Assembly: GCF_013459645.1 (NCBI RefSeq)
Contig: NZ_CP054861.1
Location: 4,204,001-4,268,000 of the forward strand
DNA: 64,000 nucleotides
Direction of reading: 5' to 3'
Origin: Martelella sp. NC20
GTDB lineage: Bacteria; Pseudomonadota; Alphaproteobacteria; Rhizobiales; Rhizobiaceae
This document shows positions 1 to 64,000 of the stretch, piece by piece. The notes below the pieces were generated by a model. It had not been told where the DNA came from and ran no database searches. It worked only from the letters and a program-made list of their open reading frames with translations. Numbering within the stretch: the first letter of the stretch is position 1; each line of letters begins with the position of its first letter. The position numbers were made by a program, and so were the translations under genes.

Positions 1-351
1 GTCCGGCGCAAAGGCCGCCACGTAGACGAGCGATTTGACCTTGAGGTCGTTACCAGCCTCAGTAATCACCACGCCTGCCCAGCTGTGACCGACCAGGACG
101 ACTGGCCCGTCAATCTGGTCGATGGCCCGGCGTGTAGCGTCGACATCAGCCTCAAGCGAGGAAAGCGGGTTCTGCACCGCGACCACGCCAAGGCCCCTCT
201 TGCGCAGAAGCGGGATCACCTTCGACCAGCTCGACCCGTCGGCGAACGCGCCGTGGACGAGGACAACGGTTGGCTCGGGAGTCTGCGCCGATGCGACGGA
301 CGTGGTAGAGATCAGCGTGGCAAGCGCGAGACCTGCGATGAACTTGTTCAT
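1..351 (-). CDS. alpha/beta hydrolase, exported, N-terminal part
   Basis: Reading the minus strand from the ATG at 351 gives a signal peptide (MNKFIAGLALATL, ending near SVASA), then an alpha/beta-hydrolase start with the oxyanion segment VLVHGAFADGSSW and the nucleophile elbow VGHSWAG near residue 92. The frame is open to the window edge, so the C-terminal half lies outside. AAAGGAAT just upstream is a good ribosome-binding site. The fold belongs to the small esterase/hydrolase group with a serine nucleophile; the substrate cannot be told. It follows an SDR gene on the same strand and may be cotranscribed with it. Confidence 0.8.
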   Translation of the reverse strand, partial: MNKFIAGLALATLISTTSVASAQTPEPTVVLVHGAFADGSSWSKVIPLLRKRGLGVVAVQNPLSSLEADVDATRRAIDQIDGPVVLVGHSWAGVVITEAGNDLKVKSLVYVAAFAPD

Positions 352-400
352 TTCGAGATTCCTTTCATATAGATGCCTACGGCCTCACTGGCCGCGGCCG

Positions 401-1294
401 TTAGCGTGAGGGTAAGGTGTCGTCGGAGGGATTTACCTGCCCGCGGAAGGCGCCGACCTCGCCTGTCTGCGGGAAGTTCGTGGAATTGCTCAGTTCGCGC
501 CATCGGAGGACCTCGTCCAGCCTCGCGCGATCCGCCGTCTCGAGGGCTTCCGAGACGTCCCGGCCCAAAGGCAGGCGGAACGGCGGCACGTCCATTGCGG
601 GGACCTGAAGGATGACCTGCGCGGCCCGCAGCGGGTCTCCAGGCTGGTGCCCGTCGAAGGCTCGCTGCATCCGGGCCGCCGCACCCACGACGGCGTCGTA
701 TTCCGGGCGCCCCTCGTCAAGCGTGGTCGAGTCGTCGGCAAAGTTGGTTCGGAAACCACCGGGCTCGATCACCGTGACCTTGACACCGATCAGCGCCATC
801 TCGGCCGCGAGCACTTCGGAAAATCCTTCGACGCCCCATTTCGCGGCCGAGTAAGGCGCGCGGCCAGGCGCGCCGATGCGACCACCGACCGACGAGAACT
901 GGATGATGTGGCCGCTGCGCTGTGCCCGCATGACCGGGATCGCCGCCTTGCACAGGATGATCGTACCGAACAGGTTCGTTTCGATCTGCCGGCGGAACTC
1001 GTCGAGCGATGTGTCCTCGATCGAATTGACGTTGCCATAGCCGGCATTGTTGACGAGGACGTCGAGCCCGCCGACGCTGTCCCGGGCGGCGGCCACCGCG
1101 GCCTGCGCGGCGTCCGGATCGGTGACGTCCAGCGCGGCGACCCGAACGGCGTCACCGTAACGCGCCGGAAAATCTGCCAGCAGGTCGGGATCCCGCGCCG
1201 TCGCGACCAGCGCGTGACCTGCGGCCAGTACGGTCTCGGACAGAGCGCGCCCGATGCCGCTGGAGCATCCCGTGATGAGCCAACTTTTTCGCAT
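401..1294 (-). CDS. short-chain dehydrogenase/reductase
   Basis: A classical SDR of 297 residues. It has the NAD(P)-binding motif TGCSSGIG near residue 8, the NNAGYGN motif near 87, and the catalytic YSAAK with its upstream serine in QFSSVGG. The family oxidises or reduces alcohols and carbonyls in the cytoplasm; the substrate is unknown. The frame is open further upstream, but the start MRKSWLITG (ATG at 1294) is chosen because the Rossmann strand begins there and AGGGACATCGGAG precedes it. It lies 23 bp downstream of the broken P460 gene and may share its transcript. Confidence 0.88.
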   Translation of the reverse strand: MRKSWLITGCSSGIGRALSETVLAAGHALVATARDPDLLADFPARYGDAVRVAALDVTDPDAAQAAVAAARDSVGGLDVLVNNAGYGNVNSIEDTSLDEFRRQIETNLFGTIILCKAAIPVMRAQRSGHIIQFSSVGGRIGAPGRAPYSAAKWGVEGFSEVLAAEMALIGVKVTVIEPGGFRTNFADDSTTLDEGRPEYDAVVGAAARMQRAFDGHQPGDPLRAAQVILQVPAMDVPPFRLPLGRDVSEALETADRARLDEVLRWRELSNSTNFPQTGEVGAFRGQVNPSDDTLPSR

Positions 1295-1317
1295 CTCCGA
1301 TGTCCCTTCCGATGTTG

Positions 1318-1823
1318 CTAGGGGGCGAACCGGGTGAAGACGTAGTCGTGATCGCTCACGTTGGGTTCGTGACAGGCGAAGCAGGTCTCGTGCTGCGCCC
1401 TCTGTCGACCGGCTTTCCATCGACGAAGCGCCCGAAGCCCCAGCCGCCGGAGTCGGGGTAGCGCCGGGTATCCTTGACCATGACCTGCACGGTGGTCGCC
1501 GGTCCGGGAACGGAGGCCGGAGCAAACTCGGGCGACGGGACGCGTTTCCAGGCGAGCTTCACGAGGACAGTTCCGTCCGGGAAAGGCAGCGTCCCGGCGC
1601 GATACGCCTCGACGGCCACGGCGTTCCCGACAACAGCGCGAAGCTCGTCGAGCGGCGCGGCCTCCTCGGCGGGAGCGATCAGCTCCCACCTCCGGTAGTC
1701 GCCGGGGAGCGTGACGCCGTAGATCGGCGAGGCGAGATCATCCTCGTCCGCAGCCGCGATGGCGAGGCCGAGCATCGACGGTCCGACGATCGCCGCGAAG
1801 AATGCGAGATGAGACGGGCGCAC
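1318..1823 (-). pseudogene. cytochrome P460 family protein, frameshifted
   Basis: The GTG at 1823, preceded by AGGAGA, starts a signal peptide (LAFFAAIVGPSMLGLAIAAA) and then a P460-type domain ending GGWGFGRFVDGKPVDR. At about 1402-1410 the frame breaks by the equivalent of two extra bases. The continuation in another frame reads AQHETCFACHEPNVSDHDYVFTRFAP in two parts: AQHETCFACHEPN, then VSDHDYVFTRFAP. CFACH is the c-type haem attachment motif. As written, the in-frame product stops at 1356 and lacks the haem site, so it cannot be a working cytochrome. P460 proteins are periplasmic mono-haem oxidases. A sequencing error is possible but other genes nearby are also broken. Confidence 0.8.
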
Positions 1824-1836
1824 CGATCTTCTCCTC

Positions 1837-2889
1837 TCAGAGCCTGTCGGCGTCGAGCACAGCCCGCGCGAAGGCCGCGGGGGCCTCCTGCGGCAGGTTG
1901 TGTCCGATCCCACCCGTGATCGTGCGGTGCTCGTACTTTCCCGAGAATAATTTGGCGTAGGCATTCGGCTCGGGATGCGGTGCGCCATTGGCGTCACCTT
2001 CGAGCGTGATCGTCGGCGTCGCGATCAGTGGACGGTCTGCGAGCCGCGCTTCGAGCGCGTCGAATTTCGGATCACCTTCCGCCAGCCCGAGCCGCCAGCG
2101 GTAATTGTGGAGCACGATGTCCACGTGGTCGGGATTATCAAACGCAGCCGCGCTACGCGTGAACGTGGCATCGTCGAACGTCCATCGCGGCGAGGCGAGT
2201 TGCCAGATCAGACGCGCAAAGTCCTTGGTGTTCGCCGTATATCCGGCGCGACCGCGCTCGGTGGCAAAGTAGAACTGATACCACCACTCGTGTTCGGCTT
2301 CGGGAGAAAGCGGCATCGCGCCGGAAGCCTGACTTCCGATCAAGTAGCCGCTCACCGAAACCAATGCCCTGACCCTGTCCGGCCAGAGCGCCGCGACGAT
2401 GTCTGCGGTTCGCGCGCCCCAATCGAACCCGCCCAGCACCGCTTGCGAAATCCCCAGCGCATCCATCAACGCAAACACATCCTGCGCCATGGCGGAGGGT
2501 TGGCCGTTGCGCAACGCCGTCTCCGACAGGAAGCGCGTGGTCCCGTAACCGCGCAGGTAGGGGACGATCACACGGTACCCGTCGCGCGCCAGCAGTGGCG
2601 CGACCTCGACGTAGCTGTGGATATCGTAGGGCCAGCCGTGCAGCAGGATGACCGGCGTGCCGTCGATCGGACCTTGTTCGGCGTATCCCACGTCGAGATC
2701 GCCAGCGTCGATCCGCTTCAGGTTGGCGAAGCTACGGCCATCGGCCATATACGGGGCTTGCGAAGTCCCGTCGTCTGCAATTGCGGGACCGCTTCGGCCG
2801 AGAAAGGTCGCTGCAGCCATCAGGGTGGCGGCGCCGACGAACCGTCGCCGCGGATGGTCGATCGCTTCCTGTGGGAACGAGTTTTCCAT
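1837..2889 (-). CDS. alpha/beta hydrolase, epoxide hydrolase-like, Tat-exported
   Basis: A 350-residue protein. The N-terminus has twin arginines (HPRRRFVGAATLMAAATFLG), a Tat-type signal, so it is probably folded before export. The hydrolase core has the HGWP oxyanion motif and the nucleophile elbow GGFDWG. The nucleophile is aspartate, as in epoxide hydrolases and haloalkane dehalogenases. It also has a candidate acid in LEGDANG and a catalytic histidine in GGIGHNLPQE near the end. MENSFPQ (ATG at 2889) is chosen as start because the Tat motif sits 13 residues in; the frame is open beyond. The substrate is unknown. It is followed 13 bp later by the P460 remnant. Confidence 0.82.
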   Translation of the reverse strand: MENSFPQEAIDHPRRRFVGAATLMAAATFLGRSGPAIADDGTSQAPYMADGRSFANLKRIDAGDLDVGYAEQGPIDGTPVILLHGWPYDIHSYVEVAPLLARDGYRVIVPYLRGYGTTRFLSETALRNGQPSAMAQDVFALMDALGISQAVLGGFDWGARTADIVAALWPDRVRALVSVSGYLIGSQASGAMPLSPEAEHEWWYQFYFATERGRAGYTANTKDFARLIWQLASPRWTFDDATFTRSAAAFDNPDHVDIVLHNYRWRLGLAEGDPKFDALEARLADRPLIATPTITLEGDANGAPHPEPNAYAKLFSGKYEHRTITGGIGHNLPQEAPAAFARAVLDADRL

Positions 2890-3227
2890 GCGAGATTCAC
2901 CTTTTGCTTGCGCGCGTCGTCCGGCAGTCCGGATGATCCGCACGAGGTTGCATTGAACGTCACGGCTGCGGCCAGGCAGAAGCAGGGAAGCAGGCGCCGC
3001 CAGCTATGAATACCGCGGAGGTCTCGGCTTAGCTCGTTATCGGCCGCTAGCCTCCGTGAGCCGTCGCGATGCGGCGCTCGCCGGAAAGCGGTGCAGTCAG
3101 ATGAATTGGGCGGACGGCGGCGTATACCTGTCGGCGACGTTGCCCGATGGCGCTCGCGCATCTAGGGTCGGGCCACCAAGGGCAAGCTGCTGCCGGTGCT
3201 CTGACCTGCGCGAAGGCGCCGCCCGGA
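2890..3227. other. intergenic stretch, no gene recognised
   Basis: 338 bp between the hydrolase and the ABC-F remnant. Short frames on both strands show no recognisable protein. It should contain the promoter of the minus-strand hydrolase, but no clear motif was identified. Confidence 0.5.
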
Positions 3228-3858
3228 TCAGTACGAGCGGCGCCGATCGGTTAGATCGAGCCGGTGCATGATGCCGATCGACTCCGGGAAAAACTCGTCG
3301 TGGCTGACGAAGAGCAGGGCGCCCTCGTAGGCCTTCAGCGCCGACTCGACCGCCGTGATCGCGGCGAGGTCGAGATGGTTGATCGACTCATCCAGGATCA
3401 GGAAATCGGGCTCTTCGAACAGAGCCGCGGCGAGGCTTGCCTGGGTGCGCTGACCGCCTGAAAGTTGGGTGAGGGTCGTGTCCGGCCCGATATCAAGTCC
3501 GACCCGCCCAAGCCCGTCGGCAATGCGATTATCGAGAGTCCAGTCGGCGAAGCAGAGGTCCTCGACGGTGGCCTCGCCCCTCTCGGCGCGGCGCGGCACA
3601 GCACAGCCAACGCGTCAACGGGTTCCAAACAGGTTGGCGACGATCTCGCCGCATCGCGCCGAGCGTGTCATCGACCGTGATGCCGCCTGTCGAAGGAGTT
3701 GTCTGGCCCTCGATGAAGGGCAACAGTCTGGACTTGCCCACACCGTTGCGGCCGACAAGACCTATGCGCTCGCGGTTGAAGACGAGAGCGAGGCCGGCGA
3801 AGAGTGTTTTGCCGCCGGGAGGCGCGTAGGCGAGCCCGGACAGGGTGATGGAGGGCAT
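3228..3858 (-). pseudogene. ABC-F ATPase remnant, internally deleted and frameshifted
   Basis: The start MPSITLSGLAYAPPGGKTLF runs into a Walker A motif GRNGVGKS as in the first ABC domain of an ABC-F protein. The frame then breaks (about 3600-3640), and the continuation reads RAERGEATVEDLCFADWTLD, signature LSGGQRTQAS and Walker B FLILDES. After Walker B it matches the second domain type: NHLDLAAITAVESALKAYEG, FVSHDEFF. The whole is about 205 codons against about 530 for the family (compare the intact gene at 10162-11751). One ABC domain is therefore missing, as expected from recombination between the two duplicated Walker B regions. The gene is 36 bp downstream of the large regulator. Confidence 0.8.
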
Positions 3859-3894
3859 GATATTCCGTCGATGGGCGTGCCCCGAAGCCTGCGA

Positions 3895-6807
3895 TCAGAC
3901 TGCGGCTGCTTTGCCGGGACCGTCGCCGGCCCGTTGCCAGAGCATTTCCAGATCCCCTAAATCGGTGGTGTCGGTACCCTGTCGCAGATCCCCGCGGAAT
4001 GGCCGCAACAGTGCGGCAACTTCCGTATTCCGCCCTGTTTCCAGCCATAGTCGCGCGAGGTCAAGGGCCAGTCGCAGTTCCCATGCCCGTGCGGAGTTCC
4101 GCCGGGCACAGGCAAGACCTTCCTGGAAAGTCTCTTCGGCGGCCGCGCTCCGCGGGTTCAGCTTCCGCAGGATGTTCCCCTTGATCCGAAGGAGTTCGGG
4201 AAGGGCGAACCCGTCGCCGTCACGTTCGCAGCGCTGCATGGTCCGTTGCACCGTCTCCAGCGCTTCTGCCTCCCGCCCACTTAGAAGCAAGCCCTCGATG
4301 AGCGAGATTTCTAGCGAGGTCGTCAGCAGTTCGTAGCGTGCCGCTTGCAGTTCGGAAAGGCTCGTCTCGATCCGGTGAACCGCCTCGCGGGGCCTGCCCT
4401 GACGGATGCCCAGGCTCCCGCCCAAGCCCCGACCCGCCGACAGATAAGGCCCGAAACCATTCACCTCGGCTCGCTCCTGCAATCTCTCCAGGCACTCGGC
4501 GGCCGCTAGAAGGTCCCCGGACCAAATGTGAACCGTGGCCGCCCACATCAACGCGATGCAGTGCGTGACCGGGTGGTTCAACGCGGCAGCCTCCGCCTCG
4601 ACCTCGCAGGCCAGCTTCCGAGCTTCCTCAGATAGACCCTGCAACCATAGCACCCGGGCCAGAGCGATACCCGCCCGATTGCGGTGGTCGAAACCGTAGA
4701 GCACGGTCTTGACGAAATTGAAGGGCTGGCTGTGCGCCAACGCGAACTCCAGCTCCCGGCGCGCGCGCGCTTGGTCGCCGAGCAGGTGATGCGACACGCC
4801 CGCCAGCGAGGCCGCGACCGCACGGGCCTCCGGTTCGTTGACCCCCTCCGCGACCTCGACCGCGCGCCTAGACCAAGCGAGCGAACTGTGAAAATCGCCG
4901 GTCCTTTCGTGGAAGATCTGCAGCATTCCCAGGATGCGAAGCTCGTGCCAGCGTTCGCCGAGCGAGGCGGCGACCTCCAGGGCGCGCCTCAGCGCCACCT
5001 CCGCCGCCGGGCTGTTGCCGCAGGTGAACATAAGCGCCAGTCCGTGTATGGCCCTGAGCTCCATCTCGTAAGTGCTGCCTACGAAGTCGCCCGCCAGCCG
5101 GTCCAAGGCCCTTTCGCACCGCTTTCGCGCCTCGACCAGCAGGGACTGGTGCATCAGCAGGCAAGCGCTATGCTTGGTCAGTGGAATGGCGATGTCCAGA
5201 TCGCCGGCCGGGCCGAAGCTCCAGTCCAGTGCGGCCCGGATGTTACCCAACTGGGTTGGCAACTCTTCGGCGAACTCGATGCCGCCTGCGCTGGTCTGCC
5301 GTATCCCGTCGAGCATCTCCCCACAATGCAGCGCGTGCCGCCTGGCAGTCGCCTCGACCTCCTCGTCACCACGCGCCCGCAATTTTTCGCCCGCGTAGGC
5401 GCGTGTCATTTCAAGCAGACGAAACGGTGCGATACCTGAGCCGCGGGAAATTGCGACGAGTCCCTTCAAGACGAGGGCGTCAAGGATCGAGATGGCGGTA
5501 CGTTCGTCGATAGCGCCATCGGCGATCACGCAGGCAGCGCCCGAATACGAGAACGGGCCGACGAAGACGGACAGCCGCTCGAGCGCCAGTGCTTCGACGG
5601 GCGACAACAGCGCGTGGCTCCAATCCAGAGTTGCACGGAGCGTCTGTTGGCGTTCCGATGCCGTCCGACGACCCGTCCACCCCAGACTCAGGTGCTGACC
5701 GAGGTGACGGTGCGTGTCGCGGACGCCATGGGTCGCGACGCGGACAGCCGCCAGTTCGATGGGCAGCGCCATGCCTTCGAGGCGGCGGCACATGTCGGCG
5801 ATAAGGCAAAGCTCTTCTGTGTCGAGCTTTAGCGCTATATTGGCCGACCGGGCTCGCTCGACGAAGAGCTGGACGGCGGCGATACGCAGAAGTTCCTCGG
5901 TCGAATTCACCGTCGCCTCGGCCGGATACTCCAGCGACTCCAGCCAGTGCACGGCTTCGCCATGCACCCTGAGAGGTTCGCGACTGGTGGCAAGAAGGCG
6001 AGCACCCGGCACTTCAATGCGGATGCGCTCCACTGTTGCGGCAACGTCTGTGACGAGGTGCTCGCAGTTGTCGACTAACATGCAGGGGCTATCTCCGCGG
6101 AGCGAAGCAATCAACACGGAAAGCGGGTCATCGCCGTGCACGCGAATTCCGAGCGCGGCGGCGAGCGCCGACGGCACCAGGGCAGGATCCTCGACCTGGG
6201 CCAGATCAACGAAGCAGGGTTTGCGGCCGGTCTGCAGCGACATACGGTATCCGGCTTCGACGACGAGGGTCGTTTTGCCCACTCCACCGGGCCCGACGAT
6301 GGTCAGCAAGCCGGGGCTCTCGATTGCCGAGAGGACCACCAGCAGATCGTTCTCGCGGCCGATCACCCGGATCCTCGGCGGCAGCCGGCCTTGCGCGTCT
6401 TCGGCCGGACCCGAAACCGCGAGCGGAGCCACGTCTTCCTGTGCTGCGACCTGTCCTCGCAAGGTGCGTGTCACCTCGGCTACAAATGCATAGCCGACGC
6501 CCACCTGTGTCGCGATGTACCGCGCCCCGTCCGCCCCGTCGCCTAGCGTCCGACGGAGGTTGGCCATGTGGAAGCGCAGGCTCCCGTCCTCGACGATTAT
6601 GTCCGGCCAAACCTCCGCGAGCAGGTCACGTTTGGAGATCACGCATCCGGGCCGCTGGACAAGGGCGGCAAGAAGGTCAAACGACCGTCCACCCAGTGTG
6701 ACAGGTTCGCCACTCTTGAGCAGCAGCCGGGATCGCGGATGCAAGGTGAACGGTCCGAAATCGAATTGCGCGTCGGCCGAGTCGGACATGTCTTGCCATC
6801 GGGACAT
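3895..6807 (-). CDS. winged-helix transcriptional regulator with ATPase and TPR-like domains
   Basis: A cytoplasmic one-component regulator of about 970 residues. Residues about 15-105 form an OmpR-type winged helix (FDLLAALVQRPGCVISKRDL, then RRTLGDGADGARYIATQVG). An NTPase domain follows with Walker A VGPGGVGKTTLV near 170 and Walker B CMLVDNCEHL near 245. The C-terminal half is helical and repeat-like, as in the TPR region of AfsR/MalT-type STAND regulators. MSRWQDM (ATG at 6807) is chosen because AAAGGAAA lies five bases upstream; the frame opens a little further. The signal is unknown. It probably controls neighbouring accessory genes, but no operator was found. Confidence 0.82.
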   Translation of the reverse strand: MSRWQDMSDSADAQFDFGPFTLHPRSRLLLKSGEPVTLGGRSFDLLAALVQRPGCVISKRDLLAEVWPDIIVEDGSLRFHMANLRRTLGDGADGARYIATQVGVGYAFVAEVTRTLRGQVAAQEDVAPLAVSGPAEDAQGRLPPRIRVIGRENDLLVVLSAIESPGLLTIVGPGGVGKTTLVVEAGYRMSLQTGRKPCFVDLAQVEDPALVPSALAAALGIRVHGDDPLSVLIASLRGDSPCMLVDNCEHLVTDVAATVERIRIEVPGARLLATSREPLRVHGEAVHWLESLEYPAEATVNSTEELLRIAAVQLFVERARSANIALKLDTEELCLIADMCRRLEGMALPIELAAVRVATHGVRDTHRHLGQHLSLGWTGRRTASERQQTLRATLDWSHALLSPVEALALERLSVFVGPFSYSGAACVIADGAIDERTAISILDALVLKGLVAISRGSGIAPFRLLEMTRAYAGEKLRARGDEEVEATARRHALHCGEMLDGIRQTSAGGIEFAEELPTQLGNIRAALDWSFGPAGDLDIAIPLTKHSACLLMHQSLLVEARKRCERALDRLAGDFVGSTYEMELRAIHGLALMFTCGNSPAAEVALRRALEVAASLGERWHELRILGMLQIFHERTGDFHSSLAWSRRAVEVAEGVNEPEARAVAASLAGVSHHLLGDQARARRELEFALAHSQPFNFVKTVLYGFDHRNRAGIALARVLWLQGLSEEARKLACEVEAEAAALNHPVTHCIALMWAATVHIWSGDLLAAAECLERLQERAEVNGFGPYLSAGRGLGGSLGIRQGRPREAVHRIETSLSELQAARYELLTTSLEISLIEGLLLSGREAEALETVQRTMQRCERDGDGFALPELLRIKGNILRKLNPRSAAAEETFQEGLACARRNSARAWELRLALDLARLWLETGRNTEVAALLRPFRGDLRQGTDTTDLGDLEMLWQRAGDGPGKAAAV

Positions 6808-6915
6808 CTCGTTTCCTTTCGATTTCGGCACAAATCGATGTGTGCGGCACCTTCCGATCTGTTATTGCGGGATACGCCTCGCAATTATCGCACGAATTGC
6901 GAACAATTGCAGCGG

Positions 6916-8334
6916 CTAGGCGAGAGTGATCGTCTTTGCCTCCAGAAAGCTCTCGATTCCGAAGGTGCCGAATTCGCGGCCGATGCCGGACTGGCGTACG
7001 CCGCCGAACGGTGCCAGCAGGTCAGGGGCAGTGCGATTGATCAGCACCGTTCCGGCATGGATACGGCGGGCGACGGCCTGCGCACGCTCGAGGTTGGCCG
7101 AGTAGATGTAGGCCTCAAGCCCGTACAGAGAGTCATTGGCGATCCGCACAGCATTTTCCTCGCCGTCGTATGGAATGAGCACAAGCACCGGACCAAAGAT
7201 TTCGTCGCGTGCTATGTCCATATCATTCGTGACTTCGGTGAAGATCGTTGGCTTGACGAAGAAGCCCGCATCGAGGCCCTCCGGTTTGCCCGGCCCGCCG
7301 GCAAGCAGCGACGCGCCCTGAGAAAGACCAGCCGCGATGTAACGCTGGATGCGCTCGAACTGAGTGGCGCTTGCCACCGGCCCGACCGTGGTTCCGGGGT
7401 CTGCGGGATCGCCGACACGAAACGCTGCCACCGAGCTCTGGACTATCTCATTCGCTTCCTTGAGCCGTGCCCTCGGCACTAGGATACGAGTACCGGCGAT
7501 GCAGGCCTGGCCGTTGTTCTGGAACCCCGCGCTCAGCGCCATCGGTATGGCTTGCGAGAATTCGGCATCGTCCAGCAAAATTGCCGGAGATTTCCCGGAC
7601 ATCGCCAGGGTCACACGTTTCATCGTGTCGATGCCGGCCTTTGCGATGACCTTGCCGGTTGCCGTCGAGCCGGTGAAAGACACCCGCCGCACGTCGGGAT
7701 TGGTGGTGAGTTCGTCGCCGACATCGTTGCCACGCCCCGTGACGATGTTGATGGCGCCCGGCGGCAGACCCGCCGCATGCAGCGCCTCTGCCACCACCTG
7801 GTTCTGCATGCCGCTGAGTTCGCTGGGCTTGATCACCGAGGCACAGCCCGCGGCGAGGGCCGAGGCGAGCTTGCTGCAAATCGTGCCGGCCGACGCATTC
7901 CACGGTGCGATCAGTGTCGAGACGCCCACCGGTTCCATGTGCACCGTCGAGACACCTGCGCGCCGTTCGAATGCGAAGCTTGCCAGCGTTTCTGCTGCGA
8001 AACCGAAGCAGTCCGAGGAATACTGGCTGATCCACTTCGCCCGGCTGACCGGGCCACCATACTCCTCGATTGTAGCGTCCCGGATGTCATCGGTACGCGC
8101 CAGAACTGACGATTGCAGGCTGCGCAGCATTTCGATGCGTTCTGACACGCGCGTCGCGGCCAGGCGCGGCTGCGCACGCTTTGCCGCGGCGACCCCGCGC
8201 CGTGCATCCTCGCGGCTGGCCATCCGGTAGGTGCCAATCGTCTTCTCGGTTGCTGGATTGATGATGTCGAGCACGTCTTCACCCGTTGCTGGCGCGAAGT
8301 CGCCATCGATGTAGATTTGGTCAATGGAACGCAT
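6916..8334 (-). CDS. NAD(P)-dependent aldehyde dehydrogenase family protein
   Basis: A 472-residue ALDH starting MRSIDQIYIDGDF, with AGGAGAAGAAT before the ATG at 8334. The cofactor region VSFTGSTATGK and the catalytic cysteine in NNGQACIAGTR are present. The segment that normally reads ELGGKSP, whose glutamate is the general base, reads AMSGKSP here: glutamate is replaced by alanine and a glycine by serine. That could slow deacylation or favour a different reaction. The substrate is unknown. It lies 200 bp downstream of an OsmC gene on the same strand and may belong with the second ALDH at 12112. Confidence 0.85.
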   Translation of the reverse strand: MRSIDQIYIDGDFAPATGEDVLDIINPATEKTIGTYRMASREDARRGVAAAKRAQPRLAATRVSERIEMLRSLQSSVLARTDDIRDATIEEYGGPVSRAKWISQYSSDCFGFAAETLASFAFERRAGVSTVHMEPVGVSTLIAPWNASAGTICSKLASALAAGCASVIKPSELSGMQNQVVAEALHAAGLPPGAINIVTGRGNDVGDELTTNPDVRRVSFTGSTATGKVIAKAGIDTMKRVTLAMSGKSPAILLDDAEFSQAIPMALSAGFQNNGQACIAGTRILVPRARLKEANEIVQSSVAAFRVGDPADPGTTVGPVASATQFERIQRYIAAGLSQGASLLAGGPGKPEGLDAGFFVKPTIFTEVTNDMDIARDEIFGPVLVLIPYDGEENAVRIANDSLYGLEAYIYSANLERAQAVARRIHAGTVLINRTAPDLLAPFGGVRQSGIGREFGTFGIESFLEAKTITLA

Positions 8335-8536
8335 ATTCTTCTCCTGAATGCGGTCGAGTTCTTCTTTCGGGAACGGAATCCATCTACTGTCTTGCCGATG
8401 GGGGTCGGTCGCTGGGTACCGCCCCGCGCAAGGACTTCCGGGCCGCGCCGCTTGCAGTGCCAGGCCGGCGTCGATCGCCGGGATCAACACGGTCCTCATG
8501 AGCGGCTCCGTGTTTATCTGGTGCGTCGGTTGCGCT

Positions 8537-8953
8537 TCAGGCCAGATCGACCGTTGCATCGATGTTGCCGCGTATCGCTTTCGAATACGGACAGGTCTGA
8601 TGCGCGCCGTCGATGATTTCGCGCGCGATCTCGGGTTCGACACCGGGCAGGCTCACAATCAGTCGCGCACGCAGCAGAAAGCCGCCACCCACGGTGCCCA
8701 GATCCACCTCTGCGTCGATAGAAACATCCTTGGGCAGCACGATCTTTCTTGCGGCGGCCACCTGCGTCATCGCGCCGATGAAGCAGGCAGACCACCCCGC
8801 CGCGAACAGTTGCTCGGGGTTTGTGCCGTTTCCCGGTCCGCCGGGCAGGGACAGCTTGACGTCGAGCCGTCCGTCGCTGCTGCGCGCCGCGCCTTCGCGG
8901 CCGCCTGTAACATGGGTCTTCGCGGTGTACAGGATCTTCTCGGGTTTCGTCAT
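8537..8953 (-). CDS. OsmC/Ohr family peroxiredoxin-like protein
   Basis: A 138-residue protein with both conserved cysteines of the Ohr/OsmC family, in SACFIGAM and QTCPYSKA. It also has the PEQLFAAG segment typical of Ohr-like organic hydroperoxide reductases. These enzymes reduce organic peroxides in the cytoplasm with dihydrolipoyl thiols. The start MTKPEKILYTAKTH (ATG at 8953) follows AAAGGAACCG; the frame is open upstream but without family similarity. It lies 53 bp after a sigma-factor-like fragment on the same strand. No OhrR-type MarR gene is next to it. Confidence 0.88.
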   Translation of the reverse strand: MTKPEKILYTAKTHVTGGREGAARSSDGRLDVKLSLPGGPGNGTNPEQLFAAGWSACFIGAMTQVAAARKIVLPKDVSIDAEVDLGTVGGGFLLRARLIVSLPGVEPEIAREIIDGAHQTCPYSKAIRGNIDATVDLA

Positions 8954-9006
8954 GATCGGTTCCTTTCTTCTCATTTTTGGAGTCGAGAGTTTCGGCCCCT
9001 GCTGGG

Positions 9007-9459
9007 CTATTGCCGTCTGCGCGAATGCGGCGAACGGGCCGCAGCAGTCCAACACGGGATGACGACGCGATATTCGGTGTCGACCGGTCTTGCGTCGCGT
9101 TCACGCCAGACGCGGTTCGCCTGCCGAACGAGGTGCTCCAGCATCGCCTGGCGTGCCAGGTCAAACAGCCATTCGGCAAAGTGCTTGCGCGGGTCATAAC
9201 CGCCTCGCTCACCGCGAACGCGTTCGATGGTGAGGCGGGCGAGTTCTTCCAGATCGTCGCGCTCGATCCGCAGCCGCCGCATGAAGAAAACGATCAGCCG
9301 TGGCATCAGCGCGCGCATCAGCTGTTGCTCAGCCTGCCTGTCGCCTTCGCGCGCGTTCATCAGCCACAAACGCAGGTCGTCGCTGGACGAACCTTCTATT
9401 CCCCTGCGATTCAGCAGGTGCTGGATCCTAGACATCTCTGCCTGTTGTTCACCTGACAT
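9007..9459 (-). CDS. sigma-70 region-2-like protein, no region 4 seen
   Basis: About 150 residues. The central part (DLRLWLMNAREGDRQAEQQL, then LMPRLIVFFMRRLR, then YDPRKHFAEWLFDLARQAML) has the helical pattern and tryptophan-rich end of an ECF sigma factor region 2. After about residue 115 the sequence becomes low-complexity (WTAAARSPHSRRRQ) and stops, where region 4 should follow. It is probably a truncated sigma factor, and without region 4 it could not recognise a -35 element in the usual way. ATG 9459 is taken as start. No anti-sigma gene is adjacent. Family assignment is by pattern only. Confidence 0.5.
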   Translation of the reverse strand: MSGEQQAEMSRIQHLLNRRGIEGSSSDDLRLWLMNAREGDRQAEQQLMRALMPRLIVFFMRRLRIERDDLEELARLTIERVRGERGGYDPRKHFAEWLFDLARQAMLEHLVRQANRVWRERDARPVDTEYRVVIPCWTAAARSPHSRRRQ

Positions 9460-9552
9460 CGACAACACCTCAACACCTCGGACGGACCCGATTGATTGGG
9501 CCGACGCTGTTGATCATCAGCGAGGCCAGTGCGGGTTGCGAGTTATGCAGTG

Positions 9553-10053
9553 TTAGCCGCTGCATGTTGTCGTGAGAGCCAGCAGGAACAGGAGCACGGC
9601 AAGCGCGATGGCGCCGTAGCGCAGCGGCGCCCGCATCCACGGGCTAGCGGCAATCCTGCCGAGCAAGACAGCGATCACCGCCGCCCTTCATGGTGCGGTT
9701 CTGCGCCAGAACCTCGCGCACTGGCGGGGTTTCCGCCGCGAAGGCCGTCTCCCGGACGGGGAAGCGCTCGCCCCACTGACGCACGGGGCCGAGGTCGACA
9801 TGGAGGAACCCCGAGCGCGGATAGAAGCCGAAGCCGAGAAACCCGCGCCGCCGCCTCGAACGCCACCGGGTCGTGGTTCGTCATGACGATGTCGAAGACC
9901 GCACCATCGAGATGCTTCGGCCGGGTCGCACCACCAACGGCGCGGTTTGTGCTCGGGGCTGCGATAGGCGGAGCGAACGATCAGCGGCTTGTCATTGACG
10001 AAGCGGCCGAAACCCCAGCCACCCGTTGCATCACCTTCGGTTGGGCGCAGCAA
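9553..10053 (-). pseudogene. M15-type peptidase remnant joined to a P460 scrap
   Basis: The minus strand begins LLRPTEGDATGGWGFGRFVN, which is P460-like, and passes directly into KPLIVRSAYRSPEH. It then continues in another frame as NRAVGGATRPKHLDGAVFD, and after a further shift as GFLGFGFYPRSGFLHVDLGP. The KHLDG..FD and FLHVD segments carry the zinc-ligand pattern of M15 peptidases (D-Ala-D-Ala carboxypeptidase or phage lysin type). In a third frame the end encodes hydrophobic helices (YGAIALAVLLFLLAL) before a stop at 9553. At least three frameshifts make it non-functional. The P460-peptidase join looks like an illegitimate fusion. Confidence 0.7.
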
Positions 10054-10161
10054 GGGTTTTTCACCTCATCGCGCAATTGAAACGGCGAATGCAGTGATAT
10101 GCCGCCACGGCTCCAATGCCCCGTTATGCATCGTGAGATCGTGTGAGCGCCCGCTCCGCCC

Positions 10162-11751
10162 CTAACGGTTCAGGTCGATGCTCCGCCCGATACCGACAGC
10201 ATCAAGAAAGGCGGTGTCGTGGCTGACGATGAGCAGAGCGCCGTCATAGGCCCGCAATCCGGCCTCCACAGCGGCCACGGTGTCGAGGTCGAGATGATTG
10301 GTCGGCTCGTCGAGAAGGAGAAGCTGTGGCACCGTGGGGCCGCCAAGAACGCAGGCGAGTCCCGCCCGTAGTATCTGTCCCCCGCTGAGGGTCCCCACAC
10401 GGCGATCCGCCATCTCCGCACGAAACTGAAAGCGCGCCAGTGCGGCGCGAACCCCGTTGTTGTCGACGTATGGGTTCAGTCGGGCGAAATTCTCGACAAT
10501 CGTGCCCGCGGGATCAAACAGGCTCACGCGCTGGTCGAAGAAGGCATGAGGGACATGGATCGCGACGCTGCCGGACCAGGGCGCCAGCGATCCCGCGATG
10601 ATGCCGAGGAGCGTGGATTTGCCGGAGCCGTTCGCGCCCGAGATCGACACGCGTTCGGGTCCCGCAATAGCGAGCGACACATCGCGCAGAGCGATCCGAT
10701 CAGGCTCATAGCCGAAGGTGACATGCTCGACTTCGAGTACGCGCTGCGTTGGCGCAAGCCCCGCCAGCGCGAGATTGATCGATAGGGGTTCGATCCGCTC
10801 GATCCGTTCCTGCGCCGCCGCGACGGTGCGGGCGGCGTCCGTGCGCTGGCGCTCCGCGAGACGGGCATTCTCGCCGCCGCTCTTCTCCGCTCGATCGCGG
10901 CGACCACCGATCAGAATGCGCGGTAGGTCTCCGCGCGCGCCCTTGCGGCTGCCGGCGGAATCACGGCGCTGCTGGCGCTCAACCGCCTGCTGCGCTTTGT
11001 GCGTGACCTCCATCATCCGGCGTTCCGCTGATGCCGCGTCATGCTCGGCAGCGGCAAGTTCGGTCGCCTTGCGCGCGCGATACGCGCTCCAGTTACCGCC
11101 ATACCGGGTTGCGCCGAGCGTGGTCAGCTCGATGATCGCGTCCATTTCCTCAAGCAGTTCTCGGTCGTGGCTGACAACGATCGCACCGGCGCGCCAACCA
11201 CGCAGCAGGTCGCGAACCGCCCGCCGGCCGTCGCGATCGAGGTCGTTGGTCGGCTCGTCGAGCAGCAGGAAGTCGGGCCGGACGAAGACGGCGCCGGCCA
11301 GCGCCGCACGCGTTCGCTGTCCACCCGAGAGCTTCGCCAGTGGCGTCTCGAACGGGGCGTCCAGCCCGACCTGGGCGAGCGCTTCCGCCGCGCGCGCTTC
11401 CAGCGACCAGTCAGCCTCGGCGAGTTCCTCGATAGTCGCTGTCCCGATCTCGGCCTTGTGCAAGAGCACAAGGCCCGCGGTCAGCCCCATCAAATCGGCG
11501 ATCGTCTCGTCGGGCGAGATCTGCACGATCTGGCGCAGCGTGCTGATCGTGCCGTTGCACATGACCCGCCCGTTCAAGGGGCGGAGCTCGCCCGCCAGGA
11601 GCTTCAACAGGGTGGACTTCCCCACCCCGTTTCGCCCAACGAGGCCGGCCCGTTCGAGTCTGAAATTAAGATTCAGATCGTCGAATATGGCTCTGCCGTC
11701 AGACGTAAGCCAGCGCAGATGGGCGACGGAGATGGATGCGGCGGTTGACAT
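10162..11751 (-). CDS. ABC-F family ATP-binding protein
   Basis: A 529-residue soluble protein with two ABC domains and no membrane segments. Domain 1 has Walker A GRNGVGKST, signature LSGGQRTRAAL and Walker B FLLLDEPTNDLD. The linker is basic and helical (about residues 225-315). Domain 2 has Walker A GANGSGKST, signature LSGGQILRAGL and Walker B LLLLDEPTNHLD. ABC-F proteins act on ribosomes, some giving antibiotic resistance and others assisting translation; which applies here cannot be told. A broken relative lies at 3228-3858. Confidence 0.9.
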   Translation of the reverse strand: MSTAASISVAHLRWLTSDGRAIFDDLNLNFRLERAGLVGRNGVGKSTLLKLLAGELRPLNGRVMCNGTISTLRQIVQISPDETIADLMGLTAGLVLLHKAEIGTATIEELAEADWSLEARAAEALAQVGLDAPFETPLAKLSGGQRTRAALAGAVFVRPDFLLLDEPTNDLDRDGRRAVRDLLRGWRAGAIVVSHDRELLEEMDAIIELTTLGATRYGGNWSAYRARKATELAAAEHDAASAERRMMEVTHKAQQAVERQQRRDSAGSRKGARGDLPRILIGGRRDRAEKSGGENARLAERQRTDAARTVAAAQERIERIEPLSINLALAGLAPTQRVLEVEHVTFGYEPDRIALRDVSLAIAGPERVSISGANGSGKSTLLGIIAGSLAPWSGSVAIHVPHAFFDQRVSLFDPAGTIVENFARLNPYVDNNGVRAALARFQFRAEMADRRVGTLSGGQILRAGLACVLGGPTVPQLLLLDEPTNHLDLDTVAAVEAGLRAYDGALLIVSHDTAFLDAVGIGRSIDLNR

Positions 11752-11864
11752 GGATAGGCGTTCCCTGCTGACAATGCGAAGCGGTGTTGCAGTCGGGGAT
11801 ACGATCCATGCGCGTGGACACTCCTTGCGAGACGCTGCGCCAGCGGGGCGCAGTCATTATATTG

Positions 11865-12115
11865 CCATCGCCAGGCGTTCGTGTCCAGAAGTTGCCGACC
11901 GCGTGGGCGACGAGGCGATCGTCGCAGTCCAGCACTTCGCCGGTCACATAACCGGCTGTCCAGCCCCGATTTACGACCTGCGCCACAGCCGTGATCGGCA
12001 TCGTCGGTTTCCGCACCGGCTTCAGATAGGTTATGGTGAGATCCTTCGTCACGACCATCGTCCCAGCGGGCTCCAGCGTGTGCGCGGACGCGGCGCGGCA
12101 GGGCGAGGCCGTCAA
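11865..12115 (-). pseudogene. hotdog-fold thioesterase C-terminal fragment
   Basis: The minus strand just after the ALDH gene encodes AASAHTLEPAGTMVVTKDLT, then ITYLKPVRKP, then GYVTGEVLDCDDRLVAHAVG. This is the C-terminal half of a PaaI-like hotdog acyl-CoA thioesterase. No N-terminal half with its catalytic residues is present, because the upstream DNA is the end of the ALDH gene. The frame reads on into unrelated sequence toward the ABC-F gene. It is a 5'-truncated remnant. Confidence 0.6.
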
Positions 12116-13593
12116 GCGACATCGCGCATCTCTTGCTTGGGCATGAACACGCTCTTGATTTCCAGAAAGGCTTCCAGTCCTTCCGGTCCGCCCTCGCGTC
12201 CTATGCCAGAGCGCTTGTAGCCCCCGAACGGCACAGAAGGATCGAGCTGGAGTCCGTTCACGCCCACCTGGCCGGTACGGATCCGACAAGCGACCGAATA
12301 GGCGCGCTCGGGATCGTTCGAATAGACGCTGCCGCTGAGCCCCATCTGAGGTGCGTTCGCGATCTCTACCGCCTCATCGATCGAATCATAAGGCTGCACT
12401 GTGAGCACCGGTCCGAAGATTTCCTCGCGCGCGATGGCCATGTCGGACGTAACAGAGATGAACAGCGTGGGTTCGATATAGTGGCCGCGCTGGAAACGCG
12501 CGCTTCGTCCGCCGCCCGTAAGGATCTCGGCGCCATCGCTGCGGCCGGATGCGATATAGGACAGCACACGGTTTGCTTGCCGAGCGTTGAGTACCGGCCC
12601 GACTTCGGTTTGCGGCTCCCACGGATCACCCATTGGCAAGGCTTCGAGCCGCGCCTTCAACGCGCCGGCGGCTTGGTCGAGCCGTTGTCTCGGCACCAGG
12701 ATGCGCGACTGCGAGAAGCAGATCTGCCCCGAGAACGGCATGGCGAACGGCATCAGCGCGTCGAACGCGGTCGGAAGATCGGCGTCCTCGAGCAGGATCG
12801 CGGCGGACTTGCCGCCAAGCTCCAGCGTCAGGCGTGTCATGTTCTCCGCGCAGGCTACCGCGATCTGCCGACCCGTCGCGAGGCTCCCGGTGAAGCTCAC
12901 CTTGTCGACCGCCGGCGAGGAGACGAGCTGGGCGCTCTCCTGCGCGTCGGCGTTGAGGACGTTGAGCACGCCCGGCGGAAGCCCGACCTCCTTCGCGCAT
13001 TCGGCGAGGACGAGCGTGTCGAGCGGGCTTTCAGGCGATGGTTTGACGATGCAGGTGCATCCCGCAGCCAGTGCGGCGCCCAGTTTCTGGCAGAGGATTG
13101 GGAATGGAGCGTTCCAGGGGACGATCAGCAGGGCCACACCAGCTGGCTCCTTACGCACGCGCGCAGTGCCGCCGGCCAGCGGCCTGACGGTTTCGAACTC
13201 GAAGACGTCCGCGAGCTCTGCGTAGTAGCGGAGGCGCTGGATGCCCGTACCGATGAGGCGCGTGGCAAGGTTGATCGGCATGCCCACCTGCGCGGTCCAG
13301 AGCCGCGCCAGCAACGGCGCCCGGCGGGACAAGGCATCGGCCAGCTTCGCTAGCACGGCGCCCCGCTCGTGGCCCTGCATAAGTGGCCAAGGCCCCCGAT
13401 CAAAGGCCGCGCGTGCCGCCAGGATCGCGCACTCGGCATCCTCAGGACTTGCTAAGGGAACTTCGAGCACGACCTCTTCGGTGGTGGGATCGATGATCGG
13501 GGTATGTTTAGACGACGTCGGTGCGTCCCATTGTCCTCTGATGAAGAAACGCGTCCGGACATCGGCGGAAAGTTCCTCGTGCGCATCAAACAT
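12112..13593 (-). CDS. NAD(P)-dependent aldehyde dehydrogenase
   Basis: A full-length ALDH of 493 residues. Key motifs are VSFTGSLATGR for the cofactor, the general base in LELGGKSAAIL, the catalytic cysteine in SGQICFSQSR, and the C-terminal PFGGYKRSGIGREGG. The ATG at 13593 has GGGGAGG upstream. Unlike the ALDH at 6916 it keeps the catalytic glutamate. It oxidises an unknown aldehyde to the acid in the cytoplasm. The thioesterase remnant just downstream suggests it once sat in a small-molecule degradation operon. Confidence 0.9.
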   Translation of the reverse strand: MFDAHEELSADVRTRFFIRGQWDAPTSSKHTPIIDPTTEEVVLEVPLASPEDAECAILAARAAFDRGPWPLMQGHERGAVLAKLADALSRRAPLLARLWTAQVGMPINLATRLIGTGIQRLRYYAELADVFEFETVRPLAGGTARVRKEPAGVALLIVPWNAPFPILCQKLGAALAAGCTCIVKPSPESPLDTLVLAECAKEVGLPPGVLNVLNADAQESAQLVSSPAVDKVSFTGSLATGRQIAVACAENMTRLTLELGGKSAAILLEDADLPTAFDALMPFAMPFSGQICFSQSRILVPRQRLDQAAGALKARLEALPMGDPWEPQTEVGPVLNARQANRVLSYIASGRSDGAEILTGGGRSARFQRGHYIEPTLFISVTSDMAIAREEIFGPVLTVQPYDSIDEAVEIANAPQMGLSGSVYSNDPERAYSVACRIRTGQVGVNGLQLDPSVPFGGYKRSGIGREGGPEGLEAFLEIKSVFMPKQEMRDVA

Positions 13594-14157
13594 GGCGTTG
13601 TACCTCCCCTACGGGTTGAAAATGGTGCCGCGTGTCGAGACGACGCGCGCTGACGGCGAAGGACTCGGGAGGATGACCCGGGCGTCCATCGGTAACAAAC
13701 CGATGATCGTGGAAGGTCGCTCCGACCTCCCACACGCTTGTGGAATCGGTGGCGGCGCCAACCACACAAAAACAGTGCTTCCAGGGGTATTCAACAAACG
13801 GCATGGCATGGTCCTTATTTTTGCTGGCGGAGCAGCCGCAGCCGCGGCCATCCTGTCCACGCAATATCGAGCAACGTCTCGCGTTGGACAAATTAGGCTG
13901 TGCCAGCTTGCATGAGGGAGCGCTAGGCGCGCTCGCCTGCGCCTTGGTCACGCGGCAGAATTTCCCACCGCATATCATGGCGCCTAACGGCGACTAACTG
14001 GCGGCCATTCGCGACCCCCCGTCACTCTTTGTCCACCGAGGATCTGGATAGTCGCTGGGGGGCGATCCCTGAGGGAGTGCTGCAATGTACGAAATTGACG
14101 GATCGGCGAATTCGGATCTGGAACTTCGCCATGGATGATCGGCCGGCCAAGGAACCG
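13594..14157. other. intergenic stretch, no gene recognised
   Basis: About 560 bp. A minus-strand frame from 13804 (MPFVEYPWKHCFCVVGAA) is open for about 70 codons but resembles nothing I know. The DNA beyond it has no convincing coding frame. Given the decay on both sides, it may be remnant sequence. Confidence 0.4.
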
Positions 14158-14735
14158 GTATAGACGGCGTTGCGCAGCGCAACACTTCTTGCGCGCCAGT
14201 TCGGGGCGGCCATTTCCCTCATCCATGTGGTTGATGACGATCGGCCGCGGCGCATCGTCGATGCCGAGAAAAACGAGACCGTGCCTTTATTGCGACAGAT
14301 GGCCGCAACGCTGCAAGGCGTCGATAGCGTGGCGTGCAGCACGCGCGTCATTATGGCCTCGCCCTTTGTCGGCATTGTCAGGGCTGCGGAAGAGATTGCG
14401 CCGGATATTCTCGTGATCGGGCCGCATCGCCGGCAGGTGCTGAAGGATATCTTCCTTGGAACCACGGCGGAGCGGACGATCAGATCCGTGCACTGCCTGT
14501 CCTGATGGTGAACGCCCAGCCTGCCGGAAATAATCGGCATGTGCTGCAGACCACCGACCTTTCCGATGGTTCGGGTGAGGCGTTGCAGCGTTTCACAGCA
14601 CTCGGCGTCGGCGCCCGCAACCGCAATTCGCTGCTTTATGTGTTCGACGCACCGATGCTGCGGCTGGCGTTCCGTCCGAAAACACCGCAGGACGGGCAGA
14701 TCCTGGCCGGGGAACAGGCAAAGGCATCGCAGGCA
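14158..14735 (+). pseudogene. universal stress protein (tandem UspA) remnant
   Basis: The plus strand encodes ALRSATLLARQFGAAISLIH, then VVDDDRPRRI, and later EIAPDILVIGPHRRQVLKDI. That is a UspA domain with a G-x-H-like nucleotide-binding segment. After RTIRSVHCL the frame shifts, and a second Usp-type stretch continues as VLMVNAQPAGNNRHVLQTTD. An in-frame stop lies just before the first domain, and the second domain is cut at about 14735 where MFS sequence begins. It is damaged at the start, in the middle and at the end. Confidence 0.65.
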
Positions 14736-15026
14736 CTTTCCATGGCGCTCGGATCGACATTGGCGACCGCGCTCTGGGTCGATCTGTTCGGCCCTGCCGA
14801 ACTCGCTCGGGTGAGATCGTTTGTCGAAGCCGGAACGGTCATCGCACGCGGCGCATCGCCGATCCTGATGGGTGTTCTGATCGATGCCGGCATACCGCTT
14901 TCCTTTCAGGTACTCGCCTGTGGCGCGTATCCGATGTTCGCCTCAATCTCGCAAGACGGCCCTTACCGTGGGGTTACGAAGATGCCAATCACGATCAGGG
15001 TGAAAATGATCGACAGCCAGCGATGA
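14731..15026 (+). pseudogene. MFS transporter C-terminal fragment
   Basis: Continuing the frame of the stress-protein remnant, the sequence changes to ALSMALGSTLATALWVDLFG, then GASPILMGVLIDAGIPLSFQ. This is the pattern of the last two transmembrane helices of a major facilitator permease. Nothing upstream encodes the other helices. The join with the Usp fragment gives a chimeric frame ending at 15026. Confidence 0.5.
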
Positions 15027-15107
15027 CATCGTCTTATCAACTTACTCCAGCTCAATTGTACCTCCTTCGAAATTCGTCGGATGCGAAAAAGGCCCGGGCC
15101 CGAGGGA

Positions 15108-15494
15108 TCATGAGGCGTTTAGTGCCACGGCGGCTCGGATGAGCGCCGACAGCGCCTCTTCGTCGATTGCATCGCCCTCACGGAAATCAATGGCCCGCCG
15201 GACATTGCCGTCGAGACTGGAATTGAAAAGTCCGGTCGGGTCAGGCAGGGACGCGCCCTTGGCGAAGGTCATCTTGACCTTGTCCCTGTAGGCCTCGCCG
15301 GTGCAGATCATGCCGTCGCGATACCAGGTCGGAACGCCGCGCCATTTCCATTCCTCGACGATATCGGGCTCGGCTTCTTTAATCAAACCCCTGATGCGGG
15401 AGAGCATGTCGCCCCGCCAGTCGCCCAGTTCCGTGATCCTTTCATCGATCTTTTGCGATGGATTTTGCTCCTGTTGAGCATTGGTCATAGTCAT
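15108..15494 (-). CDS. DUF1801 domain protein
   Basis: A 128-residue protein with the DUF1801/YdhG pattern: ITELGDWRGDMLSRIRGLIK, then EWKWRGVPTWY, then KVKMTFAKGASLPDP and GNVRRAIDF. These small cytoplasmic proteins have an alpha/beta fold of unknown biochemical role and often sit next to VOC and SRPBCC genes. The start MTMTNAQ (ATG at 15494) follows AAGAGGACC. It ends a minus-strand run beginning with the VOC genes. Confidence 0.85.
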   Translation of the reverse strand: MTMTNAQQEQNPSQKIDERITELGDWRGDMLSRIRGLIKEAEPDIVEEWKWRGVPTWYRDGMICTGEAYRDKVKMTFAKGASLPDPTGLFNSSLDGNVRRAIDFREGDAIDEEALSALIRAAVALNAS

Positions 15495-15540
15495 GGTCCT
15501 CTTGCTTCTTGCGGTGCGGGGCGCATGGCCCGCGCTCGCT

Positions 15541-15715
15541 TCAATCCATCTCGGCCAGTACCTGCTCCAGCCTGTCGAAGTGCGCATCATATGGGGTGTG
15601 ATCATTGGTCCTTGGCACACGGACGGAGTTTTGCAATGCAAATCAAAACCCGCTGGAAGGGAGAATTGGGTGTCTGACGCCGTGGACAACCCAGCAACAA
15701 GAAGCAGATTGGTCG
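15541..15715 (-). other. possible 3' tail of a lost gene
   Basis: Between the DUF1801 and VOC genes, the minus strand has a frame ending HTPYDAHFDRLEQVLAEMD at 15541 that reads like a natural C-terminus. An SRPBCC-type protein would fit the usual neighbourhood. Too little is left to assign it, and no start is visible before the VOC stop. Confidence 0.25.
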
Positions 15716-16069
15716 TTACGCCAGATGCGAGAGGATGTTGATCAGCTTGCCGGCAGGGTCGGCCACGAAGAAGCGTCTGACTCCCCACGGTTCGTCCCTC
15801 AGATCGTGAACAAGGTCGCAGCCCATCTTGACGGCACGGGCATATACCGCGTCGACATCATCGACTTCAACGGAGAGGTCCGGAACCGGCGCCCCGGAGC
15901 CGCCTTCGCTCATGATGCTCAACTGCGTCTTGGCCGTCAGATCCGAACCGAGGGTGACGATCCAGCCGAGATCCATGAGCAGGTCGAGGTCGAAGAGTTC
16001 GGTATAGAATGCCTGTACATCCTGAACCGACCCTGCGGCAACATTCGCAACGATACGCCGCACGCTCAT
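15716..16069 (-). CDS. VOC (glyoxalase-like) family protein
   Basis: A 117-residue single-domain vicinal-oxygen-chelate protein. It starts MSVRRIVANVAAGSVQDVQA and ends RRFFVADPAGKLINILSHLA, the usual beta-alpha-beta-beta-beta ends of the fold. VOC members include glyoxalases, dioxygenases and drug-binding resistance proteins; the role here is unknown. Its start lies at the very end of the upstream VOC remnant. Confidence 0.85.
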   Translation of the reverse strand: MSVRRIVANVAAGSVQDVQAFYTELFDLDLLMDLGWIVTLGSDLTAKTQLSIMSEGGSGAPVPDLSVEVDDVDAVYARAVKMGCDLVHDLRDEPWGVRRFFVADPAGKLINILSHLA

Positions 16070-16476
16070 ACTGCCCCCCTTGGCTCGGTATCCACAGATG
16101 GCCGAATGGATCGCGCAGGCGTCCTTCTCGCTTGCTGTACCGGCGATCCTTGACCCGGAATGACAGTCTCGGCGCCTTCCGCTGTCATGCGATCCACAAT
16201 CGCGGCGCTGTCGGACGCCTCAATCTGGATCAGAACGGGTGATCCGCCCAATGTCTGCGGCGACAGCCAGCCCCACTCGGCTACCTCCTCGCTCAGGGCG
16301 AGCCGGATATCTCCCAGCCCAAGCTTGGCAAACCCGACGATGCCGTCCGCCTCGTCATGACGTTCGAGAAGGTCTGCGCCCAGTGCCGCTTGATAGAACG
16401 CGATGGCGGCATCGACATCCTGCACGATCAGGCGCGCAAAGACAGCCGTTAGTGTTGTTTCTCCTGGCATTTTCAC
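16066..16476 (-). pseudogene. VOC family protein with a C-terminal frameshift
   Basis: The start MKMPGETTLTAVFARLIVQD and core AAIAFYQAALGADLLERHDE are typical of a PhnB/VOC protein. After GAETVIP one extra G shifts the frame, and the product ends in unrelated residues. Reading one base later restores VKDRRYSKREGRLRDPFGHL with WIPSQGG, the conserved VOC end DPFGH.W. As written, that end, which normally completes the metal site, is lost. Recent damage or a sequencing error could both explain it. Confidence 0.7.
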
Positions 16477-16539
16477 TCCGCTTTTATCTTGTCATCCAGG
16501 CAAGATAGGCAGCGTGACGCAGCGCGTCTTGAATGAAAG

Positions 16540-17316
16540 TCAACGGGATCGAACATGCCCCGGATAGGGGCGTTCGCTCGCGCGCAGGCGGCCCGGGGAC
16601 ATGGACGCGAAGCGCGTGACCTCGCGTGTCATATGAGACTGGTCGGAATAGCATGTGTCCAGCGCCAGGTCCGAGAGCGATGACGCCTCTGTCATCCGAG
16701 CGACAGCGCTTCGAAACCGTTCGATCCCCAAATAGCTCTTGGGTGTCAGACCAACATTGACAAGAAATAGCTTCCTGAAGGTATGCGACGACAGTCCGAG
16801 TTCATGGCTGGTTTCGCGGACAGTTCTGCCAGCACGCAGATCCTCCAGTCCACGTGAGATCAACTCCAAGGAACGGGTATCCTCAACGAGTGACACGATT
16901 TCGCTTTCGAGCAGCTCGAGCCGCGCCGCATGCGTTCCGAGCTCTCGCAGTTCCTCACGGAGGCTCCCTGCACGCTCCCCCAAAAGCCGGCTAAGATCGG
17001 TGACCTGATCTGCAAATCCATCGACCCTGCCAAATAGAGCCCCGGCTCCGCCGGGCCGAAAGCTGATGCCACAGGCCGATTGCTGGGGCCGGCGCGGAAT
17101 ACGTCTGACTGTTGTAGAAGGCCCTTGGAAAACCGCCAGTGGCCCGCCGCCCGAAGCGCCATCCAGAAGCGACATACCGGCAAGACTGAAAATGATCTGG
17201 CACCGTCCAGACGGCAGCAAAGCCTCGAATCCAGAGGCCTCAGGGTCTGAGACGCACCAGAGGTGGTCGATAATCGATCCGGCCGTCTTGTTTTCAGGGA
17301 CGCGAGAAGTGAGCAT
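16540..17316 (-). CDS. AraC family transcriptional regulator
   Basis: A 258-residue regulator. The N-terminal part (PENKTAGSIIDHLWCVSDPE, later LLPSGRCQIIFSLAG) is the sensing domain found in DUF6597-type AraC proteins. The C-terminal hundred residues carry two helix-turn-helix motifs: VRETSHELGLSSHTFRKLF and LALDTCYSDQSHMTREVTRF. It is transcribed towards the VOC genes and may regulate them. The inducer is unknown. Confidence 0.85.
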   Translation of the reverse strand: MLTSRVPENKTAGSIIDHLWCVSDPEASGFEALLPSGRCQIIFSLAGMSLLDGASGGGPLAVFQGPSTTVRRIPRRPQQSACGISFRPGGAGALFGRVDGFADQVTDLSRLLGERAGSLREELRELGTHAARLELLESEIVSLVEDTRSLELISRGLEDLRAGRTVRETSHELGLSSHTFRKLFLVNVGLTPKSYLGIERFRSAVARMTEASSLSDLALDTCYSDQSHMTREVTRFASMSPGRLRASERPYPGHVRSR

Positions 17317-17828
17317 CGTTTCCCTCGATTTGAAGCCCGAACTATTGGATCATCAAAGTCGTCCCGAAGCAATGGAAAGCGTGCCGAAATGTCGCCTCAT
17401 GCGAGCTTGGTCACATTGATTGAGCACCTGAAGCGACAGTCTGGCGGGGCCGCACATCCATCATTTGCCTCCTGCACGGTGAACGTTCGTTCCCCGCCCA
17501 TCTGACACGTTCATTTCGCCCTGAGGACTGGTCGCTTAGTTCGAATCGTGGTCATTTGTTCGCTACTCAACGAGTGTCTGGTTCTGGAATCCAATCACGA
17601 ACCGTTGCTTGGCTGAAATGGGACGCGAAACTGTCGTTCAACCCGCAGCACTGCGGAAGATAGCATCGCTATTCTGGTCTTGAAGGGATTGGGACCGGCG
17701 ACCCTCATGAGTTCTCGAAATACGAATGAATTTCATGGCTTATGAATTAGACAACCGTGGAATGTATCTGGTGTTTGATCCTAGGCTTTGATGGTGCGAT
17801 GTTTTCCATGGAATGGAAGGAAGCACTA
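17317..17828. other. intergenic stretch, no gene recognised
   Basis: About 510 bp between the AraC regulator and the IS relic, A+T-richer than the surroundings. No convincing frame or motif was found. Confidence 0.5.
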
Positions 17829-17946
17829 TGGGCCAAATTCTGCACGGCAGCGTCACGACGACAGAGGCAGTCCGTCGAGCAATACACAATAGTCAAGAGA
17901 GCCTAAGAGTGAATAATCCCAAGAATTGTAGACACCTTGCTGCCTA
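17829..17946 (+). mobile_element. IS481-like transposase N-terminal relic
   Basis: The frame from the ATG at 17829 reads MGQILHGSVTTTEAVRRAIH then NSQESLRV, the distinctive start of IS481-family transposases. It then changes to NNPKNCRHLAA and stops. Only about 28 family-like residues remain; the helix-turn-helix and DDE domain are missing. The downstream DNA to 18045 may hold the end of another element, but no inverted repeats were recognised. Confidence 0.55.
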
Positions 17947-18045
17947 AAAATGAGGTAAGAAGGCGACCATGAGCAAATCGATGGCTCCATGTGACGCTTT
18001 GAAATTGATTGCCGTGCCGATCGCGCTCCAGGGTCGCGCAGCAAG

Positions 18046-19959
18046 TCAGATTTCTATCTGCATGCCGAGCTCGACCACCTTTTCAGGCGGCAGTTTGTAG
18101 AAAGCTGTCGCCCTGACAGCGTTGCGCGTCAGCAAGGCAAACAGCTTCTCCTGCCAGCGGTGCAGGAAGGAGGCATCCTGAGAGGGAATGATCGTCTCGT
18201 GCCCGACGAAATAGGTGACGTGTTCGAGATCGATGCTGTTGTCTATCTCGCCGAGAAGCCTGAGCGCGACCGGGATATTCGGTGACTGCATGAACCCGTA
18301 ATGCACGTGCACCACCGAGAAATTCTGCCCGAGATCCCTGACCTCGAGCCGCTGGCGCGCGTTCACCTTCGGCACCTCCTCGCTCTCGACATGCAGGAGA
18401 ATGACCCTCTCGTGAAGCACCGGCAGATGCCAGAACTGGTGCAGGAGCGCCGGCGGCACATGCGGCAGCGACGCCGTCAGGAAAACCGCCGTGCCCGGAA
18501 CCCGCGGGACATCCTTGTGACGGAGTTCGTCCAGAAACGCTTCCATATATTGTCCGTTCCGGTTCAGATAGGTGATGAGCCGGCCACGTCCGGATGCCCA
18601 GGTCCGCATGATGACGAGGATGCCCACCCCGACCGCCAGCGGAAGCCACCCGCCTTCCATGATCTTGAGGCTGTTGGCCACGAGAAAGGTCATGTCGATC
18701 AAGGCAAGGCAGATTATCAGCGGCAGGACGAAGCGGGCTTTCCACTTCCAGCGGTAAACCATCACGAAATAGAGCAGTATCGTGGTAATCACCATGGTCG
18801 TGCTGACAGCAATGCCGTAGGCCGCCGCGAGGTTTTCCGAACTGCGGAAGGCCAGCACCAGCGCCACGGTGGAAATGGCCAGAAACAGATTGATCGAGGG
18901 CACATAGATCTGCCCGGTCTCTTCCGCGGAGGTCTGGCGGATCTCGACGCGGGGAAACTGCCCCAGCTGGACCGCCTGGCGGGTCAGCGAAAAGGCCCCC
19001 GAAATCACGGCCTGGGACGCGATGATGGTCGCGGCCGTCGCAAGCAAGACCAGCGGAATGCGCAGGAAGCCGGGGGCCAGGCCATAGAAGGTCTGTCCCG
19101 CATGGGCGCTGTCGGACAGCACCAGGGCGCCCTGCCCGAAGTAGTTGATGACGAGGCAGGGAAAGACGCAGGCAAACCAGGCGAGCCTGATCGGCGGGCG
19201 GCCGAAATGTCCCATATCGGCGTAAAGCGCCTCACATCCGGTGACGGCAAGGAACACAGCACCCATCACCATCGCCGTGATTCCCGGCCTCGCGATGCCG
19301 AATTCCACCGCATAAAGCGGACTCAGCGCCTTCAGCACGACGGGGTGCTGAATGATCTGCGCGAGGCCGAGCAGGGCGATTGCCAGGAACCAGACCAACA
19401 TGATCGGCCCGAAAAACACGGCGACACGCGCCGTGCCGCGCCATTGTACGGAAAAGAGCCCGAGCAGGATCACGATGGTGATCGGAACGACAAAGTCGGA
19501 TATCGTCGGTTCGATCGTCTGGATGCCTTCGACCGCGCTCAGCACGGAGATCGCCGGCGTGATCATGCCATCGCCATAAAGAAGGGCAGCGCCGAACAGG
19601 CCGATAACCAGCAAGGCCCCCTTGCCTCTTCGCGAGGCGCCGCTCCAAGGCTGAAGAAGGGCAAGGAGCGCCAGTACGCCGCCCTCGCCATTGTTGTCGG
19701 CGCGCATGACCAGCAACAGATATTTGAGCGAGACGACGATCACCAGCGACCAGACGATCATCGACAGAATGCCGAGCACGGACGTCTCGTCCGGCGTCGC
19801 CATGCCGAGCGCCGTGCGGAAGGCATAGAGAGGGCTCGTGCCGATATCGCCATAGACGATGCCAAGCGCTGAAACCGACAAAGCTGCCAGCCCTGCCGGC
19901 CGTTTTTCGTCCTGCCCGGTCGCCAACGTCCCGCCTCCCGAGAAATACGCGCGACCCAT
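18046..19959 (-). CDS. kup: Kup potassium uptake permease
   Basis: A Kup/HAK-type K+:H+ symporter of about 630 residues in the inner membrane. The first helix carries ALGIVYGDIGTSPLYAFR, the family hallmark. About twelve hydrophobic segments follow, then a C-terminal cytoplasmic domain of about 150 residues (from about LRHKDVPRVPGTAVFLTASL). The ATG at 19959 is used as start. A TTG at 19926, preceded by CGGGAGGCGGGACG, has a better ribosome-binding site and would begin LATGQDEKR, so it is a strong alternative. The frame is open further upstream without family similarity. Confidence 0.92.
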   Translation of the reverse strand: MGRAYFSGGGTLATGQDEKRPAGLAALSVSALGIVYGDIGTSPLYAFRTALGMATPDETSVLGILSMIVWSLVIVVSLKYLLLVMRADNNGEGGVLALLALLQPWSGASRRGKGALLVIGLFGAALLYGDGMITPAISVLSAVEGIQTIEPTISDFVVPITIVILLGLFSVQWRGTARVAVFFGPIMLVWFLAIALLGLAQIIQHPVVLKALSPLYAVEFGIARPGITAMVMGAVFLAVTGCEALYADMGHFGRPPIRLAWFACVFPCLVINYFGQGALVLSDSAHAGQTFYGLAPGFLRIPLVLLATAATIIASQAVISGAFSLTRQAVQLGQFPRVEIRQTSAEETGQIYVPSINLFLAISTVALVLAFRSSENLAAAYGIAVSTTMVITTILLYFVMVYRWKWKARFVLPLIICLALIDMTFLVANSLKIMEGGWLPLAVGVGILVIMRTWASGRGRLITYLNRNGQYMEAFLDELRHKDVPRVPGTAVFLTASLPHVPPALLHQFWHLPVLHERVILLHVESEEVPKVNARQRLEVRDLGQNFSVVHVHYGFMQSPNIPVALRLLGEIDNSIDLEHVTYFVGHETIIPSQDASFLHRWQEKLFALLTRNAVRATAFYKLPPEKVVELGMQIEI

Positions 19960-20061
19960 TCGACGCGATTTTGTGATGGTTTCAGATTTTCCGCGAATAT
20001 CCAATGGGGGTCGATACAAACATGTCGCTGCCCGCAACTGCCCCGTCTTCGAACCGGCTGA

Positions 20062-22713
20062 TCATTCGTCGTCTTCTTTCCCTTTGGCGCCGCGCGTTAT
20101 CGCGCCGCGAAGCCCGCCGCTGACGAGTGCGTTCACATCATTGGCAACCAGCAGAGGATCGATGCCGCCCCAGGTCATGAGATATCGCGAGCGCCAGTCC
20201 GGCGCGAACTTTTCCTTGTAGTCGCGCAGGCCCGCGAAATTGTAGAAATGGCCGCCAAGCCGGGAGACGGACCCGGCGACATGGTCCCAGATCCTCGGAT
20301 GACGAGAGGAATCCAGCCCGGTCAACGGCGCCATTCCCAGCGAGAATTGCTGAAAGCCTTCCTGCTTGAGGGCGAGCATCAGCGCGACAAAAAGGAAATC
20401 CATGGTGCCCGACGGCGCGCTGGAGGCGTGGCGCATCAGATCGATGGTGCCGACTTTTCGCGTCGAGGTCTCGAAAATGTTGGCGAAGGCGACAATTCCT
20501 GTTTCCTTGCGCACCAGCGCCAGCCGGAAGTTCTGAAGATAATCCTCGTCGAAACGGCCAAGGGAGAACCGCTTTTCCCGCACATGTTTCTCGCCGAGCC
20601 ATTCGTCCGAGATTGCTTTCAACTCGGCCATCAGCGCCTCGGAATGGGGCGGTGAGGCAATGTCCATCATGAGGCCGTCGCGTGTCGCACGGTTATGGGC
20701 CTGCCTGAGCTTGCGTCGTTCCGGCCCGTCCAGGGCAAAGGTCGTGAGGTCCAGGACAGCCTCCTCGCCGAGCTTGCTCGGCATGAAACCGGCATCGACA
20801 AAGGTCGCAAGGTCGTCGGCCGCGATCTGATAGAAAGCCGGACGGCAATTGGCCCGCTTCGCCTCGGAGACGAAGGCATCGATCAGTTCCGCCGTTGAGG
20901 GTCTTTGCCCGAAAGGCGGCCCCAGGGCCACGAAGCTGCGGCCATGCCGGCCATACATCACGAAGGCATTCCGATCGTCCGAAACCAGAAACAGCTTGTC
21001 TCCCGAAAGGGCAAAGTTCGCATCGGGATCATCCTGACGGGCAATCAGCGAACGCACGAGAGCGATATCGGCTTCGGAGCCTGATGGCGATGCCCCGGCT
21101 CCGGGTCTCAGCGCCAGAAACAGGAGCACGACGAGCGACACCGAAACGCTGATGCCGGCCGTGCGCAAGGCACGCGGCATATTCGCGTCGAATGCGAACT
21201 GCCACCAGCGGGAATGGGAATATTCGGCATCCTGATGGGCGAACAGGAAAAACAGGACAACGCAAATGGAAAACCCGGCCCAGAGGGCAAGCGATGTCAT
21301 GGAATGCTGGCCGGCTGAAAGCGGCGTCCTGCGGTCGAAACGATCCCGTGAGACCCAAAGCACCGCCGCCAGAAAGGCAAGCGCGAAAGCAAGATCGAAA
21401 TCGAGCCGCTGAAGGAGCAGGGAGATCACTGCGAGGCCCAGGATCGCAATCGCCATGTAGAATGCACTGCGCGAGCGCGAGCGCAATCCGTTGGCAAGCA
21501 CGATGAGAATGCCGCCGGTCACGCCCATGATCACGTTTGAAAGCTCGAAAAGGCCGAGAGGAACCGCCGACTGCAACTCCCCCAGAATGGACTTCGGGAT
21601 CGGGATAATTCCATCGAGAATGAGGATAGACCCCGCGAGAAATGTCAGGCCGGCGGCGACGGAGGGCATCAGGGATGTCAGGGAAGACAGCACCGAAAGC
21701 GCGCTCAACGCCTTACCTCCCGGCTTTGTCAGCGGCGCTATTCTTTCGCGGATCTCCACCCCGACAAGGATGAGCACGCCGGCCAGGAGCGGCAGGAGGT
21801 AGTAGATGATCCGGTAGACGAGCAGGGCCGCGGCGACGCCCGCCGCCTGATCCGACACGGTTGCGAATGCGCCAAGGATGACGGCTTCGAAAACGCCGAC
21901 GCCGCCCGGAACGTGACTGAGCACCGCCGCGACGGCGGCCGCTGCGAAAACCGCGACAAAGGTCGGAAACGTAACGGCCGCCGATGCGCCGGACGGCAAC
22001 AGGATATAGAGCGTTGCCGCCGCGAAGATGATGTCGAGGAGCGAGAACAGAATCTGGAACGCTGCATCGCGAGGCGGCGGCATGACAAATCTGAAACGGC
22101 CAAAACCGATCGGATGCCGGGCAATTGAACTCCAGGCGACGCCAATCGTTACCACAGCGAAGGCCGAAACTGCCGCGACCCTGATCGTGGCGGCCGACAG
22201 CGGAACGATGTGCTCCATTGCCGCCGGCTGCCAGGCAATGGCCGCAAACCCGATCACGGTGACGCCGATGCCGAAGGCCATTGCGCAATAGGTCGAGACC
22301 ACGGTGATATCGGCAAGGGAGAGACCAAGGCCGCGATAGAACCGATACCGAACGGCGCCTCCGGACAGGACGGCAAGCCCGATCGAATTGCTCAGGGCAT
22401 AGGCGGTAAAGGAGCCCAGTGACAAGGTTGGAAGGGGAACCCCCTTGCCGACATAGCGCAATGCGGACCAGTCATAACCGATCAGTGCCACATATCCGAA
22501 AGCGGTGGCCAGCACCGCAGCAAGCAATGAATGTGTCGGCGTCAGTCTTATCCGGCTGATGACATCGGAAATCGTGATCCCGTGCAATGCCACATAGACC
22601 GCGAATGCCCCGAGACCGAACAGAATGAACGTGGCCAGCAGAGGTCCGAACTTCCACAGGAATGCAACTGTTCTTTGCTTGGCCGGTATGGATCGGCCGT
22701 CTTCAGAAACCAT
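20062..22713 (-). CDS. mprF: bifunctional lysylphosphatidylglycerol flippase/synthetase MprF
   Basis: A protein of about 880 residues. The N-terminal 560 or so residues hold many membrane helices (flippase part), starting FGPLLATFILFGLGAFAVYV and including AYALSNSIGLAVLSGG. The C-terminal 320 residues are the soluble DUF2156 aminoacyl-transferase domain, with ENAFVMYGRHG-like sequence (RNAFVMYGRHGRSFVALGPP) and SLGMAPLTGL. MprF transfers lysine (or alanine) to phosphatidylglycerol and flips it, giving resistance to cationic peptides and acid. The ATG at 22713 is chosen; a GTG at 22758 is possible. It lies 100 bp upstream of kup on the same strand. Confidence 0.93.
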   Translation of the reverse strand: MVSEDGRSIPAKQRTVAFLWKFGPLLATFILFGLGAFAVYVALHGITISDVISRIRLTPTHSLLAAVLATAFGYVALIGYDWSALRYVGKGVPLPTLSLGSFTAYALSNSIGLAVLSGGAVRYRFYRGLGLSLADITVVSTYCAMAFGIGVTVIGFAAIAWQPAAMEHIVPLSAATIRVAAVSAFAVVTIGVAWSSIARHPIGFGRFRFVMPPPRDAAFQILFSLLDIIFAAATLYILLPSGASAAVTFPTFVAVFAAAAVAAVLSHVPGGVGVFEAVILGAFATVSDQAAGVAAALLVYRIIYYLLPLLAGVLILVGVEIRERIAPLTKPGGKALSALSVLSSLTSLMPSVAAGLTFLAGSILILDGIIPIPKSILGELQSAVPLGLFELSNVIMGVTGGILIVLANGLRSRSRSAFYMAIAILGLAVISLLLQRLDFDLAFALAFLAAVLWVSRDRFDRRTPLSAGQHSMTSLALWAGFSICVVLFFLFAHQDAEYSHSRWWQFAFDANMPRALRTAGISVSVSLVVLLFLALRPGAGASPSGSEADIALVRSLIARQDDPDANFALSGDKLFLVSDDRNAFVMYGRHGRSFVALGPPFGQRPSTAELIDAFVSEAKRANCRPAFYQIAADDLATFVDAGFMPSKLGEEAVLDLTTFALDGPERRKLRQAHNRATRDGLMMDIASPPHSEALMAELKAISDEWLGEKHVREKRFSLGRFDEDYLQNFRLALVRKETGIVAFANIFETSTRKVGTIDLMRHASSAPSGTMDFLFVALMLALKQEGFQQFSLGMAPLTGLDSSRHPRIWDHVAGSVSRLGGHFYNFAGLRDYKEKFAPDWRSRYLMTWGGIDPLLVANDVNALVSGGLRGAITRGAKGKEDDE

Positions 22714-22901
22714 GGATGACCCGACAAAAAGGGCGGCCGGAAGAACCGGTCGCCTCACCGTTCGGAAAAGTACCGTGCCGACGACGAATGGTCAATTTGC
22801 CAAGGCCGCTTCGTCCGTGGCCGGAGGCGCTCCTCTGAGGACACAGCATTGCTATTGCCAGCATCGTGCCTGAGCTTATGCATCGGGCCACGCAACCGAT
22901 C

Positions 22902-23486
22902 CTATCTCGCCGACATCCTGACCTGCACCAATCCCAGCAGAAATCCCATCCACAAGGCGATGACGTGGCCGAGGTCGGCAAGCGGATCAAACGCCGCCCC
23001 AATCTTTATCCCGATCATCAGAAGCACCGCTGCCAAAAGCGGAAACCGCCAGCGCGTGCCGGACGCGGCAAGGCCGATAAGCCCGAACCCGCCCAGCGAC
23101 ATGCCGACATCATTTGCCGCCGACAGGCCGGCGGTGTCCGGCCACAAGGCGACCCCCAGCAACAGCAGGCACGATGCAGCGAGATCGAGGGAGAAGAACA
23201 GCAGAAAGGTCGAGGCACTGCCCCGTTTCCATTCCGTATAGCCCAGAATAGCGGCCGCGAAGAAAAACTGACGGACCAGCATGCCCCGGTCGTGGGAAAG
23301 AAAAGTGGCCGTCACGAACCGCCAGACGTCTCCGGACCACACAGCGTCCTTCCCAATGCCCCAGGCCGCGAGCGCGGTCTCCGGAAGTTGGCCGGAGAAT
23401 GTTCCGGCGAAGGCATTGGCGACAAGCATGATCGCGAGAAACGCCAGCGTGAAACGAAAGCGCCAGAGTGTTGGGTTGAGGGGCAT
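22902..23486 (-). CDS. rhomboid-like membrane protein
   Basis: A 194-residue protein with six hydrophobic segments. A serine in NDVGMSLGGFGLIG and a histidine in ADLGHVIALWMGFLLG sit where rhomboid proteases have their catalytic Ser (GxSG) and His. The Ser is followed by Leu rather than Gly, so activity is uncertain; it resembles rhombosortase-type members. Early WRFVTATFLSHDRGMLVRQF matches the W..HxxxxHL loop region with changes. The start is ATG at 23486. It lies upstream of mprF on the same strand. Confidence 0.65.
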   Translation of the reverse strand: MPLNPTLWRFRFTLAFLAIMLVANAFAGTFSGQLPETALAAWGIGKDAVWSGDVWRFVTATFLSHDRGMLVRQFFFAAAILGYTEWKRGSASTFLLFFSLDLAASCLLLLGVALWPDTAGLSAANDVGMSLGGFGLIGLAASGTRWRFPLLAAVLLMIGIKIGAAFDPLADLGHVIALWMGFLLGLVQVRMSAR

Positions 23487-23518
23487 GTTTTCAATCCGCT
23501 CTTGAACGCGTCAGGCTG

Positions 23519-23623
23519 TCATCCTGCCAAGGACGGAAACCGCCGCCCGTGACGATATAGCCGGGCCGCATCGCCGATGGCGAGAACACGGCCCCCGCCG
23601 CCTTTCAGATTGGTCTGTTCCAT
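23519..23623 (-). CDS. small hypothetical protein, 34 aa
   Basis: A short frame after zwf: ATG at 23623 with GAAGGAGCGAGAT before it, giving MEQTNLKGGGGRVLAIGDAA then RLYRHGRRFPSLAG. The ribosome-binding site is strong and the zwf stop is only 11 bp upstream, so it could be translated as part of the gnd-zwf operon. It has no recognised family and may be the truncated start of a lost gene. Confidence 0.35.
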   Translation of the reverse strand: MEQTNLKGGGGRVLAIGDAARLYRHGRRFPSLAG

Positions 23624-23634
23624 ATCTCGCTCCT

Positions 23635-25011
23635 TCAGGATTGCGCTGGATCGAACCAGCCGCCGGGCGGGGCGAAGCTTGTCATTTTTTCAGATCCCCA
23701 GCTGCCGGGCTTGTATTTTTCCGGCTCAGTCTTGTCGTCGAGGATGGGCTCGAAGATCGTCCACGCCAATTCTGCAGCATCCTCGCGCGTGAAAAGCTCG
23801 CGCCGACCGGCCATGGCATCGCCGATCAGGCGGTCATAGGGCGCCAGGTCACCGACGCCGTCATCGACGGCCGCAAGCTCCACCGCTTCGCCGCGCATGT
23901 CCTCGCCCGGCGACTTCCGCCGTGCGCCGAGGCCGATTGCGATTTCCGGCCCGAGCCGAAAGCGGACATAATTGGCGCTGGAATGCTCCAAAGTATCGAA
24001 AAGCGCGATCGGAGGGCGCTTGAACCGCACGACGACTTCGGTCGCGTGAACGGGGAGGTTCTTGCCGGCGCGGATGAAGAAGGGCACGCCGCTCCAGCGC
24101 CAGGTGTTGATCTGAAACCGCACGGCGGCAAGAGTTTCCGTCGTCGAGCCGACGGCGACGCCCGGTTCATCGCGATAGCCGTCAAACTGGCCGCGTACCA
24201 CATCCGCCTGCGTCAGCGGCGGGATCGCCTTCAGGATCTGCACCTTCTCGTCCACCAGATCGTCGGACGAACCGGTCACCGGCGGCTCCATCGCAAGCAG
24301 CAGCAGCACGTTGACCAGATGGTTCTGGATCACGTCGCGGATGCAGCCGACCTCGTCATAAAACTTGCCGCGCCCCGCCACGCCGAAGTCTTCGGCCATG
24401 GTGATCTGGACGCTGTCGATATGGTTGCGGTTCCAGACCGGCTCCAGAAAGGCATTGGCGAAGCGGAAATAGAGCAGGTTCTGGATCGCTTCCTTGCCGA
24501 GGAAATGGTCGATGCGGAAGATCGCATCTTCCTCGAACACCGCATGCAGCACCTTGTTGAGCGCCTGCGCGGATTGAAGATCACGCCCGAACGGCTTTTC
24601 CACCATCAGCCGGGCCCCTCTGGCGATCCCCGCCTTGTCGAGGCCGCCCGCGACCGTTTCGAACAGCGAAGGCGGGATGGCGAGATAGTAGAGCGGGCTT
24701 TTGGCACTGCCGAGCGTCTCGCGCAGCGTGTCGAAGGTCGACTGGCTGCGATAATCGCCGGAAACATAGGCGAGAAGCCCGGCGAGTTTCGTAAACACCG
24801 CCTCGTCGATCGCCTCGACATGGGTTTCCACCGCGTCCCTGGCGCGGGCAATCAGCTGGTCGACGTTCCAGTCGTCAAAGGCGACGCCGATCACCGGGGT
24901 GGTAAGCGCTCCCCGCTTCACCATCGCGTAAAGCGAGGGGAAGATCATCTTGTGCGCCAGATCGCCGGTCACGCCGAACACCACCAGCGCGTCAGATTTT
25001 TGCTCCGTCAT
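23635..25011 (-). CDS. zwf: glucose-6-phosphate 1-dehydrogenase
   Basis: A 458-residue Zwf that oxidises glucose-6-phosphate to 6-phosphogluconolactone with NADP+ (or NAD+), feeding the Entner-Doudoroff and pentose phosphate routes. The cofactor motif [16 protein letters not shown] is near the N-terminus, the active-site [13 protein letters not shown] in the middle, and [10 protein letters not shown] later. The ATG at 25011 is used; a GTG at 25029 would add six residues. It begins 19 bp after the gnd stop, so the two are cotranscribed. No pgl is adjacent. Confidence 0.95.
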
Positions 25012-25030
25012 CGTCTCGATCTCCACCACT

Positions 25031-26032
25031 TCACGATTTTTCCAGATGGCCGCCGAAGGCGTAGCGCATCGCCGAGAGAATCTTGCCGGCGAATTCGGCC
25101 TCGCCGCGCGAGGAGAACCGTTCGAACAGCGCCGATGACAGGATCGGCGCCGGAACGCCGGTGTCGATTGCCGCCTGCAATGTCCAGCGGCCTTCGCCCG
25201 AATCCGACACCCTTCCGTCGAAACCTTCGAGATGCGGATTTTCCTTCAGCGCCGCCGCGGTCAGGTCCAGAAGCCACGAGCCGATCACCGACCCATGCCG
25301 CCAGACTTCGGTCACGGCCGCAAGATCGATGTCGAACTGGTAGTATTCAGGGTTCGAAAGCGGCGTGGTTTCGGCGTCGACCGCGCGCTCGCCCTTGCCC
25401 GCATTGGCCGCCTTCAGCACGTTCAGCCCTTCGGCATAGGCCGCCATCACGCCGTATTCGATTCCGTTATGCACCATCTTGACGAAGTGGCCCGCCCCGG
25501 TCGGCCCGCAATGCAGATAGCCCCTTGAGGCTGTGCCCCCGGAAACGTCCGGCGCAGCGCCCGGATCGGCTCCCGGCGCAAGCGAGGCGAAGATCGGGTC
25601 GAGCCGCTTCACTGCCGCCTCGGGACCGCCGATCATCAGCGAGTAACCGCGCTCGAGACCCCAGACCCCGCCCGACGTGCCGGCGTCGATGAGGTCGATG
25701 CCGGCGGGCGCGAATTCGGCGGCAAGATCGATCGCATCCCGGTAGTGCGAATTGCCGCCATTGATGATGGCGTCGCCCTTTTCGAGCTTGCCCGCAAGGT
25801 CGCGAGCAATCCGCGGGGTGATCGCCGCCGGCAGCATCATCCACACCGCGCGGGGCTTTTCCAGCCTGGCAACAAGGTCCTCGGCCGAACTGGCGCCGAT
25901 CGCGCCTTCCTTGACCAGCGCGGCGACATTGTCGGCATTCACGTCGTAGACGACGCATTCGTGGCCGTCTTTCATGAGACGCCGCGCCATGTTGGCGCCC
26001 ATGCGCCCAAGGCCCATCATTCCAATCTGCAT
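25031..26032 (-). CDS. gnd: 6-phosphogluconate dehydrogenase, decarboxylating (short type)
   Basis: A 333-residue enzyme of the short GndA/YqeC-like class. It has the Rossmann motif [15 protein letters not shown] at the start, then NGGNSHYRD and the catalytic segment [20 protein letters not shown] with its lysine. It converts 6-phosphogluconate to ribulose-5-phosphate. The start is ATG at 26032 (MQIGMMGLG) with CGGAG upstream. It forms an operon with zwf. Confidence 0.94.
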
Positions 26033-26063
26033 GTCAAAACTCCGTTTCCAGTTGCCGATCACC

Positions 26064-26441
26064 CTATTCGCCGACGCGAACGGCGAAATCTACATTCTCC
26101 CACTGTCCGCTTTCCGGCCAGAAGAAAGTGAAAACCACGGCATGCCCGGGCTCCACGCCCTTGAGCGGCAGATCCGCGAAATGGGTCCCGAGCCCCGATG
26201 GTTTCGTCTTGATGTCCTTGACGGTCGTCCAGCCGTCGGCACTCCAGTGGATGGCGGCCGGATCCGCCAGTTCGATCCTCAGCGTCTTGCCGGACGGTAT
26301 CGTGGCCAGCCTGTTGTCGAAGCGCCAGATTCGTATTTTTGACCCTGTCTGTTTCTCGATATAGCGGCTCACGCCCTGTGGCGGCATGTCGAATACGGCC
26401 CCGTCGGCAAGCGAGCGCAGCAGTTTGATTGGCATTGCCAA
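26064..26441 (-). pseudogene. GH15 glucan 1,4-alpha-glucosidase C-terminal fragment
   Basis: 125 residues starting LLRSLADGAVFDMPPQGVSR, followed by KTLRIELADPAAIHWSADGW and FTFFWPESGQWE. This is the end of the catalytic domain plus the C-terminal domain of bacterial GH15 glucoamylases (full length about 800 residues). The catalytic residues lie in the missing part, so it is a relic. It ends 32 bp before the gnd start on the same strand. Confidence 0.7.
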
Positions 26442-26551
26442 GTTGCTGAAGCGAGATTTTGAAAGCGCGCGAGGGCGACGATTATGGTCTCATTTCGGCA
26501 GCATAGTCAGCCCAGAGACAGAATGCATCTGCCCTGGCATGACGATATGAT

Positions 26552-26872
26552 GTGGCGGAGAGGCGGCCCACCTGTCTCGTGGTCAAGCTCGGCGCCGAGG
26601 TTGCCGACCTCTCGGAGAGCATGCGCAAAGTGCTCGACGATGGTGTGAAGGTCCTGATTGCGATGCTGGCAGACCTGCTGCGGGATGGTGCTCGTGACGG
26701 TTCCCTTCTGCCGCTGGACGATCCGGATGCAGTGGCTGAAGCGGTCTACGCTGAATGGCTGGGTGCTGCGATCCTGTCAAAGCTCGCCGCTGATCAACGC
26801 CCGCTGGAACGGGCAATGAACAACACCAAAGCGCGTCTGATCGCTGACGCGCGAAAAGGAGAAAATCAATGA
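26552..26872 (+). pseudogene. TetR family regulator lacking its DNA-binding domain
   Basis: The frame encodes TCLVVKLGAEVADLSESMRK and LLPLDDPDAVAEAVYAEWLG, the C-terminal ligand-binding part of an AcuR/YxaF-like TetR protein. The helix-turn-helix of about 60 residues that should precede it is absent; upstream is GH15 relic sequence on the other strand. Its stop overlaps the start of the oxidoreductase gene, the usual arrangement for a repressor and its target, but this protein can no longer bind DNA by itself. Confidence 0.7.
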
Positions 26873-27849
26873 AAGCTGCAATTCACGACGTTTTTGGCGA
26901 ACCGAAAGACGTTATGGAAACCCGTGAGGTTGCCCTGCCGGAACCGGGTGCAGACGAGGTGCGGGTCGCCACCCTCCTGTCGCCGATCCACAATCACGAT
27001 CTCTGGACGATCCGCGGCGATTATGGCTACAAGCCGCCCCTGCCCGGCGCGATCGGCGGATCGGAAGCCGCAGGTGTCGTTGACGCTGTCGGCGAAGGCG
27101 TTGACAAGGCGCTTATCGGAAAGCGTGTTGCCATAGCAGGCGTCCACGGAACCTGGGCAGAGCAGTTCATCGCGCCTGCTGCCGGCGTGCTGCCGCTGCC
27201 CGAACAGATTTCCGACGAGATGGGCGCGCAGCTGATCGCCATGCCGTTCTCCGCCATTTCGATGCTCGATATGCTGAAGGCCGAGAAGGGCGACTGGATC
27301 ATTCAGACGGCTGCCAATGGAACTGTCGGGCGGGTCATGGCCATTCTGGCCGAGGCCCGCGGCATTCATCTTCTGAACCTCGTGCGACGCGAAGAGGCCG
27401 CAGCGGAACTTCGCGCTGAAGGCATCCAGAATGTCGTGTCCACCTCGGCCGATGACTGGAAGGACGAGGCGCAGAAGATCATCGGTGAAGGCCGCGCCAT
27501 TTCCGCGATCGATTCCGTCGGCGGCGATATTGCTGCGGATCTGGTCGATCTTCTCGCATCCGATGGAGAACTGGTGCTTTTCGGAACCGCCACAGGTGCG
27601 CCGATGCCGCTGTCATCGGGCACCCTGATCATGAAGCAGATCACGGTCAAGGGCTTCTGGGGTGCACGCGTCAGCGCAGACATGGATCCCGACAATCGTA
27701 TCCGCCTGATCACCGAACTGGTCACACTTGCTGCAAAAGGTGTCCTGACGCTTAACGTCGACGGCATCTTCCCGCTCGATCAGGTGAAAGAGGCAATGGA
27801 AGCAAGCCTGACGCCCGGCCGGGCCGGCAAGGTGATGCTGAAGCCGTAA
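26869..27849 (+). CDS. zinc-type alcohol dehydrogenase / quinone oxidoreductase-like (MDR) protein
   Basis: A 326-residue medium-chain dehydrogenase/reductase. It starts MKAAIHDVFGEPKDVMETRE and has the IGGSEAAGVVDAVGEG segment, the cofactor stretch TAANGTVGRVMAILAEARG and the family end GRAGKVMLKP. Catalytic zinc cysteines are absent, so it is of the zinc-independent, quinone-reductase/ETR type, probably using NADPH. The substrate is unknown. It overlaps the headless tetR by four bases and may now be unregulated. Confidence 0.87.
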   Translation: MKAAIHDVFGEPKDVMETREVALPEPGADEVRVATLLSPIHNHDLWTIRGDYGYKPPLPGAIGGSEAAGVVDAVGEGVDKALIGKRVAIAGVHGTWAEQFIAPAAGVLPLPEQISDEMGAQLIAMPFSAISMLDMLKAEKGDWIIQTAANGTVGRVMAILAEARGIHLLNLVRREEAAAELRAEGIQNVVSTSADDWKDEAQKIIGEGRAISAIDSVGGDIAADLVDLLASDGELVLFGTATGAPMPLSSGTLIMKQITVKGFWGARVSADMDPDNRIRLITELVTLAAKGVLTLNVDGIFPLDQVKEAMEASLTPGRAGKVMLKP

Positions 27850-28037
27850 GCAAGGAGACGCCGCCGCCGGCGCCAATCCGGGGGCAGGCCAAAGAAGCTA
27901 TAGCGCGTCCAGGAAAAGTGGATGCCGGTTTTCCGTCCGTGCGTGCGTGAAAACAAATAGATAGAGTATCGACGCAACACCAATTCATAGCTCGATGCTT
28001 CAAAGGACGTTTGAGGCTCGGGTCAGCAAAATAGAAA

Positions 28038-28068
28038 AGGCCGGGACGCGGCTTGCGCGTCCCGGCCT
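28038..28068 (-). terminator. intrinsic terminator of the glp operon
   Basis: A perfect 13-bp stem (AGGCCGGGACGCG against its complement) with a 5-base loop lies 19 bp after the glpV stop. On the minus strand it is followed by TTTTCTATTTT. This is a strong rho-independent terminator for the glp transcript. Confidence 0.9.
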
Positions 28069-28086
28069 GACTTGCTTTCGTGGTGG

Positions 28087-29793
28087 TTACTGTTTCCAGG
28101 ATTCCACGAGTTCGTCATACCCAATGGTAACGGGCTTCTCGTCTTCATCGGCAAGCTTCGGCTTCGGAGCGCCGGGCTGTTCCAGCCAATAGGACGGATC
28201 GCGCTTTTCATTCAGGACCGGGCCGAGATCGCCCTGAATTCCGGCACGTTCCAGACGCGCCATGACGCCTTCCATATCGGCGCATAGCTGATCGAGCGCG
28301 GCCTGCGAGGTCTTTGCACCAGACATCGCATCACCGATATTCTGCCACCACAACTGGGCGAGCTTCGGGTAATCCGGAACATTGGTACCCGTGGGCGACC
28401 AGCGTACGCGATCCGGCGAGCGGTAGAATTCAACAAGACCGCCCAGCTTGTCGGCACGCTTGTCGAAATGCTCGGAGTTGATGGTGGAATCACGAATGAA
28501 GGTCAGACCAACGTCGGATTTCTTCACGTCCACGGTCTTCGAGGTCACGAACTGTGCGTAAAGCCATGCGGCCTTGGCACGGTCCTCGGGGGTGGACTTC
28601 ATCAGGGTCCAGCTGCCAACATCCTGATAGCCGACCTTCATGCCGTCTTCCCAGTAGACGCCGTGGGGGCTCGGAGCCAGACGCCATTTCGGCGTACCGT
28701 CTTCGTTCATCACAGCATCCGAAGCGACCAGGGGGGCCACGAATGTCGTATACAGGAACATCTGCTGAGCGATATTACCCTGTCCCGGGACCGGTCCGGC
28801 CTCGGAGAAGGTCATGCCGGCTGCGGCCGGTGGCGCGTAATCCTGCAGCCACTTGATGGCCTTGTTGACTGCATAGACGGCTGCCGGCGAGTTTGTAGCG
28901 CCACCGCGATCCACACATGCGCCGACGGGCTGCGACTTGTCGTTGACGCGAATGCCCCATTCGTCGACGGGCAGGCCGTTGGGCTCACCCTTGTCGCCCA
29001 TACCGGCCATGGACATCCAGGCATCGGTATAACGCCAGCCGAGGCTTGGGTCCTTCTTGCCGTAGTCCATGTTGCCGTAAACTTTCACGCCGTCGATCTC
29101 GCGACCGGTGAAGAACTCGGCAATATCCTCATAGGCAGACCAGTTTACCGGTACGCCCAGATCGTAGCCGTATGCCTTCTTGAAGTCGGCCTGAATTTCC
29201 GGATCGCTGAACCAGTCGTAACGGAACCAGTAGAGGTTTGCGAACTGCTGGTCGGGCAGCTGATAGAGGTCGCCGTCAGGGGCCGTGGTGAACTGCGTCC
29301 CGATGAAGTCCTCCAGATCGAGCGTCGGCGAAGTGACGTCGGCGCCTTCATTGGCCATCCAGTCGGTCAGATTGCGGACCTGCTGGTAGCGCCAGTGCGT
29401 ACCGATCAGATCCGAGTCGTTGACGAACGCGTCGTAGATGTTTTCACCCGACTGCATCTGGGTCTGCAGTTTTTCGACCACATCCCCTTCACCGATCAGG
29501 TCGTGGTTGACGACGATCCCGGTAATGGCAGTAAACGCGGGGGCCAGAACCTGGCTTTCATATTCATGCGTGGTGATCGTTTCCGAAACCACATTGATGG
29601 TCATGCCCTTGAAAGGCTCGGCAGCGTCGATGAACCACTTCATCTCGGCTTCCTGGTCGGCGCGCGAAAGCGTTGTCACGCCGTCGATTTCGCTATCCAG
29701 GAATGCTTTTGCTGCCTCCATGTCGGCCCATGCCGGTTGTGTAAAGGCAAGCGCCAACCCCAGAGCCGTGGACGTTTTCAGTAAGACGTTCAT
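28087..29793 (-). CDS. glpV: glycerol ABC transporter substrate-binding protein
   Basis: A 568-residue periplasmic binding protein. Signal peptide MNVLLKTSTALGLALAFTQP ends at AWA. The mature part (KWFIDAAEPFKGMTINVVSE, GTQFTTAPDGDLYQLPDQQF, PDRVRWSPTGTNVPDYPKLA) matches the large extracellular binding protein of the rhizobial glycerol transporter GlpSTPQUV. It captures glycerol for the GlpPQ permease. It is the last gene of the operon, before the terminator. GGAGGAGACC precedes the ATG. Confidence 0.92.
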   Translation of the reverse strand: MNVLLKTSTALGLALAFTQPAWADMEAAKAFLDSEIDGVTTLSRADQEAEMKWFIDAAEPFKGMTINVVSETITTHEYESQVLAPAFTAITGIVVNHDLIGEGDVVEKLQTQMQSGENIYDAFVNDSDLIGTHWRYQQVRNLTDWMANEGADVTSPTLDLEDFIGTQFTTAPDGDLYQLPDQQFANLYWFRYDWFSDPEIQADFKKAYGYDLGVPVNWSAYEDIAEFFTGREIDGVKVYGNMDYGKKDPSLGWRYTDAWMSMAGMGDKGEPNGLPVDEWGIRVNDKSQPVGACVDRGGATNSPAAVYAVNKAIKWLQDYAPPAAAGMTFSEAGPVPGQGNIAQQMFLYTTFVAPLVASDAVMNEDGTPKWRLAPSPHGVYWEDGMKVGYQDVGSWTLMKSTPEDRAKAAWLYAQFVTSKTVDVKKSDVGLTFIRDSTINSEHFDKRADKLGGLVEFYRSPDRVRWSPTGTNVPDYPKLAQLWWQNIGDAMSGAKTSQAALDQLCADMEGVMARLERAGIQGDLGPVLNEKRDPSYWLEQPGAPKPKLADEDEKPVTIGYDELVESWKQ

Positions 29794-29859
29794 TTTGGTC
29801 TCCTCCTGTGTATGAACGTGAAGACCGCCCTCCTACGACGGTCCGGTGATTGACATGGC

Positions 29860-30135
29860 CTAAACCCAGCTAAAGACTGCCGCTGCGTAAGCCAGACAAA
29901 CGACGAGCGCCCAGGGCTGCGGACCGACGTTGAGGCCGAGCCAGGCGAGATTGATAAATGCGGACCCAAGAAGCGTGATGAACAGCCGGTCTCCGCGGGT
30001 CGTCTCGATCCCCAGAACGCCTTTCCGCGGCACCTCGGGAAAACGTATCGCCAGTATAGAAAAGACAACCAGCGTGGCGGCGATCAATGCGAAGAATGCA
30101 GCCGTTGGCCAAGTCCATGCCATCCAGTCAAACAT
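29860..30135 (-). CDS. glpU: small membrane protein of glycerol operon (DUF2160)
   Basis: 91 residues with three hydrophobic segments: AAFFALIAATLVVFSILAIR, FITLLGSAFINLAWLGLN and PWALVVCLAYAAAVFSW. It belongs to DUF2160, and its position between glpQ and glpV matches GlpU of Rhizobium glycerol operons. Its biochemical role is not established; an accessory membrane subunit is likely. A GAGGAGG ribosome-binding site precedes it. Confidence 0.85.
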   Translation of the reverse strand: MFDWMAWTWPTAAFFALIAATLVVFSILAIRFPEVPRKGVLGIETTRGDRLFITLLGSAFINLAWLGLNVGPQPWALVVCLAYAAAVFSWV

Positions 30136-30168
30136 GTTTGTACCCTCCTCTCTTTACCAGACGCGGCG

Positions 30169-31053
30169 TCATACCCGCCCCAGGGCAAAACCCTTGGCGA
30201 TGTAATTGCGGACGAAATAGATCACCAGCGCGCCGGGAATGATGGTGAGCGCACCCGCTGCCGCCAGCACGCCCCAATCCACGCCGGCCGCGCCGACTGT
30301 ACGGGTCATGGTGGCAGCGATGGGCTTTGCGTTCACCGAGGTCAGCGTGCGGCTCAGCAACAACTCAACCCATGAGAACATGAAGCAGAAGAAGGCCGAC
30401 ACCCCGATCCCGCTTGCAATCAGCGGCATGAAGATTTTGACGAAGAATTTCGGAAACGAATAGCCGTCGATATAGGCCGTTTCGTCGATCTCCTTCGGCA
30501 CGCCGCGCATGAAGCCCTCAAGTATCCAGACCGCCAGCGGCACGTTGAACAGGCACTGTGCCAGTGCGACGGCGATATGGGTGTCAAAGAGGCCGAACGA
30601 GGAATAGAGCTGGAAAAACGGCAGGGCGAAAACGGCGGGTGGCGCCATACGATTGGTCAACAGCCAGAAGAACAGGTGCTTGTCGCCCATGAAATGGTAG
30701 CGGCTGAAGGCATATGCGGCCGGCAATGCCACGGCAAGACTGATGCAGGTGTTCATCACCACATATGTCAGAGAGTTGACGTAACCCATGTACCAGCTCG
30801 GATCCGTGAGGATCAGAGCGTAATTCGAAAACGTCAGATCCTGTGGCCAGAGTGAGAAAGACCCTAGAATTTCATTGTTGGTTTTCAGGCTCATATTGAC
30901 CAGCCAGTAGATCGGCAGCATCAGGAACAGAAGATACAGACCCATCACAACCGCACTGCCCGAAGGGCGAAAGCGGCGCTGCGCGACCCGCGGTTTCGCG
31001 ATGGTCATCGCGTCATTTCGGGTGGTGGCCTGCGGGCTTGCTAAATCGCTCAT
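30169..31053 (-). CDS. glpQ: glycerol ABC transporter permease GlpQ
   Basis: A 294-residue MalG-type inner-membrane permease with six predicted helices. The coupling (EAA-like) loop reads GVPKEIDETAYIDGYSFPKF. With GlpP it forms the glycerol channel powered by GlpS and GlpT. The N-terminal 30 residues are a polar extension, and MTIAKPRV is a possible later start. It begins at the very end of glpP. Confidence 0.92.
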   Translation of the reverse strand: MSDLASPQATTRNDAMTIAKPRVAQRRFRPSGSAVVMGLYLLFLMLPIYWLVNMSLKTNNEILGSFSLWPQDLTFSNYALILTDPSWYMGYVNSLTYVVMNTCISLAVALPAAYAFSRYHFMGDKHLFFWLLTNRMAPPAVFALPFFQLYSSFGLFDTHIAVALAQCLFNVPLAVWILEGFMRGVPKEIDETAYIDGYSFPKFFVKIFMPLIASGIGVSAFFCFMFSWVELLLSRTLTSVNAKPIAATMTRTVGAAGVDWGVLAAAGALTIIPGALVIYFVRNYIAKGFALGRV

Positions 31054-31922
<869 letters not shown>

Positions 31923-31926
<4 letters not shown>

Positions 31927-33005
31927 GCCGCTTCTCCTTTAGGCTCAATGCGCCAATCGTTTTCGTAGACATTGACGCTCCCTTGCTCGAAGGTGATGCG
32001 ATCCGTGTCCGCTGCAATCGCAAAATGCTCGGGCACAACGGCGCTGATCTCACCGCCGGGAGCCTCCAGCCGAACGATCTTGTGACGACCGACATCCTCG
32101 ACGCGCTTGATTTTTGCGGGAATGCCTTCGCCCTGTGTCTGCAAGCGGATGTACTCAGGACGGACGCCAAGTTGAACTTTGCCGCGCGCTTCATAGTGGC
32201 CTCCAAGATCAACGGAGGTCTCGCCGATGCGGGCGCGCGTGCCATCAAGTTGCGCATCGAACAGGTTCATGCCCGGAGAACCGATAAAATAGCCAACGAA
32301 TGTGTGCTGAGGACGCTCGAACAATTCCTGAGGCGTTCCGATCTGGACGACCCGCCCGTCATACATGACAACAACCTTGTCGGCGAAAGTCAGCGCCTCT
32401 GTCTGATCATGGGTCACATAAATCATCGTATGCCCGAAATCGCGATGCAGGGTCTTGAGCTGGGTCCTCAGCTCCCACTTCATATGTGGGTCAATCACGG
32501 TCAAAGGCTCGTCGAACAGCAGCGCATTCACATCTTCGCGCACCATGCCGCGGCCCAGGCTGATCTTCTGCTTGGCATCTGCCGTCAGACCACGCGCCTT
32601 GCGATCCAGCTCGGCCTCCATATCGATCATCTTGCCGATACGCTGTACGCGCCGCTTGATTTCGGCGGCGTCCATCCCTCTGTTTTTCAGGGGAAAAACG
32701 AGGTTTTCACGAACGGTCATGGTGTCATAGACGACAGGGAACTGGAACACTTGCGCAATATTGCGCTCGGCCGTCGGCGCGGTCGTGATGTCCTTGTCGT
32801 CGAACAGGACGCGGCCCTGCGAGGGAATAAGCAGCCCGGAAATGATGTTCAGCAAGGTTGTTTTTCCGCAACCGGACGACCCCAGAAGGGCATAGGCTTC
32901 GCCATCCGCCCAGTGATGGTTCAGCTCTTTCAGCGCGAAGTCCTCCTCCTTTGTCGGATTGGGAAGGTATGAGTGCGCCAGGTTTTCCAGTGTGATTTTG
33001 GCCAT
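31923..33005 (-). CDS. glpT: glycerol ABC transporter ATP-binding protein GlpT
   Basis: A 360-residue ABC ATPase of the sugar-importer (MalK-like) class with a C-terminal TOBE region. Walker A is GSSGCGKTT, Walker B LLFDEPLTVIDP and the switch histidine in VTHDQTEAL; all are intact. The signature motif, normally LSGGQQQR, is degenerate: LTADAKQKISLGRG. This resembles what I recall of rhizobial GlpT. The ATG at 33005 (MAKITLENL) is used; upstream codons in frame overlap glpS. It should pair with GlpS. Confidence 0.9.
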
Positions 33006-33006
33006 A

Positions 33007-34086
33007 TCAGGCGGCCTCCGCATAAGCTGCAGAGGAGACGAGCGCGCCATCCCGTGCGAAAATGTAAATGTGGGACGGATGCAGATAAACCGGCAGCGGC
33101 GCACCTTCCTCAAGCTTGCGCACGCCATGGACGAGGCCCACCCAGCGCTCATCGCCATGGGTCAGATGCACAAAGGTCTCCGAGCCGGTGATTTCAGTCA
33201 CGGTCAGCATCGCCTCGAAGCGCAGCCGACCCTCGCGCGGCTCCAGCGCCAGGTGGTTGGGCCGAAATCCGAGCAGATAGCGCCCGTCAGGGACAGTATT
33301 GTCGACCGACGGCATGCTTTCCTGGTCGCCGAAATGCATCGTGTCACCACGCTTTTCAACCGTTAGGAAGTTCATAGGCGGATCGGAAAAGACACGCGCC
33401 GTCGCGGCATCTGCGGGATGGCGATAAACCTCGGCTGTCGGGCCAAATTGCGTTACCTTGCCCTCCCACAGGGTGATGCAATTGCCGCCCAGAAGCAGCG
33501 CTTCTTCCGGTTCCGTGGTGGCATAGACAAAGATCGACCCTGCTTCCTCAAAAATGCGCGGAATCTCCGCGCGCAGTTCCTCGCGCAATTTGTAATCGAG
33601 ATTGGCCAGCGGTTCGTCCAGCAGAACAAGGCCCGCATTTTTCACCAGCGCCCGCGCCAGTGCGCAACGCTGCTGCTGGCCGCCGGAAAGCTCCAGCGGC
33701 TTGCGATTGAGCATGGGGGTCAGTTTCATCAGCTCCGCCGTCCGGTGAACGCGGCTGTCGATCTCCGTCTTGTCCAGCCCCATGATCCGCATCGGCGAGG
33801 CGATGTTGTCGTAAACCGTCATCGCCGGATAGTTGATGAACTGCTGGTAGACCATGGCGATCTTGCGTTCTTGCACACGCTTGCCGGTCACATCCTCCCC
33901 ATTCCAGCTGATGCGCCCTTTTGTCGGCTTGTCGAGTCCCGCCATAAGCCGCATCAAGGATGTCTTGCCCGACAGCGTCGGCCCGAGCAGGACATTCATC
34001 GTCGCTTTCTCCAATGTCAGAGACGTTGGGTAGATATGGGTCTCGGCGCCGACGACATGGCTGACGTTTTCCATTTTGAGGGTCAT
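33007..34086 (-). CDS. glpS: glycerol ABC transporter ATP-binding protein GlpS
   Basis: A 359-residue ABC ATPase with C-terminal TOBE region. Walker A is GPTLSGKTS, signature LSGGQQQRCALARAL is canonical, and Walker B is VLLDEPLANLD. The switch loop reads VYATTEPEEAL instead of VxxTHDQxEAL, so the conserved histidine is missing. With GlpT it would form a heterodimer having one good and one poor ATP site. The start overlaps the glpD stop by four bases. Confidence 0.92.
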   Translation of the reverse strand: MTLKMENVSHVVGAETHIYPTSLTLEKATMNVLLGPTLSGKTSLMRLMAGLDKPTKGRISWNGEDVTGKRVQERKIAMVYQQFINYPAMTVYDNIASPMRIMGLDKTEIDSRVHRTAELMKLTPMLNRKPLELSGGQQQRCALARALVKNAGLVLLDEPLANLDYKLREELRAEIPRIFEEAGSIFVYATTEPEEALLLGGNCITLWEGKVTQFGPTAEVYRHPADAATARVFSDPPMNFLTVEKRGDTMHFGDQESMPSVDNTVPDGRYLLGFRPNHLALEPREGRLRFEAMLTVTEITGSETFVHLTHGDERWVGLVHGVRKLEEGAPLPVYLHPSHIYIFARDGALVSSAAYAEAA

Positions 34087-35666
34087 GCTGTGTCCTTCAT
34101 CGAAAAGCTGCGCTGGGCCATGTAGGCCTCAAGGGCCGCCGCGTCGGGCCTGTGCAGGCCAAGCTTGCTGCGCCGCCACAAGATGTCGTCTGCGCTACGG
34201 GCGAATTCTTTCTCCATCAGCCAGTCGACTTCCGCCGCGGTCAGGGTCGCGCCAAAATCCTGTCCAAGGTCTTGTGCATCCCTTGCCGATCCCAGCCATC
34301 TGCGTGCATCGGTTCCATAGGCTCGGATCAGCCGCATTGCCCAGCGTTCGGTGAGAAATCCGTAATCGCGCCTCAACTCCGAGACCAGTTTCCCGAAATC
34401 GCTCACTGCAAAGTCACCGCCCGGCAGGGCCACGCCCTCAGTCCAGGGCCCGCTGTCTGTGCCCAGTCGCCCGCCGATCATTTTCATCGCGCTCTCCGAC
34501 AGCTTGCGATAGGTGGTGATCTTGCCCCCGAAGATGTTCAGAGCGGGCGCACCGGCGCTTTCATCCAGTTTAATTGTATAGTCGCGCGTGGCTGCCGTCG
34601 CTGAAAGCGCACCATCATCGTAGAGTGGACGAACGCCGGAATAGGTCCAGACGATGTCATCGACAGAAATCGGCTTCTTCAGGTAAACATTGACGCCATC
34701 GACCATATAACGCTGCTCTTCCGGCGTGCAGACCGGCTTTTGCGAAAGGTCATGATGCTCCTGATCGGTCGTGCCGATAAGCGTGAAGTCGGTCTCATAG
34801 GGAATGGCGAACATGATCCGGCCATCGGCGCCCTGAAAGAAGTAGCATTTGTCATGATCGAACAGGCGGCGCGTCACAATATGGCTCCCGCGCACAAGAC
34901 GCACGCCGTCCCTTGTGTTGGAGCCGATACGCTGACGCAGAATATCTCCCACCCAGGGGCCACCGGCGTTCACAATCATTCGCGCGCGGACAATGTACTT
35001 GCGACCAGAGCCGTCATCGACCAGTTCTGCACGCCATATGCCGTCTTCAGGCCGCGCCGATACCAGCTTGGTCCGGGTTAGAATGCTGGCACCGCGTTCA
35101 GCGGCATCGCGAGCATTCAGCGCGACCAGGCGTGAATCCTCGACCCAGCAATCGCTATACTCATATGCCTTGGTGAATTCATCGCGCAGCGGCGCCCCTT
35201 CTGGGGTATTGGTCAGATCCAGCGTTTTGGTGGCGGGAAGAATCTTGCGCCCGCCCAGATGATCGTAAATGAAGAGCCCCAACCTTATGAGCCAGGCCGG
35301 ACGACGCCCCTTCATCCATGGCATCAGTGTGGACAAAAGCTTGGACGTCGGCGTTTCGCCATCAAAGCGCATATTGGCGTGATAAGGCAGAACAAACCGC
35401 ATCGGCCAGCTTATATGGGGCATGGCGCGCAGCAGATTTTCGCGCTCCATCAATGCCTCCCGCACCAGCCGGAACTCAAAATACTCCAGATAGCGCAAGC
35501 CGCCGTGAAACAACTTCGTTGATGCGGACGACGTTGCCGAGGCCAAATCCGACATCTCCGCAAGTATCACCGAACGGCCGCGGCCCGCTGCATCCCGCGC
35601 GATCCCGCACCCATTGATGCCACCACCAACAACCAAAAGTTCAATAATGTCTGACTGGTCCTCCAA
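34083..35666 (-). CDS. glpD: glycerol-3-phosphate dehydrogenase, FAD-dependent
   Basis: About 527 residues. The FAD-binding motif VVGGGINGCGIARDAAGRG lies near residue 12, followed by SSASTKLFHGGLRYLE and, near the end of the main domain, FGGKITTYRKLSE. All are typical of aerobic GlpD. It oxidises glycerol-3-phosphate to DHAP at the membrane, passing electrons to quinone. A TTG at 35666 is chosen as start because GGGAGGATCCGGG precedes it; no ATG fits. It is the first gene of the operon, divergent from glpR. No glycerol kinase gene is in the window. Confidence 0.93.
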   Translation of the reverse strand: MEDQSDIIELLVVGGGINGCGIARDAAGRGRSVILAEMSDLASATSSASTKLFHGGLRYLEYFEFRLVREALMERENLLRAMPHISWPMRFVLPYHANMRFDGETPTSKLLSTLMPWMKGRRPAWLIRLGLFIYDHLGGRKILPATKTLDLTNTPEGAPLRDEFTKAYEYSDCWVEDSRLVALNARDAAERGASILTRTKLVSARPEDGIWRAELVDDGSGRKYIVRARMIVNAGGPWVGDILRQRIGSNTRDGVRLVRGSHIVTRRLFDHDKCYFFQGADGRIMFAIPYETDFTLIGTTDQEHHDLSQKPVCTPEEQRYMVDGVNVYLKKPISVDDIVWTYSGVRPLYDDGALSATAATRDYTIKLDESAGAPALNIFGGKITTYRKLSESAMKMIGGRLGTDSGPWTEGVALPGGDFAVSDFGKLVSELRRDYGFLTERWAMRLIRAYGTDARRWLGSARDAQDLGQDFGATLTAAEVDWLMEKEFARSADDILWRRSKLGLHRPDAAALEAYMAQRSFSMKDTA

Positions 35667-35707
35667 CCCGGATCCTCCCAAATCCCTTGAAAGTTAGCAT
35701 TGATCAA

Positions 35708-35747
35708 AACGAACATAAAAGAAAGCATTTTTTTCGATATATGTTCG
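35708..35747. promoter_or_regulatory. candidate GlpR operator
   Basis: In the glpD-glpR divergent gap, CGAACAT (35710-35716) and ATGTTCG (35741-35747) form an inverted pair, and both match the half-site of the known E. coli GlpR operator (ATGTTCG). An inverted AAGAAAGC/GCTTTCTT pair overlaps the same stretch. It is probably where GlpR represses glpD-V and its own gene. Confidence 0.55.
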
Positions 35748-35899
35748 CTTTCTTTCTATATGATTGGATCGACTGTTCTTTTTGTCCGCGTTCTCACGCG
35801 CTTTACCCGCGAGTTGCCATTGTCGCCGTAATTTCTGCTATAGGAGCCTGCGCGAACAGCGCGGCTCATCTATCGCCACCGCCTGACGGAGACACCCGG

Positions 35900-36196
35900 A
35901 TGTCACAATCGATAAGACACCCCCAGATCCTCGAAATCGCCCGACGCGACGGCAAGGTAACCGTCGATCAGCTGGCAAAGCATCTGGGCGTAACGCTGCA
36001 GACAGTTCGTCGCGACCTGACCGAACTGGCTGATTCTGGAAAGCTCGAGCGGGTGCATGGTGGCGCGGTGCTCCCTTCCGGAACGGCCAATATCGCCTAC
36101 GAGGAGCGCCGACGTTTAAACGCGGACAGCAAGACGGCGATGGCGAAGGCATGCGCTTCAATGATCCCTGAGGATTGCGCGATCTTCCTGAATTGA
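35900..36196 (+). pseudogene. glpR: DeoR-type repressor glpR, truncated by IS21
   Basis: 98 codons: MSQSIRHPQILEIARRDGKV, then helix-turn-helix VTVDQLAKHLGVTLQTVRRD and LERVHGGAVLPSG, a DeoR/GlpR DNA-binding domain. It breaks at EDCAIFLN, where the family would continue into the sugar-phosphate-binding domain. The stop codon TGA comes from the left end of the IS21 element. A normal GlpR is about 255 residues. The remaining part could perhaps bind DNA weakly but has no effector or oligomerisation domain. Confidence 0.85.
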
Positions 36197-36206
36197 GAAC
36201 GGCGGT

Positions 36207-36268
36207 GCAAAAGTCGGCCACGGAAGCGGCGGAATAATTCGTCCGCGGGCGGAGTAAAATCCGGCCAC
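36207..36268 (+). repeat. IS21 left terminal transposase-binding repeats
   Basis: Two related 15-mers, GCAAAAGTCGGCCAC (36207-36221) and GTAAAATCCGGCCAC (36254-36268). Inverted versions are at the right end. Multiple terminal repeats bound by IstA are typical of IS21. Confidence 0.8.
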
Positions 36269-36315
36269 CTATTTTCCTTCTGCAATGAGCGCAGGAGGGA
36301 CAGAGGATCTACACC

Positions 36316-37812
36316 GTGGAACTTTATCTGAAGGTTCGTCTGGCCGTCTCGGAAGGGATGAGCCGACGTCAGGCAGCCAAGCACTTCAACATATCCCGCG
36401 ACAGCGTAGCGAAGATGTTGTCGTATTCGACGCCTCCTGGCTATCAGCGACAATCACCGGTCCGGCGGCCGAAGCTGGACGCGTTCGTTTCAACGATCGA
36501 CCACTGGTTGGACGAAGACAGACACGTACCGCGCAAACAGCGCCATACAGCCAAGCGTGTGTTTGACCGGCTTCGTGATGAGTGCGGGTTCACCGGCGGC
36601 TATACGATTATCAAGGGCTATATCCGGGAGCGGGAACAGCGCCGTCAGGAAGTCTTCGTGCCGCTTTCTCATCCGCCCGGCCATGCGCAGGCCGATTTCG
36701 GTGAGGCGACGGTCGTGATCGGAGGTGTCGAGCAGAAAGCCCATTTCTTCGTACTCGATCTTCCGCATAGCGACGGTTGCTATGTGCGGGCTTATCCGGC
36801 GGCGGTAGCCGAGGCTTGGGTCGATGGCCACGTCCATGCGTTCGCCTTCTTCGGGGCCGTGCCTCCATCAATCGTCTATGACAATGACCGCTGCCTTGTG
36901 GCGAAGATCCTGCCTGATGGCACGCGCAAGCGGGCAACACTGTTCAGCGGGTTCCTGTCCCATTATCTGATCCGGGATCGCTATGGCCGCCCCGGAAAGG
37001 GTAATGACAAGGGGAATGTCGAGGGCCTCGTGGGCTATGCGCGGCGTAACTTCATGGTCCCCATCCCGCAGTTTCCAACGTGGGATGCGTTCAATGCCTT
37101 TCTGGAAGAACAGTGCCGCAAGCGCCAGCGCGACAGGCTGCGTGGTGAGAGCGAGATGATCGGTGAACGGCTGCAGCGTGATCTGGCTGCCATGCAGTCC
37201 TTGCCAGCCTCCCCATTTGACGCCTGCGATCAGGCCAGCGCCAGGGTCACGGCACAGTCTCTCGTTCGCTACAAGACGAACGACTATTCCGTACCCGTCG
37301 CCTACGGTCACCAGGACGTCTGGGTCCGAGGCTATGTCGACAAGGTGGTGATTGGTTGCCGCGGCGAGATCATCGCCCGCCATCCCAGGAGCTTTGATCG
37401 GGAGGATGTCATCTTCGACCCTGTGCATTACCTGCCGCTGATCGAGCAGAAGATCAATGCGCTGGATCAGGCAGCCCCTTTGCAGGGCTGGGATCTGCCG
37501 GAGGAGTTCGCGACACTGTGCCGTCTGATGGAAGGCCGCATGGCAAAGCATGGCCGGCGAGAATACGTGCAGGTTCTTCGACTGCTGGAAAGCTTCGATA
37601 TGGCTGACCTGCATGCGGCGATCAAGCAAGCCATTCATCTCGGTGCGATCGGCTTCGACGCCGTCAAACATCTGATTCTTTGCCGGGTGGAGCGCCGGCC
37701 GCCGCGACTTGATCTGTCGATCTATCCCTACCTGCCGAGAGCAACCGTGGAGACGACATCGGCGAAGGCGTATATGGGCCTCCTGTCATCGGGGAAGGGA
37801 GAAGCGGCATGA
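36316..37812 (+). CDS. istA: IS21 family transposase IstA
   Basis: 498 residues with an N-terminal helix-turn-helix (SEGMSRRQAAKHFNISRDSV) and an rve-type DDE core: aspartate in HAQADFGEATVVIGG, second aspartate in SIVYDNDRCLV, glutamate in KGNVEGLVGYARR. It cuts and joins DNA ends during transposition, together with IstB. The frame is complete with no internal stop. The ATG at 36316 is the first start after the terminal repeats. Confidence 0.95.
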   Translation: MELYLKVRLAVSEGMSRRQAAKHFNISRDSVAKMLSYSTPPGYQRQSPVRRPKLDAFVSTIDHWLDEDRHVPRKQRHTAKRVFDRLRDECGFTGGYTIIKGYIREREQRRQEVFVPLSHPPGHAQADFGEATVVIGGVEQKAHFFVLDLPHSDGCYVRAYPAAVAEAWVDGHVHAFAFFGAVPPSIVYDNDRCLVAKILPDGTRKRATLFSGFLSHYLIRDRYGRPGKGNDKGNVEGLVGYARRNFMVPIPQFPTWDAFNAFLEEQCRKRQRDRLRGESEMIGERLQRDLAAMQSLPASPFDACDQASARVTAQSLVRYKTNDYSVPVAYGHQDVWVRGYVDKVVIGCRGEIIARHPRSFDREDVIFDPVHYLPLIEQKINALDQAAPLQGWDLPEEFATLCRLMEGRMAKHGRREYVQVLRLLESFDMADLHAAIKQAIHLGAIGFDAVKHLILCRVERRPPRLDLSIYPYLPRATVETTSAKAYMGLLSSGKGEAA

Positions 37813-38567
37813 GCACCGAAGCACCCGAGATCCTGCTTGCCCACGACCTCAAGAGCCTGAAGCTGCCGACCTTCCAGCGGGAGTATCAGAAACTGGCCCG
37901 GCTTTGCGCCACCGAGGGCGTTGATCATATCGGATACCTCACCCGGCTTGCCGAGCGGGAAATGATCGAACGGGATCGCCGCAAGGTCGAGCGCCGTATC
38001 AAGGCAGCCAAATTCCCGGTTGTCAAAAGCCTCGACAGTTTCGATTTTACCGCCATACCGAAGCTCAACAAGATGCAGGTGCTGGAACTGGCCCGCTGCG
38101 AATGGATCGAGCGTCGCGAGAACGTCATCGCTCTCGGCCCCAGCGGAACCGGGAAGACGCACATAGCGCTCGCCCTTGGCCTGGCCGCCTGCCAGAAGGG
38201 CCTGTCCGTTGGCTTCACCACAGCAGCTGCCATGGTCAGCGAGATGATGGAGGCCCGTGACGAGCGGCGTCTCCTACGTTTCCAGAAGCAGATGGCAGGA
38301 TACAAGCTGCTGATCATCGACGAACTTGGCTTCGTGCCGTTGTCAAAGACCGGCGCGGAGCTGCTGTTCGAGTTGATCTCGCAACGCTATGAGCGGGGCG
38401 CCACCCTGATCACCAGCAATCTGCCCTTTGACGAATGGACAGAAATCCTGGGATCCGAGCGACTGACTGGCGCTCTGCTCGACCGCGTCACCCACCACGT
38501 CAACATTCTCGAAATGAATGGCGACAGCTATCGTCTCGCCCAAAGCCGCGCCAGAAAGGCTGGCTGA
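37809..38567 (+). CDS. istB: IS21 family helper ATPase IstB
   Basis: A 252-residue AAA+ protein related to DnaC. Walker A is GPSGTGKTH and Walker B LLIIDELGF. It remodels target DNA and stimulates IstA. The start overlaps istA in ATGA, so translation is coupled. It is complete, so the element could be active. Confidence 0.95.
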   Translation: MSTEAPEILLAHDLKSLKLPTFQREYQKLARLCATEGVDHIGYLTRLAEREMIERDRRKVERRIKAAKFPVVKSLDSFDFTAIPKLNKMQVLELARCEWIERRENVIALGPSGTGKTHIALALGLAACQKGLSVGFTTAAAMVSEMMEARDERRLLRFQKQMAGYKLLIIDELGFVPLSKTGAELLFELISQRYERGATLITSNLPFDEWTEILGSERLTGALLDRVTHHVNILEMNGDSYRLAQSRARKAG

Positions 38568-38587
38568 AACCCTTCAGAAAATCGCTA

Positions 38588-38642
38588 CGCCGGTATGAGA
38601 CCCCCGCTCGGGCTACGCCCTCCCGCGGGTCTCATACCGGCG
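38588..38642 (+). repeat. 16-bp inverted repeat after istB
   Basis: CGCCGGTATGAGACCC and its exact complement are separated by 23 bases, 20 bp after the istB stop and inside the right end of the element. RNA from this stretch would form a long hairpin with no U-run, so it is either a processing or insulation structure or part of the IS end. Confidence 0.7.
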
Positions 38643-38648
38643 TCCAAA

Positions 38649-38686
38649 GTGGCCGACTTTTGCTCCGCCCCGTGGCCGGTTTTTAC
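38649..38686 (-). repeat. IS21 right terminal transposase-binding repeats
   Basis: GTGGCCGACTTTTGC (38649-38663) and GTGGCCGGTTTTTAC (38672-38686) are the inverted counterparts of the two left-end repeats. The inner copy is an exact complement of the left outer 15-mer. Confidence 0.8.
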
Positions 38687-38699
38687 GCCGCCGTTGACA

Positions 38700-39106
38700 A
38701 ATTCGAAAAGATCGAGACCGGCGTCGAGCCTTTCGACATGAACGACCTGGTCGGTTTCCTCCTCATCATAGGGGGCAGCAAGCCCATCGATACTTGAGGC
38801 GTCGCCCACCACAAGGTAGTCGAAGCGCTTCAAGCGTGCCTCCTCGGCAGTGGCAATTCCTTTGGAATAAGTGAGTGCCACCCCTGGCTGAACCCCGACC
38901 CTATAGATCTCGGGACCGACGACCTCATAATAGGGCTGATCTCCGATTGGCCGATGTATCAGCAAATGCGGAGGAGCCAGAAGTCCGCTCGCCAAATTGA
39001 CCTGCAATCGTGCAGTTCGCCCGGTCGTGTTCTCGCGATAGACAGTGAGTGCCAGAGTTTCTTCTCGAGCGCGGCTGAGGCGTATCATTTCAGTCCGTTG
39101 CACCAC
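38700..39106 (-). pseudogene. unrecognised protein, 3' end removed at IS21 boundary
   Basis: About 135 native codons starting near MVQRTEMIRLSRAREETLAL, with LLIHRPIGDQPYYEVVGPEI and RFDYLVVGDASSIDGLAAPY. After DLFEF the frame runs into IS21 DNA (VNGGVKTGHGAE) and stops inside the element. I do not recognise the family. It lies 23 bp downstream of the SMP-30 gene on the same strand, so it was probably the next gene in that operon. Confidence 0.55.
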
Positions 39107-39129
39107 TGACCGGATTTATCCCCGCGTCG

Positions 39130-40011
39130 TCAAACCAATCCGACGCCAAATCGAGAAATTGGAGCTCCGCGCGCCTTAACCCGGCACGCCATCAGCTTGC
39201 CCGCCGAAACTCCGGTTTCGGATTTCCGCGTCAAGCCAGTCAGAAACAGTATATCGCCATCGCGGCCACCGAAACATGGCATGGTGGGCGCGGCCATCGG
39301 CAGGTCAATTCTTTGCAGGAGCGTACCGTCGGGAGCGAAGATGTGGATACAGCCGCCAGTGACGCCCGCGCTCCAATAATTGCCCTCGCTATCCACTGCC
39401 GCACCATCCGGCAATCCCTCTTCCACGGTCGGTGCCGCCAACAGGCGAGGTCTGGAAATGTTGCCGCTGGATGGATCAAAGTCCCACGTCTTTATGAAAG
39501 GTACGCGGGAATCGGCGTGATACATCGTTTGGTGGTCGGGACTCCAGGCGAGCCCGTTGGACACGTGAATATCCTCGATCATCCGGGTGCAGTTGCCATC
39601 GGGGGTGATGCGGTAAAGCGCGGCCGTCGGCTCGCTTGGGCGGACTACATGCATCGACCCGACCCAGAAGGCACCGTCTGGCCCGACCTTTCCATCATTC
39701 AACCTGTTCATTTCCCGATCCGTTTCCGGGGTGACAAGACGTTCCAGAGTGCCGTCAGCCGGTTGGAAGTAGCAGATATCCTTGCTTGTCGAAACAATGA
39801 GCCGTTCGTCCATGGTCAAGCCGATCGAGGTGACCGCGACCGGCATGTCATATCTCTCCAGCCGCTCCGTATCGGGATCGAAGGAGAAGATTGCGGGCAG
39901 AAGAATGTCGACGAACCACAAGAGACCGCGATCACTGTCCCAGACCGGACCTTCACCCAGAGGAGTCTCGATGTTGATACAGGAGGTGAATGTCGGTGGG
40001 TTCATGAACAT
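39130..40011 (-). CDS. SMP-30/gluconolactonase family protein
   Basis: A 293-residue six-bladed beta-propeller. It has the metal-site segments LGEGPVWDSDRGLLWFVDI, MNRLNDGKVGPDGAFWVGSM and HVSNGLAWSPDHQTMYHADS, with glutamate, asparagine and aspartate ligands in the right places. The family hydrolyses sugar lactones to acids using a divalent metal. It is transcribed away from the aldolase gene, and a perfect 16-bp palindrome lies 52 bp upstream of the start. It probably belongs with the aldolase and dehydrogenases across that promoter. Confidence 0.9.
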   Translation of the reverse strand: MFMNPPTFTSCINIETPLGEGPVWDSDRGLLWFVDILLPAIFSFDPDTERLERYDMPVAVTSIGLTMDERLIVSTSKDICYFQPADGTLERLVTPETDREMNRLNDGKVGPDGAFWVGSMHVVRPSEPTAALYRITPDGNCTRMIEDIHVSNGLAWSPDHQTMYHADSRVPFIKTWDFDPSSGNISRPRLLAAPTVEEGLPDGAAVDSEGNYWSAGVTGGCIHIFAPDGTLLQRIDLPMAAPTMPCFGGRDGDILFLTGLTRKSETGVSAGKLMACRVKARGAPISRFGVGLV

Positions 40012-40062
40012 TTGGCGCTCCAGCCCGCTCGCGTTTGATTGGATTTACATTCATTCGTACAT

Positions 40063-40078
40063 TTTTGATATATCAAAA
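40063..40078. promoter_or_regulatory. palindromic operator TTTTGATATATCAAAA (copy 1)
   Basis: A perfect 16-bp palindrome in the gap between the divergent SMP-30 and aldolase genes. The same 16 bases occur at 48805-48820, and related sites lie at 40124, 41561 and 56874. It is likely the binding site of a GntR-type dimer. Confidence 0.7.
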
Positions 40079-40123
40079 TGATATTAATGGCGAATACGAT
40101 ATTGTCAGATTTAGGTCGAGCCT

Positions 40124-40139
40124 ATATCGTATATCAAAA
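40124..40139. promoter_or_regulatory. degenerate copy of the palindromic operator (copy 2)
   Basis: ATATCGTATATCAAAA agrees with the 16-base palindrome at 12 positions, with the right half-site exact. It lies 38 bp before the aldolase start, well placed to block its promoter. Confidence 0.5.
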
Positions 40140-40177
40140 TTTCCAATCCGATCTCGCAACGCTAGGCGGAGACCAAT

Positions 40178-40954
40178 ATGAAAAATCCGCTTCGAGCGCG
40201 CCTTCTTACCGGTCAGGCCAGCATCAACGGCTGGCTATCGATGCCGTGTGGATACAGCGCCGAATTGATGGCGAGATGCGGCTGGAACAGTCTGACGGTC
40301 GATTTGCAACACGGCGTGCAGGACTATGCTTCGCTCGTCGCGTGCTTCCAGGCCACAGACGCTTCGGGCATTCCAATGTTGGCCCGCGTGCCATCCAACG
40401 AAAGCGGTATTATTGGAAAGGTCCTCGATGCAGGCGCATGGGGCGTCATCTGCCCGATGATCAATTCCCGCGGGGACTGTGAGCGTTTTGTGGCGTCCTG
40501 CCTCTATCCGCCACTGGGACAGAGGTCCAATGGACCAAACCGCGCATCTGCTTTCGGAAGTCCGGATATGCCCTACCAGGGTTTTGCGAACGCGGAGATC
40601 CTGGTTCTGCCGATGATAGAGACGGTCGAGGCATTGGACGCGCTTGACGACATTCTTGATGTTCCAGGAGTCAGCGGTGCCTATGTCGGGCCGACCGACC
40701 TCGCTTTTTCGATGGGACAGGCGCCCGTCTTCGACAAGGCATCGCCCGAAATACTGGCGACCTATGAGCGTATCGTCAAGGCGGCTGAAAGTCGTGGCAA
40801 GTTTGCCGGAATTCACTGCATGTCGAGCGAGTACGCCTTGAAGATGGCAGGAATGGGCTTCCGCCTGATCACTGTAGCCAGCGATGCGGCGCTGATGACT
40901 ATGTCAGCCCGAGATGTTGTCAGCCGGTTCCACGCCGGCATGGCGGGTAGCTGA
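40178..40954 (+). CDS. HpcH/HpaI family aldolase
   Basis: A 258-residue class II (metal-dependent) aldolase of the HpcH/HpaI family: TVDLQHGVQDYASLV, CLYPPLGQRSNGPNR with the conserved arginine, and metal-site GAYVGPTDLAFSMG. The family cleaves 2-keto-3-deoxy sugar acids to pyruvate plus an aldehyde. It starts a plus-strand run with RidA. The start has GGCGGAGACC upstream. Nearby lactonase and dehydrogenase genes support a sugar-acid-like pathway, but the substrate is not shown. Confidence 0.9.
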   Translation: MKNPLRARLLTGQASINGWLSMPCGYSAELMARCGWNSLTVDLQHGVQDYASLVACFQATDASGIPMLARVPSNESGIIGKVLDAGAWGVICPMINSRGDCERFVASCLYPPLGQRSNGPNRASAFGSPDMPYQGFANAEILVLPMIETVEALDALDDILDVPGVSGAYVGPTDLAFSMGQAPVFDKASPEILATYERIVKAAESRGKFAGIHCMSSEYALKMAGMGFRLITVASDAALMTMSARDVVSRFHAGMAGS

Positions 40955-41422
40955 ATGACGGGCACTGCCTCCACACGTCTTTCAACGCTCGGGCTTACGC
41001 TTCCCAAGTTGCGGGCGCCCGTCGGTAACTTTGTCATGGCAAAGCGTCATCGCGATTTGCTCTATTTGTCCGGCCAAGGCCCTAATACAGAAGGAGCCGC
41101 CAGAATTTCGGGCAAGGTAGGCGACACCGTCAGCGTCGAAGAAGCCTATCAACATGCGCGCCTTGTGACACTTAATCTCCTGTCCGTCGCAGATAACCAT
41201 CTTGGCTCTTTGGATCGCATCGACGCCATCATCAAAGTGCTCGGTTTCGTGAACGCGGCTCCGGATTTCACCGCCCATCCATCCGTTATCAACGGATGTT
41301 CCGATCTCTTGGTCGAGCTTTTTGGTCCGGACCACGGCAGCCACGCACGCTCGGCGATCGGTGCCGGCAGCTTGCCTGCACAGATCACTGTCGAGATTGA
41401 GATGATCGTGAGTTGCAGATGA
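40955..41422 (+). CDS. RidA/YjgF family protein
   Basis: A 155-residue Rid-family protein: LYLSGQGPNTEGAARISGKV, later LFGPDHGSHARSAIGAGSLP, where the arginine in HARSAIG is in the position that binds the imine/carboxylate in RidA. RidA deaminates reactive enamine and imine intermediates. It starts one base after the aldolase stop and is cotranscribed with it. Next to a PLP enzyme gene, a role in clearing an enamine product is plausible. Confidence 0.88.
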   Translation: MTGTASTRLSTLGLTLPKLRAPVGNFVMAKRHRDLLYLSGQGPNTEGAARISGKVGDTVSVEEAYQHARLVTLNLLSVADNHLGSLDRIDAIIKVLGFVNAAPDFTAHPSVINGCSDLLVELFGPDHGSHARSAIGAGSLPAQITVEIEMIVSCR

Positions 41423-41771
41423 CAAAAGCCTCATCAAACCCGCATGTTTGTATCAATTGGGATGGCTCTGCATCCAGACAGATCAAGGTCTTGGTGCCCT
41501 GGCTGGGCAAGTGCATCAAACGGCGGCCGAATTCTACAATGTGGGATCTAGTTACCTCTATTTTGACATATCATAGGCCATATCGTTGGATAGGAATATG
41601 CAGCGTGCTCTCGGTAGCTGCCGGGCGCTTTGTTACGACAGTATTAGAAAACGTCTGCCTCTATTTCCTAACGTCGCTCGCTCTTAGGCGAGCGCCTACA
41701 CACCACCATTTCGCAGATGACCGGCAGAGATTTTTACCGGCTCCTCCATTCCCTGAGCATTTGATGGTAAT
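41423..41771. other. intergenic stretch with operator-like site and hairpin
   Basis: 349 bp between the RidA gene and the next PLP-enzyme gene. It contains a degenerate operator at 41561 and a 7-bp hairpin (CGCTCGC, six-base loop, GCGAGCG) at 41675-41694 without a U-run. No gene was found. Confidence 0.5.
41561..41576. promoter_or_regulatory. degenerate copy of the palindromic operator (copy 3)
   Basis: TTTTGACATATCATAG matches the 16-base palindrome at 13 positions, including the whole left half apart from one base. It lies 196 bp upstream of the PLP-enzyme gene. Confidence 0.5.
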
Positions 41772-43088
41772 ATGACTCTACAATTCGATAACGTTTTGGG
41801 CGCTCCGCGCCCCTGGGAGGCACCGCTTACCGCCTTGGAGAAAGGTGTCCCCGCCCTTCAAGCCCCGTTGCCGCTCGATCAGGTCGCCACGCAGAAATGG
41901 AATATTCTGGCTGAAGACGTGCCTTTGCCGGTCGCAATATTGCGTGAACGCGCGTTGCGGGCAAATAGCGCCTGGATGCGCGGTTATATCGAGCAGACGG
42001 GGGTCAGCATCGCGCCTCATGGCAAGACGTCGATGGCCCCCGCTCTCTACGACCTGCAAATCAGCGATGGCGCATGGGCGATCACCGTCTCAACGCCCCA
42101 GCATTTTGCGGTGGCGCGCGAATTTGGCTTCAAGCGCATCTTCATGGCCAACCAGTTGATCGGACGGCGTGGTATTGCCAACGTCATCGACGGTCTGAAA
42201 GCGTCTCCGGACCTCGCATTTTACTGCCTGGTCGATGACACCGCCAATGTGGCCGCGCTGGCGCGTGCGGTGCGCGAACGCGGACTTGGACGACCGCTCA
42301 ACGTTCTCGTTGAACTTGGTTTCGAAGGAGGCCGAACAGGCTGCCGCTCCCTCGAAGCTGCGCTGCAGGTCGCGCACGCCGTCGCTGAGGAGGCTGACGC
42401 CCTGAACCTTGCCGGTGTTGAGGGGTTCGAAGGCTTGTTGCGGAACGATGGTGCGCCGGAAATCCTTGTGCAGGTCAACGCACTTCTTGACGGTATGGTC
42501 ACCCTGGCGGAAACGGCTGACCGCGAAGGGTTGTTTGGCGATGGAGAAGTACTGCTGTCGGCGGGCGGTTCCTCTTACTACGATCTTGTAACCACCAAAC
42601 TCTCTGCCGCGAAGCTCTCACGGGCTTTCCGTGTACTGATCCGGTCCGGCTGCTACATTACGCATGACTCTCACATGTATGTGCGGGCGCGTGACGCTTT
42701 GGCGCGGCGCGATCCTGCACTTGCGGCGACTGGCAACCTCGAACCCGCGCTGGAAGTATGGGCTTACGTGCAATCCCGCCCCGAGCCATGCAAGGCCATT
42801 GTTGGGTTCGGCAAACGAGACGCATCCTACGATGACCCGCCCATTGGCTTGAAATGGTTTCGTCCGGGCTTGCACGACAAACCGCAACCACTGCCTCCGG
42901 GCCATATCGTGCAACGTCTCAATGATCAGCATTGCCACCTTGAGATTCCGGCACAATCGCCTTTGCTAGTGGGCGACATGCTCGGTTTCGGGATATCGCA
43001 CCCCTGCCTGACATTCGACAAATGGCGCGTGATGCATCTTGTTGATGAGGACTATCTCGTGACGGGCTCAATACGAACTTATTTCTGA
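41772..43088 (+). CDS. D-threonine aldolase / D-serine dehydratase-like PLP enzyme
   Basis: 438 residues, with an N-terminal alanine-racemase-type barrel holding the PLP lysine in SIAPHGKTSMAPALYD, and a C-terminal DSD-like domain with NDQHCHLEI, whose His and Cys bind zinc in the family. Enzymes of this fold split or dehydrate beta-hydroxy D-amino acids. A GGTAAT sequence precedes the ATG. It is followed four bases later by an SDR gene, so an amino alcohol or hydroxyamino acid may be processed here. The exact reaction cannot be assigned. Confidence 0.87.
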   Translation: MTLQFDNVLGAPRPWEAPLTALEKGVPALQAPLPLDQVATQKWNILAEDVPLPVAILRERALRANSAWMRGYIEQTGVSIAPHGKTSMAPALYDLQISDGAWAITVSTPQHFAVAREFGFKRIFMANQLIGRRGIANVIDGLKASPDLAFYCLVDDTANVAALARAVRERGLGRPLNVLVELGFEGGRTGCRSLEAALQVAHAVAEEADALNLAGVEGFEGLLRNDGAPEILVQVNALLDGMVTLAETADREGLFGDGEVLLSAGGSSYYDLVTTKLSAAKLSRAFRVLIRSGCYITHDSHMYVRARDALARRDPALAATGNLEPALEVWAYVQSRPEPCKAIVGFGKRDASYDDPPIGLKWFRPGLHDKPQPLPPGHIVQRLNDQHCHLEIPAQSPLLVGDMLGFGISHPCLTFDKWRVMHLVDEDYLVTGSIRTYF

Positions 43089-43125
43089 TCCAGTGGACCG
43101 GACACGCTTACGAGGGAAGCAAAGG

Positions 43126-43944
43126 ATGACAAAGAGCAAGGTGATCATGATCACCGGCGGTGCAAGCGGAATTGGAACGACCGTCGCCGAGTTGGCGTTG
43201 GCAGCCGGCCATAGGGTCGTTATCGCCGATATCGACATCGCTCGCGCAGAGGATCTGGCGGTGCGACTTGGAGACCGAACATGGGCCGTGAAACTCGACA
43301 TCACGTCGGAAGCCGAGTGGCAGTCGGCGCTTGACACGGTTTGGGCGCGTGAGGGCCGTCTCGATGTTTTGATTAACAACGCGGCGATCGTTCATGCCGG
43401 TTGGGCGCGCGACGTTCCGCTTTCCGGCCACCACGACACGATCCAGACGAATTGTCTCGGCGCGATCAACGGAATGATGACCGCTCTGCCGCGCTTCAAG
43501 CAACAGGGCTCCGGCCACCTCATCACCGTGGCCAGCATGGTTGCCTTCGTTCCCTATCCCGGTCTTGCAAGCTATGCTGCAGCAAAACATGCCTTGCGCG
43601 CATTCCATGTCGCGCTGGCAATCGAGGAAACTGCAAGCCCGGTGGCCTTTACGCTGGTTTATCCCGGCGCCACGGAAACACCGATGCTCGATAAGGAATC
43701 CAAGACAGACGCGCTTGCACTGGCCTTCGCGGGTGAGCCCTGCTCACCACAGGAAGTCGCCAGTCTCATCTTGGACGCCATTGAGACCCGACCCGAAGAA
43801 ATCTATCTGCCACCCGAGCGCGGTGAGGCGGTGCGAAAGCTTGGCGTTGATATCAAAGAATTGCGCGAGCATGTCGAGAAGAACACAGCCATCGGCTGGG
43901 AAAGACTTCAAAAACGCAGACAAACCCACGATGGGGGAAGCTGA
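43126..43944 (+). CDS. short-chain dehydrogenase/reductase
   Basis: A 272-residue classical SDR: TGGASGIGTTVAELAL at the start, NNAAIVHAGW, and the catalytic ASMVAFVPYPGLASYAAAKH with Ser, Tyr and Lys. MTKSKVIMI (ATG at 43126) is chosen because AGCAAAGG lies directly before it and the Rossmann strand starts there. It probably works with the PLP enzyme upstream. Convergent with the GntR gene. Confidence 0.9.
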   Translation: MTKSKVIMITGGASGIGTTVAELALAAGHRVVIADIDIARAEDLAVRLGDRTWAVKLDITSEAEWQSALDTVWAREGRLDVLINNAAIVHAGWARDVPLSGHHDTIQTNCLGAINGMMTALPRFKQQGSGHLITVASMVAFVPYPGLASYAAAKHALRAFHVALAIEETASPVAFTLVYPGATETPMLDKESKTDALALAFAGEPCSPQEVASLILDAIETRPEEIYLPPERGEAVRKLGVDIKELREHVEKNTAIGWERLQKRRQTHDGGS

Positions 43945-43980
43945 AAGCGTGTCGGTGGCCGCGCGCTGCCGGCTTTCGCC

Positions 43981-44715
43981 TCAACCTTTGGCACGTTTTG
44001 ATTTACGAAAATCGCTTTTCTCTGTCTCTTCCATCTGGCGCAGGATGCGATAGGAGCCTTCGCGCAAGTCCTGGACAAGCAGTTCGCCAGTATCGGCGGG
44101 AGAACGGCGCTCAAGCGCGTCGATGACCAGCAAATGCGGATGCATATCCGATGATGCTTCGCGGACATTCGGATATTGCGAATTGACAATCGGTCCCGCG
44201 AGCAGCCAGAGGTTTTCGATCACCCGGACGAGCACCGGATTCTGGGACGCATTGTAGATCGCGAAATGAAAATTCTGGTTCGCTATCAGCGCATCGCGCC
44301 ACTGTTCATCCGCCTCTCCCTGCTGAAACCGCCTGTGGTATTCGCGAAGCGCCTCGATTTCCTCGGCCGTTATATGAACTGCGGCAAGTTCACCTGCCAA
44401 CCGCTCCAAGGGAAGTCGGGTTTCTCGGATGTTGAGATAGACCGGAACGTCGAGCACGGGAACACGCGGCTGATACCCCGGTCGCAGCTCAAGCGCTCCC
44501 TCGCGAACGAGCTGGAAAATCGCTTCTCTTACAGGGGTAGGGGAAGTGTTGAACTCGGATGCGAGACGCCGGATCGATAAACGCATGCCAGGCGGGTGGA
44601 GTCCGGACATAAGCTCTAGACGCAAATGAGCGTAAATTCGCTCAGAAAGACTATTCCTCGACAGGTCCAAAGTATTCTCGTTCGCGGAAATCGCACCGCT
44701 TCGCGTTTGACCCAC
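43981..44715 (-). CDS. GntR family regulator, FCD subfamily
   Basis: 244 residues. The winged helix (RIYAHLRLELMSGLHPPGMR, then FNTSPTPVREAIFQLVREGA) is followed by a helical FCD domain with metal-binding histidines, one in NQNFHFAIY and one in MHPHLLVIDAL. FCD regulators bind carboxylate ligands and are released from AT-rich palindromes. This is the best candidate to bind the TTTTGATATATCAAAA sites around 40-57 kb. The start is GTG at 44715. Confidence 0.9.
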   Translation of the reverse strand: MGQTRSGAISANENTLDLSRNSLSERIYAHLRLELMSGLHPPGMRLSIRRLASEFNTSPTPVREAIFQLVREGALELRPGYQPRVPVLDVPVYLNIRETRLPLERLAGELAAVHITAEEIEALREYHRRFQQGEADEQWRDALIANQNFHFAIYNASQNPVLVRVIENLWLLAGPIVNSQYPNVREASSDMHPHLLVIDALERRSPADTGELLVQDLREGSYRILRQMEETEKSDFRKSKRAKG

Positions 44716-45408
44716 GACAAGCCCTAGCTCTTATTGCACACAACGGATCATCTGGTATCACGAATGCCGGCTTTTCGCAAAGCTATGGCCTTCGCCTGAC
44801 TTTGATATTGGGCTGAATAAACAGCGCCCAGACTTGTTGGAATGCAGGGCCTCGCTCCGCACCTTGGCAGGCTTCCTGTATTGCACCGACCTGGCCGTTT
44901 TCAATCCGTGACGAACTATCGCCGGTATTGTGAGGGGCCTTCTTGCGCGGTGCGCCGTTGATCTGACAACAGGCACGCGTTTTTGGTCCGAAGCTCAAGG
45001 CACGGAACTTCGGCAATCACACCACAGAAGCAAAGATCGGCATCTGTGCTCTCAACCAGATGAGCCAACTCGGCCATCCGGTGTTCAAGCCCGTGGCCTG
45101 AAAAATCTGAAGGTGGGGTTATCTCGTCCCAAATTTGACCCGTGCAACAAAGCCGTTTGCTGCCGCCTTGTCAAAGCACAGGACCTCGCAAATCCGGTTT
45201 GCCGTGATGCGGGGTTCGGCGCTGCCCAAACCGAAGTTCTGGCGGTAGACTGCTGAAGTCTTGCGGATCCAGGCACAGCTGACGGCATTGAGCAGGAAAG
45301 GCAGTACTTGTTGATATCCAAAATGGTGATGTCTTGACACAACTTGACCTGAGCCTCGCGTCTGGCCGTCTCATTCTCAGCTGTCATCCTGTTTCCGTCA
45401 TATCCCTG
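44716..45408. other. intergenic stretch, largely unexplained
   Basis: About 690 bp between the GntR gene and the reductase gene. It contains one copy of a short repeat (44933). Several short frames exist on both strands but none resembles a known protein. A tRNA-like D-arm (complement of about 45049-45075) was looked at and not accepted. Confidence 0.5.
44933..44988 (+). repeat. 56-bp repeat, copy 1
   Basis: The sequence beginning AGGGGCCTTCTTGCGCGG matches the complement of 46715-46769 at most positions. Both translate to a similar peptide (RGLLARCAVDLTTGTRF here, RGLVARIVVDLITGPRF there), so the copies may be remains of a coding or mobile element. The two flank the ferredoxin reductase gene in inverted orientation. 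Confidence 0.55.
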
Positions 45409-46593
45409 TTAACTCAGGCTTAGGTCATATCCTCCCCGCTCGAGCATGTCACGAGAGCAAGGCTCTCTGGAAGCCAGCACCTTGCGCGCCTTCATGTGGT
45501 TTTTTGCATCATTGATCGTCTCGACCGCTGTCAAGATGCCTTCAGAGAACCGAAACACGGCTGTTTCTCCCACCGGAATGCTTTCGTCTTCCGGCCCCGA
45601 CAACCCGGCAATCTGCAGTTTCCAATTGGCTTGATCCGACCAGAACCAGGGAACGGCAGTGTAGCCAGAAAGGTCCCCCTTCACGAGACGCCGTGCAATG
45701 AGACGGGCATGATCGGTCGCTGCCTGAACGCTCTCAAGGCGAACGGATCGTCCAGTACGCGGGTCGGGAAACGAAGCGCAATCTCCAAGCGCGGAGATAT
45801 TCGGATCCAAAGTCAGGAGATACTGGTCGACGATAATCCCGTTTTCGACAGACAGTCTGGCATCTTCGGCAAGCTTTACGTTCGGCCGAACACCCGCCGC
45901 CAACAAAACCAGATCCGCTTCCACGTCTTCGCCGTTCGAGACTGTCACCGATGTATCGGAGATATGAGCAACGGACGCACCAAGAAGGATGCGTGTTCCA
46001 AGCGCGCGATGAAAGTCGAGAAATCTAGCCGACATCGCGTGAGAAACGGCTCTCGAAAGAAGTCTTGGTGCCGTTTCCACCACGGTCACATCATGGCCCG
46101 ACGCCCTTGCCACCGCAGCAAATTCCAGCCCGATGAACCCACCCCCGATAACCGCAATACGCCGAGAGCGGTCAAGCCCCTCGCGCAGACGCTTCGCATC
46201 CTCCAGCGTTCTCAGGTCAAGCGCTCTTTCGAGCCCGTTTATAGGCGGACGGAAGTTGGATGTGCCGGTTGCGAGTATCAGGTGATCGAACTCATATGCC
46301 TGTTCGCTGGCGATGACCTTTCTTCCGGCGCGATCGAGACGATTAACGGTCGTTTTGGCGATCAACTCGATCCTGTTCTTCTCGAAGAATGCTGATGGCC
46401 TGAGGGTCAGTCCCTCCACGTCGCCCGTCTTGAGATAGGCCTTGGATAGCGGGGGACGCTGGTAAGGCAGGCCGGGCTCATCCCCGATCAGGGTGATACT
46501 TCCTTCAAAGCCTTCCTGGCGTAGGCTGATAGCGACCTGCAGCCCACCCTGCCCAGCTCCGACGATAACGACCCGGCTTTGAGATGAAGTCAC
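45409..46593 (-). CDS. NAD(P)H-dependent ferredoxin reductase of P450 system
   Basis: A 394-residue flavoprotein of the putidaredoxin/rhodocoxin reductase type. FAD motif VIVGAGQGGLQVAISLRQEG is at the N-terminus, LPYQRPPLSKAYL follows, the NAD motif AVIGGGFIGLEFAAVARASG is mid-protein, and ALGDCASFPD near residue 270. It moves electrons from NAD(P)H to a 2Fe-2S ferredoxin. It is followed upstream on the same strand by P450 and ferredoxin genes, a complete class I set, with a 240-bp gap between. Confidence 0.92.
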   Translation of the reverse strand: MTSSQSRVVIVGAGQGGLQVAISLRQEGFEGSITLIGDEPGLPYQRPPLSKAYLKTGDVEGLTLRPSAFFEKNRIELIAKTTVNRLDRAGRKVIASEQAYEFDHLILATGTSNFRPPINGLERALDLRTLEDAKRLREGLDRSRRIAVIGGGFIGLEFAAVARASGHDVTVVETAPRLLSRAVSHAMSARFLDFHRALGTRILLGASVAHISDTSVTVSNGEDVEADLVLLAAGVRPNVKLAEDARLSVENGIIVDQYLLTLDPNISALGDCASFPDPRTGRSVRLESVQAATDHARLIARRLVKGDLSGYTAVPWFWSDQANWKLQIAGLSGPEDESIPVGETAVFRFSEGILTAVETINDAKNHMKARKVLASREPCSRDMLERGGYDLSLS

Positions 46594-46714
46594 CCCTGCT
46601 CCTCCGGCAAATGGATGATGAGCCCTTCAAGCTCCTCATCGCTTGTCCAGACCGTCAAATCACCACGCCGTCTCAGGCTTTCATTGTGCTTATGCCGCAT
46701 CCACAACATCCTGA

Positions 46715-46769
46715 GATCAAAACGCGGGCCTGTTATCAGATCAACGACGATCCGCGCAACAAGGCCTCT
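46715..46769 (-). repeat. 56-bp repeat, copy 2 (inverted)
   Basis: On the minus strand it reads AGAGGCCTTGTTGCGCGG onwards, the counterpart of 44933-44988. It lies in the 240-bp gap between the reductase and P450 genes, which otherwise holds nothing recognisable. Confidence 0.55.
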
Positions 46770-46833
46770 AAAGTGCAAGAACAACGCTGGAACCATAGAG
46801 CGCCAGTCGTGTTTGAAAAACGATCTCTCGTGA

Positions 46834-48126
46834 TCACACCGTCTGCGGCGCATCTTTCCTGAGCCTCACGGGAAAGACTTTCAACTGCGACAGCTTGTGC
46901 GACGGATACCAGACAGCAGGGTTATTCCCTGGCTCACAGATCACACCGTTAGCTTCAAATTCCTCGATCATGACCCTGACGAGCATCACCCCGACATATC
47001 GGCCCGGGCAAATGTGGATGCCGCCACCGAACGTCGTCAATCCGGCCGGAGGTCGGTTGGGGTTGAAGACTTCCGGATCCGCAAAAGTCGCCGGGTCATA
47101 ATTCCCGGCTCCCCACATCATGGAGATCATGTTGCCAGCCGGAATGATGAGATCGTCGTAGTGAAAATCACGGAGCGAAAACCTGGGTAGGAATAGGACA
47201 GGAGGGTTAAGACGCAAAGCCTCGGCAATTGCTCTCGGGACAAGTTCAGGCGTCTGCCGCACCAGTTCCATTGCATTTGGAGTTGATGCCAGCGCGAAAA
47301 CCGTATTGGCTGCCGCAAGCGCGGCTGTGTGGACACCGTCTATGAGATTGCCCGCCAGGAAATCGCCAACGGATTTCGGCACGACCCCCGTCTCGAACGG
47401 GTCGTCCTGGAAATCCAGATCTTTCAGCTTTTCAGCGATTTCGAGCATGATTGGGTCGCCCTCGGCGAGACCTCGCTCGGCCGCGCCCGCCAGAATCTGC
47501 GCATAACCTGAAAAAGCCACATCAAGAGCGCGCAAATCGTCGTCAGTCCGATCCACGTAAAAGAGCCTCGTCATATTCCGTGCATGCTGCCCAAGGCTTT
47601 GCGATTCACTCTCGGTGAGATGTAGCAACTCACTCCAGAAACCGAGGATCAGCCGTTCGGCAACCTCCTTCACGAAGTCAATTTCTTCGCCGTCGGCGGT
47701 TTCGCGAATGATTTGGTTCACAATCTTTCGCGCGACCCCTTCCATCAGGTTGACACCTTTTGGACTGAGCCATGATGTAAGTATGCGTCTGGCCGGACCG
47801 TGCAGCGGTGGATTAAAGGTGAACACCTGCTTGCCAATCACCTCGCCAATCTCCCACCCCGGAAGCTTCTCCTGAGGGTCGTCTGTTTCCATGTATCTGC
47901 TCGGGAAAAGCGTGCCGATCGGTACATTTCCGATTTCCGGCGCAGCACCAAATGCGCGGAGATCAGCATTACGGAAAACAACCAGTTGATTGTTTTCGTT
48001 CTTCAGGAACCGGGGGACTGGCGCGTCGAAAATCCGTCGACAAAACTCCCGCAGACCGTCGCGACCCGCCGTGAAACCCACGTCACTCAGCGAGGGCAGG
48101 CTTGCAATATCCAGTATTTCGGGCAT
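46834..48126 (-). CDS. cytochrome P450
   Basis: A 430-residue bacterial P450. The haem-ligand loop is FGGGIHICPGRYVG and the ExxR motif is in AIAEALRLNPP. In the I-helix the usual acid-Thr pair (GxDT) reads LIDGVHTAALAAAN: Thr is kept, but the acid before it is histidine. P450s insert oxygen into C-H or N-alkyl groups, using electrons from the neighbouring ferredoxin and reductase. No signal or membrane anchor. The substrate is unknown. The start is ATG at 48126, 33 bp after the ferredoxin stop. Confidence 0.93.
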   Translation of the reverse strand: MPEILDIASLPSLSDVGFTAGRDGLREFCRRIFDAPVPRFLKNENNQLVVFRNADLRAFGAAPEIGNVPIGTLFPSRYMETDDPQEKLPGWEIGEVIGKQVFTFNPPLHGPARRILTSWLSPKGVNLMEGVARKIVNQIIRETADGEEIDFVKEVAERLILGFWSELLHLTESESQSLGQHARNMTRLFYVDRTDDDLRALDVAFSGYAQILAGAAERGLAEGDPIMLEIAEKLKDLDFQDDPFETGVVPKSVGDFLAGNLIDGVHTAALAAANTVFALASTPNAMELVRQTPELVPRAIAEALRLNPPVLFLPRFSLRDFHYDDLIIPAGNMISMMWGAGNYDPATFADPEVFNPNRPPAGLTTFGGGIHICPGRYVGVMLVRVMIEEFEANGVICEPGNNPAVWYPSHKLSQLKVFPVRLRKDAPQTV

Positions 48127-48159
48127 TACGCTTCTCCACTTTTATCAAATTGCCGCGGA

Positions 48160-48471
48160 TTATTCTTCAGGAGCGATCTCGACCCGCAGGTCATCCATGC
48201 CTTCAGTGACTGTGATCTGGCACGACAACCTGGAATTTTCCTTCTGGTGAAGAAGCGAGTCGAGCATGTCCGCCTCACCATCGCTTATGTCTTCGAGATA
48301 GGCGGATGGCTCAACATAAACATGACAGGTGGCACAGGAACAGCTGCCCCCACACAACGCCGCGATATCGTCAATGCCGCCGCCTCTGAGAGTTTCCATC
48401 AGCGACCGGCCTGTAGGGACGGAAAGGTCAATGGGTGAGCCGTTACGGGTAGTGACATGAATATTGATCAT
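48160..48471 (-). CDS. 2Fe-2S ferredoxin (putidaredoxin/adrenodoxin type)
   Basis: 103 residues with cluster ligands in CGGSCSCATCHVY (C-x5-C-x2-C) and a fourth cysteine in SRLSCQITV. It carries single electrons from the reductase to the P450. It is the first gene of the set; a perfect copy of the 16-bp operator lies 334 bp upstream of its start. Confidence 0.94.
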   Translation of the reverse strand: MINIHVTTRNGSPIDLSVPTGRSLMETLRGGGIDDIAALCGGSCSCATCHVYVEPSAYLEDISDGEADMLDSLLHQKENSRLSCQITVTEGMDDLRVEIAPEE

Positions 48472-49206
48472 ATTGGCTGTTCCCGGATTTGTGTTTCGGT
48501 TGAAAATCCACGCTAGGAAGGCTCCTTCAGGAACCGTGCTGAAGATTTGGTATCTAATCCTTCATGCTCTTGCGGATCGGCCGGTCCTCGGCGTTACGGC
48601 AGACAGTCCCGAACCTTGAGCTTCCAGAGGTACACTACCCACTGTCCGTCAAAACGATATTGTAAATTGCGCAACACTTGTCGCATTTCGCGCAGTGATA
48701 AACAGCAACAGATTCAGAAGATGGACTGAAACGGCAGCCTTTTGACCAGTTTCACCTAGCTTTGTCCCGGACAAAAACACGCGCGAAAGTGCAAATGCAA
48801 CCATTTTTGATATATCAAAATTGCTTTCCATGCGCTATGAAAGCTAGTCGAGTGATACGAAACAGATCGATTGGCCGGATACGACACAAGGCGAATTCCG
48901 TGGAAAAGAGACAATGAGATGGGGACCATATCCGAGCGTAACGGCGCGCTGGCGGTGATAAGCCTGAGGATTCCAACATAATCGTGAACTCCACATTGCT
49001 GGGCCTGACGACCACAGACGAAATGCCATGCGATGTCTCTCGCATCAGCAGCTCGACCGCCGTATACGACATTACTGTAAATCCGCGCCTCCCGTCTGAT
49101 GGCCGCCGCAGAGAGCCGCGGAGCGCGTCGTGGCTAGCGGCGCTGCTATGCTCAACGCGCTAATGAGCCTTGTCGGCAACTTCTTGTTCGATGTCAGGAG
49201 CAACAG
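48472..49206. other. intergenic stretch with operator
   Basis: About 735 bp between the divergent ferredoxin and class II aldolase genes. It contains the perfect palindrome at 48805. No coding frame was recognised; a minus-strand frame 48815-49072 looks non-family. Confidence 0.5.
48805..48820. promoter_or_regulatory. palindromic operator TTTTGATATATCAAAA (copy 4)
   Basis: Identical in all 16 bases to the site at 40063. It lies between the divergent P450 set and class II aldolase gene, so both could be controlled by it. Confidence 0.7.
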
Positions 49207-49857
49207 ATGAAACTAGAGAAAAGTGCGGAGATTTGCGATGCGGTCTCCTTTATGGAGGAAGCCGGACTCAACCACGGCAGTTCGGGCAATATCAGCATAC
49301 GTCACGAGGGCGGCATGCTGATTACGCCTGCCGGAGCGCGCGCGTCCAACCTTTCACCGGAAAGGATGGTGTGGCTGGATCTGGACGGTGGCCAAGCTGA
49401 TGGCGAACCCGGTGTGCCTTCCACCGAATGGCGGCTTCATACCGAACTTTACATCAACAGGCCGGAGATAATGGCTGTCGTTCATAGCCACCCGGACAAT
49501 TGCGTCGCCTTGTCCTCTTTACGTACGCCGATCCCCCCATTCCACTACATGGTTGCCGGCTTCGGTGGCAACTCGGTGCCCTGCGCGCGCTATGAGCCCT
49601 TTGGCTCCGATGCTTTGGCCGATGCCGTGGTTGAAGCGATTGAAGGTCACACGAGCTGTCTTATGGCCAATCATGGCATGATCAGCGTCGGCAAGAGCCT
49701 CCGACAGGCGCTTGACCTTGCCGTTAAACTGGAGACGCTGGCGCGGCAATATCTTCTGGCTCGCCAAGCCGGGCATCCGGTTTTGCTGACGGATGAGGAG
49801 ATGGCCGATGTACATCATCGATACAAGTTTTACGGAACGTCACGCTTGCCTAGATGA
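49207..49857 (+). CDS. class II aldolase/adducin family protein
   Basis: A 216-residue zinc aldolase related to FucA. GSSGNISIRHEGGMLITPAG is at the start, the catalytic glutamate in PSTEWRLH, zinc ligands in AVVHSHPDNC and MANHGMI. It splits a phosphorylated or free hydroxy-keto compound (fuculose-phosphate type). AGGAGCAAC precedes the ATG. With the DUF1537 kinase at 61189 it could act in a four-carbon acid sugar route, since those families often occur together. Confidence 0.92.
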   Translation: MKLEKSAEICDAVSFMEEAGLNHGSSGNISIRHEGGMLITPAGARASNLSPERMVWLDLDGGQADGEPGVPSTEWRLHTELYINRPEIMAVVHSHPDNCVALSSLRTPIPPFHYMVAGFGGNSVPCARYEPFGSDALADAVVEAIEGHTSCLMANHGMISVGKSLRQALDLAVKLETLARQYLLARQAGHPVLLTDEEMADVHHRYKFYGTSRLPR

Positions 49858-49876
49858 GGATCTGGCGCAACCAGGA

Positions 49877-51121
49877 CTATGACGGTTCAGAGCTAGCGAG
49901 CTTGGTGCTATCGTGGCATGCGATCACGCCGCTGTTTTCCAGATTGCGGATATGGTCAGCACTGAATCCAAGCACATCGGAGAGGACAATGGCTGTATCC
50001 TCACCCAGCAATGGAGGCGCTTTCGGCATTCTTCCGGTCTGAGCGGCAAGACCGTGAGCAGGTCGTATCAGCCGAACCGGGCCTAAAACGCGATGAGTAA
50101 GCTCTTGTACGACGCCACGTTCGACGACGACTTCGCTCTCCAGAGCGTCTGCGACGGTTTTCACCCTGCCAGCGGGAACGCCATATTCGCCGCATAGGCT
50201 TAGCCAATGATTAACCGACTGCCGAGCGAGCACCTCTACAAGCTCCTGTATCAGAGTATTGCGATTTATTGCCCGCAGGTGCGAGGTGGCATAGCGTGGA
50301 TCCGCCGCCAAGTCCTGTCTCGATATGACATTCTGGCAGAAGTCGACGAATATCCTGTCATTTCCCACAGCAAGCGCGAAAGGGCCGTCCAGGGCATCAA
50401 AAACCTGATAAGGCACAACGGTCGGGTGGGCGTTGCCATAGCGTGATGCTTCGACACCAGCATTCAGGTACCCGCTGCCGACATTGATCAAGAGATTGAG
50501 GGTGGACTCCAGCAGGGATACATCAATGAACTGCCCCTCCCCTGTCTTCGTGCGCTGATAAAGTGCTGCTAGGATCGACTGCGTCGATACCATCCCGGCC
50601 ACCACGTCGGTGAAGGCGACGCCCAACCTATTGGGTGGCCCGTCAACCTGACCAGTGATGGACATCAATCCGCTTTCCGCTTGCATGATGAAATCATATC
50701 CGGGGCGGGCACGTTGCGGACCGGTCTGTCCATAACCGGAGATTGAGCAGTAGATGATGGCCGGGTTGATCTTACGTATGGCTTCGTAGCCAAGCCCCAA
50801 GCGGTCAACTGTGCCGGCACGGAAATTCTCGACGAGAATGTCGGCCTTTGCAGCCAGATCGAGAACGATCTGGCGCCCCTCGGCGCTCTTGAGGTCGAGC
50901 GCGATGCTATGCTTTCCGCGGTTGGCGCAGAGATAATAGGTGCTCACACCCTTGTAGTTCGGCACCGACCACGCGCGGGTATCGTCACCGCCCTTAACGT
51001 TCTCGATCTTCCAGATATCGGCACCAAGATCCCCAAGGCTCATTGTGGCCCAGGGACCGGCAAGCACCCGCGACAGGTCCAATACCTTCAACCCCTCAAG
51101 AGGAAGTTCCTTTGTTGTCAT
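49877..51121 (-). CDS. class III (CaiB/Frc family) CoA-transferase
   Basis: A 414-residue family III CoA-transferase, starting [20 protein letters not shown] and with [20 protein letters not shown]. The catalytic aspartate is likely in AFTDVVAGM, after [17 protein letters not shown]. It transfers CoA between carboxylic acids, e.g. formyl/succinyl/carnitine type. The ATG at 51121 has GGGAGGAGTAGAC upstream. It lies just after the oligopeptide ATPase gene, same strand. Confidence 0.92.
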
Positions 51122-51141
51122 GTCTACTCCTCCCAAGACAC

Positions 51142-52155
51142 CTAAGCCACCTCACCCAACAGGCCCGAAGGCTGCGCATCGGGAAAATGACAGGCCACAT
51201 GATGACCATTGCCGTGATCGGTCAGCTGCGGCTCAATTTCGGCGCAGAGGGACTGGGCCTTCGGACAACGCGTGCGAAACCGGCAGCCTGAAGGCGGGTT
51301 GATGGGGCTTGGAACGTCGCCCTTGAGCACGATGCGCTTGCGCGAACGCTCGCGGATCGGATCTGCCAACGGCACGGCTGACATGAGCGCCTGAGTGTAG
51401 GGATGCATCGGCTGGCCATAAAGCTGCATTTTCGGCGCGATCTCCACCATGCGCCCGAGATACATGACCGCCACACGATCGGAAATGTGCTGCACCACCG
51501 AAAGATCATGTGCGATGAACACATAAGCCGTCCCGAGATCTCGTTGGATATCCTTCAGCAGATTGAGCACGCCCGCCTGGACGGAGACGTCGAGCGCAGA
51601 TACCGGCTCGTCCAAAACCAGGAGATCAGGCTTCATCGCCAACGCGCGTGCAATGACGACGCGCTGACGCTGCCCGCCTGAAAGCTGATGCGGGTAGCGA
51701 TCGCCGTGTTCCGGATTGAGACGAACCAACTCAAGCATTTCGTCGACGCGCGCCCTGCGTTGCGCCTTCGTCATATCGCTGATGCGCAGCGGCTCGGCGA
51801 TATTGTCTCTGATTTTCATACGGGGGTGCAAGGAACCGTAGGGGTCTTGAAACATCAATTGGATGCGCTTGCGCAACATGCGCATCTCTTCCGAGGGAAG
51901 CCGGTTGATGTCGACGCCCTCGAAGAAAATCTCGCCGGATGTCGGCTCGATAAGCCGCAGCAGGCAACGGCCCAGAGTGGACTTGCCACATCCGCTTTCG
52001 CCCACCAGGCCAAGCGTTTCCCCTGCGGAAACATCAAAGCTGATGCCGGCGACAGCATTGACCTGGCCGACTTCGCGTTCAATCAGAAAGCCGCCTTTAA
52101 TCGGGAACTGTTTGACGATGTTGCGGACGGAAAGAATTGCCTGATGTTCGGTCAT
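51142..52155 (-). CDS. dipeptide/oligopeptide ABC transporter ATPase (DppF-type)
   Basis: 337 residues with Walker [10 protein letters not shown], signature [15 protein letters not shown], Walker [13 protein letters not shown] and the C-terminal OppF-like cysteine motif [14 protein letters not shown]. With the neighbouring DppD-like ATPase and two permeases it imports peptides or other small solutes. Its start overlaps the upstream gene by four bases. Confidence 0.94.
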
Positions 52156-53153
52156 GCCATGGTCTCCGTCGCGGAAAAGGCGAAATGGCAAGCGGCGCTA
52201 TGGTTCTCGTCGCCGGCCGGCTTCGGCGCTTCAGTACTACAGATCGTCTGAGCGACGGGGCAGCGCGGATGAAATGCACAGCCCCCAGGCAAATGTCCGA
52301 GAGCAGGCGGAGCACCGCTGATGGAAAACAGTCTGTCGCGAGCGACCGCCATATTGGGAATAGATTCTATGAGGCCGCGCGTGTAGGGATGACCCGGGCG
52401 GGCAAACAGATCGAAAATGTTTGCCTGTTCCACAACTTCGCCCGAATAAATGACTGCAACCTTGTCAGCGAAGCCTGCGAGGACGCCCAGATCGTGCGTG
52501 ATCAAAATGATCCCCAGCTTGAGCCTATGCTGGAGATCGGCGAGCACGTCCATGATCTGTGCCTGAACGGTCACGTCAAGCGCAGTCGTCGGTTCGTCGG
52601 CAATCAGAACATCCGGATTGTTGGCCATCGCCATCGCAATTATGACGCGCTGTCGCATGCCGCCAGAGAACTCATGAGGATACTGCTGCAACCTCCTGTC
52701 CGGCTGCGGGATGGCGACGAGCTCGAGGAGTTCAGTCGCACGCGCCAAAGCATCTTTCCGAGAGATGTTCGAGTTATGCAGAGTGAGCGATTCAAGAAGC
52801 TGGGCCCCAACAGTCATCACGGGATTGAGCGAGGAAAGCGGATCCTGAAAGATCATAGCGATACGTGATCCGCTCAACTTTCGCAGCTCTCGCCGGGGGA
52901 GCCCCACCAGTTCGCGACCTCGGAAGCGCACCGAACCGGTTATCCGGGTATCCTTTGGCAGCAGACCAAGAGCTGCCAGCATGCCAACGGACTTGCCCGA
53001 TCCGGACTCGCCGACAATCCCGAGCACCTCGCCGGCACCGACACTGAAATTCAGGCCTCGAACAGCCTCGAAGTAGCCCACCGCTCCGCCGCCAAAGGCG
53101 ACGCGCAGGTCGCGAAATTCAAATAGGGGTTCGGATTCTGTATGATTGTTCAT
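52152..53153 (-). CDS. dipeptide/oligopeptide ABC transporter ATPase (DppD-type)
   Basis: 333 residues with Walker [10 protein letters not shown], signature [15 protein letters not shown], Walker [12 protein letters not shown] and C-terminal [15 protein letters not shown]. The ATGA overlap with the permease upstream shows coupling. It is paired with the DppF-type ATPase. Confidence 0.94.
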
Positions 53154-53995
53154 TGGGACCTCGGGTCGAAGTAATCGCGGAGGCCGTCACCAATGAAGTT
53201 GAAGCCCAAGACGACGGTAAGGATAGCCACGCCCGGCCCCAACGCGACCCACCAGGAATAGAACTGTGACGCGCCGTCAGAAATCATGGAGCCCCATTCA
53301 GGTGCCGGGGGTTTTGCGCCGAGGCCGATAAAGGAGAGCGAAGCGGCAAGCAGGATGACTTGCCCCAAATCCATCGTCGCGCTGATGAGAACGGGTGTCC
53401 AGCAAAGCGGCAGAATATGCTTCGACAGAACCCGTGCAGGGGTTGCCCCAGCCGCGACAGCGGCTTCGACGTGTTCACGCTCGCGCACTTCCAGCACTTG
53501 CGCCCGCATCAGGCGTGCATAGATCGGCCACCAGACGATGACCATGGCAACAGCAGCGTTCTCCAAGCCAGGGCCGAGGGAGGCGGCAACCGCCATGGCC
53601 AGCAACATGGGGGGAAACGACAGGGTTATGTCGACCAGACGCATGATCCCAGCGCCGGGGAGGCCACCGACGAAGCCCGAAAGTGCACCCAGCGCGGAAC
53701 CGATAAATACGGCGATCGCGACAACGATAACGGCAATTGGTATGGAGTGCCGGGCGCCATAGAGCGTTCTGGCGAACACGTCTCGTCCAAGAGCATCAGT
53801 TCCCAGCCAATGATCCCAGCTTGGCGGCTGCAACCTGCGCCCAACCATCTCCAATGGGTCAAAGGATGTCATGAACGGTGCGAACAGTGTGGCCATAAGC
53901 CAGAACGCGATGATAATTCCACCGACGACCAGTGGCAGCGAAATCATCATCATGATTGGCCTGCGGCCAAGTGGAGTGAGAGTGGTTTCAGTCAT
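53150..53995 (-). CDS. dipeptide/oligopeptide ABC transporter permease (DppC-type)
   Basis: 281 residues with six helices, an N-terminal cytoplasmic stretch and GTDALGRDVFARTLYGARHS, the DppC hallmark. The coupling loop reads EHVEAAVAAGATPARVLSKH. It is partner to DppB. Confidence 0.94.
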   Translation of the reverse strand: MTETTLTPLGRRPIMMMISLPLVVGGIIIAFWLMATLFAPFMTSFDPLEMVGRRLQPPSWDHWLGTDALGRDVFARTLYGARHSIPIAVIVVAIAVFIGSALGALSGFVGGLPGAGIMRLVDITLSFPPMLLAMAVAASLGPGLENAAVAMVIVWWPIYARLMRAQVLEVREREHVEAAVAAGATPARVLSKHILPLCWTPVLISATMDLGQVILLAASLSFIGLGAKPPAPEWGSMISDGASQFYSWWVALGPGVAILTVVLGFNFIGDGLRDYFDPRSQ

Positions 53996-53998
53996 CGT

Positions 53999-55012
53999 TC
54001 AACTCAACCGGACACGAGGGTTAGCAACAACATAGGCGATGTCTGTCAGCAGATTGGTCAGGAGGAACATCGAGCCGCCGACGATCGTCACACCGATGAT
54101 TGCGGGGAAATCAAGGCCCCGCGCGGCCTGAACGGCGTAGGACCCCATTCCCGGCCACGAAAATATCGTCTCGGTAAGCACCGCCCCCGTCAGGAGGTAT
54201 GCAAACGAATATCCAATCACCGTCAGTGTCGGCACCATTGTATTGCGAAGGGCATGATGCATGACGACCCTGAACTCTCCTGCTCCCTTTGCCCTTGCGG
54301 TCAGGATGAACTCGCGGCTCATGACTTCCAACATATTGGCGCGGACGAGGCGCGAAATCGTGCCTGCTACCGACCACCCCAGAACGAAGGCAGGAAGGAT
54401 CAAATGCCGTAGCGCATCGGCGAATAGTCGGAAGTCGCCAGACAGCAGACTGTCGATGATAATGAACCCTGTGATCGTTGGAGGTAGCGCCGCGCGCGCA
54501 TCAACCCTGCCGGGACCAGGAAGGAAGTGCCAGTGGACGGACGTCACGTAAATCAGCGCCAGGCCGAGCCAGAAAACAGGCACGCTGGAGCCGAACAAGG
54601 CAATGAGGCGAGCGACGTGATCGATTGCCGTTCCCCGAAAATAGGCGGCGAGAACGCCAAGCGAAATGCCCATCACCGTTCCAACAAGCATGGCGGCGAT
54701 AACCAACTCCATAGTGGCGGGAAGGCGGTACATCAAATCCTGTGTTACCGGTCGGCGGGTGATGAAGGATGTCCCCATATCGCCTTTGAGCAGGTTCGTA
54801 ACATAGATCACGTAACGCTCAGGCAACGGTTTATCTAGGCCCCATCGCGCCTTGGCAGCTGCCACAATGTCAGGGTTGTTCATCTGTCGTTCGGAGACGA
54901 TCGCGCTCAGCGGATCGCCCTTCACCACGGTGGTAAGGAGGAATGCGAGTGTGACAATTCCCAGTATCAGGAAGGGCATCGCAAAAAGTCGACGGACTAT
55001 GTATCTAGTCAA
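53999..55012 (-). CDS. dipeptide/oligopeptide ABC transporter permease (DppB-type)
   Basis: About 337 residues, DppB family: RRLFAMPFLILGIVTLAFLL, then FITRRPVTQDLMYRLPATME, and EAA-like loop REFILTARAKGAGEFRVVMH. The start is taken as TTG at 55012 (LTRYIVRRLF), where this family normally begins and AGGAAGG lies upstream. The longer frame to 55195 would run across the IclR promoter region. First gene of the minus-strand transport operon. Confidence 0.92.
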   Translation of the reverse strand: MTRYIVRRLFAMPFLILGIVTLAFLLTTVVKGDPLSAIVSERQMNNPDIVAAAKARWGLDKPLPERYVIYVTNLLKGDMGTSFITRRPVTQDLMYRLPATMELVIAAMLVGTVMGISLGVLAAYFRGTAIDHVARLIALFGSSVPVFWLGLALIYVTSVHWHFLPGPGRVDARAALPPTITGFIIIDSLLSGDFRLFADALRHLILPAFVLGWSVAGTISRLVRANMLEVMSREFILTARAKGAGEFRVVMHHALRNTMVPTLTVIGYSFAYLLTGAVLTETIFSWPGMGSYAVQAARGLDFPAIIGVTIVGGSMFLLTNLLTDIAYVVANPRVRLS

Positions 55013-55105
55013 GGTTATAGAGCCTTCCTGTGATCGGATTATCGGCTTTGTCGTTTCGTCATGCAGGGAGAGATTGACAAAAAACAGATAAGACGTCAAC
55101 TTTGA

Positions 55106-55120
55106 TGAAATTAAATTCCA
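55106..55120. promoter_or_regulatory. candidate IclR-type operator
   Basis: TGAAATTAAATTCCA is an imperfect palindrome matching the E. coli IclR consensus TGGAAATNATTTCCA at 11 of 14 fixed positions. It lies between the divergent dppB-type operon and the iclR gene, the expected position. Confidence 0.45.
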
Positions 55121-55211
55121 TTTTTTCTCGACAATGGCTTTTGGTAATCGGAGTAAAACGCCAAATGCCTTTGAATCAGGCAAGGTACGGTCCATTAAGA
55201 AGGAACACTAG

Positions 55212-56024
55212 ATGAGGAAAAGAGCGCAACCTCCTCTCGATAAGGCATCGGCGGAGAGCCCGGGCTCAGCCGCAACCTTAGCAAGGGGACTGGATATTCT
55301 CCGTGCTTTCACCGCCAGTGATACCACCTTGGGCAACCAGGATTTGATCGAGCGAACGGGCCTTCCCAAAGCAACTATATCCCGCTTGACGCTCACCCTG
55401 ACCAATCTTGGCTATCTCCACTACAACGACCGGCTCGGACGCTACAGCATTGGGCCGGCAACCGTATCGCTCGGTTATTCAGCGCTGAGTTCGAGCCCGG
55501 TCGTACACATCGCCCGTCCCTTGATGGAGCACCTAACGGAGAAGACCGGCGCTGCTGTGGCCATTGGAATGCGCGACGGATTGGAGATGGTGTATATTGC
55601 GACCTGCAGACCTATTTCTCCCGTGACCTTGCGGCTCGATGTCGGCTCCCGGCTGCCGATTTGGCGGACTGCCAATGGCTTGGCCCATCTCGCGGTCATG
55701 GAGCGCGCGGAACGCACAAGCATCGTCGAACAGTTGATTGAAAGGGAGCCAGCCCAGGCCAAACGCATCGCATCGCTGGTTGATCAGGCCGTTGTCGATC
55801 AGTCGCAACGCGGCTTCGTGGGCGCATTCGGCGCTTGGTACAGCTATATCAACGCTGTGGGGACGTGTTTCTTTCCCACCGATGGTTCACCGACCGTGTC
55901 AATCACCTGCGGCGGCATTGTAGACATTCTGCCACGTGAGGTCTGCATGACTTCTACGGGACCGGAACTGATAAAGATGACGGAACAACTGAAGCTGAAA
56001 TTGGCCGGAAATGATATTGCATAA
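55212..56024 (+). CDS. IclR family transcriptional regulator
   Basis: 270 residues. The N-terminal winged helix (DLIERTGLPKATISRLTLTL) and the C-terminal IclR ligand-binding domain with VGAFGAWYSYINAVGTCFFP are typical. It is divergent from the ABC transporter genes, which it probably represses until its ligand is present. Confidence 0.9.
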   Translation: MRKRAQPPLDKASAESPGSAATLARGLDILRAFTASDTTLGNQDLIERTGLPKATISRLTLTLTNLGYLHYNDRLGRYSIGPATVSLGYSALSSSPVVHIARPLMEHLTEKTGAAVAIGMRDGLEMVYIATCRPISPVTLRLDVGSRLPIWRTANGLAHLAVMERAERTSIVEQLIEREPAQAKRIASLVDQAVVDQSQRGFVGAFGAWYSYINAVGTCFFPTDGSPTVSITCGGIVDILPREVCMTSTGPELIKMTEQLKLKLAGNDIA

Positions 56025-56090
56025 TTGAAATAGGGTGCTGCATGACCTCAGACCCGCATGGCATCATGCCTTCAGGGCTCAGCAAACAGT

Positions 56091-56810
56091 CTAATGGATC
56101 ATTCCAATCTGCTGCACTTCCGAAATGAGACTAGCCCTGTTCGACACGTTCATCTTTTCAAACATATTCTGTAAATGAGTTTTTACAGTGGGAAGCGAAA
56201 TCGAGAGTTCTTCAGCAATCTCGATATTCGTCAGGCCTCTACAAACCAGATGCACAACAGCGAGTTCCCTCGGCGACAGCATGTAATGGACCAACAGCCT
56301 GTGCCGCGCCAGTTCGCGCACGACATGTGGATGGCGCAAGAGGCTCGCTTCAATATAGGTCTGCATGCTGTCGGCGAGTTTGACGACCTCCAGCGGGATA
56401 CAGGGCGCATCGCCATCCCGGGCGATCAGGCCCATGCCGGCAATAGCACGCCCTTCACACCAGAACAGCATTTCCAGAGAGTCCCTGATTCCACTGAAGT
56501 TCATATAGGGACGGTAACGCTCCATCGTACCATTGGGCAGCGTCGAGCATGCCTGCCCAAGCGTCTGGGTCCGCAATTGGAGATCAATCATACGGGAAGG
56601 ACTGCAGGGGTCGTGTTCGTAGAAAGTCGATTGGTAGAGGTTAAGTCGGCTCTGGTCCACGCCTTCAACAGCCACGAACTTCATCCGGGTTCGATCATCG
56701 ACCCAATAGAAAACCGCCGATGAAAGATGCGTCGCCTCGATTGAAAATCTCAGCAGATTGACGATCTCAGTATTTTGGTCACCGTCGTTTTCGACCTGGA
56801 TGGTTCTCAT
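56091..56810 (-). CDS. LuxR family transcriptional regulator
   Basis: A 239-residue protein. The N-terminal 170 residues (LLRFSIEATHLSSAVFYWVD) form a GAF-like or other sensory domain without recognised ligand. The C-terminal GerE-type helix-turn-helix reads LSPRELAVVHLVCRGLTNIE then LSISLPTVKTHLQNMFEKMN. ATG 56810 (MRTIQVEN) is chosen because CAGGAGC precedes it by six bases. An operator-like palindrome lies 64 bp upstream. Confidence 0.87.
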   Translation of the reverse strand: MRTIQVENDGDQNTEIVNLLRFSIEATHLSSAVFYWVDDRTRMKFVAVEGVDQSRLNLYQSTFYEHDPCSPSRMIDLQLRTQTLGQACSTLPNGTMERYRPYMNFSGIRDSLEMLFWCEGRAIAGMGLIARDGDAPCIPLEVVKLADSMQTYIEASLLRHPHVVRELARHRLLVHYMLSPRELAVVHLVCRGLTNIEIAEELSISLPTVKTHLQNMFEKMNVSNRASLISEVQQIGMIH

Positions 56811-56873
56811 TCCGGCGCTCCTGACTTGCAAATTGGCGCGTCTCTTTATTCCCCGTCATGAGAATTCCTCAAA

Positions 56874-56885
56874 ATGATATATCAT
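56874..56885. promoter_or_regulatory. core palindrome ATGATATATCAT (copy 5 of operator)
   Basis: Matches the central ten bases of the operator (TGATATATCA) exactly and is itself a 12-bp palindrome. It lies between the divergent luxR-type and dmmA-like genes. Confidence 0.5.
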
Positions 56886-57193
56886 GCAAGGGGTAATCGT
56901 GGCGCCTTTCTTTATCACGTGCACGTGTCATGCATGTGCCGAGAACGCTAACCCGTTCGGCAAGACGAGGTTTGGGCGGCCATATCCGCGGTTTCACCCT
57001 CACAGTTGCCGTGCAGTTGGGCACCGGGCGGCATGCTGCATCACCGCGCAGAAAAAGGCGAAACGAACATGAAACACTCCGGTAAAATCGCGTCCAAAAC
57101 GCGCATACACCCCCGCTCCAGCGGCTTCCAGAGCTAGAATCATACTTTCAGACGATTGACCGACCAACGGTTCAACAATAGCAAAAAAGCAAG

Positions 57194-57901
57194 ATGGAAG
57201 CGAAGCCTCAAGCCGCCCCATCTACTGGATCTGAAGGTGTCGACGGAACCACGAGCGAGGCAGCAATGAATGTTTTCTTGAGTCAACATGTCAAAGACGC
57301 CATTCCGGATACGGTCTGTGGCGAAAATTCAGTGCTGCCACTTTTCACATCGCTTGACTGGCGTCCGGCACGCACGCATCTCATTGTATCAGACGAGGCG
57401 GGCCTGGCAGCAGTGGAACGACTTCTGGCAAACCCCTTTCCGGTCTCGGGTGAGCGCTTCACACTGCATGTGCTAGGCCGCGAGAACAAGGTCGACGTCT
57501 TGCTACTGCCTGATCGAATGGACGCTTGTGTCAATCCAGATGATCGCAGCTTTCGAGAACTCCTTTGTGCATCCCTGCGTGCTTCCTCCAGTCCCACCCA
57601 ACTTTATGCTGCCGGATCGCAGTCCTTCCTCTTATCGGTATCCAGACTTGCGCGACCCGGCGAGCGGGTCGGCTCGGCGATACAGGCCGAATTGACAGGT
57701 TCGCGCGCTCGCGACGTCCAGTGCATGTGTTGCAAGAACATCTATCGCGACATCGACTATCGTGCGTTGGATTGTCCACGCTGTGAGGTGACTTTGATGG
57801 TGAGCGATCACTATTCAGCAAGCGTCGGTGCATTTGAGACGGTTGCTCTCCGCCCTGCGGATGCAAACCTGCAAACCCTTCGCAAGCAGCGTTTATGGTG
57901 A
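57194..57901 (+). CDS. DmmA-like protein (dimethylamine monooxygenase subunit A family)
   Basis: 235 residues. The C-terminal 60 residues carry QCMCCKNIYRDIDYRALDCP followed by RCEVTLMVSDHYSASVGAFE: four cysteines in two pairs and the DHYS.R/S-GAF pattern of the DmmA-like C-terminal zinc-ribbon. The N-terminal part (HVKDAIPDTVCG...PLFTSLDWRPARTHLIVSDE) fits the DmmA N-terminal domain. DmmA is a subunit of the dimethylamine monooxygenase DmmDABC, but no dmmB or dmmC is nearby; the only oxygenase in reach is the P450 set 9 kb away. An inner start at 57266 (MNVFLSQHVK) with GAGGCAGC upstream is possible. Confidence 0.7.
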   Translation: MEAKPQAAPSTGSEGVDGTTSEAAMNVFLSQHVKDAIPDTVCGENSVLPLFTSLDWRPARTHLIVSDEAGLAAVERLLANPFPVSGERFTLHVLGRENKVDVLLLPDRMDACVNPDDRSFRELLCASLRASSSPTQLYAAGSQSFLLSVSRLARPGERVGSAIQAELTGSRARDVQCMCCKNIYRDIDYRALDCPRCEVTLMVSDHYSASVGAFETVALRPADANLQTLRKQRLW

Positions 57902-58078
57902 GCTCAAGCCGAAAGCGCGACCAACAATAGAATAAGCTTCAAATATAAGAGATCGAGGCTTCAACGCCCTGCGAACACAGGCGACCCACTCCGCCATCCG
58001 AAGTGCCCCAAAGGGCAACAGGTGAAAGTGGCAAAAAGGTGGGAGCATGTCTCACCGACCAACAGAGGAGAACAAGAA

Positions 58079-59674
58079 ATGATTAATTTAAACGGAATGA
58101 AACGATCGCGGCGCCTGCTGCTATCCATAGCGCTGGCAATGGCCGCCTGCGGATCGGCTCAAGCTGCCGAACGGGCCCTGGTGATCGCGCGCGACATGGA
58201 CATTAACTCGCTCGACCCTCACCGGTCATGGTGCGATACTTGTCAGATATACAACTCTTCCGCCTATCAATCGCTCGTAACGCTCGACAAGGACAACAAG
58301 CTCCAGCCGCTGCTCGCAAAGAGTTGGGAGAGCAACCCAGAGCAGACCAAGATTACCCTGCATATCGATCCTACCGCCAAGTTTGCCGATGGCAGCCCCG
58401 TCGAGTCCAAAGATGTGAAATGGACTATTGATCGGTTGAAGAACCTCAAGACCAACACCACTTTCATGGTCGATCCGATATCGGTCATCGACGTTCCGGA
58501 TGCTAGCACCGTCGTGCTGACGCTGGGTCAACCGAATTCCGAATATATCCAGATTCTGGCATCGTCATATATGGCGATCCTCAACAGTGACCTCGTTGCC
58601 GAAAACGGTGGCGTCGCCGATGCGACCGCTCCTGAGAAAGACACGGCCGAAACCTGGTTTCTCACGCACTCCGCCGGCTCAGGGCCGTTCGAGCTGGAGA
58701 GCTACGAACCCAATGCCGAACTTCGACTCAAGCGCAGTGCGGAGTATTGGGGCACGCCGGCACATGTGCCCGAAGTCACTTTCCGTCAGGTGAAAGACGC
58801 TGTCGCTCAGGCACAGATGCTGCAGTCGGGCGCCGTGGACATTGCCCAGCAGATTGATCCGGACACCGCAAACAGCCTTGAAGGAACTGATGTCGTAATC
58901 ACGCGTGAGCCCTCGCTGAACTTCGTTTATATCGCGCTGTCACCCGGCGCCAAGGACAACAAGGTGCCGCTCGACGCCAAGGTCCGCGAAGCTATCTCGA
59001 TCGCAATCGATCGCAAAGGCTTGATCGACATGGTTGTCGGCGGTGCCGGCAGGGAGATTGCTGTACCAGTTTCACCCGGTTTCCCGGGTGCCGACGGGCA
59101 CAAGGTTCCTGAATACAACCCCGAACGCGCCAAGGAGCTTCTCGCCGAGGCCGGCTACCCCGACGGCTTTGAGATCGAGTCCGTTTATCCGGATCTGAAC
59201 ACCTACGGTGTCGACTTCAATCTCATGATGCAGAAGATCCAGCAGGATCTGGCCAAGGTTGGCGTCAAGGTCTCCCTGACACCGGTACCGCTGTCGAACT
59301 GGCGTGATGTGATCAACAGCGATGGCATTCCTCTGACAGCGGTGTTTTATGCGCCCGACTTCTTCGGCACGTCCCAGTTCATCGACTACTTCGGCCTTGC
59401 ACCGGATTCGACCTGGGCCAAACGGGCCGGTGGTGACCGTGATCCTTCGCTGATCAACCACGAGGTTCGCGGCATCATGAGCGCAGCGCTGGCGGCCAAA
59501 ACCCCCGAGGAATCTGACAAGGAGTGGTTCAAAGCTGCTTCTATCATCCATGACACCGGCATTTTCCTTCCCATGGTCAATCCGGATCTCATCCTCGCCC
59601 ATGGACCTAATATCAAGGGCCTGCGTTTCAGCGCTTGCTGCAATACGCCCCTCGCCGAAATCACGAACGAATAA
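58079..59674 (+). CDS. extracellular solute-binding protein, dipeptide/oligopeptide type (family 5)
   Basis: 531 residues. The signal peptide (RRLLLSIALAMAACGSAQA) is followed by ALVIARDMDINSLDPHRSWC and later AISIAIDRKGLIDMVVGGAG, a family 5 DppA/OppA-like binding protein. It would deliver substrate to the DppBCDF-type permease at 51-55 kb, which has no binding protein of its own adjacent. The true start is ATG 58079 with AGAGGAG before it; the frame opens at 58022. Followed by a stable hairpin. Confidence 0.93.
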   Translation: MINLNGMKRSRRLLLSIALAMAACGSAQAAERALVIARDMDINSLDPHRSWCDTCQIYNSSAYQSLVTLDKDNKLQPLLAKSWESNPEQTKITLHIDPTAKFADGSPVESKDVKWTIDRLKNLKTNTTFMVDPISVIDVPDASTVVLTLGQPNSEYIQILASSYMAILNSDLVAENGGVADATAPEKDTAETWFLTHSAGSGPFELESYEPNAELRLKRSAEYWGTPAHVPEVTFRQVKDAVAQAQMLQSGAVDIAQQIDPDTANSLEGTDVVITREPSLNFVYIALSPGAKDNKVPLDAKVREAISIAIDRKGLIDMVVGGAGREIAVPVSPGFPGADGHKVPEYNPERAKELLAEAGYPDGFEIESVYPDLNTYGVDFNLMMQKIQQDLAKVGVKVSLTPVPLSNWRDVINSDGIPLTAVFYAPDFFGTSQFIDYFGLAPDSTWAKRAGGDRDPSLINHEVRGIMSAALAAKTPEESDKEWFKAASIIHDTGIFLPMVNPDLILAHGPNIKGLRFSACCNTPLAEITNE

Positions 59675-59684
59675 TAAGCGAGAT

Positions 59685-59702
59685 GCGGGGGTGCGCCCCC
59701 GC
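59685..59702 (+). terminator. intercistronic GC-rich hairpin
   Basis: GCGGGGG, loop TGCG, CCCCCGC, then TTT. It lies between the binding-protein and aminotransferase genes. It may end most transcripts or protect the 3' end of the binding-protein message, giving more of it than of downstream products. Confidence 0.6.
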
Positions 59703-59726
59703 TTTACCCGCCCACGGAGAGAATTC

Positions 59727-60971
59727 ATGAATATCAGCCTGCACAACAGCCGGGACAAACAACTTCTTGATCGGGCACAACGTGTTGTCCCTGGAGGAGT
59801 GTGGGGGCATATGGCGACGCACGCGATTGCGCCTGGCTATCCGCAGTTCTTCTCCAAATCTGATGGTTGCAGGGTCTGGGACGCGGACGGCAACGAATAT
59901 GTCGACTTCATGTGCGCTTGGGGACCGAATCTGCTCGGCTACCGGCATCCCGAAGTGGATGCAGCCGCTTTCGAACAGATGAAGACGGCTGATATTTCCA
60001 ACGGTCCGACTGAGACCATGGTCGAACTGGCAGAGCTGATGGTCGATACCCTCGATGGCGCTGACTGGACGTTGTTCCAGAAGAACGGAACAGACGCCAC
60101 GACGGCTTGCGTCATGATCGCCCGCGCCCATACCGGAAAGCGCAAGATACTTGTCGCGCGTGGCGCCTATCATGGCGCAGTTCCATGGTGCACCCCGTCC
60201 GTGGTCGGCGTGACGGACGAAGACAAGGCGCATTTGATTTTGTTTGATTTTAACGACATCGCCAGTCTTGAGAAGGCCGCCGCCGATGCCGAGGGTGATT
60301 TGGCAGGCGTCATCCTCTCGGCCTTTCGCCACGATGTCATGCGCGATCAGGAATTGGCGACCCCGGAATTTATGCAGGCTGCGCGCGACATCTGCGATCG
60401 CGCTGACGCAGCACTGATCCTCGACGATGTCCGCGCCAGTTTCCGCATCGATCTCCGCGGCAGTTGGGCGTCTTATGGCATCCAGCCCGATCTGACGGCG
60501 ATGTCCAAGTCGATCGCGAACGGCTGGCCGCTGGCGGCTGTCGCCGGTGGCGAAAGCTTCCGTCAGGCAGCGTCCAAGGTATTCGTCACCGGCTCCTTCT
60601 GGTACGGAGCGGCCGCCATGGCCGCCTCTATCGCCACGATCGGTGTGGTGAAGCGCGATCACGTCATCGATCACATCGCGGCAATGGGCGAGCGCCTGCG
60701 GGCCGGACTGGACGAAGCGGCTGCCCGCCACGGGTTCAGTCTTCGCCAGACCGGGCCTGCACAAATTCCAGCAGTGCTTTTCGATGGTGACCACCAGCTT
60801 CGCCTCGGCAACGCATTCGGTCTCGCCGCGCTGCGCCACGGAGCGTATTTTCACCCGAGGCACAACATGTTCATCTGCGCCGCCCACTCCGCGTCGGACA
60901 TTGACCGCGGAATTGAGGCAGCGGATCACGCGATGGCCGACATGATCGCCGCAGGCGTCGTGCCGGATTGA
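59727..60971 (+). CDS. class III aminotransferase, glutamate-1-semialdehyde aminomutase-like
   Basis: 414 residues. Starting QLLDRAQRVVPGGVWGHMAT, it has FQKNGTDATTACVMIARAHT for the cofactor phosphate, the PLP-lysine in AMSKSIANGWPLAAVAG, and ILDDVRASFRID where most class III enzymes have DEVxTGFR. The changes suggest a GSAM-like subfamily with another role; as part of a catabolic island it is unlikely to make tetrapyrrole precursors. The true start is ATG 59727 after ACGGAGAGAATTC. The substrate is unknown. Confidence 0.87.
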   Translation: MNISLHNSRDKQLLDRAQRVVPGGVWGHMATHAIAPGYPQFFSKSDGCRVWDADGNEYVDFMCAWGPNLLGYRHPEVDAAAFEQMKTADISNGPTETMVELAELMVDTLDGADWTLFQKNGTDATTACVMIARAHTGKRKILVARGAYHGAVPWCTPSVVGVTDEDKAHLILFDFNDIASLEKAAADAEGDLAGVILSAFRHDVMRDQELATPEFMQAARDICDRADAALILDDVRASFRIDLRGSWASYGIQPDLTAMSKSIANGWPLAAVAGGESFRQAASKVFVTGSFWYGAAAMAASIATIGVVKRDHVIDHIAAMGERLRAGLDEAAARHGFSLRQTGPAQIPAVLFDGDHQLRLGNAFGLAALRHGAYFHPRHNMFICAAHSASDIDRGIEAADHAMADMIAAGVVPD

Positions 60972-61188
60972 GCGGAACATATCTGCATTGGCACCGAGGC
61001 CGGGTGCCTCTCCTTTGTGGGAAAGCACGGCGGCAATGCGTCAATCATCGTTGGTGGAGGCGTTTGCTATATGCAAGATTACACGGTCGAACGTCTTCGT
61101 CGCGACGGGCGACTGTTCCTGATCTGTGGTGGCATGAGCCTGACCCAAAAATCGCAATTGAGATGCTTACGGCAGCAGAGGACGCAGC
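60972..61188 (+). other. possible remnant of a gene lost between aminotransferase and kinase
   Basis: After the aminotransferase stop the plus strand keeps open frames. One reads ICIGTEAGCLSFVGKHGGNA then SIIVGGGVCYMQDYTVERLR, and another ends DPKIAIEMLTAAEDAA with a stop that overlaps the kinase start (ATGA). Together they look like the C-terminal part of a frameshifted gene once coupled to the kinase. I do not recognise the family. Confidence 0.35.
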
Positions 61189-62457
61189 ATGACGCCGAAA
61201 CTGGGGATCATCGCAGACGACTTCACCGGCGCCATTCTCGTTGCCGGCATGCTCGAGACAGCCGGTGTGTCTGCACCTGTAGCCTTTAGCAGCCAAGGGG
61301 TTTCAGCCTCACTCGAAAGCGGGGTGCTTATTCTGGCGACGCGGACCCGCGTCTGCCTTGTAGAAGAGGCATTGGCCACAATCAGAGAAGGCGCGGCGGC
61401 GCTTCGCGCGGCTGGCTGTTCCAGCATTGCCTACAAGGCGTGCGCCAGTTTCGATTCCACCGCCACGGGCAATATCGGGCCTGCGGCAAGGTTCTTGAGC
61501 GGTGAAGCAGGTGGCCGGTCAGTGCTGATGAGTGCCGGGTTTCCGCGCTACAATGTTTCGGTGCATCAAGGTTATCTCTTTTATCGCGGTCGGCTGCTCT
61601 CGGAGTCGGTGAAACGATACGATCCACTAACGCCGATGGAGGACCCTGACCTTGCACGCTTTCTCTCGCTACAGATCGGCTCCGATGTAGCCTTGTTGCC
61701 CCACAGCATACTCCGTCACGGGCTTGAAGTGACCACTGAGGCTTGGCGGAGCGCGACGACCGACGGCGTTGCCTATGTACTGGCGGACACCAGCGACGAC
61801 GGCGATGTGGAGGTCACGGCGGATCTGGCGGTCGCAACGGACGCTGTGGTGGTGGCAAGCGATCCGGTGATCGTCGGCGTCGGTCTACGGCTCGCGCAAG
61901 CACGGCGCGCCCTGCCCCCGCCAATATCGCTTCCCGACGGCCCCGGCGCGGTGCTCGTCGGCAGCGTCGGCCCCACCGCGCTCGCTCAGGTCGCCCGTTT
62001 TGCCCAGGATCATCCACTGCTGACCATCGATCCGGCAGACACGCGGGAGGAAGAGGCAATCATCGCTTCGGCGCTGGACTGGGCCGCCCCGCGGATCGGT
62101 GCGCAACCTTTCTGCATCGCTTCGATGGGCGAAGAGGCAGCGGTTGCGAGAGCACAGGCGGCCCTGGGGGTGCTCGGTGCCGCTCGTCGCGCCGAGCGGC
62201 TCATGGGGGGCATAGCCAGAGGACTTCAAGAACGGGGCGTGCGGCGTCTCGTGGTTTCAGGTGGAGAGACGTCCGGCGCCGTGGTGGCGGCCCTTGGTCT
62301 TGAACGCGTTCGCGTCCTGCCGGAAGGACCGTTGGGCAGCGGTTTCTGCGTTGCCGAGCAACCCGTTCGCATGGGGTTGTTTCTGAAGTCCGGAAAAATC
62401 GGCGAGGACGATATCCTGCTCGGAGGCCTGGACGCGCTTGATCCGACATTGTCTTGA
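61189..62457 (+). CDS. four-carbon acid sugar kinase family protein (DUF1537)
   Basis: 422 residues. The N-terminal motif GIIADDFTGAILVAGMLETA and the C-terminal glycine-rich VVSGGETSGAVVAALGLERV are the two family hallmarks (substrate and ATP domains). Members phosphorylate 3-oxo-tetronate, threonate or erythronate. GCAGAGGACGCAGC precedes the ATG. With the class II aldolase at 49207 it could be part of a sugar-acid route, since the two occur together in such pathways elsewhere. Confidence 0.9.
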   Translation: MTPKLGIIADDFTGAILVAGMLETAGVSAPVAFSSQGVSASLESGVLILATRTRVCLVEEALATIREGAAALRAAGCSSIAYKACASFDSTATGNIGPAARFLSGEAGGRSVLMSAGFPRYNVSVHQGYLFYRGRLLSESVKRYDPLTPMEDPDLARFLSLQIGSDVALLPHSILRHGLEVTTEAWRSATTDGVAYVLADTSDDGDVEVTADLAVATDAVVVASDPVIVGVGLRLAQARRALPPPISLPDGPGAVLVGSVGPTALAQVARFAQDHPLLTIDPADTREEEAIIASALDWAAPRIGAQPFCIASMGEEAAVARAQAALGVLGAARRAERLMGGIARGLQERGVRRLVVSGGETSGAVVAALGLERVRVLPEGPLGSGFCVAEQPVRMGLFLKSGKIGEDDILLGGLDALDPTLS

Positions 62458-62479
62458 ACGCCTGAACCAACGGGCCGGA

Positions 62480-63559
62480 TCAGTAGAGCCGCCGCCCGTC
62501 GGGTTTGACTGAACTCCTTTGGAACGCCCTGCGATAGCCCATTGGACTTGTATTGAATTTGGACTTGAACGCCCTGAAATAGGTTGCCGGCGACGAGAAG
62601 CCGCTTGCAAGCCCGGTTTCACGGATGCTGAGTGTGCTGTAGAGAAGCAACTCCCTGGCATGCTGTAGCCGGAACGCAAGATAGTAGCTCTTCGGGCTGT
62701 CCTTGAGGTGCTTCCTGAACAGATGCTGGAGTTCTCTCTTGGAAACATTACACCGGGCGGCAAGCGCCTCAATGGAGAGAGGCTCTTCAATCGTCTCGCG
62801 CATCAATCGTTGCGCCCTCATCAGAGTCGGATTCGTCGACCAGGCGGGTTCATTGACAATCTGCCGCTGGGGGCTACTGCCGGGACGCGACAGCGGATAA
62901 ACGATCTCGTTGGCCACGAGCTCGCAAAGCGCCGAACCACACAGTTTTTCGAGCAGGTAGAGCGACAGATCAAGGCAAGCAACCTGGCCCGCGCACGTTG
63001 CCCTTTCCCGATCGACGACAAAGAGCTGTTCAACGACGTCTGTGTCGGGGTGCAGCTCCTTGAATGAGGCTATGGTGCTCCAATGACTTGTCGCGGTGTA
63101 GCTTTTCAATAGACCTGCCTCGGCAAGCAGAAGCGGTGCAGTATCAATCCCGCAGATTTTAGCACCGGAGGCGGCCTGCCTGCGCAGCCAGTTGAACAAT
63201 GGTCCCTTTCGATCGTCGCTGAACGCGTAAGAGGAGTGCAACATAACAACGTCGAAAGTTCGGCCGTCATCGAACCTCGCGGTCGGTGGAATAAGAATGT
63301 CCAGTGTCGTTTGTATCGGATCTCCATCCGCAGAGATGAAGTCGAAGCGGAAACGTGGCGACTTGCTCAAGCGGTTGGCAGCGCGAAACGGTTCTATCGA
63401 CAGAAGGACCGCGTGCAGTGCAGGCTCGAGTGAAACAACCGCTATATCATAGGGCGCTTCTGACGCTACTGACATCTCATCAGCTCTACCCAGATTTGAA
63501 GGAACCTCCATAGAGGCTTTTCGCGTCTTTCTGAGGTTCGGCTGCATGTGAGTGTTCAT
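62480..63559 (-). CDS. GlxA family transcriptional regulator (DJ-1/PfpI + AraC HTH)
   Basis: 359 residues. The N-terminal class I glutamine amidotransferase-like domain (AVVSLEPALHAVLLSIEPFR, GAKICGIDTAPLLLAEAGLL) is followed by an AraC/XylS helix-turn-helix pair (LAARCNVSKRELQHLFRKHL and IRETGLASGFSSPATYFRAF). The GATR-type regulators control catabolism of quaternary amines and amino acids such as glycine betaine, dimethylglycine and carnitine in related bacteria. The start overlaps the upstream gene by four bases (ATGA). Confidence 0.9.
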   Translation of the reverse strand: MNTHMQPNLRKTRKASMEVPSNLGRADEMSVASEAPYDIAVVSLEPALHAVLLSIEPFRAANRLSKSPRFRFDFISADGDPIQTTLDILIPPTARFDDGRTFDVVMLHSSYAFSDDRKGPLFNWLRRQAASGAKICGIDTAPLLLAEAGLLKSYTATSHWSTIASFKELHPDTDVVEQLFVVDRERATCAGQVACLDLSLYLLEKLCGSALCELVANEIVYPLSRPGSSPQRQIVNEPAWSTNPTLMRAQRLMRETIEEPLSIEALAARCNVSKRELQHLFRKHLKDSPKSYYLAFRLQHARELLLYSTLSIRETGLASGFSSPATYFRAFKSKFNTSPMGYRRAFQRSSVKPDGRRLY

Positions 63560-64000
63560 CCGGCAATCCGTTCGAGGGCGTCGCGAATGGACTTACTGCC
63601 GGCAAGCGCTGCTTCATTGAGAGGGCGCGACACGGTGGGTGCGGCAAGGCCTCCGGTGACGCGCAAAATCTCGTGGTCGAGAAAATCAAAGTAACGTTCC
63701 TGGATCTCCGCCGCCCAGGTGGCTCCCATAGACAGACGCCGTGCCGTCTGCTCCGCGATGATCACCCGGTTCGTCTTTTTGATGGATATCCCGATCGTGT
63801 CCCAATCCATTCCATGGTAATCCAGACTACGCAAATCGATGATTTCGGCGTCGATGCCGGCCTCCGAAGCGGCCTTGATCGCGCGTTCAACCATTACCGA
63901 AGTCGCAAGGACAGTGCAGGCAGTACCGCTCTGGACCACACGAGCAGATTTCAACGGAATACAAAAATCCCGGCTCCCACGGGGGACAGGGAATTCACGC
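63556..64000 (-). CDS. transketolase-like/2-oxoacid dehydrogenase E1 beta subunit, C-terminal part
   Basis: The frame is open to the window edge. Reading in: FPVPRGSRDFCIPLKSARVV, then GTACTVLATSVMVERAIKAA and EIIDLRSLDYHGMDWDTIGI, with RVTGGLAAPTVSRPLNEAAL at the end. This is the C-terminal domain of a pyruvate/acetoin/branched-chain dehydrogenase E1 beta. Only about 148 codons lie inside. The 3' end overlaps the GlxA regulator start by four bases, so the regulator is the next gene of the same transcript. Confidence 0.85.
   Translation of the reverse strand, partial: REFPVPRGSRDFCIPLKSARVVQSGTACTVLATSVMVERAIKAASEAGIDAEIIDLRSLDYHGMDWDTIGISIKKTNRVIIAEQTARRLSMGATWAAEIQERYFDFLDHEILRVTGGLAAPTVSRPLNEAALAGSKSIRDALERIAG

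Follow-up and report, generated by a model that had tools for sequence, protein, structure and literature searches.

Within the window, the 64,000-nucleotide stretch of Martelella sp. NC20 DNA that we analysed, we distinguish a left arm, which includes the regulator, and a right arm; putative operators are listed without strand. The left arm comprises:

39130-40011, minus strand: SMP-30/gluconolactonase (PF08450, E 8.9e-76)
40063-40078: operator 1, perfect 16-bp palindrome between the SMP-30 (minus) and HpcH/HpaI aldolase (plus) genes
40124-40139: operator 1b, degenerate (12/16; one half-site perfect), spaced 61 bp from operator 1
40178-40954, plus strand: HpcH/HpaI-type aldolase (PF03328)
40955-41422, plus strand: RidA/YjgF-type protein (PF14588, PF01042)
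41561-41576: weak candidate operator (13/16), preceding the D-serine-dehydratase-like gene
41772-43088, plus strand: D-serine-dehydratase-like PLP enzyme (PF14031)
43093-43944, plus strand: short-chain dehydrogenase, SDR (PF00106)
43981-44715, minus strand: GntR-FCD regulator, proposed binder of all operators (PF00392, PF07729; tree, motif co-occurrence)

The right arm comprises:

45409-46593, minus strand: ferredoxin reductase (PF07992, PF14759)
46834-48126, minus strand: cytochrome P450 (PF00067)
48160-48471, minus strand: [2Fe-2S] ferredoxin (PF00111)
48805-48820: operator 2, perfect palindrome in the divergent ferredoxin/class II aldolase intergenic region
49207-49857, plus strand: class II aldolase (PF00596)
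49877-51136, minus strand: CoA-transferase family III, no operator found in front
51142-55195, minus strand: peptide-type ABC transporter with two ATPases and two permeases, again no operator found upstream
55212-56024, plus strand: IclR regulator
56091-56831, minus strand: LuxR-type regulator (PF00196)
56872-56887: operator 3, core intact, between luxR (minus) and dmmA-like (plus)
57194-57901, plus strand: DmmA-like protein (PF22289 above cut-off, PF22290 just below)
58022-59674, plus strand: family 5 solute-binding protein (PF00496)
59550-60971, plus strand: class III aminotransferase (PF00202)
61189-62457, plus strand: 3-oxo-tetronate-kinase-like protein (NF043035, 266.7 bits, below its cut-off of 350)

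For the LuxR-type gene, translation more likely begins at an ATG with its first base at 56810, chosen by eye, than at the TTG listed, and the listed start of the aminotransferase ORF is probably too early; its NCBIfam family match begins only at residue 67. The DmmA-like gene likely heads an operon, and the CoA-transferase probably belongs to the IclR-linked module. An IS21 element is located nearby, at 36316-38567.

The sequence-only reading had described two perfect copies and several degenerate forms of a palindrome, all in promoter regions around an FCD-type GntR gene, and had proposed one regulon with GntR as the presumed regulator. Our motif scan of the window confirmed the perfect copies of TTTTGATATATCAAAA at 40063-40078 and 48805-48820, whose identity extends over 20 bp, the degenerate sites at 40124 (12/16) and 41561 (13/16), and the intact core TGATATATCA of operator 3, which occupies 56875-56884. 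An additional 13/16 match, missing from the earlier list, lies at 43996 within the 3' end of gntR and is probably due to chance. Apart from 43996, all sites are indeed intergenic relative to the Pfam-named genes, some being overlapped by unsupported short ORFs. The centre of operator 1 (40070) is about 60 bp from the SMP-30 start codon, that of operator 1b (40131) about 47 bp from the HpcH aldolase start codon, and that of operator 3 (56879) about 50-70 bp from the luxR start and about 315 bp from the dmmA-like start; operator 2 (48812), at about 340 bp from the ferredoxin start and about 395 bp from the class II aldolase start, is therefore mid-intergenic. Promoter-like matches at the operator sites are weak, few of them exceeding chance level. 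No operator was found upstream of gntR in the window, where autoregulation would place one. The operator pattern can be written as G-ATATAT-C, its G-C pair belonging to GATATATC.

Motif density across the genome, the check put forward with the regulon proposal, speaks in its favour. Among 6,109,677 bases, TTTTGATATATCAAAA has two matches at up to two mismatches, both in the window (40063 and 48805); the 12-mer TTGATATATCAA likewise occurs only at these two sites, and three of the four genomic copies of the core TGATATATCA lie in the window. At up to three mismatches, the genome contains 15 matches (reversed control, 3), four of them inside 40063-48820; the window has four, compared to a shuffle mean of 0.03, and none of 100 shuffles reached that number. 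Between 39001 and 64000, five sites match in at least 12 of 16 positions (shuffle mean 0.44; five reached by 0/100 shuffles). As 13 genome positions match at exactly three mismatches, 41561 and 43996 are, taken alone, not prominent. Outside the window there are 12 other weak sites, 11 at three mismatches and one core. In the 20 kb taken around six of these (L147-L152), the GntR profile had no match and no cluster gene adjoined the site; all six overlap some ORF of at least 100 residues, which carries little weight in GC-rich DNA. That the sites are chance AT-rich promoter palindromes or the end of an insertion sequence has a negligible probability in our view. AT-richness is usual in intergenic DNA and the IS21 element is close, but beyond the shuffles and the lack of any other match at up to two mismatches in 6.11 Mb, the site is conserved between genomes although its flanks scarcely align: in five SMP-30 promoters, 15 of 16 operator positions are invariant and form the longest conserved block. 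Together with the control palindromes described below, these results lead us to reject both origins.

The protein encoded at 43981-44715 contains, as had been stated, a GntR helix-turn-helix (PF00392, 56.8 bits, cut-off 27) and an FCD effector domain (PF07729, 75 bits, cut-off 24.3), and the A/T-rich palindromes in linked-gene promoters are a trait of this subfamily. A tree of 88 GntR proteins places 26 of the 27 motif-bearing rows in one clade of 38 rows, delimited by hand and including the window GntR; the motif is thus present in 26/38 rows inside the clade versus 1/50 outside, with the window counted. Its bearers belong to Hyphomicrobiales, Roseomonas-like and other Alphaproteobacteria. 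Near GntR genes at least 54% identical to that of the window, TTGATATATCAA ranked first of 384 control palindromes of like composition at up to one mismatch, occurring at 6/9 loci, with a single site common to L019 and L022; near GntR genes of 31-35% identity it was found at 0/34 loci. The motif is absent from 12 of the 38 clade rows. No site of at least 12/16 was detected in L015, a close relative with the nearest GntR in the tree, nor in L021 and L024; in L021, 11/16 sites precede the SDR-GntR genes. Two plasmid loci, L155 and L156 (GntR at 38.5 and 41.6%), yielded no site. Closer GntR proteins, P0002 (92%) and P0003 (81%), are encoded on metagenome contigs. Residue 60 is Thr in all 38 clade proteins and Met in 43/50 others, while residue 68 is Gln in 38/38 and Arg in 44/50, so that these specificity positions vary together with motif presence. 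Of the Asn/His metal site sought in the effector domain for comparison with Atu1419, N146, H150 and H194 are invariant over all 88 rows, the further His not being placed.

The sites also occupy corresponding positions in relatives. Of 35 distinct sites, 25 are found no more than 200 bp upstream of a window-gene homologue (random expectation 4.5%, 800/17,600 positions), and none falls inside a homologue match. With five sites counted for two genes, ten precede aminotransferase genes, eight GntR, four SMP-30, two solute-binding protein and six general ABC ATPase genes. Three of the 35 sites (L137, L141) stem from loci found via the motif itself, and greedy-ORF gene calls, which are noisy in GC-rich loci, were excluded from the counts. 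This is a revised version of the test, the first having taken its start codons by extrapolation from the window genes and overlooked the aminotransferase, whose window ORF is too long; since the revision was made with the first outcome known, it was not blind. Eight relatives thus carry a site up to 200 bp upstream of the GntR gene, unlike the window. A search of 397 genomes with the motif alone led to L141, which encodes homologues of GntR (61%), SMP-30 (54%), deaminase (64%) and SDR (57%) and has a 12/16 site at 11027 before its D-serine-dehydratase-like gene, comparable to 41561. Besides the window's own genome, 24 were picked by the motif alone, and wider DNA was taken for ten, L141 among them. 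In L137, a distant FCD-like protein (E 7.1e-15) is encoded 108 bp from the site; the other eight genomes (L138, L139, L140, L142, L143, L144, L145, L146) had no GntR relative nearby. Because site and regulator are found together again in related bacteria, the palindrome is very probably a docking site of GntR. Judged from sequence, the regulon is a real one, and the original proposal gains support from a motif that tracks the GntR clade, marks homologue promoters and on its own retrieved L141.

One could instead imagine that the palindrome is bound by the IclR (55212-56024) or LuxR (56091-56831) protein and that the GntR gene is a mere neighbour, considering that the IclR gene is kept beside the transporter in L021, L158, L159 and L160 and that operator 3 immediately precedes luxR. 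We regard this as very unlikely. The right-arm module of L159 and L160 includes the IclR gene, yet has no site of at least 13/16 (one of 12/16 in L159), and across loci L006-L045 the window LuxR had no match and IclR only one, in L021, itself without a site of at least 12/16; these loci were selected by GntR, and the contest is therefore not unbiased. Conversely, the Agrobacterium plasmid locus L153 carries four sites, before SMP-30, two transporter operons and an aldolase with 55% identity to the HpcH/HpaI-type enzyme of the window. Of the 26 features in the plasmid's gene table, itself incomplete, GntR is the sole one named as a regulator, and tblastn searches for IclR or LuxR relatives in L153 and L154 found none. 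L153 also encodes an aldose epimerase and a semialdehyde dehydrogenase.

The membership of the right arm, namely P450 and class II aldolase at 48805 and dmmA, solute-binding protein and aminotransferase at 56875, is suggested by the sites and by partial parallels: aminotransferase promoters account for 10/35 sites, and a dmm-type promoter bears a site in Agrobacterium sp. T29. Operator 3 has ATGATATATCATGCA in common with the site preceding the dmm-type operon of L154. In the closest relatives found of this arm, the IclR gene is present and the operator mostly absent; it was therefore probably recruited there. The same scarcity, and the distances of about 340 and 395 bp between 48805 and its flanking genes, would be compatible with GntR acting on left-arm sites only (40063, 40124, perhaps 41561), the sites at 48805 and 56875 belonging to a second protein of the same target or being inactive copies. 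We consider this unlikely, since 48805 and 40063 are identical over 20 bp, dmm-type and aminotransferase promoters elsewhere carry the site, and single FadR-subfamily sites tend to lie about the middle of divergent promoters, according to PMC4494728.

Among solved structures, the window GntR profile best matches E. coli McbR/YncC (GntR, FCD/VanR group; PDB 4p9f, E 1.1e-28), and its top NCBIfam match is NF008504/PRK11414, which we take to be YncC (92.2, cut-off 225). Agrobacterium fabrum Atu1419, presumably the protein of PDB 6z74, is distant in sequence (E 8.4e-10). McbR/YncC controls genes other than the set proposed here; ATATAT is reported within its sites (PMC13343897). Atu1419, likewise of the FCD/VanR group, is described in PMC7797058 as a tetrameric, looping repressor with paired sites, its 10-bp palindromes, one degenerate, lying at catabolic promoters. 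The window resembles it in having palindromes at catabolic-gene promoters, one degenerate, and paired sites, looping here being conjectural; however, the Atu1419 operator ATGTATACAT is of the GT...AC type with 190 or 109 bp spacing, compared to G-ATATAT-C and 61-62 bp. According to Suvorova et al. 2015 (PMC4494728), FadR-subfamily regulons have A/T-rich palindromic operators, often in divergent promoters, and target genes for acids and oxidised substrates. The window operator lies outside the consensus TKGT/ACMA given there, and TGATATATCA lacks both the GT and the AC box of the canonical NyGTNxACNy class; it groups with exceptions named in that paper, among them BioR and NanR, which show that these boxes do not define the family. 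The position of FadR Arg45, located through a gap-free alignment anchored at the RE pair (Table 1 of that paper), is Pro59 in the window GntR, and Pro/Ala/Gln in 12 and Glu/Asp/Gln in 26 of the 38 clade rows; Arg is rare or absent there outside the clade too, making this no clade marker. In the open-licence PMC literature, we found no description of this operator paired with a GntR protein.

The sites, their rarity, their position and their co-occurrence with the GntR clade are observed; binding, repression rather than activation, the inducer and looping are what we infer. With high confidence, we predict the palindrome to be the operator of the GntR-FCD protein (43981-44715), which would repress divergent promoters until induced. 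A GntR dimer would sit on each palindrome, one subunit per half-site, and in the absence of inducer would shut the promoters at 40063/40124 (SMP-30 in one direction; HpcH aldolase, RidA, deaminase and SDR in the other), at 48805 (ferredoxin/P450/reductase; class II aldolase) and at 56875 (luxR; dmmA-like, solute-binding protein, aminotransferase and kinase). Release would come from a one-carbon folate or from a small acid to which the imported substrate gives rise. Considering SDR, lactonase, deaminase, RidA and 2-keto-acid aldolase in order, to which L153 adds the epimerase and dehydrogenase mentioned above, we tentatively guess at an amino sugar or amino-sugar acid as substrate, a suggestion that may well be wrong; a literature search turned up nothing decisive. 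Taken as a whole, a more far-reaching picture is unlikely: a GntR-FCD protein whose clade is undescribed and whose operator, G-ATATAT-C, departs from the consensus would join two modules of separate origin. One is the lactonase/aldolase/deaminase module to which it belongs, the other a transporter/aminotransferase/P450/DmmA module linked to IclR and operator-free in most relatives seen. Sites paired at 61-62 bp would be looped, and the inducer would be a one-carbon folate arising from methyl removal by the P450 or DmmA enzymes, in parallel with the proposals of folates for McbR and of methylene-tetrahydrofolate for Atu1419. The gene control would be of a familiar kind and use an unusual docking sequence. 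For this clade of GntR proteins, there is now an operator, a regulator and a set of genes open to testing, and a single signal would link the P450 system to the DmmA-like protein, narrowing the search for their substrate. Because the operator deviates from the GT...AC consensus and the recognition helix differs correspondingly, the case should be useful for predicting operators from GntR protein sequences.

At the SMP-30 promoter, palindromes are paired at a fixed spacing, as in Atu1419. The 61-62 bp spacing recurs in L017 (+62), L018 (+62) and L141 (-61), always on the side away from SMP-30, L017 and L018 being near relatives; it is for this recurrence in three other genomes that we credit the degenerate site at 40124. 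No paired site was found at 48805 and 56872, and in L016 the pairing is not clear, with only 9/16 (61 bp away) and 10/16 (54 bp away). The paired sites point to co-operative binding at the SMP-30 promoter, or else to a short loop. Finally, one protein, P0059, combines GntR/FCD with RidA/YjgF-type domains (PF14588, PF01042) in a single chain.

The sequence-only reading had proposed that one palindrome, in two perfect and three degenerate copies, links genes around a GntR-FCD gene, and all five copies were found where it had placed them. It had also asked how dense the motif is here compared with the genomic background: in the genome of Martelella sp. NC20 (6.11 Mb in three contigs, of which the window is one stretch), the 16-mer at up to two mismatches occurs in only two places, both within the window and 8.7 kb apart, while a reversed 16-mer used as a control had no match in this genome at the same stringency. 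When extended, these copies (40063 and 48805) have 20 bp in common, CATTTTTGATATATCAAAAT; their inner 12-mer was found nowhere else in the genome, and the 10-mer core TGATATATCA has four copies, three of them within the window. Allowing up to three mismatches gives 15 places in the genome, four inside 40063-48820, against three for the reversed control, so that the weak sites at 41561 and 43996 are unremarkable when taken alone.

Predicted operators and surrounding genes
40063: operator 1
40124: operator 1b
43981-44715, minus strand: GntR-FCD gene, proposed regulator, with no operator site of its own
48805: operator 2
56872 (core 56875): operator 3
Left arm: SMP-30 lactonase; HpcH aldolase, RidA, D-serine-dehydratase-like enzyme and SDR; GntR-FCD gene, convergent to the latter
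Right arm: ferredoxin reductase, P450 and ferredoxin on one strand, facing class II aldolase
Right arm, continued: CoA-transferase and peptide-type transporter, facing IclR
Right arm, end: LuxR, facing DmmA-like protein, solute-binding protein, aminotransferase and oxo-tetronate-kinase-like protein

With an alignment of 42 GntR proteins as query, we collected at least 79 loci (the best 80 matches of a longer list); among the matches listed, TTGATATATCAA-like sites crowd near closer GntR relatives and are sparser near farther ones. Compared at up to one mismatch with 384 palindromes of like composition, TTGATATATCAA ranked first at GntR identities of at least 54% (6/9 loci, of which L019 and L022 are overlapping stretches of one contig with a common site), second at 40-48% (5 of the 11 loci listed), first at 36-39% (7 of 25 listed) and 69th at 31-35% (0 of 34 listed). 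We built a quick tree of the window GntR and those of 87 of the 88 loci (88 rows, L137 left out), in which single rows may be misplaced owing to some long branches. One 38-row clade (SH-aLRT 98) contains 26 of the 27 motif rows, the exception being L065; 9/12 rows in the window's sub-clade and 17/26 in the other carry the motif. The label followed a looser rule (TTGATATATCAA, ATGATATATCAA or ATGATATATCAT at up to one mismatch, anywhere in the locus) and was assigned by hand for the window row; its absence from L006-L012 says little, because these loci span only 3.7 kb.

The clade members carry Thr at residue 60 and Gln at residue 68 (38/38 each), as opposed to Met in 43 and Arg in 44 of the 50 others, respectively. 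Residue 59, corresponding to Arg45 of FadR, is Pro in the window GntR and Arg in 0/38 clade rows. The core does not match TKGT/ACMA, the FadR-subfamily operator consensus (PMC4494728).

To be counted by position, a site had to match TTGATATATCAA with at most one mismatch, or two with the core GATATATC intact, which gave 35 distinct sites over 88 loci among the matches listed, three of them (L137, L141) from loci picked by the motif itself. Twenty-five are situated no more than 200 bp upstream of a window-gene homologue, compared with 800 of 17,600 random positions, and none lies inside one; six genes labelled OppF in this test are general ABC ATPases of 30-38% identity. In the SMP-30 promoters of five genomes, the palindrome is the longest conserved block, with 15/16 positions invariant between scarcely alignable flanks; the gene opposite SMP-30 is GntR in four and HpcH aldolase in the window.

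A search by motif only, querying 397 genomes of the order with the 14-mer, found it in nine, with two copies in the window's genome only. It led to L141, where a GntR (61%), SMP-30, deaminase and SDR are accompanied by six sites of at least 12/16, versus 0.02 by shuffle. Of the 24 other motif-bearing genomes, 10 were examined over wider DNA: one had the cluster (L141), one a distant FCD-like protein by the site (L137), and eight no GntR relative, six of these having a GC of 0.42 or less, where a chance motif is likelier. In L137, the protein (2005-2736, E 7.1e-15) lies 108 bp from a perfect 16-mer at 2839, and the operator may thus be older than the described clade. Two GC-0.42 genomes without a GntR relative nearby (L138, L139) have TTTTGATATATCAAAA or a one-mismatch form near 9999, seemingly in the same gene setting. 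Two plasmids carry several sites each.

Sites on plasmids pAlCFBP5477 (L153, GntR 63%) and of Agrobacterium sp. T29 (L154, GntR 51%)
L153: 15/16, 11 bp before SMP-30
L153: 12/16, upstream of solute-binding-protein operon
L153: 14/16, 79 bp before HpcH aldolase
L153: 13/16, upstream of second transporter operon
L154: 13/16, upstream of solute-binding protein
L154: 14/16, upstream of DUF4432 gene
L154: 10-mer with one mismatch, upstream of HpcH aldolase
L154: intact 10-mer core, upstream of DUF3445-DmmA-reductase operon

The last of these shares ATGATATATCATGCA with operator 3. A further link is P0059, a protein that unites GntR-FCD and RidA domains.

Right-arm genes, 53-84% identical, are also present, together with an IclR gene, on plasmids from T29 (L158), Shinella (L159) and Sinorhizobium sp. 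RAC02 (L160), where the only site of at least 13/16 is a 13/16 one upstream of a DmmA gene in L158. In Novosphingobium capsulatum, from another order (L157:11647-15269), aminotransferase, class II aldolase and P450 occur together with no operator site, and the P450 faces the aldolase as it does in the window. Since right-arm relatives mostly lack such sites, the operators at 48805 and 56875 look recruited. Speaking against recruitment, an aminotransferase homologue lies downstream of 10 of the 35 sites, which marks this gene as an old partner of the wider clade.

Operator 1 has a companion, operator 1b, which matches at 12/16 positions, is perfect in one half and lies 61 bp away on the side facing away from SMP-30. 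Second boxes lie on the same side at 62 bp in L017 (13/16) and L018 (11/16), and at 61 bp in L141 (12/16, equalled by a site at 170 bp). In L016 the candidates, 9/16 at 61 bp and 10/16 at 54 bp, do not make a clear second box. As L017 and L018 are near relatives, the spacing, close to six helical turns, is seen in about three independent cases. Neither 48805 nor 56872 showed such a partner, and none was found at that distance by the L153 and L154 sites. The tetrameric FCD repressor Atu1419 binds to palindromes in pairs and forms DNA loops (PMC7797058).

Promoter-like boxes lie next to operator 1 and overlap 1b and 3, with only 9/12 matches and counts of 2 versus 0.5 and 1 versus 0.3 by shuffle; near 48805 there is a single one, about 135 bp off. 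As these boxes are weak and few, it is the habit of the family that suggests that the GntR would act as a repressor. The nearest solved protein is McbR, for which a 2026 paper (PMC13343897) reports folates as ligands and ChIP-seq sites that seem to contain ATATAT; folate as inducer would be a guess from two distant relatives and the demethylase-like genes. In the open-licence literature, searches by core, 12-mer or gene set turned up no account linking this operator to a GntR protein.

The operator-bearing cluster looks acquired. GC goes from about 0.65 at the left end of the window to about 0.55 at the cluster, and a GntR match at E <= 1e-40 was found in 8 of 151 genomes searched, own genome counted, and in none of the 12 same-genus genomes among them. 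A short DeoR-type reading frame (35687-36196), adjoining a glycerol-3-phosphate-dehydrogenase-like gene, is followed by an IS21 pair, istA/istB (36316-38567), whose insertion may have cut the DeoR gene. The roughly 690 bp between gntR and ferredoxin reductase (44716-45408), without clear gene or operator, may be a remnant. Elsewhere in the genome (L151, around 10000; C3:128349), two copies of GATATATCGA within about 30 bp are perhaps the target of another regulator. Finally, AT skew is 0.16 to 0.20 across the 6 kb at 18001-24000, unlike most of the left half of the window.
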